A DNA stretch of 64,000 bases, from the NCBI RefSeq assembly GCF_014876185.1, contig NZ_JADALJ010000001.1:1717501-1781500 (forward strand), written 5' to 3'. The DNA comes from Rufibacter sp. LB8 (GTDB lineage Bacteria; Bacteroidota; Bacteroidia; Cytophagales; Hymenobacteraceae). Shown here one piece after another: positions 1 to 64,000 of the stretch. The position numbers and the translations under genes were made by a program. The notes below the pieces were generated by a model that made no database searches, had not been told where the DNA came from, and saw only the letters and a program-made list of their open reading frames with translations. Every line of letters begins with the position of its first letter. The first letter of the stretch is position 1.

Positions 1-1121
1 CCTTTCATGTTAATATAGACTGGTGTGAGTTCTGTTTTATCCATATCATGCGGCAAAAGGTCTGTTACGGTGCCATCTGCCATTTTATAATGGGTGCAGA
101 TGCTGATTTCCTCAAATCCGTCCAGCACGTCGGCTTTCATCATGTTGAGTTGGGTCACGCCGTTCAGCATGATGGCATATTTTAGCGAGGGCAGGTCTAT
201 CCAACCGCAGCGACGGGGCCGGCCGGTGGTGGAACCGAACTCACGGCCGGCCTGGCGGATCTTCTCTCCTACTTCGTCATGCAATTCTGTAGGGAACGGA
301 CCGCTTCCCACGCGGGTACAGTAAGCTTTGAAAATGCCGTACACCTCGCCTATATGTCTTGGGGCAATACCTAACCCGGTACAAGCGCCCGCTACCAACG
401 TATTGGAAGACGTCACATAAGGGTATGTCCCGAAGTCTATATCTAAAAGAGAACCTTGCGCGCCCTCAGCTAGAATCTTCTTTCCGTCTTTAATAGCCTG
501 GTTGATCATATACTCAGACTCCACCAACGAAAACGTACGCAGGAATTCTACGGCGCTGAAGAATTGCTGCTCCAGTTCCTCAATATCTAATGATTTTTGG
601 TAGAACGAAGCGATTTTCTGGTGCTTGGCCACCGTGGCTTTGTACCGTTCTTCAAAATCTGGCTGCAGAATGTCCCCAACGCGTAAACCGCTTCGGCCAA
701 TTTTGTCTTGATAGGCCGGGCCAATTCCTTTTTGGGTAGACCCAATCTTTGAGGTACCTAAGGCTTCTTCAGAAATTCTGTCAAGGCTTTTGTGCGATGG
801 CAGAATGAGCTGCGCTTTTTTAGATATGTGCAGGTTTTGGGTAACGTCAATGCCGCGCGCCAGCAGTTTCTCCACTTCTACTCTAAATACTATAGGGTCC
901 AGCACTACGCCGTTGCCAATTATATTAATAATGTGCGGATGGAAAATGCCAGACGGAATCTGGTGCAGCACGTGCTTGGTGCCCTCAAACTCTAAGGTAT
1001 GGCCTGCGTTGGGGCCTCCCTGGAAACGGGCCACCACATCATACTGTGGGGCCAACACGTCTACAATCTTTCCTTTTCCTTCGTCGCCCCACTGGAGGCC
1101 TACTAATATGTCAACTGGCAT
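1..1121 (-). CDS. purA: Adenylosuccinate synthase, partial (C-terminus beyond left edge)
   Basis: Joins IMP and aspartate using GTP to give adenylosuccinate, the first committed step from IMP to AMP, in the cytosol. The N-terminus reads MPVDILVGLQWGDEGKGK, with the GDEGKGK phosphate-binding loop typical of PurA close to the start; NAGHT, SHKSLDRI, and the substrate-loop region GSTTGRPRRCGW are also present. About 373 residues are visible; the family is usually about 420-430, so only the end is missing. The ATG (complement of 1119-1121) directly abuts the stop codon of the upstream STAS gene, so it is the last visible gene of a leftward fur-STAS-purA operon. Confidence 0.96.
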   Translation of the reverse strand, partial: MPVDILVGLQWGDEGKGKIVDVLAPQYDVVARFQGGPNAGHTLEFEGTKHVLHQIPSGIFHPHIINIIGNGVVLDPIVFRVEVEKLLARGIDVTQNLHISKKAQLILPSHKSLDRISEEALGTSKIGSTQKGIGPAYQDKIGRSGLRVGDILQPDFEERYKATVAKHQKIASFYQKSLDIEELEQQFFSAVEFLRTFSLVESEYMINQAIKDGKKILAEGAQGSLLDIDFGTYPYVTSSNTLVAGACTGLGIAPRHIGEVYGIFKAYCTRVGSGPFPTELHDEVGEKIRQAGREFGSTTGRPRRCGWIDLPSLKYAIMLNGVTQLNMMKADVLDGFEEISICTHYKMADGTVTDLLPHDMDKTELTPVYINMK

Positions 1122-1469
1122 TTATAATGATTCTTTAAGAAGCTGAATGGCGGTGGCCTCATCTTCGGCAACGGTGAAGATGGCGTTCAGTTTGGTGATG
1201 ATTAATAATTTACGGATGTGCTCAGAGGGATTGATCAAGAGAAGCTCGCCGCCCCGGTTCCTGAATTTGGTCAGCAAAGACACCAACACGCCTATGCCGC
1301 TGCTATTGATGAACCGAACGTTGGACAGGTCTATGGCCGAGAGCAGCATGGAGTCATCAATGGTGGTGTTGGCCAGGTCCATGAGGCGCTGGGTTTCGGG
1401 CCCGCCAATCATATCGCCCTCTAACCTAATGATGAGAATGTTCTCTTCTGATGTGTGTTCTATTTTCAT
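1122..1469 (-). CDS. STAS-domain protein, anti-sigma factor antagonist type
   Basis: A 115-residue single STAS domain, the size of SpoIIAA/RsbV proteins. The segment [12 protein letters not shown] (about residues 55-66) matches the conserved phosphorylatable-serine loop (D/N-S-S-G-hydrophobic-G-hydrophobic-L), with Ser56 or Ser57 as the likely site. Such proteins release a sigma factor or act as partner-switch components when dephosphorylated. No kinase or phosphatase partner lies next to it here. Its start overlaps the end of the Fur-family gene by 4 bp (ATGA), so the two are translationally coupled, and purA follows with no gap. Function in this organism is inferred from the family only. 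Confidence 0.88.
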
Positions 1470-1936
1470 TGGTTGGGTGCGTTTAACTTGGCCTGGCAGT
1501 CGCCGCAGATGCCGTACAAATTTAAGGAGTGGTGCAGAATATTAAAATTGAGCAACTCTCCCACCATGGTCTGGATGTTGTGCACCCGTGGATCACAGAA
1601 CTCCACCACCTTGTGGCAGTCTGTACAGATCACGTGGTCATGCTGCCGGCGGCCGTAAGATTTTTCATACTGGGCCAGGTTGCGGCCAAACTGGTGCTTG
1701 CTCACCAGGTCATTCTCCACCAGCAGGTCCAAGGTGTTATAGACCGTGGCCCGGCTCACCTGGTAGTTCTTGTTCTTCATGCTGATGTAAAGCGACTCCA
1801 CGTCAAAATGCCCGGTGCGGGAGTAAATCTCCTCCAAGATGGCGAAGCGTTCCGGGGTTTTCCGGAGGCCTTTGCTTTCTAGGTAGGCGGTGAAGATCTT
1901 TTTCACCTCAATAAATTTGAGCTCATCTAGTGCCAT
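1466..1936 (-). CDS. Fur-family metal/peroxide-responsive transcriptional repressor
   Basis: A 156-residue protein with the Fur layout: winged-helix DNA-binding half ([12 protein letters not shown] through [14 protein letters not shown], about residues 27-75), then a metal-binding dimerisation half. Metal ligands visible are HDHVICTDC (His99, His101, Cys104, Cys107) and a second CxxC pair CGDC (Cys144, Cys147), the structural zinc site. The family represses iron, zinc or peroxide-stress genes; the sequence does not say which. It is first in a leftward operon with the STAS protein and purA; a promoter is seen just upstream. Confidence 0.93.
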
Positions 1937-1952
1937 ACGCGTTCCTCTGCTG

Positions 1953-1984
1953 CAAACTTAATAGTTTTAACTGGTAATGCTAAA
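1953..1984 (-). promoter_or_regulatory. Promoter of the fur-STAS-purA operon
   Basis: On the minus strand TAAGTTTG (complement of 1953-1960) fits the Bacteroidota -7 box TAnnTTTG, and TTTAG (complement of 1980-1984) lies 19 bp upstream where the -33 TTTG is expected. The -7 box is about 17 bp from the Fur start codon. Confidence 0.5.
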
Positions 1985-2050
1985 CCTCCTGCCCCAGCAT
2001 CTGCAATTCTCACTACCTACTAATGAGTATTTATGGGAGAAAAAGTAGCC

Positions 2051-2086
2051 TTTGAAATACAAGAAATACTTATTTGAATATATTTG
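2051..2086 (+). promoter_or_regulatory. Possible promoter of the outer-membrane protein gene
   Basis: TATATTTG at 2079-2086 fits the -7 box TAnnTTTG. The nearest TTTG (2051-2054) is 24 bp away, longer than the usual 19-21, so the -33 assignment is weak. The leader to the ATG would be about 57 nt and is A/T-rich. Confidence 0.35.
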
Positions 2087-2149
2087 CCCCACAACTAATC
2101 CTTTTTATTTGTAAAGGATAAAATCTAAACCTTTTAACTATTTTCTTTT

Positions 2150-2896
2150 ATGACAACAATTACTTTCTTGAAAGGCATGAAAGCGGCCTCTCTGGTTTGC
2201 TTGCTAGGCGCATTGCCAACCGTAGGGTTTGCCCAGAAATCTGAAGAAGCCCCCGCCGCCAAAGTGGAGACCATTCTAACTGTGAACGCACCGGCTGAGA
2301 AAAGCCTGAACATCTCTTACCGTGAGGCTACCTCTTCTTACAAGCCATACGCTGTAAAACGCAAGCCGAAGGCTTCTTTTGAAGGTGGAACAAATGAATT
2401 GAAGATTGGTTACGGTGTAGTTACTGAAAACAAGAAACCAGACGGCATGTTTGGACCATTCACTGCTTCATTTGATAGAGGACTTGGTGCCGAGGTGGGC
2501 CCTGGCGTTATTGGTGTAGGTGCAAGCTTGTCTTACGCCTCTGTTAGTGATGATGAATCATTTGCTGATGATGTAGAATTCACCTCTAGAATAATAGTTA
2601 TCTCCCCAAGACTAACGTATCACTTAGACCTTCTACAGAATGAGCAAGTAGATTTATATGCTGGTCTTGCCTATAACTATGCTACTGTTTCAGCTTCATT
2701 TGATTATTCTGGCGATGATGAGGACATTGAAGAGCAAGTAGATGAGTTGAATGAGGAAATGGAAAGTGACTCAGAAGGCGAAATTGGCTTCTTAGTTGGT
2801 GCTTCTTATTACTTCACTGAGAAGATTGGTGCCTTTGCTGAATTCCAGACGAAGAACTTGTCTCAATTGGCCATTGGCTTGAGCATCAAGTTCTAA
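2150..2896 (+). CDS. Outer-membrane beta-barrel protein
   Basis: A 248-residue protein with an N-terminal signal peptide ending near VGFAQ (residues 25-29), followed by alternating hydrophobic strands (IGVGASLSYASV, IIVISPRLTYHLDLL, VDLYAGLAYNYATV, IGFLVGASYYF, LAIGLSIKF). It ends in Phe, as outer-membrane barrels often do. An acidic loop (YSGDDEDIEEQVDELNEEME) near residues 184-203 is probably surface exposed. This resembles small OmpW/OmpX-like porin-family proteins; substrate or role is unknown. Monocistronic, followed by a strong terminator. Confidence 0.75.
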   Translation: MTTITFLKGMKAASLVCLLGALPTVGFAQKSEEAPAAKVETILTVNAPAEKSLNISYREATSSYKPYAVKRKPKASFEGGTNELKIGYGVVTENKKPDGMFGPFTASFDRGLGAEVGPGVIGVGASLSYASVSDDESFADDVEFTSRIIVISPRLTYHLDLLQNEQVDLYAGLAYNYATVSASFDYSGDDEDIEEQVDELNEEMESDSEGEIGFLVGASYYFTEKIGAFAEFQTKNLSQLAIGLSIKF

Positions 2897-2920
2897 TTCA
2901 TAGAACCCAATCATATAACA

Positions 2921-2956
2921 AGAAGAGCCCGCTACAAAGCGGGCTCTTCTGCTTTT
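2921..2956 (+). terminator. Rho-independent terminator after the outer-membrane protein gene
   Basis: Perfect 13-bp stem (AGAAGAGCCCGCT 2921-2933 with AGCGGGCTCTTCT 2938-2950) and a short loop, followed by GCTTTT. Confidence 0.85.
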
Positions 2957-2995
2957 ACAGTTGGTGTGATTTAAAATTTAGATCTTCCCCTATTT

Positions 2996-3035
2996 CCGTT
3001 TTCGGGCTCAATTCTGGAAATGGAGCCAAAAACAG
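2996..3035. repeat. 40-bp palindromic repeat, copy 1
   Basis: Left arm CCGTTTTCGGGCTCA, centre ATTCTGGAAAT, degenerate right arm GGAGCCAAAAACAG. Intergenic, 40 bp before copy 2. Confidence 0.8.
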
Positions 3036-3074
3036 CATGCGTGGCGAAACTTGACAGCTTATGCAAAATGCTTT

Positions 3075-3114
3075 CCGTTTTTGGCTTCATTTCTGGAAAC
3101 GAAGCCAAAAACGG
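3075..3114. repeat. 40-bp palindromic repeat, copy 2
   Basis: Arms CCGTTTTTGGCTTC and GAAGCCAAAAACGG are fully complementary; pairing continues into flanking TTT/AAA (3072-3117). It lies between the convergent outer-membrane and RSH genes and could end transcription of either. Confidence 0.88.
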
Positions 3115-3132
3115 AAATTCTTACTCACGCTG

Positions 3133-5337
3133 CTAAGAATCAAACCGGTCCACGCTCAGCACGCCGTTCACTTTCATGAGCCGCTGAATCAGTTTCTCCA
3201 GCTGGGCGGTGTCATTCACAAACACCATCAGCCTGCCTTCAAACACGCCGTCATTGGAGTCAATGGTGATGGAGCGCATATTCACTTTGAGCGAGTTGGA
3301 AATCACCTTGGTTACATCATTCACCAAGCCCACGCGGTCGGTTCCTTTAATGGTGATACCCGCCAGAAACGACAGTTCCTGCTGCCCGGTCCACTTGGCC
3401 TTCACAATGCGGTGCCCGTAATTCGACATCAGTTCCACGGCTTTGGGGCAGGTAGTGCGGTGAATAGAAATACCGTGCTTCACCGTCTGGAACCCGAACA
3501 CATCATCTCCCGGAATAGGATTGCAGCATTTGGCCAGTTCATAGTCTATCTTGTCGGTGTCGCCGCCAATAACCAGCAACTGCGAGTTGATGCCCCTGAT
3601 TTTCTCCACCTCTTTGTCAAAACTGGAGCCGTCTAGCATAGACACCGGCTTATACTGGTCACTGTGCGGGTTGAAGATGTAGTCTTTGATTTCCTTGATG
3701 TCCAGCAGGCCCGCCGCCACTCTATAATAGAAGTCCTGTAAGGACGGCGCGTTGAAATAGGCGGCCAGGCGGTTGAGGTTGGCGGTGGAGGCCTCAATGG
3801 AAAGCTGTTTCAGGCGCGCTTCTACAAGTTCACAGCCTTCCTCGGCTTTCTCTTTGCGTTCTTCGCGCAGGAAATCTTTTATTTTAGAACGCGCTTTGGA
3901 TGTGGTGACAAATTTCAGCCATTCGCCGGTGGGCTTCTGTTTCTGCGACGTCAAAATCTCTACCTGGTCGCCGTTGTGCAAGCGGTAACTCAACGGCACC
4001 AGTTTCTGGTTCACCTTCGCGCCCAGGCACTGGTAGCCAATCTGCGTGTGTATCTCAAAGGCGAAATCCAACGTGGTGGCTCTATCCGGAAGAATAATCA
4101 ATTCCCCTTTGGGTGTAAACACGAAAATTTCCTCCACAAACAGGTTGGTCCGGAACTCATCCAGGAACTCAATGGCGTTGGTGTTGCTCACTTCCAGCAT
4201 GTCGCGCACTTTGTTGATCCAGTTGTCCAGGCCAGACTCTGCCGGGCCCACACTGCCGGTTTTGTATTTCCAGTGGGCCGCATAGCCGCGTTCGGCCACG
4301 TCATCCATGCGTTTGGTTCTGATCTGCACTTCCACCCATTGGCCGGTTTTGCTCATGACCGTGGTGTGCAAGGCCTCATAGCCGTTGGCTTTGGGCGTGC
4401 TCACCCAGTCACGCAGGCGGTCTGGGTTGGGCTGGTAAAAATCGGTGACAATAGAATACACGCGCCAGCAGGCCGGTTTCTCCTGTTCATACGGCACGTT
4501 CAAGATGATTCTGATGGCGAACAGGTCATAGATTTCCTCAAAGGTGACGTTCTGCTTCTTCATCTTTTTCAAGATGGAGTAAATGGACTTGGGCCGGCCT
4601 TTCACCTCAAAATCTGTGAACCCTTGTTTGCGCAGTTCTTCTTCTATAGGCGAAATAAAATCTCCAATGAACTTGCCGCGCGCGCTCTTGGTCTGCCTGA
4701 TTTTATTGGAGATGTATTTATAGGTCTCAGTATCTGTGTACTTGAGATGCAGGTCTTCCAGCTCAGACTTAATGGCATACAAACCCAGGCGGTGGGCCAA
4801 GGGCGCGTACAAATACATGGTTTCTGAGGCAATCTTGAGCTGCTTGTCACGGGCCATGCTGCCCAGCGTGCGCATGTTGTGGAGGCGGTCAGCCAGTTTA
4901 ATCAGAATCACGCGCACGTCATCTGAAAGCGTGAGCAGCATTTTCCGGAAATTCTCTGCCTGTTGGCTGGTGCCGTACTCAAAGACACCGGAAATCTTTG
5001 TCAGGCCTTCAATGATTCTAGCCACCCGAGGCCCGAAGTCGCGTTCAATGTCGGCAATCTCCAGGTCGGTGTCTTCTACCACGTCATGCAGGAGCGCGGC
5101 CACAATGGAGGTGGTGCCCAGGCCAATCTCTTCCACGGCAATCTGGGCTACGGCCAAAGGGTGCAGAATGTAGGGCTCACCTGACTTGCGGCGCATTTCT
5201 TTGTGGGCCTCCAACGACGTGTTGAAAGCCTTCTTTATAATCTTGGCGTCATTGTCTTTTAAGAATGGTTTTGCGTGGCGCAGCAACTTTCTGTAATGGC
5301 GCAGTATCTCCTTCCGCTCGGCTTCGTGGTCAATCAT
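3133..5337 (-). CDS. rsh: Bifunctional (p)ppGpp synthetase/hydrolase, RSH (RelA/SpoT) family
   Basis: Makes and degrades the stringent-response alarmone (p)ppGpp. The 734 residues follow the long-RSH layout: an HD hydrolase domain with intact HDVVED at residues 84-89, a synthetase domain (YDLFAIRIIL; RDWVSTPKANGYEALHTTV; VEVQIRT), a TGS domain near residues 400-460 (FVFTPKGELIILP), the Cys-containing helical region (CCNPIPGDDVFGF; HRTTCP), and a C-terminal ACT domain (LAGITIKGTDRVGLVNDVT). The preserved HDxxED motif argues for hydrolase activity as well as synthesis. No second long RSH is seen in the window. Start ATG at 5335-5337; transcribed alone, facing copy 2 of the palindrome at its 3' end. 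Confidence 0.96.
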   Translation of the reverse strand: MIDHEAERKEILRHYRKLLRHAKPFLKDNDAKIIKKAFNTSLEAHKEMRRKSGEPYILHPLAVAQIAVEEIGLGTTSIVAALLHDVVEDTDLEIADIERDFGPRVARIIEGLTKISGVFEYGTSQQAENFRKMLLTLSDDVRVILIKLADRLHNMRTLGSMARDKQLKIASETMYLYAPLAHRLGLYAIKSELEDLHLKYTDTETYKYISNKIRQTKSARGKFIGDFISPIEEELRKQGFTDFEVKGRPKSIYSILKKMKKQNVTFEEIYDLFAIRIILNVPYEQEKPACWRVYSIVTDFYQPNPDRLRDWVSTPKANGYEALHTTVMSKTGQWVEVQIRTKRMDDVAERGYAAHWKYKTGSVGPAESGLDNWINKVRDMLEVSNTNAIEFLDEFRTNLFVEEIFVFTPKGELIILPDRATTLDFAFEIHTQIGYQCLGAKVNQKLVPLSYRLHNGDQVEILTSQKQKPTGEWLKFVTTSKARSKIKDFLREERKEKAEEGCELVEARLKQLSIEASTANLNRLAAYFNAPSLQDFYYRVAAGLLDIKEIKDYIFNPHSDQYKPVSMLDGSSFDKEVEKIRGINSQLLVIGGDTDKIDYELAKCCNPIPGDDVFGFQTVKHGISIHRTTCPKAVELMSNYGHRIVKAKWTGQQELSFLAGITIKGTDRVGLVNDVTKVISNSLKVNMRSITIDSNDGVFEGRLMVFVNDTAQLEKLIQRLMKVNGVLSVDRFDS

Positions 5338-5429
5338 AGGGGTAAGTACGTCAGATTACTCGCAAAAGCAAGAGTGCCCGGCATGCTGACCAGTTTTATA
5401 AAATTTTTACCAAAAAAAACGAAAGCAAG

Positions 5430-5461
5430 TTGCATAAACAAAAAAGAGTTTGCTACATTTG
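5430..5461 (+). promoter_or_regulatory. Promoter of tRNA-Leu
   Basis: TTG at 5430-5432 and TACATTTG at 5454-5461, 21 bp apart, fit the Bacteroidota promoter form. The tRNA begins 26 bp after the -7 box. Confidence 0.5.
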
Positions 5462-5487
5462 CAGCACCATTACAAAACACACTGTAT

Positions 5488-5569
5488 GCGGATGTGGCGA
5501 AATTGGTAGACGCACTAGACTTAGGATCTAGCGCTGCGAGGCATGGGGGTTCGAGTCCCTCCATCCGCA
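5488..5569 (+). tRNA. tRNA-Leu (anticodon UAG)
   Basis: The acceptor stem GCGGATG (5488-5494) pairs with CATCCGC (5562-5568), with discriminator A at 5569. The anticodon stem CTAGA/TCTAG encloses the loop CTTAGGA, giving anticodon TAG (UAG), which reads CUA and related Leu codons. T arm GGGGGTTCGAGTCCCTCC is present, and there is a short variable arm between anticodon and T arms as in Leu tRNAs. CCA is not encoded. About 82 nt. Confidence 0.95.
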
Positions 5570-5576
5570 CAAGTGA

Positions 5577-5610
5577 AACCCTCAATCCCAACCGGGGTTG
5601 GGGGTTTTTT
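5577..5610 (+). terminator. Terminator after tRNA-Leu
   Basis: Stem CCCAACC (5587-5593) with GGTTGGG (5596-5602) followed by GG and a run of six T. It separates the tRNA from tig. Confidence 0.75.
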
Positions 5611-5646
5611 CAATTTTATAGTCGCACAACTTAAACCTCAAGCACC

Positions 5647-6975
5647 TTGAATATTACCCTCAATCAAACCGACGGCCAGAACGCCAGCCTAACCGTAAGC
5701 CTGCAAGAGGCTGATTACGCCGCGCGCGTAGACGAGCAAATCAAAGATTACAGCAAGAAGGCCAACATCAAGGGTTTCCGTCCGGGCAAGGTGCCCGCCG
5801 GCTTGATCAAGAAGATGTACGGCAAAGGCATTCTGGTGGACTCCATCAACCAGTTGTTGCATGAGTCAGTGAACAACTACATCAAAGAAAACAAGCTGCG
5901 CATCTTGGGCGAGCCCCTGCCGGAGCGCTTGGATGACAGCACCATCAACTGGGACACCCAGAAGGAGTTTGAGTTCAGCTACGCCATTGGCCTGTTGCCT
6001 GAGTTTGAATTGCCTTTGTCTGACGTGTCTGTGCAGAAATACAACATTGAAGTAGACCAAGTTACTGTTGACGAAGCCTACGAGCAGATGCAGAAGCAGT
6101 TTGGCAAAACCACCAACCCAGACGTTTCTGAAGCCAATGATTACCTGTACGGTGACCTGAAGCAAACCGAAGGTGAGTTTGAAACCAAGACTTTATTGCC
6201 ATTAAACAAAGTGTTGGCCGGTGCCGATAAATTTGTAGGTGTAAAACCAGGTGACACCATCACGTTTGACATTAGAGAAGCCTTTGGTGATGACGCGGCC
6301 CTGGCCCATGTTACCGGCCTGAGCAAAGACGTGACCAAAGACCTGAACGGCGAGTTTACGTTTGTGGTGGAGAAAATCAACCGCACAGAGAACGCTGCCA
6401 TGGACCAGGAGTTCTTCGACAAAATCTTCGGGAAAGACAACGTGACTACGCAGGAAGAATTTGACGCCAAGGTACGCGAGGTGATTGGTGAAAATTACGA
6501 GCGCGAAGCCATTAACATCTTGGACCGTGACGTGATTGACCAATTAGTAGAGAAATCTTCTATTGAAATCCCGAACGAGTTCTTCAAACGCTGGTTGACC
6601 GTGACCAACGAAGGCAAAATCACCCCAGAGCAGATTGACGAGTTCTATGACCAATATGTGAAGGAATTGAAGTGGTCTATGATCCGGAACAAAGTAGTGG
6701 AGGAGAATGACATTCAGGTGAAGAACGAAGACGTGGTGGAAAGTGCCCGTCAGAAAATGATGGCGCAGTTCAACATGCCAGAAGTTCCGGCAGAGATGGA
6801 AGACACCTTCAACAATTTCCTGGACAACCACTTGAAGCAAAACAACGGCAAGAACTTCGTGAACGAGTACGAAGCCTTGGTAGCGGAGAAAGTGTTGGAG
6901 TTTGTGAAAAGCAAAGTGACCATCACTGAAAACAGCATCACCGCTGAAGAATTCAGAAACAAGGTAGGCGCGTAA
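5647..6975 (+). CDS. tig: Trigger factor, ribosome-associated chaperone
   Basis: Binds the ribosome exit tunnel and shields nascent chains. The 442-residue length is typical. The ribosome-binding signature GFRPGKVP is at residues 43-50. The central domain (about residues 150-240) is poorly conserved against FKBP-type prolyl isomerases, as is common in Bacteroidota. The long helical C-terminal domain runs to KSKVTITENSITAEEF. The start is TTG at 5647: an in-frame TAA lies at 5632-5634 with no ATG between, and MNITLNQTDG matches the usual trigger-factor opening strand. A terminator follows, so clpP and clpX, often linked to tig, are separated here by mazEF. Confidence 0.94.
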   Translation: MNITLNQTDGQNASLTVSLQEADYAARVDEQIKDYSKKANIKGFRPGKVPAGLIKKMYGKGILVDSINQLLHESVNNYIKENKLRILGEPLPERLDDSTINWDTQKEFEFSYAIGLLPEFELPLSDVSVQKYNIEVDQVTVDEAYEQMQKQFGKTTNPDVSEANDYLYGDLKQTEGEFETKTLLPLNKVLAGADKFVGVKPGDTITFDIREAFGDDAALAHVTGLSKDVTKDLNGEFTFVVEKINRTENAAMDQEFFDKIFGKDNVTTQEEFDAKVREVIGENYEREAINILDRDVIDQLVEKSSIEIPNEFFKRWLTVTNEGKITPEQIDEFYDQYVKELKWSMIRNKVVEENDIQVKNEDVVESARQKMMAQFNMPEVPAEMEDTFNNFLDNHLKQNNGKNFVNEYEALVAEKVLEFVKSKVTITENSITAEEFRNKVGA

Positions 6976-6997
6976 GTAGCTTAACTAACTTATAATG

Positions 6998-7030
6998 AAA
7001 AGCCTCTGGTAAATGCCAGGGGCTTTTTTG
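6998..7030 (+). terminator. Terminator after tig
   Basis: AAAAGCC-T-CTGG pairs with CCAG-G-GGCTTTT around a short A/T loop, then a T run (7024-7029). Confidence 0.8.
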
Positions 7031-7113
7031 TTTATTCCTTATTTCAATCTTCTTCATACACAAGTTGTCTAGAAGTTTAATGAAATGTGTGTTTTAGAAG
7101 CTGTATTAAGTTT

Positions 7114-7153
7114 CTGATTTCGGGCTCATTTCCAGAAATGAGCCCGAAATCAG
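7114..7153. repeat. 40-bp palindromic repeat, copy 3 (compensatory variant)
   Basis: Arms CTGATTTCGGGCTCATTT and AAATGAGCCCGAAATCAG are fully complementary. Relative to other copies both arms carry the matching change (TGATTTC/GAAATCA instead of CGTTTTC/GAAAACG). Pairing extends into TTT/AAA, 7111-7156. Confidence 0.9.
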
Positions 7154-7235
7154 AAATTAGGAAAAACTAATTTTTCAGCATTTCCACAAAATTCTAACCA
7201 GCTGCAATAAGTAATTCTTCCCAAATCCCATTTAA

Positions 7236-7272
<37 letters not shown>

Positions 7273-7303
7273 TAGAATTCATAATGGAGTACGCAGAACA
7301 CTA

Positions 7304-7335
7304 TTTTGCTTTTAGTCGTAAACGTAGTAACTTTG
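7304..7335 (+). promoter_or_regulatory. Promoter of mazEF
   Basis: TTTG at 7305-7308, 19-bp spacer, TAACTTTG at 7328-7335: an exact match to the Bacteroidota TTTG-N19-TAnnTTTG form. The leader to the mazE ATG would be about 18 nt. Confidence 0.65.
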
Positions 7336-7359
7336 TAATTACATATCTATTGTACAATT

Positions 7360-7605
7360 ATGGAAGTATCAATCATTCAAATAGGAAACTCTAAAGGCTT
7401 TCGCTTACCCAAGGCCATCCTTGAAAGATATAATATTAAGGATAAGGTGGAAATGATTCTGGAAAAGGGTCAAATCGTATTGAAACCCATTGACCAACCA
7501 AGAAAAGGCTGGGACCTTGCCTTCAAGAAAATGCATGAGAGCGGTGAAGACCAACTGCTTCTCAACGATGTGTTTGAGGACGAAAACTTTGAGGAATGGA
7601 CGTAA
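7360..7605 (+). CDS. mazE: MazE/AbrB-type antitoxin
   Basis: An 81-residue antitoxin of a type II toxin-antitoxin pair. The first half is an AbrB/MazE swapped-hairpin DNA-binding domain (VSIIQIGNSKGFRLPKAILE, with the GNSKGFRLPK signature at residues 8-17). The C-terminal half is acidic (DVFEDENFEEW) and probably binds and blocks the toxin. Its stop overlaps the start of the toxin gene by 10 bp, giving translational coupling. MazE proteins usually repress their own promoter together with MazF; the promoter lies 25 bp upstream. Confidence 0.9.
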   Translation: MEVSIIQIGNSKGFRLPKAILERYNIKDKVEMILEKGQIVLKPIDQPRKGWDLAFKKMHESGEDQLLLNDVFEDENFEEWT

Positions 7606-7919
7606 ATCAATATGACATTGTGCTGGTTAACCTAGACCCAACCGTGGGGAGTGAGATTCAGAAAACCAGGCCGTGCGTTATTATTTCCCCTAACGAAATC
7701 AACTATAATCTTAGAACGGTGGTGGTCGCGCCAATGACTACCAAAAGCCGTACCTACCCAACACGAGTTAAAATTAAGCACAATAACCAAACGGGGTGGG
7801 TAGTGCTAGACCAAATAAGAACCATAGATAAAATTAGAATTATAAAAAGTCTGGGCCAACTGCACCCTTCTGAAGCCACTGCCTGCAAACAGATAATTAA
7901 AGAGACGTTTGTAGATTGA
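7596..7919 (+). CDS. mazF: MazF/PemK-type endoribonuclease toxin
   Basis: A 107-residue protein matching the MazF/PemK fold: N-terminal YDIVLVNLDPTVGSEIQKTR with the G-S-E-x-x-K-x-R-P substrate-binding loop (residues 18-26, RPCVII following), VVVAPMT in the central strand, and GWVVLDQIRTIDKIRI near residue 70. The family cleaves mRNA at short motifs and stops growth until neutralised by MazE. It is intact, and paired with the antitoxin upstream. The cleavage motif cannot be read from the sequence. Confidence 0.92.
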   Translation: MDVNQYDIVLVNLDPTVGSEIQKTRPCVIISPNEINYNLRTVVVAPMTTKSRTYPTRVKIKHNNQTGWVVLDQIRTIDKIRIIKSLGQLHPSEATACKQIIKETFVD

Positions 7920-8004
7920 CAAGTTAGGTGTAACAAAAGGTTTATTATCTGACACATACTTCCTGATGATACCCTCCGCCATAATGGCAGCAAAACCCAC
8001 CTTT

Positions 8005-8044
8005 CCGTTTTTGGCCTGATTTCTGAAAATGAACCTGAAAACAA
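8005..8044. repeat. 40-bp palindromic repeat, copy 4 (degenerate)
   Basis: CCGTTTTTGGCCTGATTT left, AAATGAACCTGAAAACAA right; several mismatches in the stem. It lies between mazF and clpP. Confidence 0.65.
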
Positions 8045-8119
8045 ATGCCCGCCATTTGGGCTTTGGATTTTGTAACCCACGCCTTTCTTTTTAAGTTAAG
8101 GCTTCTAAACAGAACCCAT

Positions 8120-8818
8120 ATGTACAACAAAGACGAATTCAGAAAATTTGCCGTACACGGTCTGGGCATGAGTGGCCTGGGCGTTGACCAATACCTCACC
8201 CACCTAGAGAGCAAAACCAACATGCACCCTACCAGCATGACCCGCTCCGTGATTGAGGAAAGACCCACCAACTTTAGAGAGATTGACGTATTCTCCCGCT
8301 TAATGGTAGACCGCATCATTTTCCTGGGCACCCAGGTAGATGACTATATCGCCAACATCATCACCGCGCAGCTCCTGTTCCTGGAAAGCGTTGACTCTAA
8401 GAAAGACATTCTGCTTTACATCAACAGCCCCGGTGGTTCTGTGTATGCCGGTTTGGGTATTTATGACACCATGCAGTACGTGCAGCCGGATGTGGCCACC
8501 ATCTGTACCGGTTTGGCCGCTTCAATGGGAGCGGTGTTGTTGTGCGGCGGCGCCAAAGACAAGCGCTCTGCCCTGCCTCACTCCCGTGTCATGATTCACC
8601 AGCCTATGGGTGGTACGCAAGGCCAGGCCTCAGATATTGAGATCACCGCCCGCGAGATCCTGAAACTGAAAAAAGAACTCTACGAAATCATCTCCAGCCA
8701 CAGCGGCAAAACCGTGGAAGAAGTTGACAAAGACTCTGACCGCGATTACTGGATGATTGCCCAGGAAGCCAAGGACTATGGCCTCATTGACGAAGTATTG
8801 ACCCGTCATAAAGTGTAA
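8120..8818 (+). CDS. clpP: ATP-dependent Clp protease proteolytic subunit
   Basis: Serine peptidase that forms the double-heptamer chamber working with ClpX. 232 residues from the ATG at 8120; a longer reading frame from 8045 starts in palindrome-derived sequence and is not used. Catalytic triad visible: Ser135 in [10 protein letters not shown], His160 in VMIHQPMGG, Asp209 in [17 protein letters not shown] (101-111) is the oxyanion region. The N-terminus is about 40 residues longer than E. coli ClpP, which may be a propeptide or lineage extension. ClpX follows 430 bp downstream with its own promoter. Confidence 0.96.
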
Positions 8819-8837
8819 TCTCACCTACTACTTTATT

Positions 8838-8870
8838 AAAAAAGGCCTGCCCACCAGCAGGCCTTTTTTA
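8838..8870 (+). terminator. Terminator after clpP
   Basis: Thirteen-bp perfect stem AAAAAAGGCCTGC (8838-8850) with GCAGGCCTTTTTT (8857-8869), loop CCACCA, T run included. Confidence 0.9.
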
Positions 8871-8938
8871 ATATCCTGACTTTCTACAACTACACCACAG
8901 GCAAGGCCAGCAACAGAAAATTGGGCAAACAAAATCGT

Positions 8939-8978
8939 CCGTTTTCGGGCTCATTTCCAGAAATGAAGCCAAAAACGG
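8939..8978. repeat. 40-bp palindromic repeat, copy 5
   Basis: CCGTTTTCGGGCTCATTT, centre CCAG, right arm AAATGAAGCCAAAAACGG. Ends match as CCG/CGG. Confidence 0.85.
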
Positions 8979-9162
8979 AAGCCAGAAAGTACAGTAACAA
9001 TAAAATAACACCAATCCAGTGAGCACTAGAAATCAGGCATAAAGTGCAAAAAGAGCAGGCAGCGCGTTCTCCTTCAATCAGATACAACATATACTATATT
9101 TTATAAGCCACTTACTTCCAAACAGTTGTTCCAGCGTTTCAGAAACTTTATCTGAAAATATA

Positions 9163-9195
9163 TTGGCGCAGTGCTTAACCAATTTTGTAACTTTG
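9163..9195 (+). promoter_or_regulatory. Candidate clpX promoter
   Basis: TAACTTTG at 9188-9195 fits the -7 box; TTG at 9163-9165 lies 22 bp upstream, slightly long. The leader to the clpX ATG is about 45 nt. Confidence 0.45.
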
Positions 9196-9247
9196 CCGTA
9201 GCTGCCCCAATTTAGCGGTCGGCAAAGTACACTCCACTCCCCGGTTT

Positions 9248-10477
9248 ATGGCAGAAATTACGTGCTCCTTTTGCGGCAAGAATAAGAAAGAGGTGTCTGT
9301 GATGATATCAGGCATAAACGCTCATATTTGTGAGCGCTGCATTGGCCAGGCACAGCAAATCCTGAACGAAGAAAACAGGCTGCGCGCCACCAACCGTGCC
9401 CCCAAGTTCAACCTCATCAAACCCCGGGACATGAAAGAGTACCTGGACCAGTTTGTGGTTGGCCAGGACGAAGCCAAGAAAGTGATGTCAGTGGCGGTGT
9501 ACAACCACTACAAGCGCCTCATGCAGAAGCCCAAGACAGATGACGTGGTGATTGAGAAATCCAACATCATCATGGTGGGCGAAACCGGAACCGGGAAAAC
9601 ATTCCTGGCCCGTATGCTGGCCGGTGTGCTGCAAGTGCCATTCTGTATAGCCGATGCCACCGTGCTCACCGAGGCCGGGTACGTAGGCGAAGACGTGGAA
9701 AGTATCTTGACTCGCTTACTTCAGGCCGCCGACTACAACGTAGAAGCCGCCGAACGTGGCATTGTCTACATTGACGAGATTGATAAGATTGCCCGCAAAA
9801 GCGACAACCCCTCTATCACCCGTGACGTGTCTGGCGAAGGCGTGCAGCAGGCTTTGTTGAAACTGTTGGAAGGCACCGCGGTGAACGTTCCGCCGCAGGG
9901 CGGGCGTAAGCACCCAGAGCAGAAAATGATTTCGGTGAACACAGAGAACATTCTGTTCATCTGCGGCGGCGCCTTTGTGGGCATTGACCGTTTAATCAAG
10001 AGCCGCCTGAACACCAAACCCATCGGGTTCTCCAAGACTTCCCTGGAAGAGGAGATGGACACCAACAACTTCCTGCGCTACATTACCTCGCAAGATCTTA
10101 AATCCTTCGGGTTGATTCCGGAGCTCATTGGCCGCCTGCCGGTGGTCACGCACCTGAACCCGCTGGACAAAGAAACCTTACGTTTGATCTTAACCGAGCC
10201 TAAAAACTCCCTGGTGAAACAATATAAGCGCCTGTTTGAGATGGAGAACATCACGCTTTCCTTCTCAGAAGACACGCTGGAGTACATTGTGGAGAAAGCC
10301 GCCGAATACAAACTTGGTGCGCGCGGCCTTCGCTCCATCTGCGAGGGAATTATGACCGATGCCATGTTTGACCTCCCCTCAGAAGAGCAGGAAGGCACCA
10401 TGGACCTAGTCATCACCCTGGACTATGCCCGCGACAAGTTTGAGAAATCATCCATCAAGCAATTGAAAGTAGCTTAA
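9248..10477 (+). CDS. clpX: ATP-dependent unfoldase ClpX
   Basis: AAA+ hexamer that unfolds substrates and feeds them to ClpP. 409 residues, usual length. The N-terminal zinc-binding domain has Cys6, Cys9, Cys28 and Cys31. Walker A GETGTGKT (about 112-119), pore loop GYVGEDVE, Walker [12 protein letters not shown], and sensor-2 region [10 protein letters not shown] are all intact. [11 protein letters not shown] lies near the usual IGF-loop region that contacts ClpP. ATG at 9248. A 19-bp-stem terminator follows. ClpXP often degrades antitoxins such as MazE in other bacteria, relevant because mazEF is 1.3 kb upstream. Confidence 0.97.
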
Positions 10478-10491
10478 TCACAAGGAATCAT

Positions 10492-10539
10492 AAAACGGAA
10501 AGGCTCCCTTAGCAATGCGAAGGGAGCCTTTCCGTTTTT
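10492..10539. terminator. Terminator between convergent clpX and lpxB
   Basis: A 19-bp perfect stem: AAAACGGAAAGGCTCCCTT (10492-10510) with AAGGGAGCCTTTCCGTTTT (10520-10538), loop AGCAATGCG. T run on the plus strand and A run preceding allow use in both directions. The outer 7 bp (AAAACGG/CCGTTTT) equal the tips of the palindromic repeat family. Confidence 0.9.
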
Positions 10540-10571
10540 GGGCTCTACATTTGAAATGAGGGCTAAACCGC
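10532..10571. repeat. 40-bp palindromic repeat, copy 6 (degenerate, merged with terminator)
   Basis: CCGTTTTTGGGCTC then an altered centre and GAGGGCTAAACCGC. The left tip is shared with the clpX terminator stem, and the right end reaches into the last codons of lpxB (stop at 10563-10565). Confidence 0.5.
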
Positions 10572-11708
10572 GTCTTTCTTACGAACCGGTTGCGGCTGGC
10601 CTTCCTGCAGGTATTCCACCATCAGTTTGGCCGCCGTCTCTGAGGTATTGAAATCCCCTATGAGTTCCTTTACCTGCTTGTAACCCAGGAGTTGTTCCTG
10701 TCTCCCCGCGGGGTTTTCCAGAATGTTCTTGAGCTCGCGCACCAGGTTCTGGGCATTCATATCGCCTTGAATCAATTCTGGCACCACTTTCCGGCCGGCA
10801 ATCAAATTCACCAAAGAGATGTAATCTACCTTGATCACCGCTTTGGCAATGAGGTAGGAAATATTGCTGGTGCGGTAGCAGACCACTTGCGGCACATTGA
10901 ACAAAGCCGTCTCCAGGGTAGCCGTGCCAGATGTTACCAAGGCAGCGTCTGCGTGCGCCAGAATGTCATAGGTTTGGTCATAGACAATCTTGATGAAGGG
11001 CTCACGGTTAAAGTTCTCGTAATATTCCCGGGAGAAATTACCCACGGCGGCCACCACAAATTGGTAATCCTGGAACGGCGGCAGAATGCTGAGCATGATG
11101 TAGAGAATGTTCTCCACTTCCTGCTGCCGGCTGCCGGGCAATACCGCTATAATGGGCCGGTCATCCAAGCCGTTGTCTTGCCTGAAATTGGGGTTGACCG
11201 TGTGGGCATTGACCGCGTCAGAAACGGGGTTTCCCACGTAATCTGTGTTATAATCAAATTTCTGGTAGAAGTCTTTCTCAAAAGGCATGATCACAAACAT
11301 CTTGTCTACCAGACGTTTAATCTTGTGTACTCGCCCTTGGTTCCAGGCCCAGATTTTAGGGGAGATGTAATAAAAAACCTTAATGCCGTGCTCCTTCGCG
11401 AACTTGGCCATGCGCATGTTGAACCCGGCATAGTCTACCAGAATCAGCACATCTGGTTTGTTCTGCAGTAAATCTTGCTGGCATTCCTTCAAGAACCGCT
11501 TGATTTTGAGAAGGTTGGTGGCCGCCTCCAGAAAACCCATAAAGGCCATCTCGCGGTAATGCTTCACCAACTCAGCCCCCGCCTCTTCCATCATCTCGCC
11601 ACCCCAGGCCCGCACCTGCGCGTTGGGGTCCTGTATATGCAGCTGCTTAATGAGGTTGGAAGCGTGCAGGTCTCCGGATCTTTCACCGGCTATGATATAA
11701 TACTTCAT
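10563..11708 (-). CDS. lpxB: Lipid-A-disaccharide synthase
   Basis: GT19 glycosyltransferase that condenses UDP-2,3-diacylglucosamine with lipid X to form the lipid A disaccharide on the inner membrane face. 381 residues, the normal length. Features: N-terminal YYIIAGERSGDLHASNLI, then RAWGGEMMEEAGAELV, YISPKIWAWNQGRV (the conserved SPxxWAW), ILPGSRQQEV, and VTSGTATLETALFNVPQVVCY near the C-terminus. Start ATG at 11706-11708. It stands alone on the minus strand. Its presence shows a Gram-negative outer membrane with lipid A. Confidence 0.96.
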   Translation of the reverse strand: MKYYIIAGERSGDLHASNLIKQLHIQDPNAQVRAWGGEMMEEAGAELVKHYREMAFMGFLEAATNLLKIKRFLKECQQDLLQNKPDVLILVDYAGFNMRMAKFAKEHGIKVFYYISPKIWAWNQGRVHKIKRLVDKMFVIMPFEKDFYQKFDYNTDYVGNPVSDAVNAHTVNPNFRQDNGLDDRPIIAVLPGSRQQEVENILYIMLSILPPFQDYQFVVAAVGNFSREYYENFNREPFIKIVYDQTYDILAHADAALVTSGTATLETALFNVPQVVCYRTSNISYLIAKAVIKVDYISLVNLIAGRKVVPELIQGDMNAQNLVRELKNILENPAGRQEQLLGYKQVKELIGDFNTSETAAKLMVEYLQEGQPQPVRKKDAV

Positions 11709-11842
11709 CTAGAGGGCTATGGCCATTAAAAGCGCATATTGGTTTGTAAGTACCTATAAACAAAGTTGATGCCTGAAAGTTTCACGCGCCCTTTGTTCTT
11801 TCAAATTACCCCGGCACCAAGCACCGGTACAATAGTCAGTGT

Positions 11843-12262
11843 CTACTCTTCGCCCAGATACTCCACAAAATTGCGGGGTGTCTCATAAAGCTTGAGGCTG
11901 TGCAACCTGGCCTCAGAAATATTAGAAATCAACGGATAGAGGATGTTCCAGAACTCCATGACCAGGTTTTCTGTGCTGGCCAGCTTTCCTTCCATGAACG
12001 GCACATCCATGTTCAGGTTTTTGTGGTCAACTTTCTGAATGATGTTCTCCCTGATGAGCACGCTCAGTTTCTTGAGGTCAATCACAAAGCCCGTGTCCGG
12101 GTCTGGCTTGCCTTTTACCGTTACAATCAACTCATAATTATGCCCGTGCCAGTTGGCGTTGGCGCATGGCCCAAAAACTTCTTTGTTTTTGGACATGGAC
12201 CAATTGGGATTGTGCAGCTTGTGGGCCGCATTGAAATGTTCTAACCTGCTTACGTATACCAT
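11843..12262 (-). CDS. queD: 6-pyruvoyl-tetrahydropterin synthase / QueD-family protein
   Basis: A 139-residue member of the PTPS/QueD family. Zinc ligands visible: His14 in NAAHKL and the pair in WHGHNYEL (about His39 and His41). Cys33 in FGPCANANWHGHN is placed like the catalytic cysteine of QueD-type enzymes, and the DHKNLN segment contains the Asp/His of the catalytic motif. QueD makes 6-carboxy-tetrahydropterin in queuosine synthesis; other members make tetrahydropterins, and the sequence alone does not settle it. The start overlaps the permease stop by one base (TAATG), so it is the third gene of a coupled operon. Confidence 0.85.
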   Translation of the reverse strand: MVYVSRLEHFNAAHKLHNPNWSMSKNKEVFGPCANANWHGHNYELIVTVKGKPDPDTGFVIDLKKLSVLIRENIIQKVDHKNLNMDVPFMEGKLASTENLVMEFWNILYPLISNISEARLHSLKLYETPRNFVEYLGEE

Positions 12263-13269
12263 TAATTGAATCGGTAATTCTTTCTACGCAGCAAATATAC
12301 AAAGAAAGGCACACCAAAGAACGACGTAACTATGCCAACCGGTAAACCTGCCGGCGGATAAATCAATCTGGACAGGATATCACACAACACCAGGAACAAA
12401 CCACCGGCCAACGCGGCCGCCAATAAATTGAATCTATTAGTAGTACCCAACTGCGCGCGCGTAATGTGCGGCACCATTAATCCCACAAACCCCACCGGCC
12501 CAGAGAACGCCACGGCAAAACCTGTTACCACAGACACGGTCACCATCATCACCCATCTAATGCCGCTCACGTTCACGCCCAGGGTCTCGGCGCGTTCAGT
12601 GCCCAGGAGCAAGGCGTTCAAATGGCGTTGAAGGAAGAAAAACAAGACCAAACCCAGACTCACGGCCGTGGCCGGATAGCCCAGGGTGCCCCAATCGGCT
12701 TTCTCAAAACCGCCCATGCTCCAGAATACCACAGACTTGAGCTGACTTTCAGAATCAGAGAGAAACATGATTAGACTTACCAGCGCCGTGAGCAAAGAGC
12801 TAAGGGCAATGCCCACCAACAGCATTTGGCTGGGAATCAACTGTCCGCGTCTGGAACCCAACAACACCACTACCAAGGTCACGGCAAAAGAACCCACCAA
12901 GGCAAAAAACGGCGGCAGGTACAAGCCAAAAATAGTCAGCTCCGTGAGCAGGAAATAACTCAGCGAAGCACCCAAAGACGCGCCCGAGGCCGTGCCTAAT
13001 AAATAAGGATCAGCCAACGCATTGTTCACCAATGCTTGCATTAAATAACCCGAAAACGCCAAAGAAGCCCCGGTTAAAAACGCCAGCAGCAACCGGGGCA
13101 AGCGCAAATTCACAATGCTGTAATGCGCGGCATCTGTGCTGTTATAGTTGGTAAATGCTTCCAGAATGGTGCTATAAGGTGTGGAGATGCTGCCTACCCG
13201 CAAACCCAGGAAAAAGCCTACCGCCAGCAGTAGAAACAAACCAAAAAAAACAGCCAGGGTCTTTCTCAC
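12262..13269 (-). CDS. FecCD/BtuC-family ABC transporter permease
   Basis: A 335-residue inner-membrane protein with about ten hydrophobic segments. It carries family signatures: LRLPRLLLAFLTGASLAFSG near residue 60, ALADPYLLGTASGASLGA, and GFVGLMVPHITR with GLP(V/A)GIVTSFFGVPFFVYLL at the end. It moves a chelated cofactor (iron-siderophore, heme or cobalamin) across the inner membrane. Its start overlaps the binding-protein gene by 4 bp (ATGA). No ATPase gene is found in the operon or elsewhere in the window, so the ATPase must be encoded elsewhere. Confidence 0.93.
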   Translation of the reverse strand: MRKTLAVFFGLFLLLAVGFFLGLRVGSISTPYSTILEAFTNYNSTDAAHYSIVNLRLPRLLLAFLTGASLAFSGYLMQALVNNALADPYLLGTASGASLGASLSYFLLTELTIFGLYLPPFFALVGSFAVTLVVVLLGSRRGQLIPSQMLLVGIALSSLLTALVSLIMFLSDSESQLKSVVFWSMGGFEKADWGTLGYPATAVSLGLVLFFFLQRHLNALLLGTERAETLGVNVSGIRWVMMVTVSVVTGFAVAFSGPVGFVGLMVPHITRAQLGTTNRFNLLAAALAGGLFLVLCDILSRLIYPPAGLPVGIVTSFFGVPFFVYLLRRKNYRFN

Positions 13270-14198
13270 ATCAGTTTTGATTGCAGTTCCAAAATACCCT
13301 CCACCACGCGCGGCCCGGGCCTGGACATTAAATTGTCATCTACCTCAAAAATACGTTTCTGCTGGTAGGCCTTCACGCGCCGGAGTTCGGGGTACAGAGA
13401 GAAAAAGGTTTTATCAAGGTGTTCAAAGGTTCCGCCTAAGATAATGTCTGGGTTGAGCTGCAGAATGTACTCGCGGGTCAGGGCCGGGTACGGCTGCGCG
13501 AACAACTCCTGCACCGCGTTTTTCCCACCGGCGTACCGGAGTTTGTCTGTGAACAGCGTGTTCAGGCCGTACACGTAAATAGGGTCGCGCCAGGTAATGG
13601 CCAGTACGGTTGGGGCTTCCTGGGTTAAATTATTGCCAGTGAGGGCCTGTACTTGCTGTTGCAAAGAATCTACTAGGCGCTGCGCAAATTGTTCACGTTT
13701 CAGGAGTTTACCCAAATCCAGCAATCCGTTGAAAATATCGGCCACGCTGTCATACGCCTGGTAGTACACCGGAATACCCAGTTTCTGAATCTGCGCGGCC
13801 ACTTCAGAGGAAATAATGCCCTCAGACGCGAAAATCAGGTCTGGTTTTAAAGCCAGCAGCTGTTCATAGTCCATGGGATAATTGTTCACCACCGGTTTGG
13901 CCAAAGCCGCTTTGGGGTAATCACAGTTCTGGGTCCGGCCGATGATGGTGGCGGGGTCGGCCACGGCAAAAAGCATTTCGGTCATGGAGGGCGTGAGGCC
14001 CAGCACACGTTTGGGCTGCACCGGCACGTGCACTTTTCGGCCTAAATCATCTTCCACGGTGCGGAAGGTGGCGGCCACGGCAGCGGTCTCTTTCTTGGGC
14101 TGGGTGTCGCAGGCGGTAAAAAAAGCCAACACAACCGCCACAACTGACCAAGCAACACATTGCCTCAACAGAACGGGGAACAAGGAATTTTTCATCAT
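13266..14198 (-). CDS. ABC transporter substrate-binding lipoprotein, BtuF/FecB-like
   Basis: A 310-residue lipoprotein: hydrophobic leader ending in the lipobox FTAC (Cys30), then a periplasmic-binding-protein fold of the helical-backbone type. RVLGLTPSMTEMLFAV, GRTQNCDYPKAA and LLALKPDLIFASEGI resemble the BtuF pattern (S/TPxxTE, SDYP, LKPDL), favouring cobalamin or a siderophore as cargo; this is inference. First gene of the overlapping operon with the permease and QueD-like gene. A second ATG one codon in could be the true start. It lies divergent from hldD. Confidence 0.88.
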   Translation of the reverse strand: MMKNSLFPVLLRQCVAWSVVAVVLAFFTACDTQPKKETAAVAATFRTVEDDLGRKVHVPVQPKRVLGLTPSMTEMLFAVADPATIIGRTQNCDYPKAALAKPVVNNYPMDYEQLLALKPDLIFASEGIISSEVAAQIQKLGIPVYYQAYDSVADIFNGLLDLGKLLKREQFAQRLVDSLQQQVQALTGNNLTQEAPTVLAITWRDPIYVYGLNTLFTDKLRYAGGKNAVQELFAQPYPALTREYILQLNPDIILGGTFEHLDKTFFSLYPELRRVKAYQQKRIFEVDDNLMSRPGPRVVEGILELQSKLM

Positions 14199-14241
14199 CT
14201 AAGGGGCCAAAGATACAGGAAAAGTTCATGTGGCAGATGGG

Positions 14242-14281
14242 CGTTTTCGGGCTCATTTCTGGAAACGGAGCCAAAAACGGA
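14242..14281. repeat. 40-bp palindromic repeat, copy 7
   Basis: GCGTTTTCGGGCTCATTT, centre CTGG, right arm AAACGGAGCCAAAAACGG. It sits in the divergent gap between the binding-protein operon and hldD. Confidence 0.8.
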
Positions 14282-14369
14282 AACTTTGGCCCCGCCTTTA
14301 AGAAAGCCATCTGCGCTAAAGTTTCGTACCTTTGGTTAGTTTTGTGCCCGTATTTAATCCTCGATTTCT

Positions 14370-15335
14370 ATGATAGTAGTTACCGGAGCCGCCGGCTTTA
14401 TTGCCAGTTGCCTTGTCACCCGCCTGAACGCCGCTAATTTCAATGACATAGTGGTGGTGGACAATTTCTCCATTGCCAAGAAATTACCCAACGTGGAAGG
14501 CAAAAAAATCAAGGAATACGTGGACCGCGCCGAGTTCTTTGACTGGCTGGAAAAAAACTACGAAGACGTGGAGTTCATCTTTCACCTGGGCGCGCGTACA
14601 GACACCACCGAAAGTAACCTGGAAGTCTTGAACCTGCTCAACCTGGACTACTCCAAACAAATGTGGAACGCCTGCTGTGAATACCAGATTCCGCTGGTCT
14701 ACGCGTCTTCGGCGGCCACCTACGGTTCCGGCACCTTGGGCTATGACGATGACGAAAGTCTGATTTCCCTGCTAAAACCGCTAAATGCATACGGTGATTC
14801 TAAGAATGATTTCGATAAATGGGCGCTGGAGCAGACGGCTAAACCGTTTTTCTGGGTGGGTCTCAAATTCTTCAACGTGTACGGGCCCAATGAATACCAC
14901 AAAGGTAGAATGGCCTCGGTGGTGATGCACGCCTACAATTCCATCAAAGAATCTGGCCGCCTCACGTTGTTCCGGTCACACAACCCAGACTTTGAAGACG
15001 GCAAGCAGATGCGTGATTTTGTGTATGTGAAAGACGTGGTGGACGTGCTGTACTGGTTGATGCACCACCGCAAGAACTCAGGCATTTACAATTTGGGTTC
15101 CGGGCAAGCCCGCACGTTCCTGGATTTGGCGTTCAACACGTTCACGGCCATGGGCGCGCCCATCAACATTGATTTCAAAGACACCCCTGAGGACATCAGA
15201 GACAAATACCAATACTACACGCAGGCCAACATGCAGAAACTGAAGGCCATTGGCTATGACCAACCGTTCCACACCCTGGAAGAAGGCATACAGGATTACG
15301 TGCAGAATTATTTAATCCCGAACACCTATTATTAA
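14370..15335 (+). CDS. hldD: ADP-L-glycero-D-manno-heptose 6-epimerase
   Basis: Short-chain dehydrogenase-type epimerase that makes the heptose donor for LPS core. 321 residues, normal length. The NAD(P) loop is GAAGFIAS (residues 6-13); the catalytic pair is Tyr141 and Lys145 in YGDSKNDFDKW; HLGARTDTTE and FNVYGPNEYHKGRMASV are family signatures. Upstream TACCTTTG (14328-14335) resembles a -7 box without a clear -33. Terminator just after. With lpxB nearby it belongs to LPS synthesis. Confidence 0.95.
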   Translation: MIVVTGAAGFIASCLVTRLNAANFNDIVVVDNFSIAKKLPNVEGKKIKEYVDRAEFFDWLEKNYEDVEFIFHLGARTDTTESNLEVLNLLNLDYSKQMWNACCEYQIPLVYASSAATYGSGTLGYDDDESLISLLKPLNAYGDSKNDFDKWALEQTAKPFFWVGLKFFNVYGPNEYHKGRMASVVMHAYNSIKESGRLTLFRSHNPDFEDGKQMRDFVYVKDVVDVLYWLMHHRKNSGIYNLGSGQARTFLDLAFNTFTAMGAPINIDFKDTPEDIRDKYQYYTQANMQKLKAIGYDQPFHTLEEGIQDYVQNYLIPNTYY

Positions 15336-15341
15336 AAGAGT

Positions 15342-15376
15342 CAGAACGCCAGCCCAACCCGCTGGCGTTTCTGTTT
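15342..15376 (+). terminator. Terminator after hldD
   Basis: CAGAACGCCAGC (15342-15353) pairs with GCTGGCGTTTCTG (15361-15373), then TTTT. The final CTGTTTT is also the left tip of palindrome copy 8, so the two hairpins are fused. Confidence 0.8.
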
Positions 15377-15410
15377 TCGGGCTCAATCCTGAAAATGAAG
15401 CCGAAAACGC
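15371..15410. repeat. 40-bp palindromic repeat, copy 8
   Basis: CTGTTTTCGGGCTCA, centre ATCCTGAAAAT, right arm GAAGCCGAAAACGC. Shares its left tip with the hldD terminator. Confidence 0.78.
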
Positions 15411-15514
15411 TTCTCTGTCGCAAATACTTTTTGCTCTCCATAAATTATAAGCAGATAGAAAACTGGCGGCATTGGGGCTCCAAGTTCAAAACTTGAAGCA
15501 GAGGAGTTTTAATT

Positions 15515-15554
15515 CTGTTTTCGGGCTCATTTCTGGAAACGGGGCCGAAAACGG
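15515..15554. repeat. 40-bp palindromic repeat, copy 9
   Basis: CTGTTTTCGGGCTCATTT, centre CTGG, AAACGGGGCCGAAAACGG. It lies 105 bp after copy 8, upstream of the FRG gene. Confidence 0.85.
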
Positions 15555-15633
15555 AATTTTGATTGACCCCAGAATAATGTAAACTGCGGCTACGTATTAG
15601 TACTGAATTCACCTGAACAAACGCGCATTCTCT

Positions 15634-16500
15634 ATGAACCCCGGAACAACGCCGCCCTACTCTTCCGTACAGATGCCCATGGACCAGGATGTACTTTATT
15701 CCGCCAACTTGGAGATGCCCAATGACTTGCGCGTGGAGTCTTGGGAAGAACTGCAGCGCGAACTCTTCCGGGATTCCTGGGATGACACCATCAACCGCTA
15801 CCGGTCGCCGTACGTGTTCAGGGGGCTCTGGAACCGCAATTACGGCCTCAAGACCAGCCTCATGCGCATTGGCGGCGACTTCCCGAAGCTGGAATCCCAC
15901 TTGCTCCGCAACTTCAGGAAATACGCACGCGGCACTACTGAAGCCTCAGACTCCATTTGGAACTGGCTGGCCGTCGCCCAGCACCACGGTCTCCCCACCC
16001 GCTTGCTGGATTGGACGTATTCACCGTACGTGGCACTGCATTTCGCTACCGCTGACCTGACCAATTTTCATGCAGACGGTGTGATCTGGTGCGTGAACTA
16101 CGTCAAATCCACCGATTATCTGCCGCCCTCTTTGCAACGCGCCATTAGAGATGAAGGCTCCAACGTGTTCACCCCAGAGGTATTGGAACCCGTGGTGGGA
16201 TCCCTTAAAAGTCTGGGTGAATTCCAGGAAAAACCCTTCGTCATGTTCCTGGAGCCGCCTTCGTTAGATGAACGCATTGTGCACCAATACGCGCTGTTTT
16301 CCATGATGTCTACCCCAGACGCCATGCTCTGCCAATGGCTCACTGACCATCCCGACCTCTATTTCCGGCTCATCATTCCGTCTAAACTCAAGTGGGAAAT
16401 ACGAGACAAACTGGACCAGGCCAACATTACTGAACGCGTGCTTTTCCCCGGCCCCACCGGCATCAGCGCCTGGCTGAGAAGGCATTACACTACCACGTAA
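15634..16500 (+). CDS. FRG-domain protein
   Basis: A 288-residue cytosolic protein. The name-giving F-R-G is seen in YVFRGLWNRNYGLKTSLMR (about residues 55-73), and the second conserved block is AQHHGLPTRLLDWTYSPYVA (about residues 111-130), both hallmark segments of the FRG domain. The function of the domain is not established; it occurs in stand-alone proteins and in accessory regions. No signal peptide or membrane segment. The gene stands alone between palindrome copies 9 and 10, with a heptamer tandem repeat directly after its stop codon. The ATG at 15634 is the first available; ATG codons 14 and 16 residues in are alternatives. Confidence 0.85.
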   Translation: MNPGTTPPYSSVQMPMDQDVLYSANLEMPNDLRVESWEELQRELFRDSWDDTINRYRSPYVFRGLWNRNYGLKTSLMRIGGDFPKLESHLLRNFRKYARGTTEASDSIWNWLAVAQHHGLPTRLLDWTYSPYVALHFATADLTNFHADGVIWCVNYVKSTDYLPPSLQRAIRDEGSNVFTPEVLEPVVGSLKSLGEFQEKPFVMFLEPPSLDERIVHQYALFSMMSTPDAMLCQWLTDHPDLYFRLIIPSKLKWEIRDKLDQANITERVLFPGPTGISAWLRRHYTTT

Positions 16501-16501
16501 T

Positions 16502-16536
16502 AATTAGGAATTGGGAATTAAGAATTAGGAATTATC
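16502..16536 (+). repeat. Heptamer tandem repeat, five units
   Basis: AATTAGG, AATTGGG, AATTAAG, AATTAGG, AATTATC in perfect 7-bp register, starting two bases after the FRG stop codon. Confidence 0.9.
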
Positions 16537-16624
16537 AGAACGCCCTTCACCCCATTTGTCATCCTGAAAAGATTTTGATGGCAAACTGTAAAGGCGGTTT
16601 GAATTCGACTTATTAGATATTTTT

Positions 16625-16664
16625 CTTTTTTTGGCCTCATTTCCAGAAATGAGCCCCAAAACAG
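16625..16664. repeat. 40-bp palindromic repeat, copy 10
   Basis: CTTTTTTTGGCCTCATTT, centre CCAG, AAATGAGCCCCAAAACAG. It lies between the convergent FRG gene and the outer-membrane gene. Confidence 0.78.
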
Positions 16665-16679
16665 AAATTAAATCCCTAA

Positions 16680-19600
16680 TTAGAAAAGAACTGATACTTG
16701 CATGCGGCCGGTGTGGATGGTTCTGATGCCTTGGGGTTTGCGGCCGTCATAGTCCAGGGTGATGTTGAGGCCGTTGCTGAGGCGTTGTTGCACGGCCAGG
16801 TTCCAGGTGAGATTGTTGCCCGGCTGAAACCCGTTGAGCATCTCAAACGCGATGGGCGAAAACGTGTTGCCGGTGTACTTGATGTTAATGTATTTGACCA
16901 CGCCGGTTACGGTGCGCTTGCTGACCTGGCTCAGGCGTGTTTCGGCGCCCACCTCATGGAACCGCGCGTTTTCCCGTTCCCCTTCCTCATTTTCCTTGAA
17001 CTGAAACTGGTACGTGCCCGTGAACCTGAGCGTGTTGTTGGGCTGAAAAGAAATTTCTGGCTTGGCCTCGTAAGATTGTATGGTGAAGTTTTTGTTCGTC
17101 AGGTAATTGGAAGTACTCTGCCGCGTGGCCTTGGTGACGTCTAGCCGGCTGGAGAAAACCTCGGTCAAGTTTACCCTGAACAAAACCTGGTGGCTGTCAT
17201 TGTTCCGAACATCGGTGCCGTTGGTCAATAGAATTTTCTGCTGGCTTTGTTGCAAGGTGTATTCCACGCCGTATTTGGGGTTGCTTCTATTGAAATAAAC
17301 GGTGTTCCTGAACGCCTGTGACAAAGAAAGCAAGCTGGAATCTGCGAAACTCAGACTGAACGGATTGAACCGGTTGCGCAGGCCGTTATCTGTGGTGCGT
17401 TTGTCAATAGTGATGAACGAGATGGCCGAAAATTTGGCCGCCATGCGTTTCCACCAGGCTTCCGCGGTTTGCCATTCTCTGGGCAAGCTGCTGTTGAGCC
17501 GGTAGGTGAAATTGTTGGTGTACGCAATCACGTATTCATCTGTGGGAATGAACAGCCTGATGTGCGTGCGGCGGTACGGCGGGTCAGTGGGCTGCGATTC
17601 AAAGAATTCGTCTAAATCCTGGGTTCCGTCGCCGTTCAGGTCTTCATAGTAATGCGTACCCTGGCCGGGAATTGTTTCTACAAACTGGTATTGGCGCTTT
17701 AGCTCGCGGCCGGTGCCAATGGCGTAGCTCATCTCTGAGCGCAGATGCCGGTTCAGGAAATCGCCGGTCCAGTTGATTTTTGACAGCACCGTGGTCTCCG
17801 GCAAACTGTCGCGGGCCTCAATGTTCCGGAACGTGAGCAAGGCAGTAAGTTGGTGGTTATTTTTGATGACCGTGCTGGCGCTCACGTTGTAAGTATTGGC
17901 TACTTGCCTGTTGCCCAACTCTCCATTCTCTGGCCGGTAATCTACGCGGCGGCTGTACTCTGCGCGGTACTTGAACGTGGCCGTGTCTGCGTTCTGAATG
18001 TACAACAAGTGGTCATCAAAATAATTAGCCGAAGCCAGCAGTTGTTCATTCAGGTTAGACGTCACACGGTTTTTGTCGAAGCGGTACACGTAGCCGGGCG
18101 TGATGTATTTGGTGGGATATTGCACGCCCACTTCGCCCCGTACCCACTCAGATTTGGTCTCCGGCTGGTTGTTGTTCATCAAGAAGAGATTCGTGCGAAG
18201 TTCCAGCCCCAGCAGCTTTTGCCCCAATTCCAGCAGATGCTGCGTGCCGTCTACTTCGCCGGGGCGGCTGCGGCGGCTCAGGCGGTAATTCACAAACCGC
18301 TGCGCATCTCGCACGCCGCCCACGGCAAACGTGAGAATGTGGTCTTCCACGCGCGGCTGTCTTGCCAGCGTAGTATTGGTGGGACTGCTCCAGTCACGGT
18401 CAAATTCCACATCGCGGTAGCGGTCAATGGGCACGAAGTTGGGGTCTGTGTATTCATAGGTGAACGCGCTGCGCAATTTGTAGTCGCCTAAGAATTTCAC
18501 TTGTTTGTCACTGAACTGGTAGCCCACGCGCAGGGCTTTGCCTTCATCGTCTTCTGAATCCAGCTTTGAAAACCGGTTGAGGTCATTTTTAGAACCGGCC
18601 ACTTCCAGAAAAACTTCGGCTTTGGCATCTAGCGCCCAGGTTCCGCCCAGCGTCATCATCTGTTTCTGAATAGGCGTGGGAAGAATTCGCACGGGTTCAT
18701 AGCGGCCTTGTGGCACACCGTTCACCGGTTCCACCCATTGGTACACGCGCCCGTTCACCGTGGAATTCTGCAGCACATAATTGCCCTGGCCCTGCGGCAC
18801 CTCAGTAAAACTCACGGCGTAATACGCTACCGTTGAATCTGTGGAATATTCATAAATGGTGTAGGTGCCGTTGGCGGTGGAAACTTCCTTGCGCTGGTAC
18901 AGCACTTGGTTCCGGTCAAACCTAACCGAGTCTGCCCCGCTGGTAAAGGCTTGGTTCACGTTGTCCCCAATCTGGGAGAGGAGCTGTTTCTGGGTTTGAT
19001 TCAGGTTGAGCAGTAGTGGACTATTAGGATTGTCAGCTTCATTGTAATAATTACCGTAGACCTTGAATTTGCCCATGTTCTGGTAATGGCTGGCGTGGAG
19101 CACGCTGCGGCTGTAATTCTGGTCTGAGTACTCAAAGTCCACGCGTATGCGCGAGTTTCTGGTAATCACCCATTTGGGTGTGAAGGTGATTTCGGCCTGG
19201 TTGTAGTCAATGACATAGTCAAAGTCGAAGCCACGTTGCAACAGCTGTCCGTCTAAATAAACCCGCTCAGAATTGGCCAGCACAATAATAAACCGTTCGC
19301 CGTTTGGGCCGCGCAGGCGGTACGGCCCCTGCACGCTTTCAATGGGCGTGATGATTTCTGAGGCAAATTTGCCCTTCGCCACCGAAGCTGCCACGGAGGT
19401 GGCACTTTCCCAGCCCGGTTTACCGCGGTTCACCTCCAAAGCACCGCCCTGCACGTTTTTGTAAAACTTGAGAAAATGGGAAGTTGGCCTATTGCGCAAA
19501 ACCACGTCGCCGCCCGTAATGGTCCACAACCGGTGCTGCAACGTGATGAACACGCGGTCAAATTCCTGCAGCTGCTGCGTGTTTCCTTCGGGCTGAAACG

Positions 19601-20240
19601 GAATGTTCTGGTCAGTGATTGAGGCGGTAATATCTATTTCCTCGGTCAGTTTTCCCTCCAATTGCAGGTTCAGGGCCGAATTCACGAACACATTCTGCGC
19701 ATTCCCCACTGACACGCCCCTGGAGATACTGCCCGTTTTGTTGAGGCCCGGCGTCTTGAACAATTCCTCACGGCCTGACGGTACCTCAAACACCGGTTGC
19801 CGCTCAAATGAAGTGGAATCCCATCTTCTAATATCGCGCTTGAATACACCCGCGCCCAGATTTACCGGTAACACGCGGTAACAAATCAAGATGGAATCCG
19901 TTTTCGGCCTCGTTTCCGGAAATGAGGCCGAAAACGCCCCGGTGCTATCTCGGGTGATTTTGTCTGGCAACAGCCGCGGCATTGGCGAAGGGCGGGCCGG
20001 CAGTTGCGTGAAAAAAAGCTGGTTGGTCTCGGCGTTGTACTGGTATGGCGGCGAAATCCTGACTTGCCGGCGGTCATAGAATTCCAGTGAAGCTTCCTGA
20101 ATGGTCAAGGAATCCAATTGGAACGCACCCACTTGCACCACAATCCATTTACAGCGCCGGTTAGACAATGACTGCGCCTGACTTCCCACGGCAAATAGGA
20201 ACGTCAGCATTAGAATGTTTATGAACGCGCGCTGGTTCAT
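16680..20240 (-). CDS. Very large outer-membrane beta-barrel protein, uncharacterised
   Basis: An 1186-residue secreted protein. Signal peptide MNQRAFINILMLTFLFAVGSQAQ, then long runs of alternating amphipathic strands rich in Tyr, Arg and Asn to the last residues (MQVSVLF, terminal Phe), the pattern of a large outer-membrane barrel. Segments such as GSISRGVSVGNAQNVFVNSALNLQLEGKL and ITDQNIPFQPEGNTQ recall Bacteroidota large surface proteins related to SprA of the type IX secretion system, but I cannot assign it to that family with certainty. Its start overlaps the upstream histidine kinase by 4 bp (ATGA), so the two are co-translated. Palindrome copy 11 is embedded in frame near residues 102-115. 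Confidence 0.7.
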   Translation of the reverse strand: MNQRAFINILMLTFLFAVGSQAQSLSNRRCKWIVVQVGAFQLDSLTIQEASLEFYDRRQVRISPPYQYNAETNQLFFTQLPARPSPMPRLLPDKITRDSTGAFSASFPETRPKTDSILICYRVLPVNLGAGVFKRDIRRWDSTSFERQPVFEVPSGREELFKTPGLNKTGSISRGVSVGNAQNVFVNSALNLQLEGKLTEEIDITASITDQNIPFQPEGNTQQLQEFDRVFITLQHRLWTITGGDVVLRNRPTSHFLKFYKNVQGGALEVNRGKPGWESATSVAASVAKGKFASEIITPIESVQGPYRLRGPNGERFIIVLANSERVYLDGQLLQRGFDFDYVIDYNQAEITFTPKWVITRNSRIRVDFEYSDQNYSRSVLHASHYQNMGKFKVYGNYYNEADNPNSPLLLNLNQTQKQLLSQIGDNVNQAFTSGADSVRFDRNQVLYQRKEVSTANGTYTIYEYSTDSTVAYYAVSFTEVPQGQGNYVLQNSTVNGRVYQWVEPVNGVPQGRYEPVRILPTPIQKQMMTLGGTWALDAKAEVFLEVAGSKNDLNRFSKLDSEDDEGKALRVGYQFSDKQVKFLGDYKLRSAFTYEYTDPNFVPIDRYRDVEFDRDWSSPTNTTLARQPRVEDHILTFAVGGVRDAQRFVNYRLSRRSRPGEVDGTQHLLELGQKLLGLELRTNLFLMNNNQPETKSEWVRGEVGVQYPTKYITPGYVYRFDKNRVTSNLNEQLLASANYFDDHLLYIQNADTATFKYRAEYSRRVDYRPENGELGNRQVANTYNVSASTVIKNNHQLTALLTFRNIEARDSLPETTVLSKINWTGDFLNRHLRSEMSYAIGTGRELKRQYQFVETIPGQGTHYYEDLNGDGTQDLDEFFESQPTDPPYRRTHIRLFIPTDEYVIAYTNNFTYRLNSSLPREWQTAEAWWKRMAAKFSAISFITIDKRTTDNGLRNRFNPFSLSFADSSLLSLSQAFRNTVYFNRSNPKYGVEYTLQQSQQKILLTNGTDVRNNDSHQVLFRVNLTEVFSSRLDVTKATRQSTSNYLTNKNFTIQSYEAKPEISFQPNNTLRFTGTYQFQFKENEEGERENARFHEVGAETRLSQVSKRTVTGVVKYINIKYTGNTFSPIAFEMLNGFQPGNNLTWNLAVQQRLSNGLNITLDYDGRKPQGIRTIHTGRMQVSVLF
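19898..19937. repeat. 40-bp palindromic repeat, copy 11, inside a coding sequence
   Basis: Arms CCGTTTTCGGCCTCGTTT and AAATGAGGCCGAAAACGC, nearly perfect. In the minus-strand frame it encodes AFSASFPETRPKT without interrupting the 1186-residue protein. Confidence 0.9.
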
Positions 20241-23200
20241 GACGGCTGCACCGGCAATTTCAGGAAGAAGGTGGTGCCTTCCTGGTCTTTGGTCTCAAAC
20301 CAGATGGTGCCGCCAATGGCTTCTACCGCTTTTTTCACCACGGCCAACCCAATACCAGAACCCGTGTACTTGGTACTGAAATTCGGCATGAAGATTTTGG
20401 GCTGCACGTCTTCTGGTATTCCTGAGCCGTTATCTGAAATGGCCGCCACTACCCAATCAGGTTCCAGGTTGGTCACGTCAATAGTGATTTCCGGCGTACG
20501 CGAAGACGGAACGGCCTGCAGCGCATTCAGCAGCAAGTTGTTGAACACCCGTATGAGTTGGTTTTCATCGGCGCGCACATGAATGGGCGTTTGGGGCAAA
20601 TTCAACTGCACCTGGTGTTGTTGTGAATTTATGTGGAGGTCGGCGGCGCGTTTAATGAGGTCGTTCAGTTCCAGGGTTTCCAGCTTGAGGTCTGGCATGG
20701 AGGTAAAATTGGAGAAAGAGGTGGCAATGTCACTGAGCACGTCAATCTGAGTGATCATGGTTTTGGAAATCTTCTCCACCAGTTCCTCCAGATTGCTCCT
20801 GCCCTCCTGCATAGCTTTGCGCAGGTACTGCAGTGACAACTTCATGGGCGTGAGCGGATTCTTGATTTCGTGGGCTACCTGGCGGGCCATCTCTTTCCAG
20901 GCGGCTTCTTTTTCGCGAAGCGCTAGTTCCTGTTTGCTTTCCTCCAGCTTCTGGAGCATCTGGTTGTATTCGCGCACCAACAAGCCAATCTCGTCGCGGG
21001 ATTCATAGACCAGTTTTTCATTGTTGCCGGTCAAAGTGGTTTTTTTAAGGCGTTCGGTGAGTAACTGCAAAGGCACCGTGAGCGCCCGCGTGGCCAGGTA
21101 ACTAAGCAGCACAAACACCAGAAACAAGACCGTGAAAATGTTGAGAATAGTGGTGATGAGCTGGATGAGTTTGTTATTCAGTTCTTTCTGCGAATCAAAG
21201 TACGGAATGGCCAGAAAACCGCTGGGGCTCACCTCCCCTGCTTTCCGTAAGGGCAAATACATGGTGCTGAAGGGCAGTTCGCCGGCTTTTTCCTGCAGCA
21301 GCATGCGCGCAAGGCCGCGCTCTTTCAGGCCGCTGTAGGCTTCGGGGTTTAGGCGCGTGGAGAGCACGCCGGCCTCAAACAAAGCGGGTTGGCTGGCAAT
21401 CTGCAGTTGTCCCTGGGCATTGTACACGTTTACTTCGGTCTGGGCCAACGCGGCTAACCGGTTTACGCGCCGAACCAACGAATCTGGCCGCGTGCTTCTC
21501 CCGCCCAACGCATTGGTCATGAGGTTCTGCCGGATGAATTCGCCTTGCTCAGTGTAGCCTCTGGTTAAATCCTGTTGGTAAGAATCGGTGACCAGGCTGC
21601 CAATGGTAAGGCTAACTAATACGAGCGGAACCAACACGCCCAAATTAAGGAACAGCTGAATTTTAGTACTGAACGTGGAAGTGATGACTTGCACCAATTC
21701 GCCCCGATACAGCACAGAGACCGCCAGCAACCCAAACAAAGTGACGGTATGCAGCAGAAAGAGAAACGAAAAATTGGACAGCCAGGACCTGAACCCGTAG
21801 ATGGGCGTACTCACCACCGCCACCGTGCCGTCCATGGATTTAGTGGCCACGTGGTGGTACCCGGCAATAGTCAAGCCCTGGGTGTACAGCAGCGGCACCT
21901 CTAACAACGCCGACCCAAACGTTTGGCTGTACTCAAAATAGCCTTCGGTCTTTAGTAAGCGGTTTTCGCGCCACAGGGCGTAACTGCTGGCTGGAACGGC
22001 GTTGCCCTGGGTGCTTTTGCGTTCCACCAACAATTCTGGCAACACACTGTTGGGGGTGGTTATTTTAGGGCTCAGTTCCAAAACCACCGTAGCCCATTGC
22101 CCTTCGGTTAAAAGCAGTTTAATTTCCTGCAGATACGTAAACCGGCCAGGCTCTGCCGCTGAACTCACCAGCAACTGGCCTTTCTGGGTGGTAGGTTTGG
22201 CTCCCGTGGCTCTGGTGGCGGCATAGGTCTCCAGATTCAAGGCAGAGTCATGCACCATAAGCGCCGCGCCGTTGACGTCAAACATTCGGAGGACCACCGT
22301 GTAACTCTCTGTGAGCGGCCGAAGGTAATGCCTTCTTATTTTTTGATCAATGAACTTCTGGTTTACCCAAGGCGCACGCAGCGTACGCGTAATCAAGGCA
22401 TCTTTTTGAATGGCGGTGGCGGCCTCAGCGAGCAGGTATTCGGTGACTTCATCGCGGTCTTTCAATAATTGAGCGGCCACGCGCTGTTTTTCTTGCCGGA
22501 GCTGTTTATCGTACAGATCATACAACGCCGCGCCACCCAGACTGGCACTGATGATGTTCACCAGAAATACGCTGGAATAGATGCTGGCCTTGTTCAGGAA
22601 CCGTCTGTGCGCCATTTCCCAAAGAACCAGCAAAGAACTGGAGAGCAAAACGGTCCAGTTGCCAATGGGTGCCTCGCGCCAGAACGCCCACAAAAGTGCC
22701 ACCAGCAATACCGTGCCCCAGGCCGCGGCAAACGGCGCAAGGCTGTCTGAGTTAAACGGAAGCCACCGAAGCAAGAGCCTGAGCAGCCAACTTATAGCCA
22801 GCGTGTGCAGCACCATGGCCAGGAACAACAGCAGTTTCTCGGGGTTGAACTGTATGTTCTGCGTGATGTCCAGGATGGGTTGGGAATTGGTGATGAGGCT
22901 TCGGTAACTTTCATACCAACTAATCATGAGCACTATAATTCCCAGGGCAAGCAGCACGCTGAACATATTCTGTTTTTGGCCTTGATTCTGAAAATGAGCC
23001 CCAAAACGCTTGCCTTTGGCGTACTGGTACACCCACCAGGACAAAACTAGAAGAAGCCCCTCGTTCAAAAGCAAATCGCCTAAAGACGGCGACCACCAAG
23101 CGGCGGCATATACCCGTGGGCTGAACAACCCAACGTCTTGCACCGTGCCCGGGAACTGCCCCAGCAGCATGACCATCCGGAGCAAAAGCAACCCGGCCAC

Positions 23201-23926
23201 CGCAAAATTCAAAGCCATGCCCGGTTTGCCCTGTGCCTGAAGCTGTTTTTTTCGGGTTAACACAAAGCCTAACCAACTGACAATGGCCAGCACGTACAAC
23301 TGCAAAGTGAATTTGCTGGCGTGCAGCCACTGGTTTGGCTCCAGAATCTTCAATGAAAAAAGGTACTGCCCCTGAGTGCCTTTGATTACAAAGGCATTTT
23401 CACTTTTATCGGTTTGCAACGCTACTGCATGGTCCTCAAACAGGGCTGGGTTTAGTGCGTTTTTCAAGTACGAATTGCTGATGCCGTACCTGGTTTCCAG
23501 CGGCGTGACAGTTACAAGTAAATAGTCTGGGGCTTGCCTCTGGCTGACCACCAAAAATCGTCCGAACCTATTCTCCAGAATCTGAATTGGCTGTCTGACC
23601 ATGTGGGGCTCCACGTCACTGCGCAGCATATGGTCTGACCAGAATACCAGTTGGTTGGCCTGGTAAATAAGCACCGGGCTGGTAGCTTGGGGCAATAGCG
23701 CCGAAAACTGACCTGCCTTCAGCGGAAGACCTGCGCTCAGTTGTTTGAGAAGAGATTGGCTTTGGGCGATTTGGGAATGGACCCGCGCCTGGATTTCCTG
23801 GGCTAACTGCTGCTTTTTGGAATGGAGCAGGTCACGCTGCACACTGGTTTGCAGAAACAATCCTACCCCGCCCAAGAGCAAGGCAACCACAAGAAAGAAG
23901 AAAGGGAGATTGCCGCGGTACCTCAA
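20237..23926 (-). CDS. Large membrane sensor histidine kinase, NtrY-like
   Basis: A 1229-residue kinase with an unusually large membrane and sensor part. Visible in order: TM segment near residue 10, periplasmic region, several TM helices between about residues 210 and 470, a second extracytoplasmic region (about 490-740), TM helices near 760-790 and 900-920, HAMP linker (LTERLKK to YNQMLQKLEESKQEL), HisKA with His1019 in ARQVAHEIKNPLTP, and HATPase_c with N box NQLIRVFNNLLLNAL, G1 SDNGSGIP and G2 GSGIGLAVV. HEIKNPLTP is the NtrY/NtrB style. No response regulator gene lies next to it. Palindrome copy 12 lies in frame in the membrane half. It is coupled to the giant outer-membrane gene downstream. 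Confidence 0.9.
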   Translation of the reverse strand: MRYRGNLPFFFLVVALLLGGVGLFLQTSVQRDLLHSKKQQLAQEIQARVHSQIAQSQSLLKQLSAGLPLKAGQFSALLPQATSPVLIYQANQLVFWSDHMLRSDVEPHMVRQPIQILENRFGRFLVVSQRQAPDYLLVTVTPLETRYGISNSYLKNALNPALFEDHAVALQTDKSENAFVIKGTQGQYLFSLKILEPNQWLHASKFTLQLYVLAIVSWLGFVLTRKKQLQAQGKPGMALNFAVAGLLLLRMVMLLGQFPGTVQDVGLFSPRVYAAAWWSPSLGDLLLNEGLLLVLSWWVYQYAKGKRFGAHFQNQGQKQNMFSVLLALGIIVLMISWYESYRSLITNSQPILDITQNIQFNPEKLLLFLAMVLHTLAISWLLRLLLRWLPFNSDSLAPFAAAWGTVLLVALLWAFWREAPIGNWTVLLSSSLLVLWEMAHRRFLNKASIYSSVFLVNIISASLGGAALYDLYDKQLRQEKQRVAAQLLKDRDEVTEYLLAEAATAIQKDALITRTLRAPWVNQKFIDQKIRRHYLRPLTESYTVVLRMFDVNGAALMVHDSALNLETYAATRATGAKPTTQKGQLLVSSAAEPGRFTYLQEIKLLLTEGQWATVVLELSPKITTPNSVLPELLVERKSTQGNAVPASSYALWRENRLLKTEGYFEYSQTFGSALLEVPLLYTQGLTIAGYHHVATKSMDGTVAVVSTPIYGFRSWLSNFSFLFLLHTVTLFGLLAVSVLYRGELVQVITSTFSTKIQLFLNLGVLVPLVLVSLTIGSLVTDSYQQDLTRGYTEQGEFIRQNLMTNALGGRSTRPDSLVRRVNRLAALAQTEVNVYNAQGQLQIASQPALFEAGVLSTRLNPEAYSGLKERGLARMLLQEKAGELPFSTMYLPLRKAGEVSPSGFLAIPYFDSQKELNNKLIQLITTILNIFTVLFLVFVLLSYLATRALTVPLQLLTERLKKTTLTGNNEKLVYESRDEIGLLVREYNQMLQKLEESKQELALREKEAAWKEMARQVAHEIKNPLTPMKLSLQYLRKAMQEGRSNLEELVEKISKTMITQIDVLSDIATSFSNFTSMPDLKLETLELNDLIKRAADLHINSQQHQVQLNLPQTPIHVRADENQLIRVFNNLLLNALQAVPSSRTPEITIDVTNLEPDWVVAAISDNGSGIPEDVQPKIFMPNFSTKYTGSGIGLAVVKKAVEAIGGTIWFETKDQEGTTFFLKLPVQPS
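22970..23009. repeat. 40-bp palindromic repeat, copy 12, inside the kinase gene
   Basis: CTGTTTTTGGCCTTGATT, centre CTGA, AAATGAGCCCCAAAACGC. Read on the minus strand it encodes RFGAHFQNQGQKQ near residue 306-318, between two hydrophobic segments. Confidence 0.8.
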
Positions 23927-24010
23927 TGCTGCTTTTTTCCGAATTTAGCCATAATACGGGCAATTTGGGTAGAAGTGGCTAAAATTTAAACCTCACCGTC
24001 AGAGCGAATC

Positions 24011-24050
24011 CCGTTTTCGGGCTCATTTCTGAAAATGAGGCCAAAAACGG
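24011..24050. repeat. 40-bp palindromic repeat, copy 13
   Basis: CCGTTTTCGGGCTCATTT, centre CTGA, AAATGAGGCCAAAAACGG. It lies between the kinase gene and the end of the respiratory cluster. Confidence 0.85.
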
Positions 24051-24106
24051 CCGTTGCCTCTGGCCGTGCAGCCTTGCTTCTATTGCCTTGCTAAGCTAAC
24101 GAAGAA

Positions 24107-24490
24107 TTATACTTTGTATTTGGGGTCAAAAGAAACACTCCCAAAAAAATAGAGCATCATGACCCGGGCATATCTGAACAGGAAAGGCGTGAACACCACT
24201 ACTATGGAAGCCACAGTGGTCAGGTACACCCAAGTGGGTGGGTCGTTGGCCAGATGATACAGGCCCAGCCCCACCAGCACCACAATTATCACCGACAAGC
24301 CGTAGCTCATGTACATGGCGCCCCAATAAAAACCCAGCTCAATTTCAAACCGGAAACCACAGACCGGGCATGCCTCGGGCATTTTGTCAAATTCCCTGAG
24401 ATTCAAGGCTGAATGGGAAAACATGTTGCCTTGGTGGCATCTGGGGCATTTCAATGATAAGCCGGCTTTGGCATGTTCCCAGGCAGACAC
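24107..24490 (-). CDS. DUF983 family membrane protein
   Basis: A 127-residue protein with two CxxC pairs in its N-terminal part (CPRCHQGN and CPVCGFRFE), a zinc-ribbon-like arrangement, followed by two membrane helices (YMSYGLSVIIVVLVGLGLYH and VYLTTVASIVVVFTPFLF). This matches DUF983, a family commonly encoded beside cytochrome oxidase genes; its role is not established but context suggests oxidase assembly. Its start overlaps the upstream small membrane gene by one base. Last gene of the leftward respiratory cluster. Confidence 0.85.
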   Translation of the reverse strand: MSAWEHAKAGLSLKCPRCHQGNMFSHSALNLREFDKMPEACPVCGFRFEIELGFYWGAMYMSYGLSVIIVVLVGLGLYHLANDPPTWVYLTTVASIVVVFTPFLFRYARVMMLYFFGSVSFDPKYKV

Positions 24491-24732
24491 TATCTCTTTT
24501 TGCTGTATTTGTACCAGAAAAAGCCCACACCCGCGGCCAGAATGTAGGGCACTGCCATGAGATACAGAATTCCCTTGTTCAACCCGTTGGTGATATTATC
24601 TGGGGACTCTCCGTTGGAAGATTCTACGGAAGCGCGGCACATGGCACACTGCGCTTCGGCGGGGAACGCCAACACAACCATTAGTAACCCCAGCAGGAGA
24701 CCTGTACCCCAATAAATATGACTCTTTTTCAT
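24490..24732 (-). CDS. Small membrane protein with CxxC motif, uncharacterised
   Basis: 80 residues: an N-terminal signal or TM helix (YWGTGLLLGLLMVVLAFPAEA), then QCAMCRAS (Cys29, Cys32) and a C-terminal helix (LYLMAVPYILAAGVGFFWY) with a basic tail. The CxxC pair would face the periplasm. I do not recognise a named family. Position between DUF420 and DUF983 genes in the cytochrome oxidase cluster suggests a part in oxidase maturation, possibly metal or thiol handling; that is inference. Confidence 0.75.
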   Translation of the reverse strand: MKKSHIYWGTGLLLGLLMVVLAFPAEAQCAMCRASVESSNGESPDNITNGLNKGILYLMAVPYILAAGVGFFWYKYSKKR

Positions 24733-24776
24733 CTTCGCCTCTTTCTAAATGTATACCTGCAATGAACTAGAAACTA

Positions 24777-25322
24777 CTATGCGTAATACGGGGAAATCAT
24801 GAGGTAGACTACCACACCCGTAATGGCCACATACAACCATAAAGGGAACGTCCACCTGGAGATTTTCTTGTGCCGCTCAAACTGGTTTGACACAGCAAAA
24901 TACACAGAAAGAAGCACTAACGGTACAATTACTGCGGCCAGCACAATGTGGGTTAGCAGAATAAAGTAATAGATTGCCTTAATGGTGCCTTCACCACCAA
25001 ATGAGGTGGGCGCTGCCTGGTAATGATAGGTCACATAAGAAATCAGGAAGAACGAAGACAGCACAAAGGCGGTAGACATGGCAAACCGGTGATTTCTTCT
25101 GTTCCCTTTCTTAATAAAGTAGTAGCCCGTTATTAAGGAAAGAGCCGTCAAGGAGTTCAACACCGCGTGCAACCCTGGCAGAAAGGAAACGTCTAAATCG
25201 CCTAGCTTGCCTGTTTGGGGCATGAACAACAAAAGCGCCACCACCAAGGGAACCACCACAGATAAAATGGCGATTAAAAACAGGTAGCGGGTGTCATTGG
25301 GATTGGTAGACTTAGTTGGCAT
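24777..25322 (-). CDS. DUF420 membrane protein, oxidase-cluster associated
   Basis: About 181 residues with five membrane helices (FLIAILSVVVPLVVALLLF; LHAVLNSLTALSLITGYYF; MSTAFVLSSFFLISYVTYHY; YFILLTHIVLAAVIVPLVLL; FPLWLYVAITGVVVYLMI). Conserved His in LHAVLN, HRFAM and THIVLA could bind metal or heme. The family (DUF420, YozB-like) travels with caa3 oxidase genes. I chose the ATG at 25322, which overlaps the SCO gene by 11 bp; an ATG four codons upstream (25334) is also possible. Confidence 0.85.
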   Translation of the reverse strand: MPTKSTNPNDTRYLFLIAILSVVVPLVVALLLFMPQTGKLGDLDVSFLPGLHAVLNSLTALSLITGYYFIKKGNRRNHRFAMSTAFVLSSFFLISYVTYHYQAAPTSFGGEGTIKAIYYFILLTHIVLAAVIVPLVLLSVYFAVSNQFERHKKISRWTFPLWLYVAITGVVVYLMISPYYA

Positions 25323-25983
25323 GATCTTGTTCATACATGGAAAGCAGAATATTTAATTCTGTTATGAGCCGCTCTACCTCTGAGGCGTCTGTCCCCTGGT
25401 ACATGCCGCGCACATGACCCTCCCGGTCAATTAACAACAGCGTTTCACTGGAGAAGGCATCTGTTTGCGTACCTACCAAGGCCAAAGTTGGCTGCCGAAA
25501 CCCTTGCTGGGCTAAATGCTGCAATTGGTCCGGTGACCCCGTCAGGAACAACCATCTGTTAGCATCCGCCTTTAGAGTAGCAGAAAGCTGCTGCAGGGCT
25601 GCGTCTTGGCTTGGTGTGTGGGTGAAGGAAAGGATTTTTACTTCTGGCTTGAACCTGAAAGCATCATGCACCCTAGATAACTGCGTCAGCACCTGTTTGC
25701 ATGGCTCAACACAAGTAGAACTCAGAAAATGGGCAACATATATAGTACCCTGTAGGTCTTGGCTGGAGAAAGTTTTGCCAGTCTGGGATGTTAATTGAAA
25801 GGCTGGCACCTTGTGGTACGCGGTATCATATTGCCAGACACCTTGCACAGCGGTTGAATCAACCCTTAACGGATAATATGTTCGGAGAGAAAATTTATTC
25901 TCCCCGAACATACTTAAAAATAAAAACACCAGTACCGGCACCAGCAAAAGGGTTCCCAGTACCAGGGCTTTTTTTGGACTCAT
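25312..25983 (-). CDS. SCO1/SenC family copper chaperone
   Basis: A 223-residue membrane-anchored thioredoxin-fold protein: TM anchor LVLGTLLLVPVLVFLFLSMF, then the copper-binding CxxxC motif STCVEPCKQ (Cys91, Cys95) and SFTHTPSQD. SCO proteins deliver copper to the CuA centre of oxidase subunit II, encoded in the same cluster. Its ATG directly abuts the stop codon of the subunit IV gene. Confidence 0.9.
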   Translation of the reverse strand: MSPKKALVLGTLLLVPVLVFLFLSMFGENKFSLRTYYPLRVDSTAVQGVWQYDTAYHKVPAFQLTSQTGKTFSSQDLQGTIYVAHFLSSTCVEPCKQVLTQLSRVHDAFRFKPEVKILSFTHTPSQDAALQQLSATLKADANRWLFLTGSPDQLQHLAQQGFRQPTLALVGTQTDAFSSETLLLIDREGHVRGMYQGTDASEVERLITELNILLSMYEQDHAN

Positions 25984-26328
25984 TTAGTCAAAGTAATTGA
26001 AAACAGATTCGCCGTAGAAGGTACCTTCCACCAGCAGGGCCACCAGTAACCAAACCAATAACACGGTAGGTACCAACACTGCCCAAATAAGACCTTTTGT
26101 CTCATGCTTTAAGTGCATGAATTCCCCCACAATGTAGAAGGCCTTTACAATGGTCAAGCCAATGAAAATAGCGTTCCGTAAGGTGCCGGCCTCCATCATG
26201 AAGGCAAAGGCAAATTCAATTGCAGTGAGTACGCAGAGAATGATAAATGTTTTCCAGATGATTCTGGTCTGGGCCTTAGGAATCTCGCCTTGCGCCAGTT
26301 CTTCTGTATGATGTGAATGCGAAGCCAT
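25984..26328 (-). CDS. ctaF: Cytochrome c oxidase subunit IV (caa3 type)
   Basis: 114 residues with three membrane helices (FIILCVLTAIEFAFAFMM; AIFIGLTIVKAFYIVGEFMHL; AVLVPTVLLVWLLVALLVEG). VKAFYIVGEFMHLKHE is the signature of bacterial oxidase subunit IV/CyoD-like proteins. Small accessory subunit of the oxidase. It follows the subunit III gene by 26 bp. Confidence 0.88.
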   Translation of the reverse strand: MASHSHHTEELAQGEIPKAQTRIIWKTFIILCVLTAIEFAFAFMMEAGTLRNAIFIGLTIVKAFYIVGEFMHLKHETKGLIWAVLVPTVLLVWLLVALLVEGTFYGESVFNYFD

Positions 26329-26354
26329 ATCTTTCAGTTTTTCGTGTCAAACAA

Positions 26355-27101
26355 TTACACCAGGTAAAAGAAGGTAAATACAAATACCCACACTAAGTCT
26401 ACAAAGTGCCAGTACAAACCTACTTTTTCCACCATTTCATAGTGGCCTCTTCTCTGGTACACCCCGTTTACGGTATTGATGAAAATCAAGAGGAGCAACA
26501 CCACCCCACTGAAAACGTGCGTACCGTGGAAACCTGTGATAAAGAAGAACAGGTCAGCGAACAAGGGTGGTCCGTATTGGTTCACAATCAAATTCGCCCC
26601 ATGTATCACAGAACCATCGGCTAATTTCATACCATCTTCAGTACCGGCAATAAAGTGGGTCCACTCCCAAGCCTGACAGCCCAAGAACATAGCTCCAAAG
26701 AGAATAGTCCACAGCAACCATTTCTCCACATCCTTCTTGTCCATTCTATGCCCCGCTTCTACGGCCAATACCATGGTCACAGAGCTCAAGATCAAAATCA
26801 TGGTCATTAAGGCTACAAACGCCAACGGCCAATCCACACCATGGAACCCAGGGAATGCGTTAAACACTTTTTCCGGGATAGGCCACCACTCGGTTGAGAA
26901 CGTGAACGCCTCTGGCGCACCTTCATAGGCCTTGTGACGGTGACGGGCCAACCCGTAGGTGGTTAAGAAAGCACCAAACGTGAAAGCATCTGATAACAGG
27001 AAGAACCACATCATCAGTTTGCCATAACTTGCCTTAAATGGCTCGTTACCGCCATCCCAAGTGCCTGTGTTTGGCTGCTCAAAGGTTGTAGTCTGCGACA
27101 T
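26355..27101 (-). CDS. ctaE: Cytochrome c oxidase subunit III (first of two)
   Basis: 248 residues with about six or seven membrane helices. FFITGFHGTHVFSGVVLLL and GLYWHFVDLVWVFVFTFFYLV at the C-terminus are subunit III signatures (the G-x-H-x-x-H pair and WHFVDxVW). Starts ATG 27099-27101. It is 17 bp downstream of a second, shorter subunit III gene; Bacteroidota caa3 clusters often carry two. Confidence 0.93.
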   Translation of the reverse strand: MSQTTTFEQPNTGTWDGGNEPFKASYGKLMMWFFLLSDAFTFGAFLTTYGLARHRHKAYEGAPEAFTFSTEWWPIPEKVFNAFPGFHGVDWPLAFVALMTMILILSSVTMVLAVEAGHRMDKKDVEKWLLWTILFGAMFLGCQAWEWTHFIAGTEDGMKLADGSVIHGANLIVNQYGPPLFADLFFFITGFHGTHVFSGVVLLLLIFINTVNGVYQRRGHYEMVEKVGLYWHFVDLVWVFVFTFFYLV

Positions 27102-27117
27102 ATGTGTTAAAGGATTA

Positions 27118-27702
27118 TTAATGGTTCAAGGTTAAGAAAAAGAACAGGTAGACCCAAAGGGCGCCTAAAAAGTGCCAGTAAATGGTGCACAGCTCAATTC
27201 TGATCAAGTTTTTGGAGTGCACCCGGTACCTGAAGGCCGAAATTACTACAATAATCAGAAAAATAAGCCCCGTGACCAGGTGAAAAGCGTGTACGCCGGT
27301 CAGCACATACATGAAAGACCCAGACGGGTTGGCGGTGCTACCACCAAAGTACACGTTGTTGTGCACCAATTCTCCCCAAGCTTCCCACTGGCCTATTAAA
27401 AACGCGGTGCCCGCCACAATGGTTAAGGCCAGGGCTAATTTAAGTGTCTTCAGATTATCACGCTTGGCGGCCACATATGACCACTGCATGAACACGCTGC
27501 TCAACACTAGAATTACCGTATTGATGATCAGGATATTGGGAAGGTCAAACTCCAGCCAATTCCCCTCTTCTCTTCTGACAATATAGGCACTGGTAAAGGC
27601 CGCAAACATCATGATGATGCTCACCAGCAAAAGCACGAGCATGAACTTGAGTGGGTGTACCCCTCTCCGCTGCTCTGGTTGTAATTCTGTATTTGCTACC
27701 AT
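27118..27702 (-). CDS. Cytochrome c oxidase subunit III (second, shorter copy)
   Basis: 194 residues with five membrane helices. FMYVLTGVHAFHLVTGLIFL and CTIYWHFLGALWVYLFFFL match the subunit III C-terminal half; FVDLVW is replaced by FLGALW, showing divergence from the neighbouring copy. It probably forms part of the same oxidase. Gap of 6 bp to ctaB. Confidence 0.9.
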   Translation of the reverse strand: MVANTELQPEQRRGVHPLKFMLVLLLVSIIMMFAAFTSAYIVRREEGNWLEFDLPNILIINTVILVLSSVFMQWSYVAAKRDNLKTLKLALALTIVAGTAFLIGQWEAWGELVHNNVYFGGSTANPSGSFMYVLTGVHAFHLVTGLIFLIIVVISAFRYRVHSKNLIRIELCTIYWHFLGALWVYLFFFLTLNH

Positions 27703-27708
27703 GGAATA

Positions 27709-28605
27709 TTAAAGTCTATCAACCACAAACGCTATCTGCACAATGGGCAAATATAAAAAGGACCCAAACATAATATTCATAGCTGCCCGTTTAGAACAGG
27801 TGTGCATTAAATAAAACGTCTGCATCAAAAAAAGAACACCACAAGCAACCGCAATGAAGGCCGATGTTTTCCCCGCCATGCCAAATTGCAAAGGCAGCAA
27901 ACTCAACGGAATCAGCAGCAACGTGTAAATCATGATTTGTATGGCAGTCTTCAAATTCTTGCCGCCTGCCATCGGCAACATTTTGAATCCAGCTTTCTTG
28001 TAATCATCATCCAGAACCCAGGCAATCGCCCAGAAATGAGGGAACTGCCACATGAATTGGATCCCGAACAAGACCCAGGCCTCCACGCCAATGTAACCCG
28101 TTCCGGCTACCCAACCAATCAACGGCGGCAAAGCACCTGGTATGGCACCCACAAACACGCAAATTGGGGAAATTCGCTTTAAAGGCGTATAAAAGAACCC
28201 ATAAAGTAGCAAAGACAAAAAGGATAGCGCCGATGCCAGCCAATTGAACTGCAGACCAAGCAAAACCAAGCCTGCCACGCCCAACAGCACACAGAAAATA
28301 ATGGCTTCCTGTACAGAAAGCACACCTTGTGGCAAGGGGCGTTTAGCGGTGCGCTTCATCAGTTTATCCAAGTCCTTTTCTAAGACCTGATTGATGATGT
28401 TGGCAGATCCTGTCACCAGAAGTCCTCCCAACATGACCATGGCGGTATCTGTCCAGTGTGAATCAGGGCGACCCAACAGAAAACCGATGGCACTCGAGAA
28501 AGCGACCGTAGCCGACAGCCTGAACTTTAAAAGCTGAAAATACGCGGTTACTTTACTCATAGCCGATGATGAACGGGCATTGTTGGTTACGTCTTGTACG
28601 AACAT
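27709..28605 (-). CDS. ctaB: Protoheme IX farnesyltransferase (heme O synthase)
   Basis: Adds a farnesyl group to heme B, giving heme O. About 298 residues from the ATG at 28605. UbiA-family features: NIINQVLEKDLDKLMKRTAKR (the N/DxxxD prenyl-diphosphate motif and KRT(A)xRP), and a second Asp-rich loop VLDDDYKKAGFKMLP. Seven to nine membrane helices. The reading frame stays open upstream to 28854 but that part overlaps ctaA and has no family match, so the start nine bases after the ctaA stop is preferred. Works with CtaA to make heme A for subunit I. Confidence 0.94.
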   Translation of the reverse strand: MFVQDVTNNARSSSAMSKVTAYFQLLKFRLSATVAFSSAIGFLLGRPDSHWTDTAMVMLGGLLVTGSANIINQVLEKDLDKLMKRTAKRPLPQGVLSVQEAIIFCVLLGVAGLVLLGLQFNWLASALSFLSLLLYGFFYTPLKRISPICVFVGAIPGALPPLIGWVAGTGYIGVEAWVLFGIQFMWQFPHFWAIAWVLDDDYKKAGFKMLPMAGGKNLKTAIQIMIYTLLLIPLSLLPLQFGMAGKTSAFIAVACGVLFLMQTFYLMHTCSKRAAMNIMFGSFLYLPIVQIAFVVDRL

Positions 28606-28613
28606 AATCTTGT

Positions 28614-29690
28614 TTATGCCACCATTTCGGGTGTAAGCCTTTTGTTTAATTGAGCGTAGCGGTAATATGCCAACAACTGGAACTGAAACCCAAATAGGGC
28701 CGTCCCCAACAATAAATGCAGCGGCTGTGCAAAAGCAGGCAGGGAGAAGTAAGCTAAAATTATACCCAAGAGTATCTCTAATCCCAACACCACCATTATT
28801 GCGTTTGCCACCTGCCTCATGTTCCGGTGCGCCAACTCTTTCATTTTTCTCCACAACACCACATTGACTACAAAAATCAAAATGGACAGTGACCGGTGCA
28901 CGTAAAAGGAGGTTCCTAACTGTTCAATCCAGGTTTCTCTTCCCTGGTTATTTAAGTTAAAGGAAACTATATCAACCTGTTCTCTTACTTGTGTCCCGAT
29001 AATTACCTGAACAAAGGTTAACACCAGCGCAAAGGCAATCAAGAAATATACAGCTCCAGATGAAGGAACCGTCATTTGACTGAATTTTACTTTCTCTGCT
29101 CTTACAACTATGTAAATCAAAAGAGCTACCAGTACCAAAGCCAAGGCCATGTGTACTGTTACCATTTCTGGCAAAAGATTGGTGGAGACAACCAATGAAC
29201 CGAGCCACCCTTGAAACACCACCAATAAAAAGGAGGCTACTGCTCCCCAGAAAATAACTGGGTCCCGCTTCAGGAAAGGCCATGAATAGAGCACCGTTAG
29301 AAAAATCATGATCCCGATCACCACGCCCACCAATCGGTTCACATACTCAATCCAGGTTTTAGTTACATTGAACTCCGTCTCTATGTACTGAGACGGATGT
29401 GCAAATATCTCCTGGGCTACCTTAGTAAAACCTAATCCTTCAAGAGTCTGGGCAATGCGCTCGTTCTTCTGAATACGCTTTGCCTTGTACACCTCCAAAT
29501 AATCAGGAGGCAATTGGCTTAAATTAGTGGGGGGGACCCACGACCCGAAGCATTTAGGCCAATCAGGGCAACCCATGCCTGACCCAGTGCTTCGGACGAT
29601 CCCCCCTACTAAGATTAAAAAATAGACAGCAGCTATGGTATAGACTCCTATCCTGGTAAACCTTTTAGCACTAAAAGATTTATCGCTCAT
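28614..29690 (-). CDS. ctaA: Heme A synthase (COX15/CtaA family)
   Basis: Oxidises the C8 methyl group of heme O to the formyl of heme A. 358 residues with eight predicted membrane helices. Signatures: LVGGIVRSTGSGMGCPDWPKC near the N-terminus, TWIEYVNRLVGVVIG, VTVHMALALVLV and YVHRSLSILIFVVNVVLW with histidines in membrane helices. Located between ctaD and ctaB; start is 3 bp from the ctaD stop. Confidence 0.93.
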   Translation of the reverse strand: MSDKSFSAKRFTRIGVYTIAAVYFLILVGGIVRSTGSGMGCPDWPKCFGSWVPPTNLSQLPPDYLEVYKAKRIQKNERIAQTLEGLGFTKVAQEIFAHPSQYIETEFNVTKTWIEYVNRLVGVVIGIMIFLTVLYSWPFLKRDPVIFWGAVASFLLVVFQGWLGSLVVSTNLLPEMVTVHMALALVLVALLIYIVVRAEKVKFSQMTVPSSGAVYFLIAFALVLTFVQVIIGTQVREQVDIVSFNLNNQGRETWIEQLGTSFYVHRSLSILIFVVNVVLWRKMKELAHRNMRQVANAIMVVLGLEILLGIILAYFSLPAFAQPLHLLLGTALFGFQFQLLAYYRYAQLNKRLTPEMVA

Positions 29691-29693
29691 GCG

Positions 29694-31523
29694 TTATTCA
29701 AAATCCCTCTCGTAGGGCAGGTTAGATGACTGTGTCTGCGAAAACGGTACGTTCTGAGGAATAAAGTCTTCAGGGGCACCTGGCTTACTATAGTCATAAG
29801 GCCATCTATATACCACAGGCAGAGGACCAGGCCAGTTACCGTGACCAGGATTCACCGGTGTAGTCCATTCCAGCGTGTTTGACTTCCAAGGATTCTCTGT
29901 AGCTCTTCTACCTCTAAAAATGCTATATACAAAGTTGAACAAGAAGAAGAACTGAGCGGCAAATGCCACAATTGCAGCCACCGTGATAAAGGTATTCAAG
30001 TTCATGAACGTGCTGAACGTATCAAAGCCCGTCCAGGTGTAGTATCTTCTAGGGAAACCAGCAATACCAATGTAGTGCATCGGCATGAAGATCAAATACA
30101 CACCGGCAAACGTAATCCAGAAGTGGATATAGCCTAGTTTCTCATCCATCATGCGGCCGAACATCTTAGGGAACCAGTGATACACACCGGCAAACATCCC
30201 GAAGAAGGCGGCACTACCCATTACCAAGTGAAAGTGAGCCACCACAAAATAGGTATCATGCAACTGAATGTCCAAGGCAGAGTTTCCTAAGATAATACCC
30301 GTCACACCACCTGAGATAAACAAGGATACAAAGGCAATGGAGAACAACATAGCCGGCGTGAAGTTGATGTTACCTCTCCAGATAGTGGCAATCCAGTTAA
30401 ACACTTTCACCGCAGAAGGAACCGCAATGATCAAGGTCAGGAACATAAACACCGATCCCAGGAACGGATTCATACCCGACACGAACATATGGTGTGCCCA
30501 TACAATGAAAGACAGCAAGGCAATTCCCAACATAGAACCAATCATGGCACGGTAACCGAAGATAGGTTTACGGGCACAAGTGGCAATTACTTCAGAGACA
30601 ATACCAAAGGTGGGTAGAATTACAATGTACACCTCAGGGTGACCCAAGAACCAGAATAAGTGCTGGAACAAAACCGGGCTACCACCTGTATTAGTCAACG
30701 CCTCCCCTGCTACATAAATGTCAGATAAGAAGAAGCTGGTACCAAAGCTGCGGTCAAAAATTAACAGTAAGGCAGCAGAGAATAAAACTGGAAATGCCAG
30801 CAGACCCAAAATAGCCGTCAGGAAAAAGGACCAGATGGTCAATGGCAACTTAGCCATAGACAAACCACGGGTACGCAAGTTAATAACTGTTGTAATGTAG
30901 TTCACCCCCCCTAACAACTGGGAGATAATGAACAAGGCCATACTTACCAACCACATGGTCATACCTGCTCCAGAACCAGACATTGCCTGTGGCAAGGCGC
31001 TCAACGGCGGATACACCGTCCACCCACCAGAGGCAGGTCCTGTTTCCAGGAAAATGGAATAGAACATGATAATACTGGCCAGGAAAAAGAACCAGAAAGA
31101 AAGCATGTTCATAAAGCCAGAAGCCATATCACGGGCACCAATCTGAAGCGGAATCAAGAAGTTACTAAAGGTACCGCTCAACCCGGCTGTCAATACAAAG
31201 AATACCATAATGGTACCATGCATAGTCACCAAAGCAAGGTAAAACTCAGGATTGAGTTTACCACCTTCTACCCACTTGCCTAACAGAGGCTCCAGAAACG
31301 TAAAGGTAGCCTCAGGGAAACCCAACTGCATCCGGAACAAGCTAGACATAGTTCCACCAATGATAGCCCAGAAAATACCGGCAAACAGAAACTGCTTGGC
31401 AATGACTTTATGGTCTTGGCTAAAGATGTACTTCTCTATAAAGCTTTGGTCATGATGGTCATCATGATGATCATCATGCTCCAGATGCACATCTTTATGT
31501 AATGAAATATCCGTACTAGACAT
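29694..31523 (-). CDS. ctaD: Cytochrome c oxidase subunit I
   Basis: Catalytic subunit of the heme-copper oxidase, reducing O2 to water and pumping protons. 609 residues, twelve membrane helices. Active-site features: GHPEVYIVILP (CuB His and the cross-linked Tyr), WAHHMF (two CuB His), and HDTYFVVAHFHLVMGS (heme a3 and heme a ligands). The Tyr within the GHPEVY motif marks a type A oxidase. N-terminus is His/Asp-rich (HDDHHDDHHD), which may bind metal. Sits between ctaC and ctaA. Confidence 0.97.
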   Translation of the reverse strand: MSSTDISLHKDVHLEHDDHHDDHHDQSFIEKYIFSQDHKVIAKQFLFAGIFWAIIGGTMSSLFRMQLGFPEATFTFLEPLLGKWVEGGKLNPEFYLALVTMHGTIMVFFVLTAGLSGTFSNFLIPLQIGARDMASGFMNMLSFWFFFLASIIMFYSIFLETGPASGGWTVYPPLSALPQAMSGSGAGMTMWLVSMALFIISQLLGGVNYITTVINLRTRGLSMAKLPLTIWSFFLTAILGLLAFPVLFSAALLLIFDRSFGTSFFLSDIYVAGEALTNTGGSPVLFQHLFWFLGHPEVYIVILPTFGIVSEVIATCARKPIFGYRAMIGSMLGIALLSFIVWAHHMFVSGMNPFLGSVFMFLTLIIAVPSAVKVFNWIATIWRGNINFTPAMLFSIAFVSLFISGGVTGIILGNSALDIQLHDTYFVVAHFHLVMGSAAFFGMFAGVYHWFPKMFGRMMDEKLGYIHFWITFAGVYLIFMPMHYIGIAGFPRRYYTWTGFDTFSTFMNLNTFITVAAIVAFAAQFFFLFNFVYSIFRGRRATENPWKSNTLEWTTPVNPGHGNWPGPLPVVYRWPYDYSKPGAPEDFIPQNVPFSQTQSSNLPYERDFE

Positions 31524-31546
31524 ACAATACTATTAAAAGATTATAA

Positions 31547-32611
31547 CTATTGTTTTGCAACAGGGCTAGAAGTAGCACCTGCATTTGTTGTTCCCATTGC
31601 TAGCGGAGCAGCTGCGCTGTCGGCGGTAGGAGCCTGTAACTGTGAAGCAAACGTCTGCTTCTTCTGTTCAGCTACCCATTTGGCATATTCCTCAGGCTCG
31701 TCCACCACCATCACCATTTTCATGGCAAAGTGACCACGTCCGCAAACTTCTGTACAAGCTAACTCATATTGAAATTCTGGATTACCAGTTTCGGTTTGCA
31801 TTTCAGCAGTTGTTTTGGTTGGGATAAACCAGAAAGACGTAGGCATACCAGGCACCGCATCCATTTTCACTCTGAAATGGGGAAGGAAGACACTGTGAAT
31901 TACATCTCGGGCTCTGATCTTCAACAAGACTGGTGTTCCTTTAGGAACGTGGAAAGAGCTGGTGCCTGGGGTGAAGTCATCTGCTGCATTCTTGTCTGTA
32001 AAATCAATACCGAATTCATTAGTGGCATCAATCAAGGTGTGTTTCACCAAACCCAGCTTGTTATCATCACCAGGATATCTTACTAACCAGTTAAACTGCT
32101 TGCCCATTATCTCCACCACTACAGATTGTTCTGGAGCAGGACTTGTAATACTTGCCCATGTTTTCCAGCCGGAGAATACCAACAAAGCCATAACCACAGC
32201 CGGAATCACCGTCCAGATTATTTCAATCTTGTTGTTGTGTGGATAGTAATAGGCTCGTTTGCCATCCTGGTGTTGGTATTTATAAGAGTACAGGAATAGT
32301 AGAATGTGTGTGACCACAAATACAAACCCAATTACCGCCATGGTTACCCAGAACATACTGTCTATGGCAACGCCGTGTTCTGAAGCCACGGGAAGAATCA
32401 TGTCTTCTTGTGCATCTAGGAAAGACCAAATAAAGAGGGCTCCCATCACAAAAAAGAAAACAACCATCAGGATAGCATTCACCTTGTTGCTACGTCCTAT
32501 ATCTTGGCGGTAGCTTCCCTTAAAAATAGAAGCCAGTACCTGGATTCTAAATAAAAGGTAAAGAATTACCAGTAGAAGGATGATTGATAGTGCTACAGCA
32601 ATCTTAATCAT
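31547..32611 (-). CDS. ctaC: Cytochrome c oxidase subunit II
   Basis: 354 residues. Three hydrophobic segments are seen: one at the extreme N-terminus (residues 4-25), then the two-helix hairpin (about 47-66 and 92-112), then a periplasmic cupredoxin domain with the CuA site ACTEVCGRGHFAMKM (Cys, Glu, Cys, His, Met all present) near residue 285. WxxxW-type aromatic contact MGKQFNWLVRYPG lies upstream. The C-terminus is Ala/Ser/Thr-rich and has no CXXCH, so this subunit is not fused to cytochrome c; the electron donor is probably ActE or the ActA cytochrome. Confidence 0.94.
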   Translation of the reverse strand: MIKIAVALSIILLLVILYLLFRIQVLASIFKGSYRQDIGRSNKVNAILMVVFFFVMGALFIWSFLDAQEDMILPVASEHGVAIDSMFWVTMAVIGFVFVVTHILLFLYSYKYQHQDGKRAYYYPHNNKIEIIWTVIPAVVMALLVFSGWKTWASITSPAPEQSVVVEIMGKQFNWLVRYPGDDNKLGLVKHTLIDATNEFGIDFTDKNAADDFTPGTSSFHVPKGTPVLLKIRARDVIHSVFLPHFRVKMDAVPGMPTSFWFIPTKTTAEMQTETGNPEFQYELACTEVCGRGHFAMKMVMVVDEPEEYAKWVAEQKKQTFASQLQAPTADSAAAPLAMGTTNAGATSSPVAKQ

Positions 32612-32635
32612 TATCTATTTCTTTAAATGTAAGTC

Positions 32636-33913
32636 TTAAACGTGATGGTGAACACTTTCATCCAAGAATGGGTGGTTCACAGGAACCAATGATCCTTTAG
32701 AAAGTTCTTTGGTAAACAGTACCAGGAAGAAACCCAAGAAAGTCAAGGCTGTACCTAACTCAATTAACCCAAAGCCACTTGCTGCGCGCATGGTGCCTGG
32801 CATAATCATGAGGTAAAAATCAAACCAATGCCCTATTAAGATGGCTATACAGACTATTTTTAGGAATAACATCTGCCGCTTCGCATCTCTGGTCATAAGA
32901 ACAAGGAATGGGAATGCAAAGTTTATCAGAAGGTTGAAGAAGAAAATCCAAGTGTAGTGGTTGTTATTACCTCCTAAACGCTCCTGGAAATAGATTACCT
33001 CTTCCGGAATGTTGGCATACCAATACAACATGAACTGAGAGAACCAGATGTAGGTCCAGAAAATACTGAAACCGAACAAGAACTTACCTAAGTCATGTAA
33101 ATGGTTAGAATTTACCATTTTCAGGTAACCAGCTTGCTTTAAGAAAACTAAGGTCAAGGTGATAGCCGCCAAACCTGATACCCACCAGCTGGCAAAAACA
33201 TACCAACCAAACATAGTACTGAACCAGTGCGGGTCAATAGACAGAACCCAGTCCCAGGCAGACATAGAAGACGTCACACCGAAGATTACCAGGAAAGTAG
33301 CACCCAGTTTAATGCTCTTGTTATAGTGAACCAATCCTCCGTTTAAGTCTTCAGCCATGGACTCTCTTCTAAGCCATTTAAAGAACATGTACCAGAGGGC
33401 GAAATAAGCCACCATTCTGATTACATAAAACGTCACATTCAAGTAACCGCTTTTACCTGCTATAATGGCATCATAATTTGGATTGCCCACTTCTGTCAGG
33501 GAGTGATCCGTCCAGTGGAAAAGGGTGTTATGACCCGTGAATAAAATTGGAATCAAGAAGATACCCAACATCACCACGCCTCCAAACAATAGGTAGCTTC
33601 CTAATGCCTCAGGCACTTTTTTAATCACGACAGACCAACCGGCATAGGCTACATATTGAATAGACACAAACAAAACGCCCACTACCGCAATGCCTGTGAA
33701 GTACACATTGTTCAACCATAGGTTAGCCAACAATCTTTGTCCCCATCCGGCAACATGATGGCCAGCTGTCGCCTCGTGTCCTTCTCCATGACCACCGCTA
33801 AAGTTCGCAGCAATGATAAGACCGGCAACCAGGAGGATTAATCCCAGGGCTATCATGTAGAAGAACCGCGTGGTGGTTCTTTTAGGGATACTTAGTCTTT
33901 CTTCAGTTATCAT
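32636..33913 (-). CDS. actF: Alternative Complex III subunit ActF
   Basis: 425-residue integral membrane protein with about ten helices, homologous to the NrfD-like quinol:cytochrome c oxidoreductase subunit ActF/ActC. Includes SAWDWVLSIDPHWFSTMFGWY, a signature of this subunit. It anchors ACIII in the inner membrane and may form part of a proton path. It lies between actE and ctaC, joining the ACIII and caa3 genes in one cluster. Confidence 0.92.
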   Translation of the reverse strand: MITEERLSIPKRTTTRFFYMIALGLILLVAGLIIAANFSGGHGEGHEATAGHHVAGWGQRLLANLWLNNVYFTGIAVVGVLFVSIQYVAYAGWSVVIKKVPEALGSYLLFGGVVMLGIFLIPILFTGHNTLFHWTDHSLTEVGNPNYDAIIAGKSGYLNVTFYVIRMVAYFALWYMFFKWLRRESMAEDLNGGLVHYNKSIKLGATFLVIFGVTSSMSAWDWVLSIDPHWFSTMFGWYVFASWWVSGLAAITLTLVFLKQAGYLKMVNSNHLHDLGKFLFGFSIFWTYIWFSQFMLYWYANIPEEVIYFQERLGGNNNHYTWIFFFNLLINFAFPFLVLMTRDAKRQMLFLKIVCIAILIGHWFDFYLMIMPGTMRAASGFGLIELGTALTFLGFFLVLFTKELSKGSLVPVNHPFLDESVHHHV

Positions 33914-33933
33914 TTCTAATTTACCTTTTAAGG

Positions 33934-34641
33934 TTAATTACGCGTATCCTTGGTAGGATCGGTAGTGGTACCTGTTACTGGATTTGTGTTCTGGTTGGTG
34001 CTGGCACCGTTAGGGGCATCAGTTGACTGTGAAGCGGTATCCTGTGAATCTCCTGCTATTTCAGTCTCGCCTTTTTGCAGACGCTGAACATACATGGCAA
34101 TTTTCCAACGCTCTTCTGGGTTTACCTGCGTACCGTGAGGCATCATGCGGCCACGTCCATTGGTAATCACATGGAAAATATGACCACCCGGCAACGTGGC
34201 GTAACGGCCCTGGGTGAAATTTGGCACGCCTTTAAATTTAGCGCCTACCAAGCCATCTCCCGCGCCAGTCTCGCCGTGGCAAGGGGAACAGAAACGAAGG
34301 TAAAGCACTTTGCCTTCCTCCAATGTGGCCATGTTGCCTCTTAAAGGATTGGTCAGTTCATTACCAGCTACTTCTGCACTGTCTTTGGAGATATGTACAT
34401 TAAAAGCCATTTTTCCACGGGCAATGGTATTAGCCGCAGGTACCCGCATGTTCAAACCACCAGGGTTTAACGCATTTTTGTTACCGTCAAGTTGCTTCAA
34501 CGGTTCATAGGATACCGGATAATACATATCTGGCGCGTACTCCAAACCTGGATCCTGTGAGTTCTGACCGCAAGCAGCCATAAAGGCGGCGGAGAGGAGA
34601 ATGAAAGAAGCCTTGGCCCCTGTTCTGAAGATGTTGTCCAT
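33934..34641 (-). CDS. actE: Alternative Complex III subunit ActE, monoheme cytochrome c lipoprotein
   Basis: 235 residues. Lipobox FMAAC at Cys24; a single heme-binding motif CSPCHG (Cys118-His122), with MMPHGTQVNPEERW carrying the likely axial Met. The C-terminal 40 residues are Thr/Asn-rich and low complexity. It accepts electrons from ActA and is the probable donor to the oxidase. Its ATG overlaps the actD stop by one base. Confidence 0.93.
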   Translation of the reverse strand: MDNIFRTGAKASFILLSAAFMAACGQNSQDPGLEYAPDMYYPVSYEPLKQLDGNKNALNPGGLNMRVPAANTIARGKMAFNVHISKDSAEVAGNELTNPLRGNMATLEEGKVLYLRFCSPCHGETGAGDGLVGAKFKGVPNFTQGRYATLPGGHIFHVITNGRGRMMPHGTQVNPEERWKIAMYVQRLQKGETEIAGDSQDTASQSTDAPNGASTNQNTNPVTGTTTDPTKDTRN

Positions 34642-35165
34642 TATTTAACTACCTCCTTCTCGTTAACTTCAATTGCCCCATTTGATCTGAGCAAATCATT
34701 CAATTGCGTAATGTCTATGCCTTCTTTCAGTTCAATGGCCATTACATATTTATCATCTGTGGAACGCACATCCATTACTGGTACCTTCATGGTTGGGCGC
34801 AGGCCACTGATTATAAAGAACGTGATCACCATACCAAAAGCCGCGAATAGAACTGTTAATTCAAACGTGACCGGTATAAAGGCTGGGATGGAGATGTGTG
34901 GCTTACCACCAATGATCATCGGCCAGTCAAACCCCAGCATGTAAATCTGCATCCAGAGCGCGAACGAGGTACCGCAAAGCCCACAGAAAAAGGCCACAAT
35001 TGGCAGGCGCGAACGCTGAATTCCTAACACATCATCAATCCCGTGGATAGGGTAAGGCGAAAACACATCATGAATTTTGGTGCCTGCCGCGCGAATCTTC
35101 TCAATGGCGTTCAGCAGCACATCCTCGTCGTTGAAGACCCCGAGTATATATTTCTTACTAGTCAT
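34641..35165 (-). CDS. actD: Alternative Complex III subunit ActD
   Basis: About 174 residues, DUF3341 family, with two membrane helices ([19 protein letters not shown] and [18 protein letters not shown]) and the segment [11 protein letters not shown] conserved in ActD. I use the ATG at 35165, which overlaps actC by 8 bp; a start ten codons earlier (35195) would overlap by 38 bp. Structural subunit of ACIII. Confidence 0.9.
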
Positions 35166-36579
35166 GTTTGGTTGGGTGGTTAGGTGCTGTGCCATGCATA
35201 GATGCGTCTGGGTTGTGCGTGTGGCTTACGCCGCTAGACGACTTCAAGATTGATTTCACCTCTGCCATGTTCACAACTGGAAAGAATTTGGCAAAGAGAA
35301 GGAATAAAGTAAAGAACAAGCCCATGGTGCCCACATAGATACCTACGTCAATGGCGGTAGGCGAGAACATTACCCAGCTAGATGGCAAGAAGTCACGGTG
35401 CAAGGAAGTCACAATGATCACGAAGCGCTCAAACCACATACCAATGTTCACAAAGATAGAGATGATGAACGTGGCGGTTAAGCTTCTCCGGATAGAACGG
35501 AACCAGAATAACTGAGGTGTGATCACGTTACAGGTCATCATGGACCAATACGCCCACCAGTAAGGGCCCGTTGCCCGGTTAATGAAGGCATACTGCTCAT
35601 ATTCCACACCGGAGTACCAGGCAATAAAGAACTCTGTGATATACGCTACCCCTACAATAGAGCCTGTTAAGGTGATTACCTTGTTCATGGATTCTACGTG
35701 CTCCAGCGTAATGTAATCCTCCAGCTTAAATACTTTGCGGGTAATGATCATCAAGGTCAATACCATGGCAAAACCAGAGAAGATAGCCCCTGCCACAAAG
35801 TAAGGAGGGAAAATGGTGGTGTGCCAACCTGGTATCACAGACGTGGCAAAGTCCATAGATACAATGGTGTGAACCGAAAGTACCAGTGGCGTTGCTAAAC
35901 CAGCCAGAATCAAAGACACCGTCTCATACCGTGACCAATGCTTGGCAGAACCGGTCCAGTTCATGCTTAACAGGGCATACGCTCTGCGGGCAATAGGACC
36001 AGTGGCTCTGTCTCTAATGGTAGCGAAGTCAGGAATAAGGCCAATGTACCAGAATACCAGTGATACTGAGAAATAAGTACTGATCGCGAACACGTCCCAA
36101 AGAAGCGGTGAGTTAAAGTTCACCCAGAGAGAACCAAACGTGTTTGGCAAAGGAAGTACCCAATACGCTAACCATGGCCGGCCCATGTGCAATACCGGAA
36201 ACATGGCCGCACAGATTACCGCAAAGATGGTCATCGCCTCGGCTGCCCGGTTAATGGAGGTTCTCCACTTCTGACGGAACAACAACAAGATGGCGGAGAT
36301 AAGCGTACCGGCGTGGCCAATACCTACCCACCATACGAAGTTGGTGATATCCCATGCCCAACCTACGGTTTTATTCAAACCCCACTCGCCAATACCATAC
36401 CAGAGGGTGCGGTAAACGGAATAAAGGAATATACCGAGAAAAACCAGAGAAACCCCCAGGGCCATCATCCAACGGATGTTCGGCTTGGCTTCCACCTGCC
36501 GGCATACGTCTTCCGTGATGTCTGCATAAGTTTTACCCCCGGTTACTAGGGGCTCTCTTATCGGAGATACGTGCTGCAT
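35158..36579 (-). CDS. actC: Alternative Complex III subunit ActC (NrfD-like)
   Basis: 473-residue membrane protein with about ten helices. NrfD/PsrC-type fold that contains the quinol site facing Act[19 protein letters not shown] and [33 protein letters not shown] are family signatures with conserved His and Asp residues in the membrane. Ends in a short His-rich tail. It sits between actB and actD. Confidence 0.94.
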
Positions 36580-36597
36580 ATATCTTTCTGTGTTAAA

Positions 36598-39500
36598 TTA
36601 AGCTTGGTTTCTGATTTTGGTTAAGTAGGTCACGTTTGGCTGAGTGTTCAGCTCTTCCAGTACGTGGAAGGCACGTTCTCCTTTTTCGCGGTTCAGGATC
36701 TTAGAGATCTGGCTGTTTTGATCCAGCATGTCCCCAAAGATGATGGCGTTGGTTGGGCAAGCCTGCGCACAAGCGGTCACAATCTCTCCATCTACCGGAC
36801 GGCGGCTTTCTTTCTTCGCCTCCAATTTACCGTACTGAATACGCTGCACGCAGAAAGAGCATTTCTCCATTACCCCGCGTGACCGTACGGTTACGTCTGG
36901 GTTCAAGACCATTTTGCCCAAATCATTGTTCATCTGGTAGTCAAACTTCTCGTTGTTGGCGTAGTTGAACCAGTTAAACCGGCGCACTTTGTACGGACAG
37001 TTGTTGGCGCAATAACGGGTACCCACGCAACGGTTATACACCATTTGGTTCAAACCTTCAGTGCTGTGCATAGTAGCGGCAACCGGACAAACTGTCTCAC
37101 ATGGTGCGTGGTTACAGTGCTGGCAAAGCATAGGCTGGAAAATCACCGAAGGATTCTCTGACGGATTCTCCATTTTCTCAAACCCACCGTCTTCACGGGT
37201 GGCGTTGCTGCTGTAATAGCGGTCAATACGCAACCAGTGCATTTCACGACGGTTCAACACTTCTTGCTTGCCTACTACAGGAACGTTGTTTTCTACCTGG
37301 CAACCAATAGTACAAGACCCGCAGCCAATACAAGAGTTCAGGTCAATGACCATACCCCAATGGTGGTTCTTATACTCGTAATCTTGCCAAAGCGATATTT
37401 TCTGCGGAGACTGCGGTCCATCTGGCGTGGCAATCTTAATATATTCGGTAACGCTCTTAGGATCTTTCTTGTAGTTGGCCAGGGTATTTTCCTGTACTAC
37501 AATACGGCCCATTACGGTGTGGTGCGTCTGGGTTTGGGCAATTGGCTTGTCAACGCCTGCTTTCTCTACCGTTACTACATTAGAGAACAAGATCTGGTCT
37601 CCGGAAACGGTTGCCAGCGGGTACACATTGGCACCTACGTTGTTGGCCGCCTGGCCTGCATGCGTACGACCATACCCAATAGCGATACCAATAGATCCTG
37701 GCGCTTGGCCTGGTTGAATCAGAACCGGCAATTCAATAGTCTTGCCTTTGGCGGTCACACGTACCACATCATTCTGCTCAATTTCCTTGGCTACGGCATC
37801 AGCTTGTGACATGGTCACATAGTTATCCCAGGTAGCTTTGGTGGTTGGGTCAGACATTTCCTGCAACCATGGGTTGTTAGAGTGCTGTCCGGCGCCAATA
37901 CCTACTTTCTCGTAGATAGCCAGTTCAAAACTGTTACCAGAGGCCTTGCTGGTTTTGTTAATGCTTACCGCTGCCGCGGCTAAAGTCATAGGGGCAGCAG
38001 GAGCAGTTGGCTCGTTGGCACCGGTGGTACCAGTGGCCACGCCATCATGCACTACCTTGTCCCAGGCGGCGCCGTTTCCGGCAATGCCAGACCAGGTACG
38101 TTGAATGGTAGTATAGAAATCAGAAGTAGAACCAGCCCATTTCAGAAGCGAATCCTGAGCTTGTCTGGTATTGAAGATGGTAGTTATGGTAGGCTGAGCC
38201 AAGCTTAAGAAACCTCTTTTGGCTTCATAGTCATTCCAGGACTCCAGGAAGTGGCTGTCTGGGCAGATGTAGTCCGCTAAATGGGCCGTTTCATCAGCAC
38301 GGTCTGCGAAAGAGATTTTTACGCCTACTTTCTTCAAGCCGCTCACTACTTGTTGGCTCAACGGGTGGTCATACACAGGGTTGGCTCCGTAGAAAATGAC
38401 GGCGCCAACGCTTCCGTTGTTCATGTCATTCACCAAACGCACCATGCGGGCATCATCGCCCTGGCGTACGTAAGAAGGAACCGCTGTATTGATGGTAGTG
38501 CCGTCAGCGCCTAAAGCTCTGTTGATAGCGGTTACCAAGGTTTGTACCGCTGGGTCATTTGAATCAGAGACTACCAAGGCAGCACCGCGGTTGGCGAGCA
38601 ATTCTTTGGCAGCGGCATCAATTTGCTTGGCAGCGGCCGCATTGGGAGCCTGAATGGCTTCTGCCCCGGTTCCGCCGGCTACTCTGTTGTAAAGAGCAGC
38701 CACCACAGATCCATACTCAGATGGTTTCACCGGCACGCGTACATCAGCGTTAGCACCTGTCAAAGACAGGAAGCTCTCAAACTGAATGTGGCGCGACATG
38801 TTAGGATTGTCTGCCGTTACCTTGCGGTTGGTGATATATTGCTTGGAGTATTCTACCGGTGAAATCCAGGAACCCAGGAAGTCAGCGCCAATAGAAACAA
38901 TAACTCTGGCTTTGCTGAAATCATAGCCTGGTACCAATCCGCCGTTCGCTCTTAACAAAGCAGAGGCAGAATGGGCATCATAGGTTACGTGCTCAAAGGC
39001 TGGGAACTGTGCCCCAAACTCTCTGATCACGGTTTTAGTGCTAGGGCTGATGATGGTATTAGAAACCAGCACCACGCGGCCTTGCACTCCTGTTAATTTT
39101 GTTCTGATTTCCTGGTCAATTTTCTCCCAGGTTGTGTCTTGCCACTGATCCTCTCCTTTTCTGATGGATGGCGCTTTTAGACGGTTGTTGTCATAAAGGC
39201 TCAACAGAGAAGCTTGGGTACGGGCGTGCGTACCGCCGGCAGTGATGGGTGAAAGCGTGTTGCCTTCAATTTTGATAGGTCTACCTTCCCGGGTCTTTAC
39301 CAAGATAGGGTTGTAGATATCTCCCATGAAATAAGTAGACGCGTACCAGTTAGGCACACCCGGCTCTACTTCTTCTGGTTTGTTCAGATATGGGATTGCC
39401 TTCCGTACCGGAGCCTCACAGGAAGCCAGCGTTGCCGCCGCTACCCCAAAACCCAATAACTTTAAGAAATCACGTCTGGGCGCAACGGGAGTAGAAGCAT

Positions 39501-39621
39501 CTCCTCCGCTTGTCTCGCTTACTGGCAGGAATTCAGGAAACTCGTTATGAGCATGCTTCTGGAATTCCGGAGTGTTGTTTAACTCCTCTACCCCTCTCCA
39601 GTATTTAATTGTTTCTTGCAT
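36598..39621 (-). CDS. actB: Alternative Complex III subunit ActB, iron-sulfur subunit fused to a molybdopterin-like domain
   Basis: About 1007 residues. Near the N-terminus a Tat-like sequence (PRRDFLKLLGFGVAAATLASC) ends at a lipobox Cys. The central part resembles a molybdopterin oxidoreductase domain that in this family lacks cofactor. The C-terminal third is a four-cluster ferredoxin domain: CIGCGSCTIGCQ, CQHCNHAPCETVC, CVGTRYCANNCPYK and CSFCVQR with CAQACPTNAI. It carries electrons from the quinol site to ActA. The ATG at 39621 is preferred over the TTG nine bases upstream. Confidence 0.95.
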   Translation of the reverse strand: MQETIKYWRGVEELNNTPEFQKHAHNEFPEFLPVSETSGGDASTPVAPRRDFLKLLGFGVAAATLASCEAPVRKAIPYLNKPEEVEPGVPNWYASTYFMGDIYNPILVKTREGRPIKIEGNTLSPITAGGTHARTQASLLSLYDNNRLKAPSIRKGEDQWQDTTWEKIDQEIRTKLTGVQGRVVLVSNTIISPSTKTVIREFGAQFPAFEHVTYDAHSASALLRANGGLVPGYDFSKARVIVSIGADFLGSWISPVEYSKQYITNRKVTADNPNMSRHIQFESFLSLTGANADVRVPVKPSEYGSVVAALYNRVAGGTGAEAIQAPNAAAAKQIDAAAKELLANRGAALVVSDSNDPAVQTLVTAINRALGADGTTINTAVPSYVRQGDDARMVRLVNDMNNGSVGAVIFYGANPVYDHPLSQQVVSGLKKVGVKISFADRADETAHLADYICPDSHFLESWNDYEAKRGFLSLAQPTITTIFNTRQAQDSLLKWAGSTSDFYTTIQRTWSGIAGNGAAWDKVVHDGVATGTTGANEPTAPAAPMTLAAAAVSINKTSKASGNSFELAIYEKVGIGAGQHSNNPWLQEMSDPTTKATWDNYVTMSQADAVAKEIEQNDVVRVTAKGKTIELPVLIQPGQAPGSIGIAIGYGRTHAGQAANNVGANVYPLATVSGDQILFSNVVTVEKAGVDKPIAQTQTHHTVMGRIVVQENTLANYKKDPKSVTEYIKIATPDGPQSPQKISLWQDYEYKNHHWGMVIDLNSCIGCGSCTIGCQVENNVPVVGKQEVLNRREMHWLRIDRYYSSNATREDGGFEKMENPSENPSVIFQPMLCQHCNHAPCETVCPVAATMHSTEGLNQMVYNRCVGTRYCANNCPYKVRRFNWFNYANNEKFDYQMNNDLGKMVLNPDVTVRSRGVMEKCSFCVQRIQYGKLEAKKESRRPVDGEIVTACAQACPTNAIIFGDMLDQNSQISKILNREKGERAFHVLEELNTQPNVTYLTKIRNQA

Positions 39622-39657
39622 ATATCTCAAAAACTCAAATTCAGGATATGGAATTGA

Positions 39658-40965
39658 TTAATAGTGGCATTTTGAACACTCGGTTCCGCCGTTAGACGCC
39701 ACCACAAAGGCACCTTTAGACTGCTGCTCATGCAACTTCACCAGGTTGTCATAATAGGCGTTGCCCTCTGTGTTCATAGGCGTGTTGCGGTGACAGTCAA
39801 TACACCAGCCCATGGTCAGAGGCGAGTACTGGGCCACCACTTCCATGGTTTCAATTGGGCCGTGGCAGGTCTGGCACTCTACGCCACCCACTTTGGTGTG
39901 CTGAGAGTGGTTGAAGTACGCCAGGTCTGGCAAGTTGTGCACGCGCACCCACTCAATAGGCTTGTTGTTTTCAATAGCCCGGTAGATCTTCTGAATCTCT
40001 GGAGACTCCTTCTTGATCTGGCTATGGCAGTTCATACAGATGTTGGCCGAAGGAATGTTGGCGCTGGCGCTTTTGTAAACCGACGTATGGCAATAGTTAC
40101 AGTTAATCTGGTGGTCACCGGCGTGCAACTTATGAGAGAACGCAATAGGCTGGCGTGGCGCGTAGCCCTGCTGAATACCAATACCCATCACTTTGTCCAT
40201 GGTAAGGTCTACCAGCACTACTACTACTATAAGGCCTACCAGAATACGGACTGCTCTTGATTTGTAGATATTCGCCCAATTGGTGCGCTGTGCCAGCATT
40301 TCCTGCTCAGCACCGGTCAAATCAGATTTGTTGGCCAGGTAGTTCTTAAGAACAGAGGCAATGATCACCAATGTAATCACCAACACAATCAGCACAATAA
40401 CCAATACCACTAACAGCAAATCAATTGAACTACTGTTAACAGCACCAATTGAGTTTTCACCAGTGTTGGTGCCTGCCGTATTGCCTTCAATTCCGCCTGG
40501 TCCAGTTACGGCAGTTGGCGTCTCGCTTTCCTTTTTCATGTAGGCGATGATAGCGCCTAATTCATCATCAGAAAGAGCAAAAGATGGCATTTGCTGCTTG
40601 GCGTACTGGTTGAAGACCTCTACCGCTTGCTTGTCGCCGCTCTGGATCAAAGCACTGGAGTTCTTGATCCATTTCTTCAACCAATCATCGGTTCTTCTTT
40701 TATGTACATCTTTCAGACCGGGCCCTACAACTACATCGGTGCCCACAGAGTGACACTGCGTACAGTTGTTTTTGAAAAGGGTGCTTCCCGCGTCAATGAC
40801 ACCGGCATCTGCCCCACCGCCAGCGGCGGGAGTCTCAGAACCCGGTGTTACACCCGCAGTCCCTACCTGAGCGGCCTCTTGTGCGAATGCACTGGAAACC
40901 ACAAAGAACAAGAAGAGAAAAGGGAGTAGGAAAATGTATTTTGCTCTCTTTTTACAGCTAATCAT
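39658..40965 (-). CDS. actA: Alternative Complex III subunit ActA, multiheme cytochrome c with N-terminal cytochrome domain
   Basis: 435 residues. A signal peptide (FLLPFLFLFFVVSSAFAQ) is followed by a small cytochrome c domain (CTQCH, Cys68-His72), a TM helix near 185-207, a second near 240-260, then the five-heme ActA region: CNYCH, CMNCH, CQTCH, CIDCH and CSKCH, the last three residues from the end. That gives six CXXCH motifs, one more than the pentaheme core; the extra one is in the N-terminal fusion. First gene of the cluster, preceded by a clear promoter. Confidence 0.94.
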   Translation of the reverse strand: MISCKKRAKYIFLLPFLFLFFVVSSAFAQEAAQVGTAGVTPGSETPAAGGGADAGVIDAGSTLFKNNCTQCHSVGTDVVVGPGLKDVHKRRTDDWLKKWIKNSSALIQSGDKQAVEVFNQYAKQQMPSFALSDDELGAIIAYMKKESETPTAVTGPGGIEGNTAGTNTGENSIGAVNSSSIDLLLVVLVIVLIVLVITLVIIASVLKNYLANKSDLTGAEQEMLAQRTNWANIYKSRAVRILVGLIVVVVLVDLTMDKVMGIGIQQGYAPRQPIAFSHKLHAGDHQINCNYCHTSVYKSASANIPSANICMNCHSQIKKESPEIQKIYRAIENNKPIEWVRVHNLPDLAYFNHSQHTKVGGVECQTCHGPIETMEVVAQYSPLTMGWCIDCHRNTPMNTEGNAYYDNLVKLHEQQSKGAFVVASNGGTECSKCHY

Positions 40966-41009
40966 AGCTTAAATGTAGTGTTAAGGATGGTGAAAGTACA
41001 TTATGGGCA

Positions 41010-41040
41010 CAAATCTACTACCCTAAGTCCATTAATCAAA
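41010..41040 (-). promoter_or_regulatory. Promoter of the act-cta respiratory cluster
   Basis: Minus strand TTTG (complement of 41037-41040), exact 19-bp spacer, TAGATTTG (complement of 41010-41017). Full match to the Bacteroidota vegetative promoter. Expected start near 41003, giving a leader of about 38 nt before the actA ATG. Confidence 0.7.
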
Positions 41041-41429
41041 CACAATATTTCTTATTTTTAGATGGGTATTAGTACTGACAAAGCCCTGTCAAAAACCGCT
41101 TAAACTATTCACCACAGGCCTTTTAACCGCTATTTAGACGGTTTATAAATTACTCTTGATTGGGGCATTTTGAGGCTGCCCTTCAGCTCATTTCCATCTT
41201 AATTTGGCAGCGGCTCAGGCAAATACTGCCGGTTGGCTATTCGCTAAAGAATAGAGCAGCAGATAGTTTGCAGATTTGTGCCATTGGGGCATTTCTAAAA
41301 ACCGGTGAATCTGGGCAGCTCTCTCCTGTCACGTTTGTTCCTGTTTTGCATGGGTTTGATTTATATTTCTCTTTTCTCCGAAATCATGCTTGAACAAGGC
41401 TTATTTCTAGTTGTTGAAGAAGCTTGTTT

Positions 41430-41469
41430 CCGTTTTTGGCTTCATTTCCGGAAATGAGCCCGAAAACGG
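41430..41469. repeat. 40-bp palindromic repeat, copy 14
   Basis: CCGTTTTTGGCTTCATTT, centre CCGG, AAATGAGCCCGAAAACGG; pairing extends to flanking TTT/AAA. Confidence 0.85.
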
Positions 41470-41698
41470 AAAGACCTGTATAGCCAACTTTCTGAAGTTG
41501 TTTTACTGTAGATGGCACTTAGGCCACAGGCAGTATGACCATCGGTGCCTCGCCTCTTGAAACTGAATTGCGAATGACTGTTAAGAACGGGTTTTTGGGT
41601 AGGGGCTTTCATATGGAAACTCAGCCACGCATCGCTGTCTAACAAAGGCATCACTTCCACCCATACTATTATATATAGTATGCCCAGGAATAACCGCC

Positions 41699-41738
41699 CT
41701 GTTTTCGGGCTCATTTCTGGAAAGGAGCCCGAAAACGG
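41699..41738. repeat. 40-bp palindromic repeat, copy 15
   Basis: CTGTTTTCGGGCTCATTT, centre CTGG, AAAGGAGCCCGAAAACGG. Confidence 0.87.
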
Positions 41739-41934
41739 AAGCCCTTCTTATTATAGCTTCCTCTACGTTCGTTTACCCATTTACCAACGTGCCTTGGGCT
41801 TTGCACACCATTTATATACAGGAATGGCTGAAGCAAGCGTAACGTTATGTTGCGATGGCACCTAACCGGTGGGAAACGCTTACATGACAGAGCGTTGGGG
41901 CGATGGCGTGCCAGTTGGCCATTCCTAAACATTT

Positions 41935-41966
41935 TTTGGTTAATTCTCAGATATGGCTTACCTTTG
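41935..41966 (+). promoter_or_regulatory. Promoter of rpsF-rpsR-rplI
   Basis: TTTG at 41935-41938, 20-bp spacer, TACCTTTG at 41959-41966. The leader to the rpsF ATG is about 25-30 nt. Confidence 0.65.
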
Positions 41967-41996
41967 CCCCTTCGAACCAAAATCATTTTCACACAA

Positions 41997-42368
41997 ATGA
42001 ATTTAAAAAATTACGAAGTTCTCTTCATCATGACCCCGTTACTCAACGAGGTGCAGATGCAGGAGACGGTCGAGAAGTTCAGACAGGTGCTTAAGGAAAA
42101 TAGCGCCGACATTATTCACGAGGAGAATTGGGGCTTAAAAAAATTAGCGTACCCAATACAGAAGAAGAACACCGGCTTCTATCACCTTGTAGAGTTTCAG
42201 GCTCCTACCAATGTAGTAGACATCCTGGAGCTTGCGTTCCGCAGAGATGAGAAAATCATCCGCTTTTTGACCACCGCCCTTGACAAGCACGCTATTGCTT
42301 ACAATGAGCGCCGCAGAAAAGGTGAATTCAAATCGTCTAAAAAAGAGAAGGAGGCCGTTGCATCATGA
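41997..42368 (+). CDS. rpsF: 30S ribosomal protein S6
   Basis: 123 residues from ATG 41997: MNLKNYEVLFIMTP opens as S6, with ENWGLKKLAYPIQKKNTGFY and the basic Lys-rich tail (KGEFKSSKKEKEAVAS). Binds 16S rRNA with S18 in the 30S platform. The longer frame from 41847 runs through the promoter and is not used. The stop overlaps rpsR by 4 bp. Confidence 0.96.
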   Translation: MNLKNYEVLFIMTPLLNEVQMQETVEKFRQVLKENSADIIHEENWGLKKLAYPIQKKNTGFYHLVEFQAPTNVVDILELAFRRDEKIIRFLTTALDKHAIAYNERRRKGEFKSSKKEKEAVAS

Positions 42369-42616
42369 GTTTAGTAAACGAAAAAATCCACAAGCAGGAC
42401 ACGCGTAAAAAATACTGCCGTTTCAAGAAAAACGGAATCCAGTACATTGATTACAAAGACGGTAACTTCTTATTGAAGTTTGTGAACGAGCAAGGCAAAC
42501 TGTTGCCGCGACGTTTAACTGGAACCAGCTTAAAATTCCAGCGCCGCGTGTCTCAGGCCGTTGCCAGAGCCCGCCACTTGGCAATTTTGCCTTATGTAAC
42601 AGATTCTTTAAAATAA
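42365..42616 (+). CDS. rpsR: 30S ribosomal protein S18
   Basis: 83 residues; YCRFKKNGIQYIDYKDGNFLLKF and LLPRRLTGTSLKFQRRVSQAVARARHLAILPY are the S18 signatures. Partner of S6 on the 30S platform. Starts inside the rpsF stop (ATGA). Confidence 0.97.
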   Translation: MSLVNEKIHKQDTRKKYCRFKKNGIQYIDYKDGNFLLKFVNEQGKLLPRRLTGTSLKFQRRVSQAVARARHLAILPYVTDSLK

Positions 42617-42623
42617 GGAGGTA
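42616..42623 (+). promoter_or_regulatory. Shine-Dalgarno site of rplI
   Basis: AAGGAGGT ends 6 bases before the rplI ATG. Most other genes in the window show no such site. Confidence 0.6.
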
Positions 42624-42629
42624 ACCCAG

Positions 42630-43073
42630 ATGGAAATTATTCTGAAAGATGACGTGAAAGGCGTTGGCTACAAAAACGATATTGTTGACGTGAAGCCAGG
42701 TTATGGCCGTAACTATTTGATCCCACAGGGCCTGGCTGAAATGGCTACCCCGTCGGCTCGTAAAGTTGTGGCTGAGAACGTTCGCCAAGCTGCCCACAAA
42801 GCAGACAAAATACAGAAAGACGCCCAAGACCTGGCTAACCGCATTGGTGACACCTTGTTGGAAATCCCTGCCAAAGCAGGTGAGACCGGCAAAATCTTTG
42901 GTGCCGTTACTACCGGTCAGGTAGCCGAGGCCTTGAAAGCCCTTGGGTATGACGTAGACCGCAAGCGTGTTGACTTTGACCAGGAGGTTAAATCTCTGGG
43001 CGAGTACACCGCTACCTTGAACCTGCACAAAGAAGTGAAACACCAGGTTCGTTTCAACGTGGTGGCTGCCTAA
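42630..43073 (+). CDS. rplI: 50S ribosomal protein L9
   Basis: 147 residues. MEIILKDDVKGVGYKNDIVDVKPGYGRNYLIPQGLA is the L9 N-terminal domain that binds 23S rRNA; a helical linker (NVRQAAHKADKIQKDAQDLANR) leads to the C-terminal domain. A good ribosome binding site, AAGGAGG, is at 42616-42622, notable because most genes in this phylum lack one. Third gene of the S6-S18-L9 operon. Confidence 0.97.
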   Translation: MEIILKDDVKGVGYKNDIVDVKPGYGRNYLIPQGLAEMATPSARKVVAENVRQAAHKADKIQKDAQDLANRIGDTLLEIPAKAGETGKIFGAVTTGQVAEALKALGYDVDRKRVDFDQEVKSLGEYTATLNLHKEVKHQVRFNVVAA

Positions 43074-43096
43074 GGTTCCCATTCACAAGCATGTAC

Positions 43097-43132
43097 ACAT
43101 CCTGCTGCACCCGGTGCGGCAGGATGTTTTGT
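43097..43132 (+). terminator. Terminator after rplI
   Basis: Stem ACATCCTGCTGCAC (43097-43110) with GTGCGGCAGGATGT (43114-43127), loop CCG, one wobble pair, then TTTGTTTT. Confidence 0.85.
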
Positions 43133-43156
43133 TTTCACCCCATCCCTCCTATCCCC

Positions 43157-43831
43157 ATGCCGCACTACCAGGTCATTTTGTTTGATTTTGACGGAACGCT
43201 CTGCGCTACCCAAGCCTCCATTATCTATACTTTCCAGAAAACCTTTGCCCAGCGCGGCGCGCCTATTCCTACGGAGGAGGCTATTATACATGGAATTACA
43301 TCAGGCGTGACGTTGGTTGAATTTCTGCCATTTCTGTACCCGCCGCTTCTGCACGTGCCGCCCACTGAGTTACAGGATTGGGTACAGCACTACCGCAACT
43401 TGTACAGCCAGGAAGGCGCGGCCTACACAACCCTGTTCCCCGGCGCTAAGGCGCTGTTACAGCAGTTACGGCAACAAGGCCTTGTCTGCGTGGTGCTCAG
43501 CAACAAAGGCCAGCAGGCCATTGAGGAAGCGCTGGCGCATTTTGGATTGGCCTCTAACTTTGACCTTGTCATCGGTGACAACCCGGCCTTGCCCCTGCCA
43601 AAGAAACCTGATCCGGCCGCCTTTCTGCAGGTGATCCAGCCCCGTTACCCGCACGTGCCGCCCTCAGGTTTTCTGATGGTTGGCGACACCCAGGCAGACT
43701 TGGCCTTCGCCCAAAACGCTGGCATTGACGCTTGCTGGGCTGCCTTTGGCTATGGTGATGTGGAAGCCTGCCACTTGGCCTGTCCTAAATTTACCATTGA
43801 CGAATTGGGTCAGTTGTTGGCGTTGGTGTAA
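43157..43831 (+). CDS. HAD-family hydrolase, phosphoglycolate phosphatase-like
   Basis: 224 residues from ATG 43157. Motif I is FDFDGTLC (nucleophile Asp10, acid/base Asp12), motif II is VLSNKG, motif III Lys in KKPDPAAF, motif IV MVGDTQADLAFAQNAG. The cap domain is helical (type C1). This set resembles phosphoglycolate phosphatase (Gph)/PPi hydrolases; the substrate cannot be named with confidence. The longer frame from 43091 includes the rplI terminator stem, so it is not used. Confidence 0.88.
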   Translation: MPHYQVILFDFDGTLCATQASIIYTFQKTFAQRGAPIPTEEAIIHGITSGVTLVEFLPFLYPPLLHVPPTELQDWVQHYRNLYSQEGAAYTTLFPGAKALLQQLRQQGLVCVVLSNKGQQAIEEALAHFGLASNFDLVIGDNPALPLPKKPDPAAFLQVIQPRYPHVPPSGFLMVGDTQADLAFAQNAGIDACWAAFGYGDVEACHLACPKFTIDELGQLLALV

Positions 43832-43918
43832 AGATTTGACCTACCTGTCCCACCTAAGACAGGAAAAGCCACGGCTCAATTTAATGGAGAGTTTTTGGTT
43901 ATGCCGAGGCAATGCGTA

Positions 43919-43955
43919 AGAGACAAGGCGGTGCCTGGTCTCTACAGTTTTTTTT
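43919..43955 (+). terminator. Terminator after the HAD hydrolase gene
   Basis: Stem AGAGACAAGGC (43919-43929) with GCCTGGTCTCT (43933-43943), one mismatch, then ACAG and eight T. The last T begins palindrome copy 16. Confidence 0.7.
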
Positions 43956-43994
43956 CGTTTTTGGCTTCATTTTCAGAAATGAGCCCGAAAACGG
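43955..43994. repeat. 40-bp palindromic repeat, copy 16
   Basis: TCGTTTTTGGCTTCATTT, centre TCAG, AAATGAGCCCGAAAACGG. Confidence 0.82.
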
Positions 43995-44052
43995 AAAAAG
44001 TCAACCATCTACCTTTTCACGCGAAAAGCAGTTTTTACTTAACTTAGCCTCA

Positions 44053-44212
44053 GAGCTTGTTTAAAATTTGATTTTGCAAGCGAAAATTGGGAGCGAAAGG
44101 TTCTGGCGAAGCGTTTTTTGAGCAGCATAGCAGCGCTATGGTGAGAAAAAAAGGCAAAGTCAGGTTCTTTTGATATCAGTTTGCAGCGCGAAAGACAATT
44201 TTAAACATGCTC
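44053..44212 (-). mobile_element. MITE-like element, copy A (160 bp)
   Basis: Terminal inverted repeats GAGCTTGTTTAAA (44053-44065) and TTTAAACATGCTC (44200-44212). Flanked by a 3-bp direct repeat TCA (44050-44052 and 44213-44215). No coding capacity. It is the reverse complement of a second 160-bp copy at 57179-57338 at most positions, including the hairpin-like GCAGCATAGCAGCGCTATG core. TNA target duplication and GAG ends are as in the IS1031 group of the IS5 family, which suggests mobilisation by such a transposase. Confidence 0.85.
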
Positions 44213-44232
44213 TCAATCCAATATCACCAACC

Positions 44233-45213
44233 ATGCAATTCAGAACTGAGATAGAGATTCCCGCTGCGGCCAAGCCTTTAGACCGCGCGCAGGGCATTGT
44301 AACGCTGGGCTCCTGCTTTGCCGAGGTGATAGGTCGGAAATTGGAGCAAACCAAGGCGAAGGCGCTGGTCAACCCGTTCGGGACGGTGTTTAACCCGCTG
44401 TCGGTGCACAAGCTGGTAGCCGCGGCATTGACGCAGGATTTTGAGTTTCTGGAGCAAGGAATGGTGCAGCAGCAAGGGCGTTGGGTTCATTATGATTTCC
44501 ATTCGTCGTTTGCGCAGGAACAGCCAGAGGTTTTGCTGCAGAACCTGAGGGAGAAGCTGATACAAGTGGGTGAGTTCCTGAAAACGGCGCAGGCTTTGTT
44601 GCTCACGTGGGGCACGGCTTTTGTGTATGAACGGCTAGACACCGGCGCTGTGGTGGCCAACTGCCACAAGGTGCCGCAGAAACAATTCAACAAACGGCTG
44701 TTGCCCCTAGAGGAAATTCAGGAAAGCACGAAGCGGACCCTGAATTTGCTTCAAACGCATTGCCCTCACCTGCAGGTCATCCTCACAGTGTCGCCGGTGC
44801 GGCACTTGAAAGACACCTTGCCCTTGAACAGCGTAAGCAAAAGTCTGCTGCGGGTGGCCGCGCACCTGGCCCAGGAACAACATGCCCAGGTTTCATATTT
44901 CCCCGCGTATGAACTGCTGTTAGATGACCTGCGCGACTACCGGTTTTTCAGTGATGACCTGCTCCATCCCTCTTCCCTGGCCGAGGAGTACATCTGGAAC
45001 AAGTTCTTGCGTGCGTACGCCGACCCCACCTTCATCCATTTTTTAGACCGTTGGCAACAGTTGTCCAGAGACTTGGCGCACAAACCGTTCAACCCAGAGA
45101 GCCCGGCCCACCAGGCATTTCTCCAAAAACTGCTGCAGCGTCTGCAAGCCTTGGCCTCCGAAGTTGATGTGACCGAAGAAATAGCCGCGGTGCAAACCCA
45201 AATCCTTCAGTAA
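44233..45213 (+). CDS. GSCFA-domain protein
   Basis: 326 residues from ATG 44233. The name-giving motif is TLGSCFAEVIGRKL near residue 25, and NPFGTVFNPLS follows; the fold resembles SGNH/GDSL esterases, with a later SPVRHLKDTLPLNS and HPSSLAEEYIW containing the putative His. Found widely in Bacteroidota; substrate unknown. No signal peptide. The frame upstream of this ATG (from 44170) lies in the MITE, so it is excluded. Confidence 0.87.
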   Translation: MQFRTEIEIPAAAKPLDRAQGIVTLGSCFAEVIGRKLEQTKAKALVNPFGTVFNPLSVHKLVAAALTQDFEFLEQGMVQQQGRWVHYDFHSSFAQEQPEVLLQNLREKLIQVGEFLKTAQALLLTWGTAFVYERLDTGAVVANCHKVPQKQFNKRLLPLEEIQESTKRTLNLLQTHCPHLQVILTVSPVRHLKDTLPLNSVSKSLLRVAAHLAQEQHAQVSYFPAYELLLDDLRDYRFFSDDLLHPSSLAEEYIWNKFLRAYADPTFIHFLDRWQQLSRDLAHKPFNPESPAHQAFLQKLLQRLQALASEVDVTEEIAAVQTQILQ

Positions 45214-45544
45214 CAGATTCTGTTTTCGGCTTCATTTTCAGAAATGAGCCCTAAAACAGAAAACGTCTACTATAAGTTCACGCCTTTTTTTAAGCCAAAT
45301 ACTACTTCCTTTTTATTCGGCGGCAGGTACTAGAATGGTGAAAAATAGTTTAGCACTTTTTACGGTATACTCTATAAACCAAGAAAGTTTTTTAATGCAA
45401 AATGATTCAAAACAAAGGAGTTAGGCTTTGTAACGCTTTTCGTCCTTGCACTAAATAAATATCCTGCCGAAATTTGTAAGACAGCTGCGAATGGCTTTCG
45501 TGCCCACGCGCCTGTAAATTTCAACCCATTATAAAACCCCTGAA
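45214..45544. other. Intergenic region before the small secreted protein
   Basis: Contains palindrome copy 17 (45220-45259), then about 285 bp of A/T-rich DNA with no gene. I see no complete TTTG/TAnnTTTG promoter. Confidence 0.6.
45220..45259. repeat. 40-bp palindromic repeat, copy 17
   Basis: CTGTTTTCGGCTTCATTT, centre TCAG, AAATGAGCCCTAAAACAG; ends match as CTG/CAG. It starts 7 bp after the GSCFA stop codon. Confidence 0.82.
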
Positions 45545-46000
45545 GTGAAGAAGTTAATAGTACTGGTAGGATTGCTGTTGGCCTGCGCCACCGCCACCTT
45601 CGCGCAAGACGGATCTGGGTACTGGGCCCGTTTAGACAAAAACCACCCCGAAGTAGCGGTGGAAACCATTCTTAACTCTAACATTGAAACCCCGGAAGCC
45701 GGGTACCGCCTGAACCTGATGTATGATGGGCAGTTCCGGAAGCTGACCCAGGCCAACCATGAACTTATGCTGAGCCATGGCCTCAAGAAAAGCGAACTGA
45801 AAGACTACAAATACGAACTCCTGTTCAAGCACAAAGACCAGGAACTGTGGCTGCCGGTGCAATCTGAGCTTATTGAGCAGTTAAAGCTGGAGTTAGACCA
45901 AAACGAGCCCGTGTTGCTGTACACCACGCTCCTGCAAAACCTAACCCAGGAAGCAACTGCGCAAAAGACTTTGTTAGTAGAAGAGTTCCGGGCCAACTAA
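45545..46000 (+). CDS. Small secreted protein, uncharacterised
   Basis: 151 residues with a clear signal peptide (KKLIVLVGLLLACATATFAQ) and a mature part rich in Leu, Glu and Lys, mainly helical. The start is GTG at 45545; no ATG is available before the signal peptide. I do not recognise a family. It lies upstream of priA with a 64-bp gap and may share its transcript. Confidence 0.7.
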   Translation: MKKLIVLVGLLLACATATFAQDGSGYWARLDKNHPEVAVETILNSNIETPEAGYRLNLMYDGQFRKLTQANHELMLSHGLKKSELKDYKYELLFKHKDQELWLPVQSELIEQLKLELDQNEPVLLYTTLLQNLTQEATAQKTLLVEEFRAN

Positions 46001-46064
46001 TAAGGAAAAACAAAGCCTTCCGTTTACGGTCCGTTTTCACGAACTTTGGCGTAAACTACCCGCT

Positions 46065-48599
46065 TTGACTCCTGAATTAGAATTCCATATTCCGCAAGAT
46101 GACGTCTCTGAACGGGTAACCCTGTTCGCGGACGTCATTTTGCCGTTGCCCCTGCCCAAACTTTTCACCTACCGCGTGCCTTATGAGATGGCCGATGAAG
46201 TGTCTGTGGGTGTGCGCGTGCTGGTGCAGTTTGGGGCCAAGCGGGTGCTGAGCTGCGTGGTGGCGCGCATTCATGAGACGCCGCCTAAAGAGTACCAGGC
46301 CAAATACATTCTGGAAGTCATTGACGAGAAACCGGTGGTCACGGGCCAGCAGCTGCGCCTCTTCCTCTGGATGGCTGAGTACTACCTCTGCACCCTGGGT
46401 GAAATCATCAACGCCGCCCTTCCTTCAGCGCTCAAACTCAGCAGCGAATCTAAGATTCAGTTGCACCCGCAGTTCTCTGAGGAAACCAATGAGTGGCCGC
46501 TTACCCAGCATGAGCAGAACATCATCTTCGCGCTCCGGCAGAAACCGCACCTCACCTTTACGGAGGTGGGCCAACTGCTGCAACTCACCAGCTTCCATAA
46601 AATCATCAAGTCGCTGCTGCTCAAAGACATCATCATTATCTATGAGGAGATTGCTGAAAAGTACGCGCCCAAAGTAGTAAAGAAAATAAGGCTGGCTCCG
46701 ATGTTCGCCACCGACGAGCAGACGCTGGAGGAACTCTTCAACCAACTCGCGCCCAAAGCCAAACAGCTGGATGTGCTGTTGAAGTACGTGCAATTGTGTC
46801 CGCTTATGCAGGATTTAAGCGCCAACGACCAGGGCATTGACAAAAACCTGCTTACTTCCAACCCGCACCTGTCGCTTTCGGCTATTAACACCTTGCTGAA
46901 GAATGGCGTGCTGGAGCAGTTTGAGGTGGTGGTGAGCCGTTTCCCGCTGGCCGAGGGCCGTGGCCCCTTCTTAATGGCCGAACTCTCTCCTGCCCAAGCC
47001 AAGGCCAAAGAAGAGATCCTGGAAAGCTTTGGTGAGAAAGACACGGTGCTCTTGCATGGCATAACCGGCAGCGGCAAAACCGAAGTCTACATTGACTTGA
47101 TTCAGCACGCCGTAGAGGCCGGCGGACAGGTCTTATACTTATTGCCAGAAATTGCCCTCACCGCGCAGATTGTGGTGCGCCTCAAACGCGTCTTCGGCGA
47201 CAGATTGGGTGTGTACCATTCCAAATTCTCAGACAATGAGCGCGTGGAAGTCTGGAACGGCATCTTGTCGGGCCGGTTTCAGGTGGTGGTGGGCGTTAGG
47301 TCTTCCATTTTTCTGCCGTTCCATTCGCTGTCTCTTATTATAGTAGACGAAGAGCACGAGCCGTCTTACAAACAACATGAGCCTGCGCCGCGCTATAACG
47401 CCCGTGAGGTGGCCTTGATCATGGCACAGTTCCATAACGCCAAGACCTTGCTGGGCTCCGCCACGCCATCGGTGGAAACCTATTACCATTGCCAGAGCGG
47501 CCGCTGGGGCCTGGTGAATCTGTTGGAGCGTTACGGCGAAGCCACGTTGCCCGAGGTGGAGTTGGTGGACGTTCGCCAGGAAGGCCTGCGCAAGAACATG
47601 CTCAGCCATTTCTCCCAGAAACTGATCAATGCTCTGGAAGACACGCTGCACCTCAAACAGCAGGCCATCCTGTTCCAAAACCGAAGGGGTTACGCGCCCT
47701 TTATCGACTGTAATGAGTGCGCCTGGATTCCGAAGTGTAAAAATTGCGCGGTCAGTCTCTCGTACCACAAGTATTCCAATGAGCTAAAGTGCCATTACTG
47801 CGGCTACGCCGAAAAGAAACCAAATGATTGCCCGGCCTGCGGGTCTACCATGCTCAAAACGGTGGGCTTTGGCACGGAGAAGATTGAAGACGAACTCAAA
47901 TTAATCATTCCGCAGGCGCGCATCCAGCGCATGGACCTGGACACCACCAAGCGCAAAAACAGTCACCAGCAGATCATTGAGGATTTTGAGCAGATGCGCA
48001 CCGACATTCTGGTGGGCACGCAAATGGTGACCAAGGGCCTGGACTTTGAACACGTGAGCCTGGTGGGCATCCTGAGCGCCGACAGCATCATTCATTACCC
48101 TGATTTCAGGGCGCATGAGCGGGCGTACCAGTTGTTTGTGCAGGTAAGTGGCCGGGCCGGACGAAAAGGCAACAAAGGTAAAGTCTTGATTCAGACGGCC
48201 AACCCCAACCAGCCCATTTTCCAAAGAGTCATTAACCATGATTACCAAGGTCTGTATGAACAGGAGATTGCTGAGCGCCAGAAGTTCCGGTACCCGCCGT
48301 TTGTACGCATCATCAGGATTACGGTGAAACACCCAGAGGCCCGGCCCTGTGAGCAGGCGGCTATCTTGTTGGCCCATGACCTGGTGGACCGCCTGGGCAG
48401 AACCGGCGTGTTGGGTCCAGAGCCGCCGCACATCTTTAAAATCAGAAACCAGTTCCTGCAGGAAATCCATGTGAAACTAGACCGTGACAGCGGCCACTTG
48501 CGCGCCTCCAAGCAGCAGATTCAGGAAGCGGTCTATGCCTTTACGCACCACAAAGACTTCAAAAATCTGCGGGTGGTGGTAGATGTGGACCCTAACTAA
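46065..48599 (+). CDS. priA: Primosomal protein N', DNA helicase PriA
   Basis: Restarts stalled replication forks by reloading the replicative helicase. 844 residues: N-terminal fork-binding domain (LFADVILPLPLPKLFTYRVP), Walker A GITGSGKTEVY near residue 331, DEEH box VDEEHEPSYKQ near 427, zinc-binding Cys cluster CNECAWIPKCKNC through CPACGS (about 549-600), and helicase motifs DILVGTQMVTKGLDFEHV and VSGRAGRKGNKG. The start is TTG at 46065; no ATG precedes LFADVILP, which must be in the protein. No frameshift. Confidence 0.95.
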   Translation: MTPELEFHIPQDDVSERVTLFADVILPLPLPKLFTYRVPYEMADEVSVGVRVLVQFGAKRVLSCVVARIHETPPKEYQAKYILEVIDEKPVVTGQQLRLFLWMAEYYLCTLGEIINAALPSALKLSSESKIQLHPQFSEETNEWPLTQHEQNIIFALRQKPHLTFTEVGQLLQLTSFHKIIKSLLLKDIIIIYEEIAEKYAPKVVKKIRLAPMFATDEQTLEELFNQLAPKAKQLDVLLKYVQLCPLMQDLSANDQGIDKNLLTSNPHLSLSAINTLLKNGVLEQFEVVVSRFPLAEGRGPFLMAELSPAQAKAKEEILESFGEKDTVLLHGITGSGKTEVYIDLIQHAVEAGGQVLYLLPEIALTAQIVVRLKRVFGDRLGVYHSKFSDNERVEVWNGILSGRFQVVVGVRSSIFLPFHSLSLIIVDEEHEPSYKQHEPAPRYNAREVALIMAQFHNAKTLLGSATPSVETYYHCQSGRWGLVNLLERYGEATLPEVELVDVRQEGLRKNMLSHFSQKLINALEDTLHLKQQAILFQNRRGYAPFIDCNECAWIPKCKNCAVSLSYHKYSNELKCHYCGYAEKKPNDCPACGSTMLKTVGFGTEKIEDELKLIIPQARIQRMDLDTTKRKNSHQQIIEDFEQMRTDILVGTQMVTKGLDFEHVSLVGILSADSIIHYPDFRAHERAYQLFVQVSGRAGRKGNKGKVLIQTANPNQPIFQRVINHDYQGLYEQEIAERQKFRYPPFVRIIRITVKHPEARPCEQAAILLAHDLVDRLGRTGVLGPEPPHIFKIRNQFLQEIHVKLDRDSGHLRASKQQIQEAVYAFTHHKDFKNLRVVVDVDPN

Positions 48600-48938
48600 C
48601 TGGTTCCATTTCATCTGGTTCTTCGCCAGAAAGCACCTTCATTTTCAGTTTCTTAGGCCGTTGCCCAAAGCCTTTTCAGCGCCATTCCTTCGGTTTTTCT
48701 GTTTTTGGCCTCATTTCCCAAAATGAGGCCAAAAATAATGTCCCGTTTCGTCCCGCAAAAAGGCGGTCTCGTCACTTGATTTTGCGCCTTCGTCCATAAA
48801 GTGGTCTTTTAACATTTTATTAACTAGCTGGCAAGCAACCTATTCCCGTAATTTGCATCTATATAATCAAAAGCACTACCCCACTAACCAGGCGCGGTGC
48901 TCTACTGGAAAGATTTGAAAACTATAAAAAACAATATT
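48600..48938. other. Intergenic region, priA to cupin gene
   Basis: One palindrome (48699-48738). The rest is A/T-rich with no gene; GTAATTTG (48848-48855) resembles an imperfect -7 box. Confidence 0.55.
48699..48738. repeat. 40-bp palindromic repeat, copy 18
   Basis: CTGTTTTTGGCCTCATTT, centre CCCA, AAATGAGGCCAAAAATAA; the right tip has lost the pairing. Confidence 0.72.
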
Positions 48939-49355
48939 ATGAAAAATCGTTTTACCTCCGCTATTGTTGCCGTTTGTTTAACCCTTGGCATGACCCCAGC
49001 TTTTGCCGGCGGAACCACCAACGGACCCACTACCCGCAACACCAAAGTTTTCGAGCAAGTGCTGAAGACTGATAACCTGCGCATCCTTTCTTTGGAGATG
49101 GCCCCCGGCGAATTCCTGGATTACCACGCTACGCCAGACCAGGCCGCTTACGCTGCGTCTGAAGGCACGCTTAAAATGGTAGCCGCTGACGGAACCGTGA
49201 CCGAACTGCATGTGAAAGCTGGCGACCGTCTGTGGATGGACTTGACCAACTTCAAAAACTGGAACACCGGTGACAAAACCCTTAAAATTATGCTCCTGGA
49301 GCAACCTACTGAGGAGAGCCAGAAAATATTGAACAATTATTTGGTTATCCGCTAA
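48939..49355 (+). CDS. Secreted cupin-like protein
   Basis: 138 residues from ATG 48939. Signal peptide KNRFTSAIVAVCLTLGMTPAFA; mature part with a single cupin-type barrel (LEMAPGEFLDYHATPDQAAY; GTLKMVAADG; VKAGDRLWMD). The usual cupin motif His pair is reduced to one His (YHAT), so metal binding is uncertain. Related small periplasmic cupins occur in many Bacteroidota. A hairpin terminator follows. Confidence 0.7.
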   Translation: MKNRFTSAIVAVCLTLGMTPAFAGGTTNGPTTRNTKVFEQVLKTDNLRILSLEMAPGEFLDYHATPDQAAYAASEGTLKMVAADGTVTELHVKAGDRLWMDLTNFKNWNTGDKTLKIMLLEQPTEESQKILNNYLVIR

Positions 49356-49404
49356 ACCTTAAGGTTTTACCCGCGTAAAACCTTCTACATTCACAATCAA
49401 ATAC

Positions 49405-49470
49405 GCTTAAAAGTAGTCGAACACTATCCGCTTGCGCTCTGGTGATAGACTACTTTTAAGCTATTTTTTT
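49405..49470 (+). terminator. Large hairpin terminator after the cupin gene
   Basis: Fourteen-bp perfect stem GCTTAAAAGTAGTC (49405-49418) with GACTACTTTTAAGC (49448-49461), an inner CTATC/GATAG extension, followed by TATTTTTTT. Confidence 0.85.
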
Positions 49471-49667
49471 GCCCGCTTCTTTCCAGGTAATAAAGGTTTA
49501 GCGAAGTCAGATTCAGCAAGCACAAGGTCCGGTTCAGCGTGAAAATAGTCTGCTTCATCTGAGGATAGTCCGGTTCACTCCCCCTTTTTCGGGGTTCAGT
49601 CAGAAAAACGCCCGGTTCCTCTCCTTTCGGTTGGCAAGGCGCATATTACCCCCCATCTTTGTATCAC

Positions 49668-49825
49668 AATTACAGACCACAGCCCCTGAATCCCTCTCAG
49701 GTTGGTTGATTTCACAGGTACTAAAATTGTAGTTGATTTAAAATCAGCTTCTTCATAAAGTTTAGGTTTATTAAAGTTTTGTTTGTTAGTTTGGTGTAAG
49801 GGGCCCGGAAGATTCCGGGCTTTTT
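49668..49825 (+). ncRNA. Candidate small RNA (promoter-like box to orphan terminator)
   Basis: TTG (49631-49633), 20-bp spacer and CATCTTTG (49654-49661) resemble a promoter (one mismatch in the -7 box). The predicted 158-nt transcript would end at a strong terminator (GCCCGGAA 49803-49810 with TTCCGGGC 49813-49820, then TTTTT). No open reading frame of note lies in it. Alternatively this is the leader of the Rieske gene with an attenuator. Confidence 0.3.
49803..49825 (+). terminator. Orphan rho-independent terminator
   Basis: Eight-bp perfect GC-rich stem with a 2-nt apparent loop and T5. It is upstream, not downstream, of the next gene. Confidence 0.75.
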
Positions 49826-49840
49826 CATGTCCAGACGTTT

Positions 49841-49880
49841 CCGTTTTTGGCCTCGTTTCCAGAAATGAGCCCAAAAACGA
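49841..49880. repeat. 40-bp palindromic repeat, copy 19
   Basis: CCGTTTTTGGCCTCGTTT, centre CCAG, AAATGAGCCCAAAAACGA. It lies 31 bp upstream of the Rieske ATG, so it would be in that gene's leader. Confidence 0.8.
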
Positions 49881-49911
49881 CTTCCCTTTCTCCAGACTCG
49901 TACAAACGCCT

Positions 49912-50238
49912 ATGCCCTGGATAAAACTCTTTGACTCACTCGCCCAGGCCCAGGCTAAAATCCCGGTCCGGAAAGCCACAGCCGTGGTAGTGCAGGGCCA
50001 GGAAATCTGCGTTGCCCATACCGCCGCCGGTTTCTTTGCCGTGGAGAACAGCTGTCCGCACCTGGGCGATGCCCTGAGTCGCGGCACCACCAACTACCTT
50101 AATGAGATTGTGTGCCCCTGGCACAGCTACCGGTTCAACCTGGCCACCGGCCAGGAATGCCAGCACCGCACCAGACCATTGAAACGGTTTGCCTTGGAAA
50201 TACGGGAAGACGGATTATATATAGAACTGCCAGACTAA
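49912..50238 (+). CDS. Rieske [2Fe-2S] protein, ferredoxin-type
   Basis: 108 residues from ATG 49912: a stand-alone Rieske domain. The two ligand boxes are SCPHLGDAL (Cys, His) and VCPWHSYRF (Cys, His), with about 20 residues between them. It resembles Rieske ferredoxins of the NirD/biphenyl type that pass electrons to oxygenases or reductases; the partner is not nearby. The frame upstream of this start is in palindrome copy 19. Confidence 0.93.
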   Translation: MPWIKLFDSLAQAQAKIPVRKATAVVVQGQEICVAHTAAGFFAVENSCPHLGDALSRGTTNYLNEIVCPWHSYRFNLATGQECQHRTRPLKRFALEIREDGLYIELPD

Positions 50239-50273
50239 ATTCACTATTCATTAAAAGGCCTTCTGGAAATTTT

Positions 50274-50313
50274 CTGTTTTAGGGCTCATTTCTGGAGATG
50301 AGCCCCAAAACAG
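50274..50313. repeat. 40-bp palindromic repeat, copy 20
   Basis: CTGTTTTAGGGCTCATTT, centre CTGG, AGATGAGCCCCAAAACAG; ends CTG/CAG. The right tip CAG is shared with the next hairpin. Confidence 0.83.
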
Positions 50314-50343
50314 GAACGCCCACCAAATTGGTGGGCGTTCCTG
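50311..50343. terminator. Bidirectional hairpin between convergent genes
   Basis: CAGGAACGCCCACCAA (50311-50326) is fully complementary to TTGGTGGGCGTTCCTG (50328-50343). It lies between the Rieske gene and the M14 peptidase gene, which converge here. No long T run, so its efficiency as a terminator is uncertain. Confidence 0.65.
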
Positions 50344-50361
50344 TATAAATTATCCTTTAGG

Positions 50362-52902
50362 TTATTGGCCTACCAGAAACACGGCATTCCCGAACATGAG
50401 TTTACCGCCCTGCCAGAAACCTCTGAACAGCGGATTGTCCACCAAATATACTACCTGGCCGCGGCCCATTTCTTGCACGCCCAGCACCAGGCCGTTTTGC
50501 AGTTTGGTTCCGACTTTGGAGCCCACAAACCCGGTAGCTGGGCCTTCAGACTTCACCACGCCCACGTTCCAGCCGTCTTTCAGGAATTGGGGTAGCGTAG
50601 TAGTTCTGATCAAAGCGGTATAGGTATTTCCGTAACCGAACGCCAGTGGGTGCGTGTTGTCCAGACTCACTCTGAACACGGAGCCCTGCACATCCTCAGC
50701 AATGGAGGCACGCTCGCGGTCGCCGTAGCTTTTCAAATCACTGGCACCAGCTTTCTTGGAGGCGGTACTGTCTGTTGAAGGTTTTTTCTTCACCGCGAAA
50801 TCTGGTTTGTCTGCCAGGAAATTCACGGCGCTTTCCATGGCAATTAATCGCCCGCCGGCACGTACCCACTCTTTTACTTTGTTGAGCGTGTTGTCAGAAA
50901 GGATGCGGCTGTAAGAACCGGTGGGCAGAATCAAGACATCGAACTCATGCAAGGGCACGTTGCTGAAATAATCGCCGCCCAACACGGTCACGGGGTAGCC
51001 AATCTGCTGCTCAAAGAAATGCCAGATTTCGCCAAACCCGTACGGTGATACGCCTTCGCCGGTAAGCAAGGCCACGCGCGGAGCCTTGATGTACCTGATG
51101 TTTCTACTCCCGAAGTCTGAGCCCGTGGCCACAAACCCGGTGGTGGTAGACGCCAGTTGTATGCCCAACGAATCTGCCGTACGCGTCACAATCTGGTCTA
51201 ACTTGGAACCCAAGTTTTCATTCCCGGTACGGGTAATGATTAAAGAGCCGGGAGCGTATTTCTGGTTGTTCTGCTCAAACGCTACTTCGGTGGCCCGCAC
51301 GCGCACTTTGGCTTTCAACAAGGCGGCCAGAAAGCGTAAGTCCTGCACGCCCGTCCATTTGGCCAAATACGCGTAGGCTTGTGGGTTGGCAGTGTTGGCC
51401 ACGGCCGGCGCGGCCTTCTGCTGGCCCATATCAATCTTAGATGTAAAAGCAGCGCCTTTTAGGCCATACGCGTAGGGCAATGACCAGGCGGTGATGTCAT
51501 AGGTCACCGAGTCTTCCAGCCGCGCATTGGGCTCAAACAACACGTTTAGCAAGGTAGATTTTGGCTGGTATGAGCTAATGACCAAGTCTCCGGCTTCATA
51601 GCGCACGCTTTCGGTTTTGCCGGTCTGGTAATTGAAGCCTTTGCCTGAGCCTCCACCATTTGCGTAGCCGTAAGAGATCTGCTGACGGTCCAGGTACTCC
51701 GTTAATTCCTTGATACGGCCTTCCTCCCCTTTCACCTTGAACACGTAGCTGCGGTACTGCCCAAATGGTTTAGACAAAGCATCACTGTAGAATTTCTTGA
51801 ACTCGCGCACCACTTGCTCGTGCTTGTCAGACATGGCTTCAATGGTGGCCAAACTTGCGGCGTGGTGGTGGGCAATGCGTTGGCTCAACGTCAAGCTGTC
51901 TCCGTCAGATTTCTGGATGACCACGCCTGCACGGCCACTACCGCCCTGTTCATAGGTCATGGCAATAGCGCCCTGGTAGGTGGGCCAGGTGTCACCGTAG
52001 CTGGGGTAGAACAGGTCAAAGCTCTCGCGGGTGAAGTACAGCCAGTTATTTTTGTCAAAATATTTACGGTTGTATTCGCCTATGAAGTTCTGGGCGTCAC
52101 GCTGCCAAGGCGTGATGGCGTCATGGTACGGCTTGGCCGAAGGCGCGAAATAATACGGGTTGTCCACGCCTTGCTCGTGAAAGTCTGCGTGCAGTTGGGG
52201 CATCCATTGGTTGTAGACTACGGCGCGTTGCTTAGATTCAATCTGTGATTGCCAGGCCCAGTCGCGGTTCAGGTCAAAATAATAGTGGTTAGGGCGTCCG
52301 CCCGGCCAAGGCTCCTGGTGTTCCCAGGCGTAAGGGCTGGCGTTGGGCTGCTGGTTACGCACGCGGTTGTACCACATGGTGTAGCGGTCGCGGCCGTCGG
52401 GGTTCACGCAGGGGTCAATGAGCACCACCGTGTTCTCCAGCCATTTCTGGGTCTGCGCGTTGTTGGGGTTCACCAGGTCATAGAGCACCTGCATCACCGC
52501 CTCAGAACTCACCGACTCATTGCCGTGGATGTTGTAACTGAGCCAGACAATGGCCGGTTGCTTGCCACCGGAAGGTTGACCAGAAAGCAAGCCCGTGTTC
52601 TTGAGATTGTTCGTTCTTATTTCCTCCAGACGCTGCATGTTGGCCGCCGAAGAAAGCGTGGCCAGCACCAATGGTCTGTTTTCATAGGTTTTGCCGTAGG
52701 TCTGCACCTGCATTTTGCCGGGGCTCTGCGTCGCCAGGTAGCGCACGTAGTCCACAATGCGGCCGTGATAGGTGAATTGTTCGCCCAGTTTGTAGCCCAG
52801 GAACTGTTCAGGGGTTTGCAGGGCAGACTGCGCCTGCGCGGCAAAGATACCAAGTGAAAGAAAGACAAGCAGTAGCCAGCGGCTGGCTGTTAGGTTTTTC
52901 AT
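50362..52902 (-). CDS. Secreted M14-family zinc carboxypeptidase
   Basis: 846 residues from ATG 52902. Signal peptide LLLVFLSLGIFAAQAQ; then an M14 catalytic domain with NIHGNESVSSE (zinc His and Glu near residues 126-129) and HADFHEQG (third His ligand). DVLILPTGSY and VKEWVRAGGRLIAMES near the C-terminus form a glutamine-amidotransferase-like (flavodoxin-type) domain often fused to Bacteroidota M14 peptidases. Cleaves C-terminal residues of peptides outside the cytoplasm. The frame continues upstream to 53031 but without signal peptide logic, so the ATG above is preferred. Confidence 0.9.
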   Translation of the reverse strand: MKNLTASRWLLLVFLSLGIFAAQAQSALQTPEQFLGYKLGEQFTYHGRIVDYVRYLATQSPGKMQVQTYGKTYENRPLVLATLSSAANMQRLEEIRTNNLKNTGLLSGQPSGGKQPAIVWLSYNIHGNESVSSEAVMQVLYDLVNPNNAQTQKWLENTVVLIDPCVNPDGRDRYTMWYNRVRNQQPNASPYAWEHQEPWPGGRPNHYYFDLNRDWAWQSQIESKQRAVVYNQWMPQLHADFHEQGVDNPYYFAPSAKPYHDAITPWQRDAQNFIGEYNRKYFDKNNWLYFTRESFDLFYPSYGDTWPTYQGAIAMTYEQGGSGRAGVVIQKSDGDSLTLSQRIAHHHAASLATIEAMSDKHEQVVREFKKFYSDALSKPFGQYRSYVFKVKGEEGRIKELTEYLDRQQISYGYANGGGSGKGFNYQTGKTESVRYEAGDLVISSYQPKSTLLNVLFEPNARLEDSVTYDITAWSLPYAYGLKGAAFTSKIDMGQQKAAPAVANTANPQAYAYLAKWTGVQDLRFLAALLKAKVRVRATEVAFEQNNQKYAPGSLIITRTGNENLGSKLDQIVTRTADSLGIQLASTTTGFVATGSDFGSRNIRYIKAPRVALLTGEGVSPYGFGEIWHFFEQQIGYPVTVLGGDYFSNVPLHEFDVLILPTGSYSRILSDNTLNKVKEWVRAGGRLIAMESAVNFLADKPDFAVKKKPSTDSTASKKAGASDLKSYGDRERASIAEDVQGSVFRVSLDNTHPLAFGYGNTYTALIRTTTLPQFLKDGWNVGVVKSEGPATGFVGSKVGTKLQNGLVLGVQEMGRGQVVYLVDNPLFRGFWQGGKLMFGNAVFLVGQ

Positions 52903-52997
52903 AAAGAAAGTGGGTGGCAACTTGGGTTGCGTTGGTTGGTTCCGTTTAAAAAGGAAAAGTCCGAAAAAAATGCCGAAAACCCAACTGGCGGCATTTG

Positions 52998-53037
52998 TTG
53001 GTTTAGTCCTCATTTCCAAAACAGAGCCCAAAAACGC
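52998..53037. repeat. 40-bp palindromic repeat, copy 21 (degenerate)
   Basis: TTGGTTTAGTCCTCATTT, altered centre, CAGAGCCCAAAAACGC. Decayed in the left arm. Confidence 0.5.
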
Positions 53038-53185
53038 CCTTGTTCCTCTTTTTAAGACGATTATGATCCCTTCATAGGTAATTTAAACGCAGCGGGTGCA
53101 AGGCGCTTGCCATAAAATCCTTATTTTTAGGCCCATGGGCCTTTCCTGAGCCTACCTTATTTTCTGAACTACCAATTGCCAGCCT

Positions 53186-54031
53186 ATGAAACGCGCACCG
53201 TACAATTCCGCTAAAATAATCCTGAAACCGTACTTTTTTGCCCTGGCCGCGCTGCTGCTGGTCACCGGTTGCATGAAGCCCGAAGAGGAAGAAGAGGAAA
53301 CTGGCCCGTTGGTAGATGCCGCTGTGTGCCAGGCCACCAAAGTGGTTACCGTGGAAGAGGGCGCCACGTCTACTACTACCATCACCTTTGACAGCCGCGG
53401 CCGCATGGCCACCGTGAACCTTGAACAAAGAGGCATAGCGGGCACACTGCATTACAACGCTGATAACACCCCCGACCGCTTCCTGGTCACCAAAAGCCCT
53501 GAAGGCCCCGGCCAAATCAAGTACACCTACACTAATGGGCGCATGGTACAATCTGAGGTGACCAGCAGTATTTTGTCGGTGGGGCCCGTGGTGCGGAAAA
53601 CGTATGCCTACAACTCGGCGGGCAAGGTGAGCCGCGTGGTGGAATACCGGTACAAAAACGTGGGCGGAACCGGGGCGCTGGCTTTCAGCAATTATTACGC
53701 CTACACCTATGACGCCGCCGGCAACATCATCAAAGAAGAAAAATACGTGGGCACGTCTGAGGCTACCGCCACCCTTGACTTCTACCTGGAGTACACGCAT
53801 GACACGGCACCCAACCCGCTGTTCAAACTAGAAACCCTCCTGAATGGCACTTCCTCCACCAACAACATCAAGACGGCCACTTTCCGGGGAGCTTTTAACG
53901 AAGTGATTCCTGATGGGTCTTACAGCGTGGCTTATACCTACAACACCCAGAACTTTTACACGCAGGCTATTACCACGTACCAAACCGGGCCGGTGGCCAC
54001 TTCCACGGTCACGTACCAATGTCAGGAGTAG
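53186..54031 (+). CDS. Lipoprotein with YD/RHS-like repeats
   Basis: 281 residues with a lipobox LVTGC (Cys31) followed by an acidic spacer (MKPEEEEEETG), typical of surface-exposed Bacteroidota lipoproteins. The mature region has repeats of the type YxYNxxGKxxxxxEYxY (YAYNSAGKVSRVVEYRY; YAYTYDAAGNIIKEEKY; YTYNTQNFYTQ), like RHS/YD repeats that form beta-barrel shells in other proteins. Only a few repeats and no toxin domain. Function unknown. Confidence 0.75.
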   Translation: MKRAPYNSAKIILKPYFFALAALLLVTGCMKPEEEEEETGPLVDAAVCQATKVVTVEEGATSTTTITFDSRGRMATVNLEQRGIAGTLHYNADNTPDRFLVTKSPEGPGQIKYTYTNGRMVQSEVTSSILSVGPVVRKTYAYNSAGKVSRVVEYRYKNVGGTGALAFSNYYAYTYDAAGNIIKEEKYVGTSEATATLDFYLEYTHDTAPNPLFKLETLLNGTSSTNNIKTATFRGAFNEVIPDGSYSVAYTYNTQNFYTQAITTYQTGPVATSTVTYQCQE

Positions 54032-54055
54032 TTGGCACGGACTGATTGGTGTCAA

Positions 54056-54105
54056 CAAACCTGTTTTCGGGCTCATTTCTGAAAATGAGCCCGAAAACAG
54101 GTTTG
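54056..54105. repeat. Palindromic repeat, copy 22, extended to 50 bp and perfect
   Basis: Core 54061-54100 has arms CTGTTTTCGGGCTCATTT and AAATGAGCCCGAAAACAG (centre CTGA). The flanks CAAAC and GTTTG also pair, making a 23-bp stem without mismatch. Confidence 0.92.
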
Positions 54106-54162
54106 TCCTGTGCCTTCCTTTTCTCTAAATTTCAGCCCTGTCCCAACCTAACAAACTCACTT

Positions 54163-56037
54163 ATGAAAATACGTTCCTGGCGGCTGCTGTGGGTGCTCCT
54201 GTGGTTTCCCCTTTCGGTTACGGCCCAGACGCTCACAGATTCGGCGTACATCCGGCAGAATTATGTAAAAACCGAGCACCAGGTGCCCATGCGCGACGGC
54301 ACTAAACTGTTCACCATTGTATATTCGCCCAAAGACAAAGGCCAGAAATACCCCATCATGATGAGCCGCACGCCCTACTCTGTGGGGCCGTACGGGGCAG
54401 ACAAGTACAAAACCAGCATTGGGCCGTCTTCTGACATGCTGCGCGAAGGCTATATTTTTGCCTACCAAGACGTGCGCGGCAAGTTCATGAGTGAAGGCGA
54501 GTTCATTAACATGAAACCCATCATTGCCAAAAAAGGCAAGAAAGATGTGGACGAAAGTACCGATACCTATGACGCCATTGCTTGGTTGGTGAAAAACGTG
54601 CCCAACAACAACGGCCGCGTGGGCCAGTGGGGCGTCTCTTACCCCGGCTATTACACCACCGTGGGCTTGCTCAGCAACCACCCCGCCCTGAAAGCGGCCT
54701 CGCCGCAAGCCCCGGTCACCGATTGGTTCTGGGATGATTTCCACCACCACGGCGCTTTTTTCCTGCCGCATGCGTTTAACTTTCTGGCCAGCTTCGGGCA
54801 GCCGCGGCCGCAGCCCGCGCCCACTGGGGCGCCCAGGTTCAACCACGGCTCGCCAGACGGGTATGACTTTTTCCTGCGCCTGGGCCCGCTGTCCAACGCC
54901 AATGAGTTGTACCTCAAAAACAACGTGACCTTCTGGAATCAGATTACCGAGCATCCTAATTATGACGAGTTCTGGCAGGCCATGAACATCAGGCCGCACC
55001 TCAAAAACATTAAACCTGCAGTCATGACCGTGGGCGGCTGGTTTGACGCTGAAAACCTGTTCGGGGCCCTGGAAACCTACAAAACCATTGAGAAAAACAA
55101 CCCCAACACCTACAACACCCTGGTCATGGGGCCGTGGTTCCATGGTGGTTGGTCGCGGTCAAACGGGCAGACGCTGGGCAAAGTGTCGTTCTCCCAGAAA
55201 ACCTCAGAATTTTACCGCCCAGAGATTGAAGCCAGATTTTTTAGACATTATTTAAAAGAAGACGGCAAAGGAAAACCCGCCCTGCCTGAGGCCTACATGT
55301 TCAACACCGGCGCCAACCAATGGCGCGAATTTTCCACCTGGCCCCCACAGAACACGCAGGAACGAATGCTTTATTTTGGCGCGAACGGGAAACTGAGCTT
55401 TGAGAAACCTGGCGCCGTATCTGGGGCTGGTTTTGACGAATTCATCTCAGACCCCAACAACCCCGTGCCCTTCTCTGAGGAAACTACCGTTGGCATGACC
55501 CGCGAATACATGACCGATGACCAGCGCTTCGCCAGCCGCCGCCCCGATGTGCTGGTGTACCAAACCGAGGTCCTGACCGAAGACATCACCCTGGCCGGAG
55601 AGATTTTGTCGGCGTTGCAGATTTCTACTACCGGTTCAGACGCCGACTGGGTGGTGAAACTGATTGACGTGTACCCAGACACCGCCCGCCAGAACGCCCA
55701 TAACCCTAGCAATGTGAAAATGGGCGGGTTCCAACAGATGGTGCGCAGCGAGGTCTTGCGCGGCCGCTTCCGGAACAGCTACTCAACCCCGGAGCCGTTC
55801 ACGCCCAACCAAATCACGCCCGTGAATGTGCCGCTGCAAGATGTACTGCACACGTTTAAGAAAGGCCACCGCATTATGGTGCAGGTGCAAAGTTCATGGT
55901 TCCCGCTGGTAGACCGCAACCCGCAGAAATACGTGCCCAACATTTACCAGGCCAAAGCAACTGATTTCCAGAAAGCCACACACCGCGTGTACCACAGTCC
56001 GCAGCAGTCCAGTTACCTGAAAGTGAAGGTGCTGTAA
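54163..56037 (+). CDS. Secreted CocE/NonD family hydrolase (X-Pro dipeptidyl-peptidase-like)
   Basis: 624 residues from ATG 54163; signal peptide RLLWVLLWFPLSVTAQ. Alpha/beta hydrolase with nucleophile elbow WGVSYPGYYT (Ser near residue 163), later VMGPWFHGGWS carrying the likely catalytic His, and a C-terminal jelly-roll domain (about 480-624). CocE/NonD proteins cleave esters or alpha-amino acid bonds, including X-Pro dipeptides and beta-lactam esters; substrate is not clear. A longer frame from 54046 starts in palindrome copy 22 and is excluded. Confidence 0.9.
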   Translation: MKIRSWRLLWVLLWFPLSVTAQTLTDSAYIRQNYVKTEHQVPMRDGTKLFTIVYSPKDKGQKYPIMMSRTPYSVGPYGADKYKTSIGPSSDMLREGYIFAYQDVRGKFMSEGEFINMKPIIAKKGKKDVDESTDTYDAIAWLVKNVPNNNGRVGQWGVSYPGYYTTVGLLSNHPALKAASPQAPVTDWFWDDFHHHGAFFLPHAFNFLASFGQPRPQPAPTGAPRFNHGSPDGYDFFLRLGPLSNANELYLKNNVTFWNQITEHPNYDEFWQAMNIRPHLKNIKPAVMTVGGWFDAENLFGALETYKTIEKNNPNTYNTLVMGPWFHGGWSRSNGQTLGKVSFSQKTSEFYRPEIEARFFRHYLKEDGKGKPALPEAYMFNTGANQWREFSTWPPQNTQERMLYFGANGKLSFEKPGAVSGAGFDEFISDPNNPVPFSEETTVGMTREYMTDDQRFASRRPDVLVYQTEVLTEDITLAGEILSALQISTTGSDADWVVKLIDVYPDTARQNAHNPSNVKMGGFQQMVRSEVLRGRFRNSYSTPEPFTPNQITPVNVPLQDVLHTFKKGHRIMVQVQSSWFPLVDRNPQKYVPNIYQAKATDFQKATHRVYHSPQQSSYLKVKVL

Positions 56038-56060
56038 GCCAACCTATTTACCTTAAACCG

Positions 56061-56094
56061 AAAAGCCGTTCCCCAACAGGAGCGGCTTTTTCCG
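56061..56094 (+). terminator. Terminator after the CocE-like gene
   Basis: AAAAGCCGTTCC pairs with GGAGCGGCTTTT (56079-56090) with a small bulge, then T and the left tip of palindrome copy 23. Confidence 0.75.
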
Positions 56095-56131
56095 TTTTCG
56101 GCCCCGTTTCCAGAAATGAGCCCGAAAACGG
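56092..56131. repeat. 40-bp palindromic repeat, copy 23
   Basis: CCGTTTTCGGCCCCGTTT, centre CCAG, AAATGAGCCCGAAAACGG. Begins directly after the terminator. Confidence 0.85.
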
Positions 56132-56251
56132 AATTTTAAATCGCATTAAAAAAAATTTGAAAAAAAATTTCAGGAAAGGCAGTTCTTCATCTTCTCTTCA
56201 TGTTGCGCTTCTAGTTTTGGCTCAGTATTCTACTACTAACGCAAAACGAAC

Positions 56252-56947
56252 ATGAAAAAAGTAGCCTTGTTAGCCGCCGTACTTTTTACCGCTGCTACCA
56301 CCTTCGCCCAGACCGTTTCCACTGGCACTTCCCAGGAAACCACCGTCAAGACCACCCACGGCCAAACCGTGAGCACCGCCGCCAAAGCCTCGGTTGCGGG
56401 GGAGGCCAACAAAGGCCAGACTATTAGTGCCGTAGCCAGAACCAAAGACGCCACCGCCAAGAAAGTACGCACCTCCACCCAACAAGAAGCCAAGCGGGTG
56501 AAGAAAACCACCAGCCAAACCAAAAACCGCGCAGAAACCAAAACCCAGGCCGAACTGGACGTGATCAGAGCCCAAAAAGCCGAAGCCAGAGCCCAGCGGA
56601 AAGCTGCTCAAAAAACCAAAGCAGAAGTAGAAGTAGCCGCCGGTGCCGAAGTGGAAACCAACCGCCCGAAGCCTGAAAACCATGGCCAGGTCGTAAGCAA
56701 CGTGGCTAAAACCACCACTGAGACGGGCGCGGAGAAAGGTGCCGCCGTGAAAGCGGCCGCCACCAAAGAAGCCACTACTGTCAAACGCAGAGCCAGCGCC
56801 CGCCGCATGGAGGCAGACGCTACCACCTCGGTGAGAACCAAGGGCGCCGCCCGCAAGTCTGCCGTTTCTGGCGGAGCTAAAGTGAAAGGCGGTGTAAAAC
56901 CCGTGAAAGTAACTACCGGTGCGGCCCTTAAAGTAGGCAAGCAATAA
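56252..56947 (+). CDS. Secreted Lys/Ala-rich protein with HGxxVSxVAK repeats (paralogue 1)
   Basis: 231 residues, strongly basic. Signal peptide KKVALLAAVLFTAATTFAQ, then Ala/Thr/Lys-rich helical sequence. A motif recurs: HGQTVSTAAK (36-45), KGQTISAVAR (54-63), HGQVVSNVAK (144-153). The C-terminus (GGVKPVKVTTGAALKVGKQ) resembles the Lys-Pro-Val tails of histone H1-like proteins and of the paralogue at 57405. I know no named family. It is probably periplasmic or on the outer membrane; binding to DNA, polyanions or LPS is possible but unproven. The two-component genes lie 2.8 kb downstream. Confidence 0.7.
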   Translation: MKKVALLAAVLFTAATTFAQTVSTGTSQETTVKTTHGQTVSTAAKASVAGEANKGQTISAVARTKDATAKKVRTSTQQEAKRVKKTTSQTKNRAETKTQAELDVIRAQKAEARAQRKAAQKTKAEVEVAAGAEVETNRPKPENHGQVVSNVAKTTTETGAEKGAAVKAAATKEATTVKRRASARRMEADATTSVRTKGAARKSAVSGGAKVKGGVKPVKVTTGAALKVGKQ

Positions 56948-56956
56948 AATGGAAGC

Positions 56957-56996
56957 AAGGTCACTGGCTCTGGCAAGTCAGTGACCTAATTTTTTC
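56957..56996 (+). terminator. Terminator after the first Lys/Ala-rich gene
   Basis: Stem AGGTCACTG (56958-56966) with CAGTGACCT (56979-56987), then AATTTTTT. Confidence 0.8.
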
Positions 56997-57016
56997 ACCT
57001 TAACCAGTACTTTGCT

Positions 57017-57160
57017 ATGAAATATTGCCTTGGTTTTCTCTTATTGCTGAATGGCTTGTTTTTGACTTCAGTTCCGGCGCATGGCCTGCCTATTCTAACC
57101 ATCAGGTTACTGTTACAGGAACCCACCGACCGCGTTGACCCACTTCCGCTAAGGGCTTAA
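57017..57160 (+). CDS. Possible small secreted peptide, 47 residues
   Basis: ATG at 57017, TAA at 57158-57160. The first 23 residues look like a signal peptide (KYCLGFLLLLNGLFLTSVPA), leaving a mature part of about 24 residues (LPILTIRLLLQEPTDRVDPL). No ribosome binding site or homologue known to me. Could also be chance. Confidence 0.35.
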   Translation: MKYCLGFLLLLNGLFLTSVPAHGLPILTIRLLLQEPTDRVDPLPLRA

Positions 57161-57178
57161 AAGTTGCCTCTGGTATTA

Positions 57179-57338
57179 GAGCATGTTTAAATTTGTCTTT
57201 TGCGCTGCAAAATGATATCAAAAGAACCTGACTTCACCATTTTCTCTCACCATAGCGCTGCTATGCTGCTCAAAAATGGCTTCGCCAGAACCTTTCGCTC
57301 CCATCTTTCGCCTGCAAAATCAAAATTTAAACAAGCTC
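57179..57338 (+). mobile_element. MITE-like element, copy B (160 bp)
   Basis: Terminal inverted repeats GAGCATGTTTAAA (57179-57191) and TTTAAACAAGCTC (57326-57338). Flanked by a 3-bp duplication TTA (57176-57178 and 57339-57341). Same length as copy A at 44053-44212, in the opposite orientation and about 85-90% alike by eye. Non-coding. Confidence 0.87.
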
Positions 57339-57404
57339 TTAGTTGATTCTGCGTGTATTTAAAATTTTCCAATTGCCTTTTTGTACGTAAAAGGACTTAC
57401 CTAT

Positions 57405-58019
57405 ATGAAAAAGTTACACTTTCTGTTCGGCGCGTTTTTCATGGCTGCCTCCTCTTTTGCCCAACCTTCCGCTTCCTCCCTGGGAACCGGTGCCGCTAAC
57501 CAGCACGGTAAAAAAGTAAGCACTGTGGCCAAAGCCTCTATGCAGGCAGAAGCGACCAGCGCTGTTGAAAGCACATCACCCGCTTATTCTGGAACGATGC
57601 AAGTGCTGGTAGAAACCCCTGACGCCCACTTGCCGCAGGACCAGGAAAAACCAGCCAAGACCAAAAAAGACAAGGCAGACCAGGAGCAAAAAGAAAAACC
57701 AGGCCGTAAAGCCAAAGAAGAAAAGGCGAAAAAGGCCAAAGAAACCGCTGAAGCAGGCGCTGAGAAAGGCCAGGATGTCAAAGAAGTGGCTACGGCCAAA
57801 CGCCAGACCAAACCAGAAAAAGTAGACGCCACGGCAGATGGCGCCGCGAAAGCGCCAAAATCGGCTGCCCGGCCGGGCCGGGGTGCTGCCCGCGGGGTGG
57901 TGAAAGGCGCGGCCAACACCGTGACCAAAACCACCGGAAAACCCGCCAAAGCCGTGAAACCCGTGAAAGTAGGCGGCGGCGTGGGCGCAGGCGCCAAAGT
58001 AAAAGTGGGAAAAAATTAA
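57405..58019 (+). CDS. Secreted Lys/Ala-rich protein with HGxxVSxVAK motif (paralogue 2)
   Basis: 204 residues from ATG 57405; signal peptide KKLHFLFGAFFMAASSFAQ. HGKKVSTVAK at 34-43 and KGQDVKEVAT at 121-130 match the repeat of the paralogue upstream. The middle part is Lys/Glu-rich and probably a long helix (KTKKDKADQEQKEKPGRKA). The C-terminus (AKAVKPVKVGGGVGAGAKVK) is the same Lys-Pro-Val tail. Strongly basic overall. The MITE lies between the paralogues, in the upstream region of this gene. It is 77 bp ahead of the beta-barrel gene and may be co-transcribed with it. Confidence 0.7.
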   Translation: MKKLHFLFGAFFMAASSFAQPSASSLGTGAANQHGKKVSTVAKASMQAEATSAVESTSPAYSGTMQVLVETPDAHLPQDQEKPAKTKKDKADQEQKEKPGRKAKEEKAKKAKETAEAGAEKGQDVKEVATAKRQTKPEKVDATADGAAKAPKSAARPGRGAARGVVKGAANTVTKTTGKPAKAVKPVKVGGGVGAGAKVKVGKN

Positions 58020-58095
58020 GTTCAGGCAACACCCGGTTCTCTCTTTATGTTTTAAATTACTGGCAGAGAATTGTTCATCAGCAAACACTTTACAG

Positions 58096-59016
58096 ATGAA
58101 AAAGCTTCTTGGATTCTGTTTCCTTTTATGCGCGGCAGTGATTTCCCCTTCGGCCCAGGCGCAAAAAACAGATGCTCCCCCGGCAGAAGAAACCAAAAAA
58201 AACTGGTTGACTATTGGGTTGGAAGCCGCTAACAACGCCTCTTTTTACGGGCGCAACACGGCAACCCAATATCCTTACGTAGCCGGCTCGCTTACCTACA
58301 CCCACCAGTCTGGGCTGTGGGTTTCTGCCACGGCCTACCAGTTGTTCAACACCCAAGATGTTATTGATGAAACAGACTTATCCTTAGGCTATAGTTTTAA
58401 ACTGGGCGAACGGTTTGACGGCACGGTAAGCTATACCCGGTTCATCTTCGGGCCGAACACGCCCTTGGTGCAGGCGGTTACTGAAAATGCGGTGTCGGCC
58501 ACGGGTTTGTATGACTGGAAGATTCTTTACACGGGCCTCACCCTGAGCCAGACGTTTGGCAGCAGCAGTGATTTCTTCACCGTGCTGGACAACTCCAGGT
58601 ACCTGCCCTTGAACAACCTCTGGAAAGGCGAAAACCCAGTGGGGCTTGACCCTAAAATCAGTTTGATTGCGGGCACCCAGGAATTCTCAGAAACCTATAC
58701 CGTGACTACCCAACAAAAGAACAAAGGCAAAGGCCTGGGCGGCGTGCTGGACCCGGTGCTCGGGAACAACGGAAATGGGAATGGAAACGGAAACGGAAAC
58801 GGAAATGGCAACTCCGGCGCCGCCACTACCAGCACTACCAGCACTAAAAAACGGTTCAACCTCTTGAGTTACTCCATCACGGTGCCGGTGGTGTTCAGTT
58901 TGGGAAGTTTTGAATTTGAGCCGTCGTACCGGTACGCCGTGCCGGTGAACAAACTGGAAGGCGATGAATCTAAGCCGCAGTCGTTTTACACCATGGCCGT
59001 CAGTTACACTTTTTAA
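58096..59016 (+). CDS. Outer-membrane protein with Gly-Asn repeat loop
   Basis: 306 residues; signal peptide KKLLGFCFLLCAAVISPSAQAQ, then beta strands (WLTIGLEAANNASFY; YVAGSLTYTHQSGLWVSATAY; LSLGYSFKLGERFDGTVSYTRF) to a C-terminal Phe (YTMAVSYTF), an outer-membrane barrel pattern. Residues 226-239 are seven Gly-Asn units, a flexible loop likely outside. I do not know the family. It is 20 bp upstream of the response regulator, so it is likely in the same operon. Confidence 0.68.
   Translation: MKKLLGFCFLLCAAVISPSAQAQKTDAPPAEETKKNWLTIGLEAANNASFYGRNTATQYPYVAGSLTYTHQSGLWVSATAYQLFNTQDVIDETDLSLGYSFKLGERFDGTVSYTRFIFGPNTPLVQAVTENAVSATGLYDWKILYTGLTLSQTFGSSSDFFTVLDNSRYLPLNNLWKGENPVGLDPKISLIAGTQEFSETYTVTTQQKNKGKGLGGVLDPVLGNNGNGNGNGNGNGNGNSGAATTSTTSTKKRFNLLSYSITVPVVFSLGSFEFEPSYRYAVPVNKLEGDESKPQSFYTMAVSYTF
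58771..58812 (+). repeat. In-frame hexamer tandem repeat coding (Gly-Asn)x7
   Basis: Seven six-base units of the form GGNAAY (GGAAAT, GGGAAT, GGAAAC x3, GGAAAT, GGCAAC). Unit changes would add or remove Gly-Asn pairs without breaking the frame. Confidence 0.9.
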
Positions 59017-59036
59017 CCTTACCTAACCCGCTTGCC

Positions 59037-59711
59037 ATGCATGTATTGATTGTGGAAGATGAAACCGGCCTAGCCACAGAACTGGTCCATTTTCTGTCAA
59101 AGGAACATTATAAATGTGATTGGGCCCCTAACGGGCGCGAGGCCTCAGAGAAAATTGCGGTCAACCTCTATGACTTCATCTTGCTGGACCTGGGCCTGCC
59201 TGACTATGACGGCCTTGACCTGCTGGCCGAAACCAAAAACCTGGACCATGACCCGGCGGTAATCGTGCTCACGGCCCGCGGCGCCCTGGAAGACCGCATC
59301 AGAGGCCTGGGCCTGGGGGCCGATGATTATTTACCCAAACCCTTCTCCCTGCTGGAGTTGCAGGCCCGTATGGAGGCGGTGCTCCGCAGAAAGTTCAAGC
59401 TTAAAACGTCCTCGGTTTTGTTTCATGGGTTTGAGTTGGACAACAGCACCCGCCGCGTGCACTACCAGGGAAGTGAAATCCTGCTCACTAAAAAGGAGTT
59501 CGATATTCTGCATTACCTGCTCCTGCACAAAAACAGAATCCTCACTCGCCTGCAGCTGTCTGAACACATCTGGGGCAACGTGCTGGAAGACGACTATGAC
59601 TCCAACTACATAGACGTGCACATCAAGAACATCCGCAAAAAACTGGCGACCTATGAACCCACCGAGTGGCTTGAAACCGTGCGCGGCGTTGGCTACCGGC
59701 TGACTTCTTAA
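59037..59711 (+). CDS. OmpR-family two-component response regulator
   Basis: 224 residues: receiver domain with acidic pocket Glu7/Asp8, phospho-acceptor Asp51 in FILLDLGLP, switch Thr in VLTARG and Lys in LPKPFSL, then a winged-helix DNA-binding domain (LTKKEFDILHYLLLHKNR; YDSNYIDVHIKNIRKKL; VRGVGYRLTS). Pairs with the kinase 236 bp downstream. Probable targets are envelope genes; the genes just upstream are the first to test. Tandem octamer repeats begin five bases after the stop. Confidence 0.94.
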   Translation: MHVLIVEDETGLATELVHFLSKEHYKCDWAPNGREASEKIAVNLYDFILLDLGLPDYDGLDLLAETKNLDHDPAVIVLTARGALEDRIRGLGLGADDYLPKPFSLLELQARMEAVLRRKFKLKTSSVLFHGFELDNSTRRVHYQGSEILLTKKEFDILHYLLLHKNRILTRLQLSEHIWGNVLEDDYDSNYIDVHIKNIRKKLATYEPTEWLETVRGVGYRLTS

Positions 59712-59716
59712 AGGTG

Positions 59717-59780
59717 GAGATGTGAAGATTTGGAAATGTAGAGATGTGGAGATGTGGAGATGTGGAGATGTGGAGATTTG
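59717..59780 (+). repeat. Octamer tandem repeat, eight units
   Basis: Units GAGATGTG, AAGATTTG, GAAATGTA, GAGATGTG x4, GAGATTTG in perfect 8-bp register, just after the response-regulator stop codon. Confidence 0.92.
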
Positions 59781-59837
59781 AAAATGGCTTCTGTTTTTTC
59801 GACATTAATCCCACGGCAGCTTAAAAGCACAGACCAC

Positions 59838-59877
59838 CTGTTTTCGGGCTCATTTCTGGAAACGAGCCCGAAAACGC
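59838..59877. repeat. 40-bp palindromic repeat, copy 24
   Basis: CTGTTTTCGGGCTCATTT, centre CTGG, AAACGAGCCCGAAAACGC. It lies between regulator and kinase genes, so it would be inside a joint transcript. Confidence 0.85.
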
Positions 59878-59946
59878 AAAGGCCAAGAGTAAACAAATGA
59901 CCATCTTCACATTTCCAAATTTTCAAATCAAACTGCACCTTACCCC

Positions 59947-61266
59947 ATGCGGCTTCAGTCTAAGTTAACGCTTTTCAGTGCGGTTTCTAAAGTCATCATC
60001 TTGCTGGTCCTGATTCTGGTGCTGCCCTGGCTGGTGAACCGGGTGGCCCTGCACAACGCCGACGCGCGCCTCCAGGAAAAAGAAGCCAGGCTGTACGCCA
60101 TCATTGAAGAACAGGGCATTGAATCGTTCATTACGGAAGAAACCGGTGATGCCTACGGGAGTTACAACCTCTTAAAAGAGGAATTCATCTCCTTGGAGCA
60201 GATTTCCTCCGGCAGGGTGCACAACGGTATTGAGAACAGCCGCCGAAAGGTGGATAATGATATTGTGGAGTACCGCGTCCTCTCCTCTACCTTTGACTTG
60301 GGCGACCAACGCTACCTGCTGGAAATTGGCCGCTCGCTGGCTACCATTGGCGACAACAGCCAGACGCTGCAGCAATACGCGCTGTTCTTTTTGCTGGCGG
60401 TGGTGCTGCTTACCGTGTTTGTGGATTTGGCTTTCAGCAAAGTGCTGCTGCAGCCATTAACCATCATTGTGCGGCGCTTGCAGCGCATTGAACACCCCAC
60501 CGCGTTCACACCTAAAAGCCTTAAAACCTCCACCACAGATTTTCTCTACCTGAACCAAACCATCAACGGCATGATGCGCCAGATTCAGGAGGCGTTCCAG
60601 AAAGAGAAAGAGTTTATCGGTAATGTGTCGCATGAACTGCTCACGCCCGTGTCTATTCTGCAGAACCGCCTGGAGAATATGCTGGCAGACCCAGAAACCC
60701 CTGAACCGTTGCTTGAAAAACTGGTGGACAACCTGCGGACCCTGCACCGGTTGAAAAACATCATCAAGGCGCTGCTGCTCATTTCGCGCATTGAAAACGA
60801 GCAATACCTCAAAAATGAAACCGTGAACCTGAAGCACTTGGCAGAGGAAGTGGTGGAAGAAATCAAAGAACGTGCCGAGGCGAAAGACATCACCCTACAG
60901 ACAGACCTGACTGAGGACTTCGACCTGCCCCAGGCCAACCAATCTTTGCTGTTCACCATGCTGTTCAACGTGGTCAACAACGCCATCAAATACAACCAAC
61001 TCGCCGGTTCCGTCACGGTCTTGGGCAAAGTGGTGGGCAAAACCTATGAACTCAGCGTGATAGACACAGGCGCAGGCATTTCCGCAGAGCAATTGCCGCA
61101 CATTTTCAGCAGGTTCAAGCGCTTCCATGCCACCGACGGCGAAAGCCACGGCCTGGGTTTGCCCATTGTGCAGACCATCGCCCAGTTCCACGGCGTTGCG
61201 CTGAAGGTAGATTCAGTGGTTAGCCAAGGTACTACGTTCCGGTTTACGTTCCCCAGGAAAAACTAA
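59947..61266 (+). CDS. Two-component sensor histidine kinase
   Basis: 439 residues: TM helices at about 15-35 and 145-165 with an extracytoplasmic sensor between them, HisKA with His229 in GNVSHELLTPVSILQ, and HATPase_c with N-box LLFTMLFNVVNNAIKYN, G1 VIDTGAGIS and G2 GESHGLGLPIVQT. Partner of the response regulator upstream. The usual order is kinase directly downstream; the 235-bp gap with the octamer repeat and palindrome is unusual. Confidence 0.93.
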   Translation: MRLQSKLTLFSAVSKVIILLVLILVLPWLVNRVALHNADARLQEKEARLYAIIEEQGIESFITEETGDAYGSYNLLKEEFISLEQISSGRVHNGIENSRRKVDNDIVEYRVLSSTFDLGDQRYLLEIGRSLATIGDNSQTLQQYALFFLLAVVLLTVFVDLAFSKVLLQPLTIIVRRLQRIEHPTAFTPKSLKTSTTDFLYLNQTINGMMRQIQEAFQKEKEFIGNVSHELLTPVSILQNRLENMLADPETPEPLLEKLVDNLRTLHRLKNIIKALLLISRIENEQYLKNETVNLKHLAEEVVEEIKERAEAKDITLQTDLTEDFDLPQANQSLLFTMLFNVVNNAIKYNQLAGSVTVLGKVVGKTYELSVIDTGAGISAEQLPHIFSRFKRFHATDGESHGLGLPIVQTIAQFHGVALKVDSVVSQGTTFRFTFPRKN

Positions 61267-61267
61267 G

Positions 61268-61307
61268 TTGTTTTGGGGCTCATTTCCAGAATTGAGCCCC
61301 AAAACGG
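61268..61307. repeat. 40-bp palindromic repeat, copy 25
   Basis: TTGTTTTGGGGCTCATTT, centre CCAG, AATTGAGCCCCAAAACGG. GGGGCTC/GAGCCCC is a compensatory pair change against the usual CGGGCTC/GAGCCCG. Confidence 0.85.
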
Positions 61308-61380
61308 AAAAACCCGTCATTACTTGCAGGAACTTTGCGTAAACGGTTACTTCGTGGAACACAAATCAGCCGCAAGAAAA

Positions 61381-62244
61381 ATGAAGATAGGATTTATAGG
61401 ATTGGGTATCATGGGTAGCCGCATGGCCGCCAACCTGCAGAAAGCCGGGCATGACCTGGTGGTCTACAACCGCACCGCAGAAAAAGCCGATGAACTGGTG
61501 AAAAACGGCGCTACCCTGGCCGCATCACCGGAAGAAGTAGGACGCGCCTGCCGGGTGGTGTTCACCATGCTTTCTACGCCGCAGGCCGTGGAAGACGTGG
61601 CCCTGGGCCAGCACGGGTTCCTGAAAGAACTGCCCGGAAATTCATTGTGGGTGGACTGCAGCACTGTGAACCCCTCGTTCTCCAAAAGCATGGCGCAGAC
61701 GGCGCTCAAAATGGGACATCGGTTTTTAGATGCGCCTGTCTCCGGCTCGCTGGCCCCCGCCCAAAACGGACAGTTGGTGTTTCTGATTGGCGGCAGCGCT
61801 ACTGATCTAGACGAAGTCAAACCCTTGCTGGACGTGATGGGCAAGGCAGTGATTCATGTGGGCGACCACGGCCAGGGCGCCAGCATGAAAATGGTGAACA
61901 ACATGCTGTTTGGGCAGATCATGGTGGCGTTTTCTGAAGGGTTAAGATTGGGTACTTCGCTGGGAATTTCTGAGGAAGTCTTGTGCCAGACCTTAATGAA
62001 CGGCCCCGGCGGCGCGCCTTTCTTAAAACTGAAGGAACAGAAACTGCTCACCCGTGATTTTTCGCCGGAATTCCCGCTGGAGTGGATGCACAAGGATTTG
62101 CATTTGGCCAGCGTGACCGCGTATGAGCAAGGCGTGGCCTTACCGTTGCTGCAAAGCGCCAAAGAAATGTTCGGGTTTGCCAAGCAGGCGGGCTTGGGCG
62201 AAGAAGATTTCTCGGCGGTCTATGACTTCATCAACCCCAAATAA
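61381..62244 (+). CDS. NAD(P)-dependent beta-hydroxyacid dehydrogenase
   Basis: 287 residues from ATG 61381. GFIGLGIMGSRMAANL is the NAD(P)-binding Gly motif near residues 4-19; DAPVSGSLAPAQNGQLVFLIGG is the substrate-binding signature of the 3-hydroxyisobutyrate dehydrogenase/GLYR family, and Lys in MKMVNNML (about residue 170) is the catalytic Lys. Reduces succinic semialdehyde, glyoxylate or similar, or oxidises hydroxy-acids. The frame from 61273 starts in palindrome copy 25. Confidence 0.92.
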   Translation: MKIGFIGLGIMGSRMAANLQKAGHDLVVYNRTAEKADELVKNGATLAASPEEVGRACRVVFTMLSTPQAVEDVALGQHGFLKELPGNSLWVDCSTVNPSFSKSMAQTALKMGHRFLDAPVSGSLAPAQNGQLVFLIGGSATDLDEVKPLLDVMGKAVIHVGDHGQGASMKMVNNMLFGQIMVAFSEGLRLGTSLGISEEVLCQTLMNGPGGAPFLKLKEQKLLTRDFSPEFPLEWMHKDLHLASVTAYEQGVALPLLQSAKEMFGFAKQAGLGEEDFSAVYDFINPK

Positions 62245-62250
62245 GAAATC

Positions 62251-62290
62251 CTGTTTTCGGGCTCATTTCTGGAAATGAGCCCGAAAACAG
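62251..62290. repeat. 40-bp palindromic repeat, copy 26, perfect
   Basis: CTGTTTTCGGGCTCATTT, centre CTGG, AAATGAGCCCGAAAACAG: all 18 bp of each arm pair. It lies between convergent genes. Confidence 0.9.
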
Positions 62291-62315
62291 GAAATCTTCC
62301 TTCAGCAAAATCTTC

Positions 62316-63569
62316 TTAGATCATGTCTTGCAGCACCAGCGTAGTTTTCAAGGTCTGAAGTTGGCGGCGCACCTGAATCTTTAGCTTTTTCCCGGGCCTG
62401 CTTTGGAACAGATGCAGCATTTCCTCCAGGGTACATTCGCCGCTCCTGATGCCGTTCACGCTCAAGATGGTGTCGCCGGGTTTGAGGCCGGCTTTCTCTG
62501 CCGGTGAATCTGGCATAACGGCCGCCACCGAGAAAATCTTGAGACCCGGAATAGGACACATAATCTCCATGCCGCTCAAATTGAAAAAGAATGGGCTGCC
62601 GTATTTAGAGTTGGGTTTAAGCAGAAGTTCAGAATTGGCATAGTCAAACACCACCGTGAACCGTTGCAGCACGTCGGCGCCCAGGTTGCCGTTGCGGTTG
62701 TTGAGCGTGAGCGCGTGCATGATAGACAGTGAATCTGGGAAAGACGCCGGCAAGTTCTGGAAGTTGTAGCTGCCCAGCTGGAACCCTTTGATACGGCCAA
62801 TCACGCCATGAATATCGCCGTTAAGTCCACGTCCCAGATAGGCGTTGATGTGGGTTTCAGGCTTTTTCATGTTGGGCATGGTGGGCAGGTACAACAGCAT
62901 AGACGCGCTCAGGCCGCTGTCAATCACCAACCGGAGCGGTTGTTTTTCGCCGTTGGGCAAGAGCACCTGCACTTCCACATACGGCTTGTTATTCTCCACC
63001 TGCAAAGGCAGGCGGGTAGCCCTCAGTTTTTTCTTCTCGGGGTAAAACCCTTGTTTGTAAATAGACAGCAGTTTGTTCTGGTAATCAATCTCCACCACAG
63101 AATTTTTGAACAACGAGTGCCCGATCATGCCGTGCACCTCCATGCCAATGCGCAAAGACAGGTTGAAAATATTCTCAGACAGCACCAGCAGCGGCTGCCC
63201 GTTGGCCTCCAGATCACCTAACTGAAACCGGTTGCCCATGGAAGTGAGCGCCTCAATAGATTTGCCCCGGCCCAACCCGTAGAGTTTCAAAGGCGTGGCA
63301 CTGTTGATCATCACGGAGTCATGTTCGCCCAGTTCGGTGAGAATAGCGGTCTCCACGCCGGTGTCCACAATAAAATTCAGCGTCTTTGATTTGTTGATTC
63401 TCAGCGGAATGATGACCAGGTTATGAATGAGCTTGAACGGAATCCGGACTACGTTGCGGTTGCGGGGGAATTTGAACTCGCCGTCCGTTAGCGCCTGCGC
63501 CTGCGCCGTTGGGCCATGGCAGAGGCTTACCACACAGATAAGAAAGAAGAAAAACAACTTGTATCTCAT
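62316..63569 (-). CDS. Secreted retropepsin-like aspartyl protease with PDZ domain
   Basis: 417 residues; signal peptide KLFFFFLICVVSLCHGPTAQA. Two aspartate motifs, FIVDTGVETAI and LVIDSGLSASML, are pepsin/retropepsin-type D-T/S-G triads. Then a PDZ domain near the C-terminus (MPDSPAEKAGLKPGDTILSVNG). The DTG/DSG pair means one chain may supply both halves of the active site. Substrate unknown; probably periplasmic. Common in Bacteroidota. Confidence 0.88.
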   Translation of the reverse strand: MRYKLFFFFLICVVSLCHGPTAQAQALTDGEFKFPRNRNVVRIPFKLIHNLVIIPLRINKSKTLNFIVDTGVETAILTELGEHDSVMINSATPLKLYGLGRGKSIEALTSMGNRFQLGDLEANGQPLLVLSENIFNLSLRIGMEVHGMIGHSLFKNSVVEIDYQNKLLSIYKQGFYPEKKKLRATRLPLQVENNKPYVEVQVLLPNGEKQPLRLVIDSGLSASMLLYLPTMPNMKKPETHINAYLGRGLNGDIHGVIGRIKGFQLGSYNFQNLPASFPDSLSIMHALTLNNRNGNLGADVLQRFTVVFDYANSELLLKPNSKYGSPFFFNLSGMEIMCPIPGLKIFSVAAVMPDSPAEKAGLKPGDTILSVNGIRSGECTLEEMLHLFQSRPGKKLKIQVRRQLQTLKTTLVLQDMI

Positions 63570-63902
63570 GGGTTCAACAACTTCCGGGTGGTCATGCCTC
63601 GGGGGAGAGGTGGTTCTGGTCTTCTTTTAAAGGGTAAACAAGCACCTATCGGCTTGCCTTTTATGAGTACTGCTGACAAGGCGGGCCTGCCTGGGGGTTG
63701 GCGGGCCCAACGGTAACAAAAAGCAGCGGCACGCAAGTACCCGGTCCTTTTTATTACTCAGTAAGATAGACAATTAGGGCGAAAATATAAAACAAAATTA
63801 TGAGACGCCTGCGCCCCGCCGCGCATTTGCGAAACACTGAAATTGAAACCATCTTGCACCCGTATTCCAAACCTTTCTACGCCTACAATTCTCTATACTT
63901 CC
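63570..63902. other. Divergent intergenic region before the last gene
   Basis: No gene. A GC-rich hairpin GGGCCTGCC ... GGCGGGCCC near 63683-63709 is the only strong feature. No palindromic family copy. Confidence 0.5.
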
Positions 63903-64000
63903 ATGCGGAAACTTTCCTTTGTCTGCGCTTTTGTTTTTTGGTGCCTGGCCTTGCCTGCGAGTGCCCAAACCAACCTGTCTTATTACCTGCCCGGCGGCGT
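63903..64000 (+). CDS. Secreted protein, partial (start only), possibly an M14 carboxypeptidase
   Basis: ATG at 63903; signal peptide KLSFVCAFVFWCLALPASAQ followed by TNLSYYLPGGV at the right edge. The opening LSYYLP(G)GV resembles that of Bacteroidota M14 zinc carboxypeptidases as I remember it, so a second M14 enzyme is likely. Only about 32 residues can be seen. Confidence 0.5.
   Translation, partial: MRKLSFVCAFVFWCLALPASAQTNLSYYLPGG

Follow-up and report, generated by a model that had tools for sequence, protein, structure and literature searches.

A high-copy family of extragenic palindromes shared by the genomes of the genus Rufibacter

Palindromes in the window

The window is a stretch of 64,000 nucleotides from Rufibacter sp. 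LB8 (contig NZ_JADALJ010000001.1). When centres of 3, 4 or 5 bp were permitted, a two-arm scan located 26 palindromes in it, from 2996 to 62290, in agreement with the roughly 26 counted in the first-pass annotation. All 26 have 18-bp arms and a 4-bp centre. Matches to the 15-base arm with at most three mismatches number 48 in the window, whereas 100 shuffles average 3.1 and never exceed 8. Among Rfam families, tRNA alone matches the window.

The leftmost palindromes are at 2996..3035 (loop CTGG, 12/18 positions paired), 3075..3114 (CTGG, 17/18) and 7114..7153 (CCAG, 18/18). Three more surround the clp genes: 8005..8044 upstream of clpP, where a site is present in 11 of 11 Rufibacter/Sabulibacter loci compared; 8939..8978 in the clpP/clpX gap; and a weak copy after clpX at 10532..10571 (9/18 paired), whose left arm overlaps the T-tract of a terminator-like hairpin. 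Relatives carry sites at the same gaps around tig-clpX. Further along are palindromes at 14241..14280 (divergent gap), 15371..15410 (CTGA, 12/18), 15515..15554 (CTGG, 14/18) and 16625..16664 (convergent gap). Two fall within minus-strand ORFs: 19898..19937 in ORF 16680-20240, and 22970..23009 (11/18 paired) in ORF 20237-23926, a sensor-kinase gene by Pfam. The remainder are at 24011..24050 (CTGA), 41430..41469 (CCGG), 41699..41738 (CTGG), 43955..43994 and 45220..45259 (both TCAG), 48699..48738 (CCCA), 49841..49880 (CCAG), 50274..50313 (CTGG), 52998..53037 (degenerate, 10/18), 54061..54100 (CTGA, 18/18), 56092..56131 (CCAG), 59838..59877 (CTGG), 61268..61307 (CCAG) and 62251..62290 (CTGG, 18/18). 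The copy at 61268 covers the opening 35 bp of a called ORF that starts with TTG at 61273. The three copies described earlier as mismatch-free, at 7114, 54061 and 62251, do pair at all 18 positions.

Two other statements about the window fared less well. The asymmetric centre had been read as a direction signal, but sense-strand loops in tandem gaps are YCAG 37 times, CTGR 26 times and otherwise 21 times (n = 84; 37 versus 26, p 0.21), and loop direction has no clear bias relative to genes or to chromosome position. The absence of a transposase from the window holds for Y1/RAYT, the sole family checked, with six Pfam and eight profile matches all located elsewhere in the genome.

Copy number and geometry

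Copies are abundant elsewhere in Rufibacter sp. LB8. A 464-kb sample (the window plus 20 stretches of 20 kb) contains 184 sites scoring at least 25/36, and a reversed-consensus control scan of the same 464 kb found 0 sites at that threshold. This density suggests about 1,900 copies in the genome. Density is lower on a second contig, where 60 kb contain 3 palindromes versus about 24 expected from chromosomal density.

The typical element is 36 bp long, GTTT-N9-TTT-N4-AAA-N9-AAAC, and flanking bases often lengthen the stem. This skeleton occurs in all 16 genomes of the genus (186–1,561 copies each; control 0–2), and 188 other genomes of the family have 0–3 copies each. Among the genomes searched, the palindrome family is limited to the Rufibacter group. 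Viral contigs had no match to the exact dialect pattern.

Spacing within the element is nearly fixed: the spacer is 4 bp in 480 cases, 3 bp in 30 and 5 bp in 4, and never 2 or 6 bp. A further exception to this geometry is a set of 80 matches in which one arm is one base shorter. All 237 half-sites (at least 14/16) found in Rufibacter sp. LB8 lie inside a full palindrome with a 4-bp centre. Solitary half-sites make up 2–9% in five relatives (G005 6/67, G006 4/107, G013 2/103, G007 2/49, G001 3/60).

The letters between the skeleton anchors differ from species to species. The dialect of Rufibacter sp. LB8 puts CA at d5-d4 in 72% of its halves, a pair that most relatives show in 0–4%.

Placement relative to genes

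Placement is mostly intergenic across the 464-kb sample of Rufibacter sp. LB8, with 172 of 184 sites in gaps. Counted by skeleton, 465 of 480 sites lie outside called genes (in gaps or at stretch edges). Per kb of gap there are 1.72 sites in convergent, 0.97 in tandem and 0.56 in divergent gaps, the last amounting to 65 sites in 287 gaps. Among 259 tandem sites, 68 start 0–15 nt past the stop codon, where random placement would put 23.6; within 40 nt of the next start the figures are 24 observed and 63.9 at random. Convergent gaps and the nucleotides immediately after a stop codon are thus the preferred places.

Conservation and covariation

We compared R. hautae with Rufibacter sp. D00344 and found all 33 alignable palindromes kept in place; 6 of 39 sites fell outside aligned blocks and were left out, and separately 3 of 46 sites were dropped for want of a usable interval. 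Among the remaining judgeable sites of this species pair there is no clean empty site. At the 33 aligned sites the anchors are 97% identical, measured with the partner site unfiltered, compared with 61–73% for other stem columns and 85% for nearby GTTT/AAAC words. The flanks change more slowly than the non-anchor stem columns.

Because a scan that demands pairing gave biased covariation, pairing statistics were taken from a skeleton-anchored scan that does not demand it. The first-pass annotation proposed that changed arms keep pairing, under selection. For the core arms of Rufibacter sp. LB8 this does not hold: over 136 sites, pairing is 0.73 versus 0.73 when shuffled (z -0.2). The reported pairing of outer flanks is real, with excess pairing there and otherwise only at d10-12 in the same genome. 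At d4-9 excess pairing is not significant in any of 14 genomes tested (highest z 1.7). The arm covariation test on 27 orthologous pairs of the two species gave 23 compensatory double changes versus 8.4 expected, a count reached by 0 of 1000 shuffles. These changes sit mainly in the outer stem; within d4-9 there are 7 versus 2.5 expected. Selection on pairing, or a templated process acting on it, is upheld chiefly for the outer stem.

Terminators and transcript ends

An intrinsic terminator is a GC stem followed by a T-tract. Like intrinsic terminators, Rufibacter palindromes are hairpins behind genes, and some share the T-tract of an abutting terminator-like hairpin. Unlike terminators, they keep their anchors in sequence and not just in pairing. 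The stem has T on its 5' side and A on its 3' side, and behind the arm the sequence is A-rich and then unconserved. No T-tract follows the element, so a standard intrinsic terminator was rejected. In 38 of 952 arms, a hairpin of at least 7 bp ends no more than 3 nt away from the first T in GTTT, and the arm can then double as the T-tract of that hairpin.

On the sense strand, G-U mismatches outnumber A-C mismatches in copies near stop codons, at <60 nt (278 versus 211 over d4-12 and d17-24; p 0.003, uncorrected, for one of several cuts of the data). Far copies have no such excess (183 versus 211).

Before stratification, canonical terminators are scarcer where a palindrome is present, both at near-stop tandem gene ends (6/78 versus 120/602 without palindrome) and at convergent gene ends (42/171 versus 121/291). 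We rejected replacement of terminators by palindromes, since most of this depletion disappears after stratifying by free gap length (p 0.04 in one of eight strata, 0.28 to 1 in the rest). Near-stop tandem gaps are still terminator-poor (5/75 versus 123/602 without palindrome) and may be operon-internal. The order of terminator and palindrome, informative at 47 of 265 tandem sites, is close to random (38 up and 9 down; random 33 and 10).

RAYT genes and known repeat systems

REP-like repeats are usually regarded as what selfish, RAYT-moved hairpins leave behind. A Y1_Tnp gene is present in 15 of the 16 genus genomes. The other genome, G007, holds 607 palindromes even though searches for Y1_Tnp (E<=0.001) and with an 8-sequence RAYT profile (E<=0.01) both found nothing in it. 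Across the 16 genomes, the number of Y1 genes does not correlate with palindrome copy number (Spearman 0.25, p 0.36). The earlier suggestion of a RAYT beside the copies also fails: 8 of 22 Y1 genes have a palindrome within 300 bp, as do 494 of 1506 ordinary ORFs. This comparison uses the 22 of 33 Y1 loci with a usable ORF; at the other 11 no ORF was found and they were dropped. Shared 13-mers occur in the flanks of 15 of the 22, and none touches a skeleton palindrome, so other repeats lie there. We rejected RAYT-driven REPs as the current explanation on the grounds of G007, the missing correlation and the unenriched flanks; the retention of 33/33 sites likewise leaves a RAYT transposon unsupported. 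Of the proposed transposable or gene-converted hairpin family, what stands is a hairpin repeat family far above chance; that it is RAYT-moved or actively transposing does not.

In the broad sense these elements are REPs, being short, palindromic, extragenic and high-copy with a common consensus. They also resemble GTAG-type RAYT REPs in their preference for gene 3' ends and convergent gaps. In contrast to GTAG-type REPs, they are not tied to the presence, number or flanks of RAYTs, and they have conserved anchors on both arms and sites at orthologous gaps in relatives. Tags at the stem foot are no commoner within 10 nt than 40–50 nt away in 698 arms of six genomes (GTAG 13 versus 17, GGAG 4 versus 23, GTGG 6 versus 16), with variation by genome (GTAG in G013, 4 versus 1 of 80).

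CGTC-tagged REPs are described, in the part of the source available, as high-copy and without a dedicated transposase in several phyla including Bacteroidetes (PMC3733652). To that extent they match the Rufibacter palindromes, which are likewise high-copy and without a dedicated transposase. CGTC lies within 10 nt of the foot in 14/698 arms versus 11/698 in the control, and is most frequent in G006 (7/136 versus 2). Atypical REP-like structures adjoin a Bacteroidetes RAYT subclass, 2.6 TnpA-REP, according to the available portion of PMC6006769, and share with the Rufibacter palindromes a Bacteroidetes host, a hairpin form and the lack of GT[AG]G. RAYT genes that appear, judging by their motifs, to belong to subclass 2.6 occur in the genus Rufibacter. 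The subclass 2.6 structures flank RAYT genes, whereas Rufibacter RAYT flanks hold other repeats, a comparison made at the level of the published description.

DNA uptake sequences (DUS) of Neisseriaceae also show dialects and, in the text available, share with Rufibacter palindromes a very high copy number and species specificity of those dialects (PMC3630211). As described there, DUS are short single motifs that occur in genes too, unlike the mostly extragenic palindromes. An uptake sequence was rejected because solitary half-sites are rare (0/237 unpaired in Rufibacter sp. LB8).

The available portions of the literature on Rufibacter palindromes or repeats, on RAYTs in Bacteroidetes and on repeats in general contained no family recognisable as this one. 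No paper was found for Hymenobacter with REP, and the main text of RepRanger (PMC12306157) mentions neither Rufibacter nor Hymenobacter.

Discussion

Copies seem to stay where they are, with a fixed skeleton and species-specific letters elsewhere, which points to an unrecognised function and not to ordinary mobile junk. Our preferred reading, held with slightly more doubt than belief, is that the palindromes are vertically inherited transcript-end hairpins under selection, whose anchors are read by a putative trans-acting factor. As bidirectional hairpins at transcription-unit ends, they would fix or shield the 3' ends of transcripts and might assist termination. The factor would read the GTTT/TTT anchors, and drift of the factor or of the palindrome family could give rise to the dialects. 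Counting against this reading are the missing T-tract, the copies in divergent gaps, the loss of most of the terminator depletion on stratification, the near-random order of terminator and palindrome, and the exceptions to the geometry.

A reader of DNA is a doubtful alternative. Here a putative dimeric nucleoid or insulator protein would dock on the duplex dyad between transcription units, its specificity drifting between species. Near-fixed spacing and scarce solitary half-sites agree with this, as do anchors that are conserved while d4-9 lacks significant excess pairing in 14 genomes. The same is true of copies far from stops and in divergent gaps, of the missing G-U excess in far tandem copies, and of a whole-genome dialect together with sites at the same tig-clpX gaps in relatives. 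The clustering of copies in the 15 nt right behind stops speaks against it. So does covariation in the outer stem and flanks, with compensation even at d4-9, since a reader of the duplex would not need pairing unless a cruciform is bound. Covariation would also arise if the arms maintained themselves by mutation, with hairpin-templated synthesis (template switching) correcting the outer arms without selection on structure. Template switching has been proposed as a route to compensatory change in the accessible part of PMC8794818. The pairing excess is concentrated in the outer stem and flanks, where it should fall if the inner stem serves as primer for copying of the outer arm, and non-anchor stem columns outpace the flanks in change. 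We consider this very unlikely; it leaves the 97% GTTT/TTT conservation, the positional preference and the whole-genome dialect unexplained.

More than 1,000 similar copies must have spread somehow, and a species-specific consensus resembles bursts from master copies. Non-autonomous mobile hairpins of REP or MITE type, spread by a RAYT or another transposase from lineage-specific masters, would fit this pattern. The widespread Y1_Tnp genes and the REP-like structures beside a Bacteroidetes RAYT subclass (available part of PMC6006769) point the same way. So does the copy at 7114..7153, in a tig-clpP gap measuring about 1.1 kb in Rufibacter sp. LB8, since most relatives have no site at that place. 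We nevertheless judge mobility unlikely in view of G007, the unrelated Y1 gene numbers, the other repeats in RAYT flanks, the retention of every aligned site in the species pair without a clean empty one and the deficit on the second contig. Resident copies also retain their anchors, unlike dead transposons.

A further proposal, which we regard as possible and put forward tentatively, makes recognition genus-wide. A putative factor would read the fixed-geometry 36-bp palindrome, whether folded as RNA hairpin or cruciform or present as a duplex dyad. Each genome would offer it as many as about 1,500 such places, and co-evolution of factor and sites, with the sites changing in place, would have produced the species dialects. 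If so, recognition would be what maintains this bacterial repeat system, and its upkeep would require no transposase. A family that is common to the whole genus, stays in place with compensated change in a species pair and persists in G007 without a detectable RAYT makes a cellular function of extragenic palindromes directly testable. The anchors predict factor contacts, and the dialects predict which species' factor fails on which site. The dialects may also mark DNA moved between Rufibacter species.

Palindromes and their skeleton

The first-pass annotation listed 26 palindromes in the window, and an arm scan and a two-arm scan confirmed them as real. The unit is a 4-bp centre between two 18-bp arms (consensus CCGTTTTCGGGCTCATTT-NNNN-reverse complement), and positions out to about 21 from the centre carry some information; positions are numbered d1, d2 and so on going outward. 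The window's genome (4.75 Mb, two contigs) belongs to the genus Rufibacter (Hymenobacteraceae): the window's trigger factor is 84–90% identical over the whole query to 10 Rufibacter records and one Sabulibacter record, followed by Pontibacter at 64–65%. A score scan of 464 kb of this genome found 184 sites, or about 1,900 copies when extrapolated to the whole genome. Called coding sequence makes up 82% of the sample, and 172 sites lie in intergenic gaps, 8 inside called genes and 4 at edges. Two window palindromes (19898–19937 and 22970–23009) fall within long ORFs; one of these ORFs encodes a sensor kinase.

Sampled stretches from 14 of 15 relatives have palindromes of the same build with different letters; the 100 kb sampled from the remaining relative, G009, held no skeleton site. 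The skeleton is GTTT-N9-TTT-N4-AAA-N9-AAAC, with 14 fixed letters (anchors). The window's genome contains it 1,442 times, and counts in the 15 other genomes of the genus run from 186 (G009) to 1,561 (13,719 in all); control patterns in genus genomes number 0 to 2. Each of 188 genomes from the family's other genera has 0 to 3. Across the order, 291 genomes were drawn evenly, including 4 genus members; none outside the genus is clearly above control, the highest count being 15 versus 8 for the control.

In samples from 16 genomes, 480 matches have a central spacer of 4, 30 have 3 and 4 have 5; spacers of 2 or 6 never occur. One arm is shorter by a base in 80 further matches. Inner lengths of 8 and 10 give 217 matches, which we read as mostly the same sites with T-runs in shifted register. 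All 237 half-sites in the window's genome (at least 14/16) belong to a full palindrome; solitary half-sites make up 2 to 9% in five relatives (e.g. 6 of 67 in R. immobilis).

Dialects and orthologous gaps

Species differ in the letters between the anchors, their dialect. Positions d5-d4 are CA in 197 of 272 half-sites of the window's genome and CG in 59. CA accounts for 0 to 4% in the 13 relatives with sampled skeleton sites; 12 of them, all but Sabulibacter (5 sites), have GT as their most frequent pair. In R. glacialis, 2 of 6 halves are CA, both within one copy. Two closely spaced R. glacialis copies, at 15178–15217 and 15354–15393 of stretch L073, use the dialect of the window's genome or one close to it and may mark a transferred segment.

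At the tig-clpP-clpX region of 11 named Rufibacter and Sabulibacter loci, palindromes occupy the window's gaps under a relaxed site criterion: upstream of clpP in 11 of 11, downstream of clpX in 8 of 10 whose sequence spans that gap, and variably in the remaining gaps. By the same criterion, four Pontibacter loci have none; a single Adhaeribacter locus has two weak matches. Because the tig-region gaps are shared with relatives, we infer that the dialect probably changed in place. The left half of the clpP-upstream site (8005–8044 in the window), TTTTTGGCCTGATTT, is identical in the window and all 11 related loci (L133–L143), even across differing dialects, and this palindrome may have a separate regulatory role. 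In the gap behind tig, several Rufibacter terminator hairpins have very long, nearly perfect, locus-specific stems (about 30 bp by eye).

Some stretches of the window's genome are palindrome-poor. The second contig (60 of 155 kb sampled) has 3 sites by score, two with the full skeleton, and CA is absent from 3 of the 4 halves of these two. Chromosomal stretch L013 has two palindromes, neither with a CA half. The few palindromes of both are mostly off-dialect, as if the DNA derived from relatives. Two 20-kb chromosomal stretches, L018 (GC 0.43) and L022 (GC 0.51), have zero palindromes, although each offers 11 gaps no shorter than 48 bp. Some of these palindrome-poor or off-dialect stretches probably came in from elsewhere.

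Site retention and pairing

R. hautae and Rufibacter sp. SYSU D00344 were compared over 200 kb of synteny. To assess anchor conservation, we selected sites whose 14 anchor letters are complete in one species, leaving the partner unfiltered; both species served as start, so some pairs are counted twice. Of 39 full-anchor sites, 33 fell within aligned DNA, where at least 70% of anchors are kept in all 33 and at least 85% in 32. Identity is 97% at anchors, 71% at d4–9, 61% at d10–12, 73% at d17–24 and 79 to 85% in flanks; GTTT/AAAC words 26–100 bp from sites are 85% identical, versus 97% at anchors. Of the six unaligned sites, four are nearly matched in the partner's gap, at 13 or 14 of 14 anchors, and two of the four are each other's partners; a fifth finds at best 11/14 anchors, perhaps by chance, in a gap of 4.4 kb. 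No clean empty site appeared among the five of six that could be judged.

The first-pass annotation also proposed that changed arms keep pairing. We anchored the pairing test on the skeleton, which does not itself demand pairing. Across 136 sites of the window's genome, pairing is no higher than in shuffled arms for the core (0.73 versus 0.73 shuffled; d4–9 slightly below shuffled, z −1.6) and in excess at d10–12 (z 2.6) and the flanks at d17–24 (z 4.0). Among 13 relatives represented by 4 or more sites, 8 reach a z of 1.9 or higher for d10–12 and 10 do so for d17–24; in G002 neither zone pairs in excess.

Covariation, the check suggested for that proposal, was found. Between R. hautae and SYSU D00344, 28 of 43 usable sites have a filter-passing counterpart; six shifted placements gave 0–5%, a weak control as many land in genes. 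In 27 orthologous pairs, 23 double changes keep Watson–Crick pairing versus 8.4 shuffled, a number reached by 0 of 1000 shuffles; sites with 13 of 14 anchors also needed 8/18 pairing, which can bias slightly towards pairing. Observed and expected compensated doubles are 7 and 2.5 at d4–9, 6 and 2.3 at d10–12, and 10 and 3.6 at d17–24. Single pair-making or pair-breaking changes outnumber doubles (43, 22 and 48, respectively).

Position and function

Placement is mostly intergenic: 465 of 480 skeleton sites in the 16 genomes' samples lie outside genes called by a simple in-house caller, a count that includes stretch edges. Sites per kb of gap decrease from convergent (1.72) to tandem (0.97) to divergent (0.56). 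In tandem gaps, 68 of 259 sites start within 15 nt behind a stop codon versus 23.6 under random placement, and 24 are 40 nt or less from the following start versus 63.9. For 38 of 952 arms, the first T of GTTT is no more than 3 nt from the end of a hairpin with 7 bp or more; the number of hairpin ends per offset climbs at this point to about 30 from a level of about 7, and a lesser peak of 24 lies about 15 nt upstream. A termination role was unsupported by a comparison stratified by free gap length.

Three features speak for a functional family: its sites are retained, their anchors are conserved, and it has dialects. Our best reading, a tentative one, is that the palindromes would be transcript-end hairpins recognised by a putative factor; the main rival is a duplex-level docking site on DNA. 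Sense-strand G-U and A-C oppositions bear on RNA versus DNA. Near-stop copies have more G-U than A-C at d4–9 (85/69), d10–12 (47/26) and d17–24 (146/116; p 0.003 for the three zones summed, uncorrected). In far tandem copies, G-U is not above A-C (49/69, 36/40 and 98/102), and the d25–40 control has no comparable excess (313/297 near, 187/193 far). The pattern suggests that near-stop copies may act as RNA, one modest result out of several cuts.

Relation to RAYT transposases

The palindromes resemble REPs in build and position, in a broad sense, but lack the traits by which REPs are linked to RAYTs. Published accounts include REPs with GTAG and CGTC tags (PMC3733652), dialects of DUS (PMC3630211) and atypical flanking structures for the Bacteroidetes TnpA-REP subclass 2.6 (PMC6006769), which the local RAYTs, as we read their motifs, appear to match. 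In the excerpts of the literature searched, we recognised no description of the Rufibacter family.

The window's genome has six Y1_Tnp genes by Pfam, which by motif and length we read as probably one IS200-like and five RAYT-like, and eight RAYT-profile matches, some partial. All lie outside the window, which agrees with the earlier statement, for the Y1/RAYT family, that it holds no transposase. The suggestion that RAYTs moved the palindromes is not supported. Y1_Tnp counts (0 to 6 across the genus) do not follow copy number. G007 has 607 copies and zero RAYTs by Pfam or profile; G009 has a RAYT, yet the fewest palindromes. Nor are copies concentrated beside these genes, with a palindrome within 300 bp of 8 of 22 Y1 loci versus 494 of 1506 ordinary ORFs. 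At 15 of the 22 usable loci, both gene flanks have 13-mers in common, none touching a skeleton palindrome; RAYT flanks contain other repeats.

In three genomes (stretches L001, L027 and L028), the IS200-like gene has a palindrome 120–252 bp from its ends, on both sides in two, which the palindrome density around ordinary ORFs makes unremarkable. A 207-aa RAYT-like ORF (L006, 1465–2088, minus strand) has its called ATG inside a palindrome loop (site centre 2086), and its flanks also have a common repeat containing GTAG. Stretch L003 carries a tail-to-tail pair of related RAYT genes (596–1159, plus strand; 1246–1791, minus strand).
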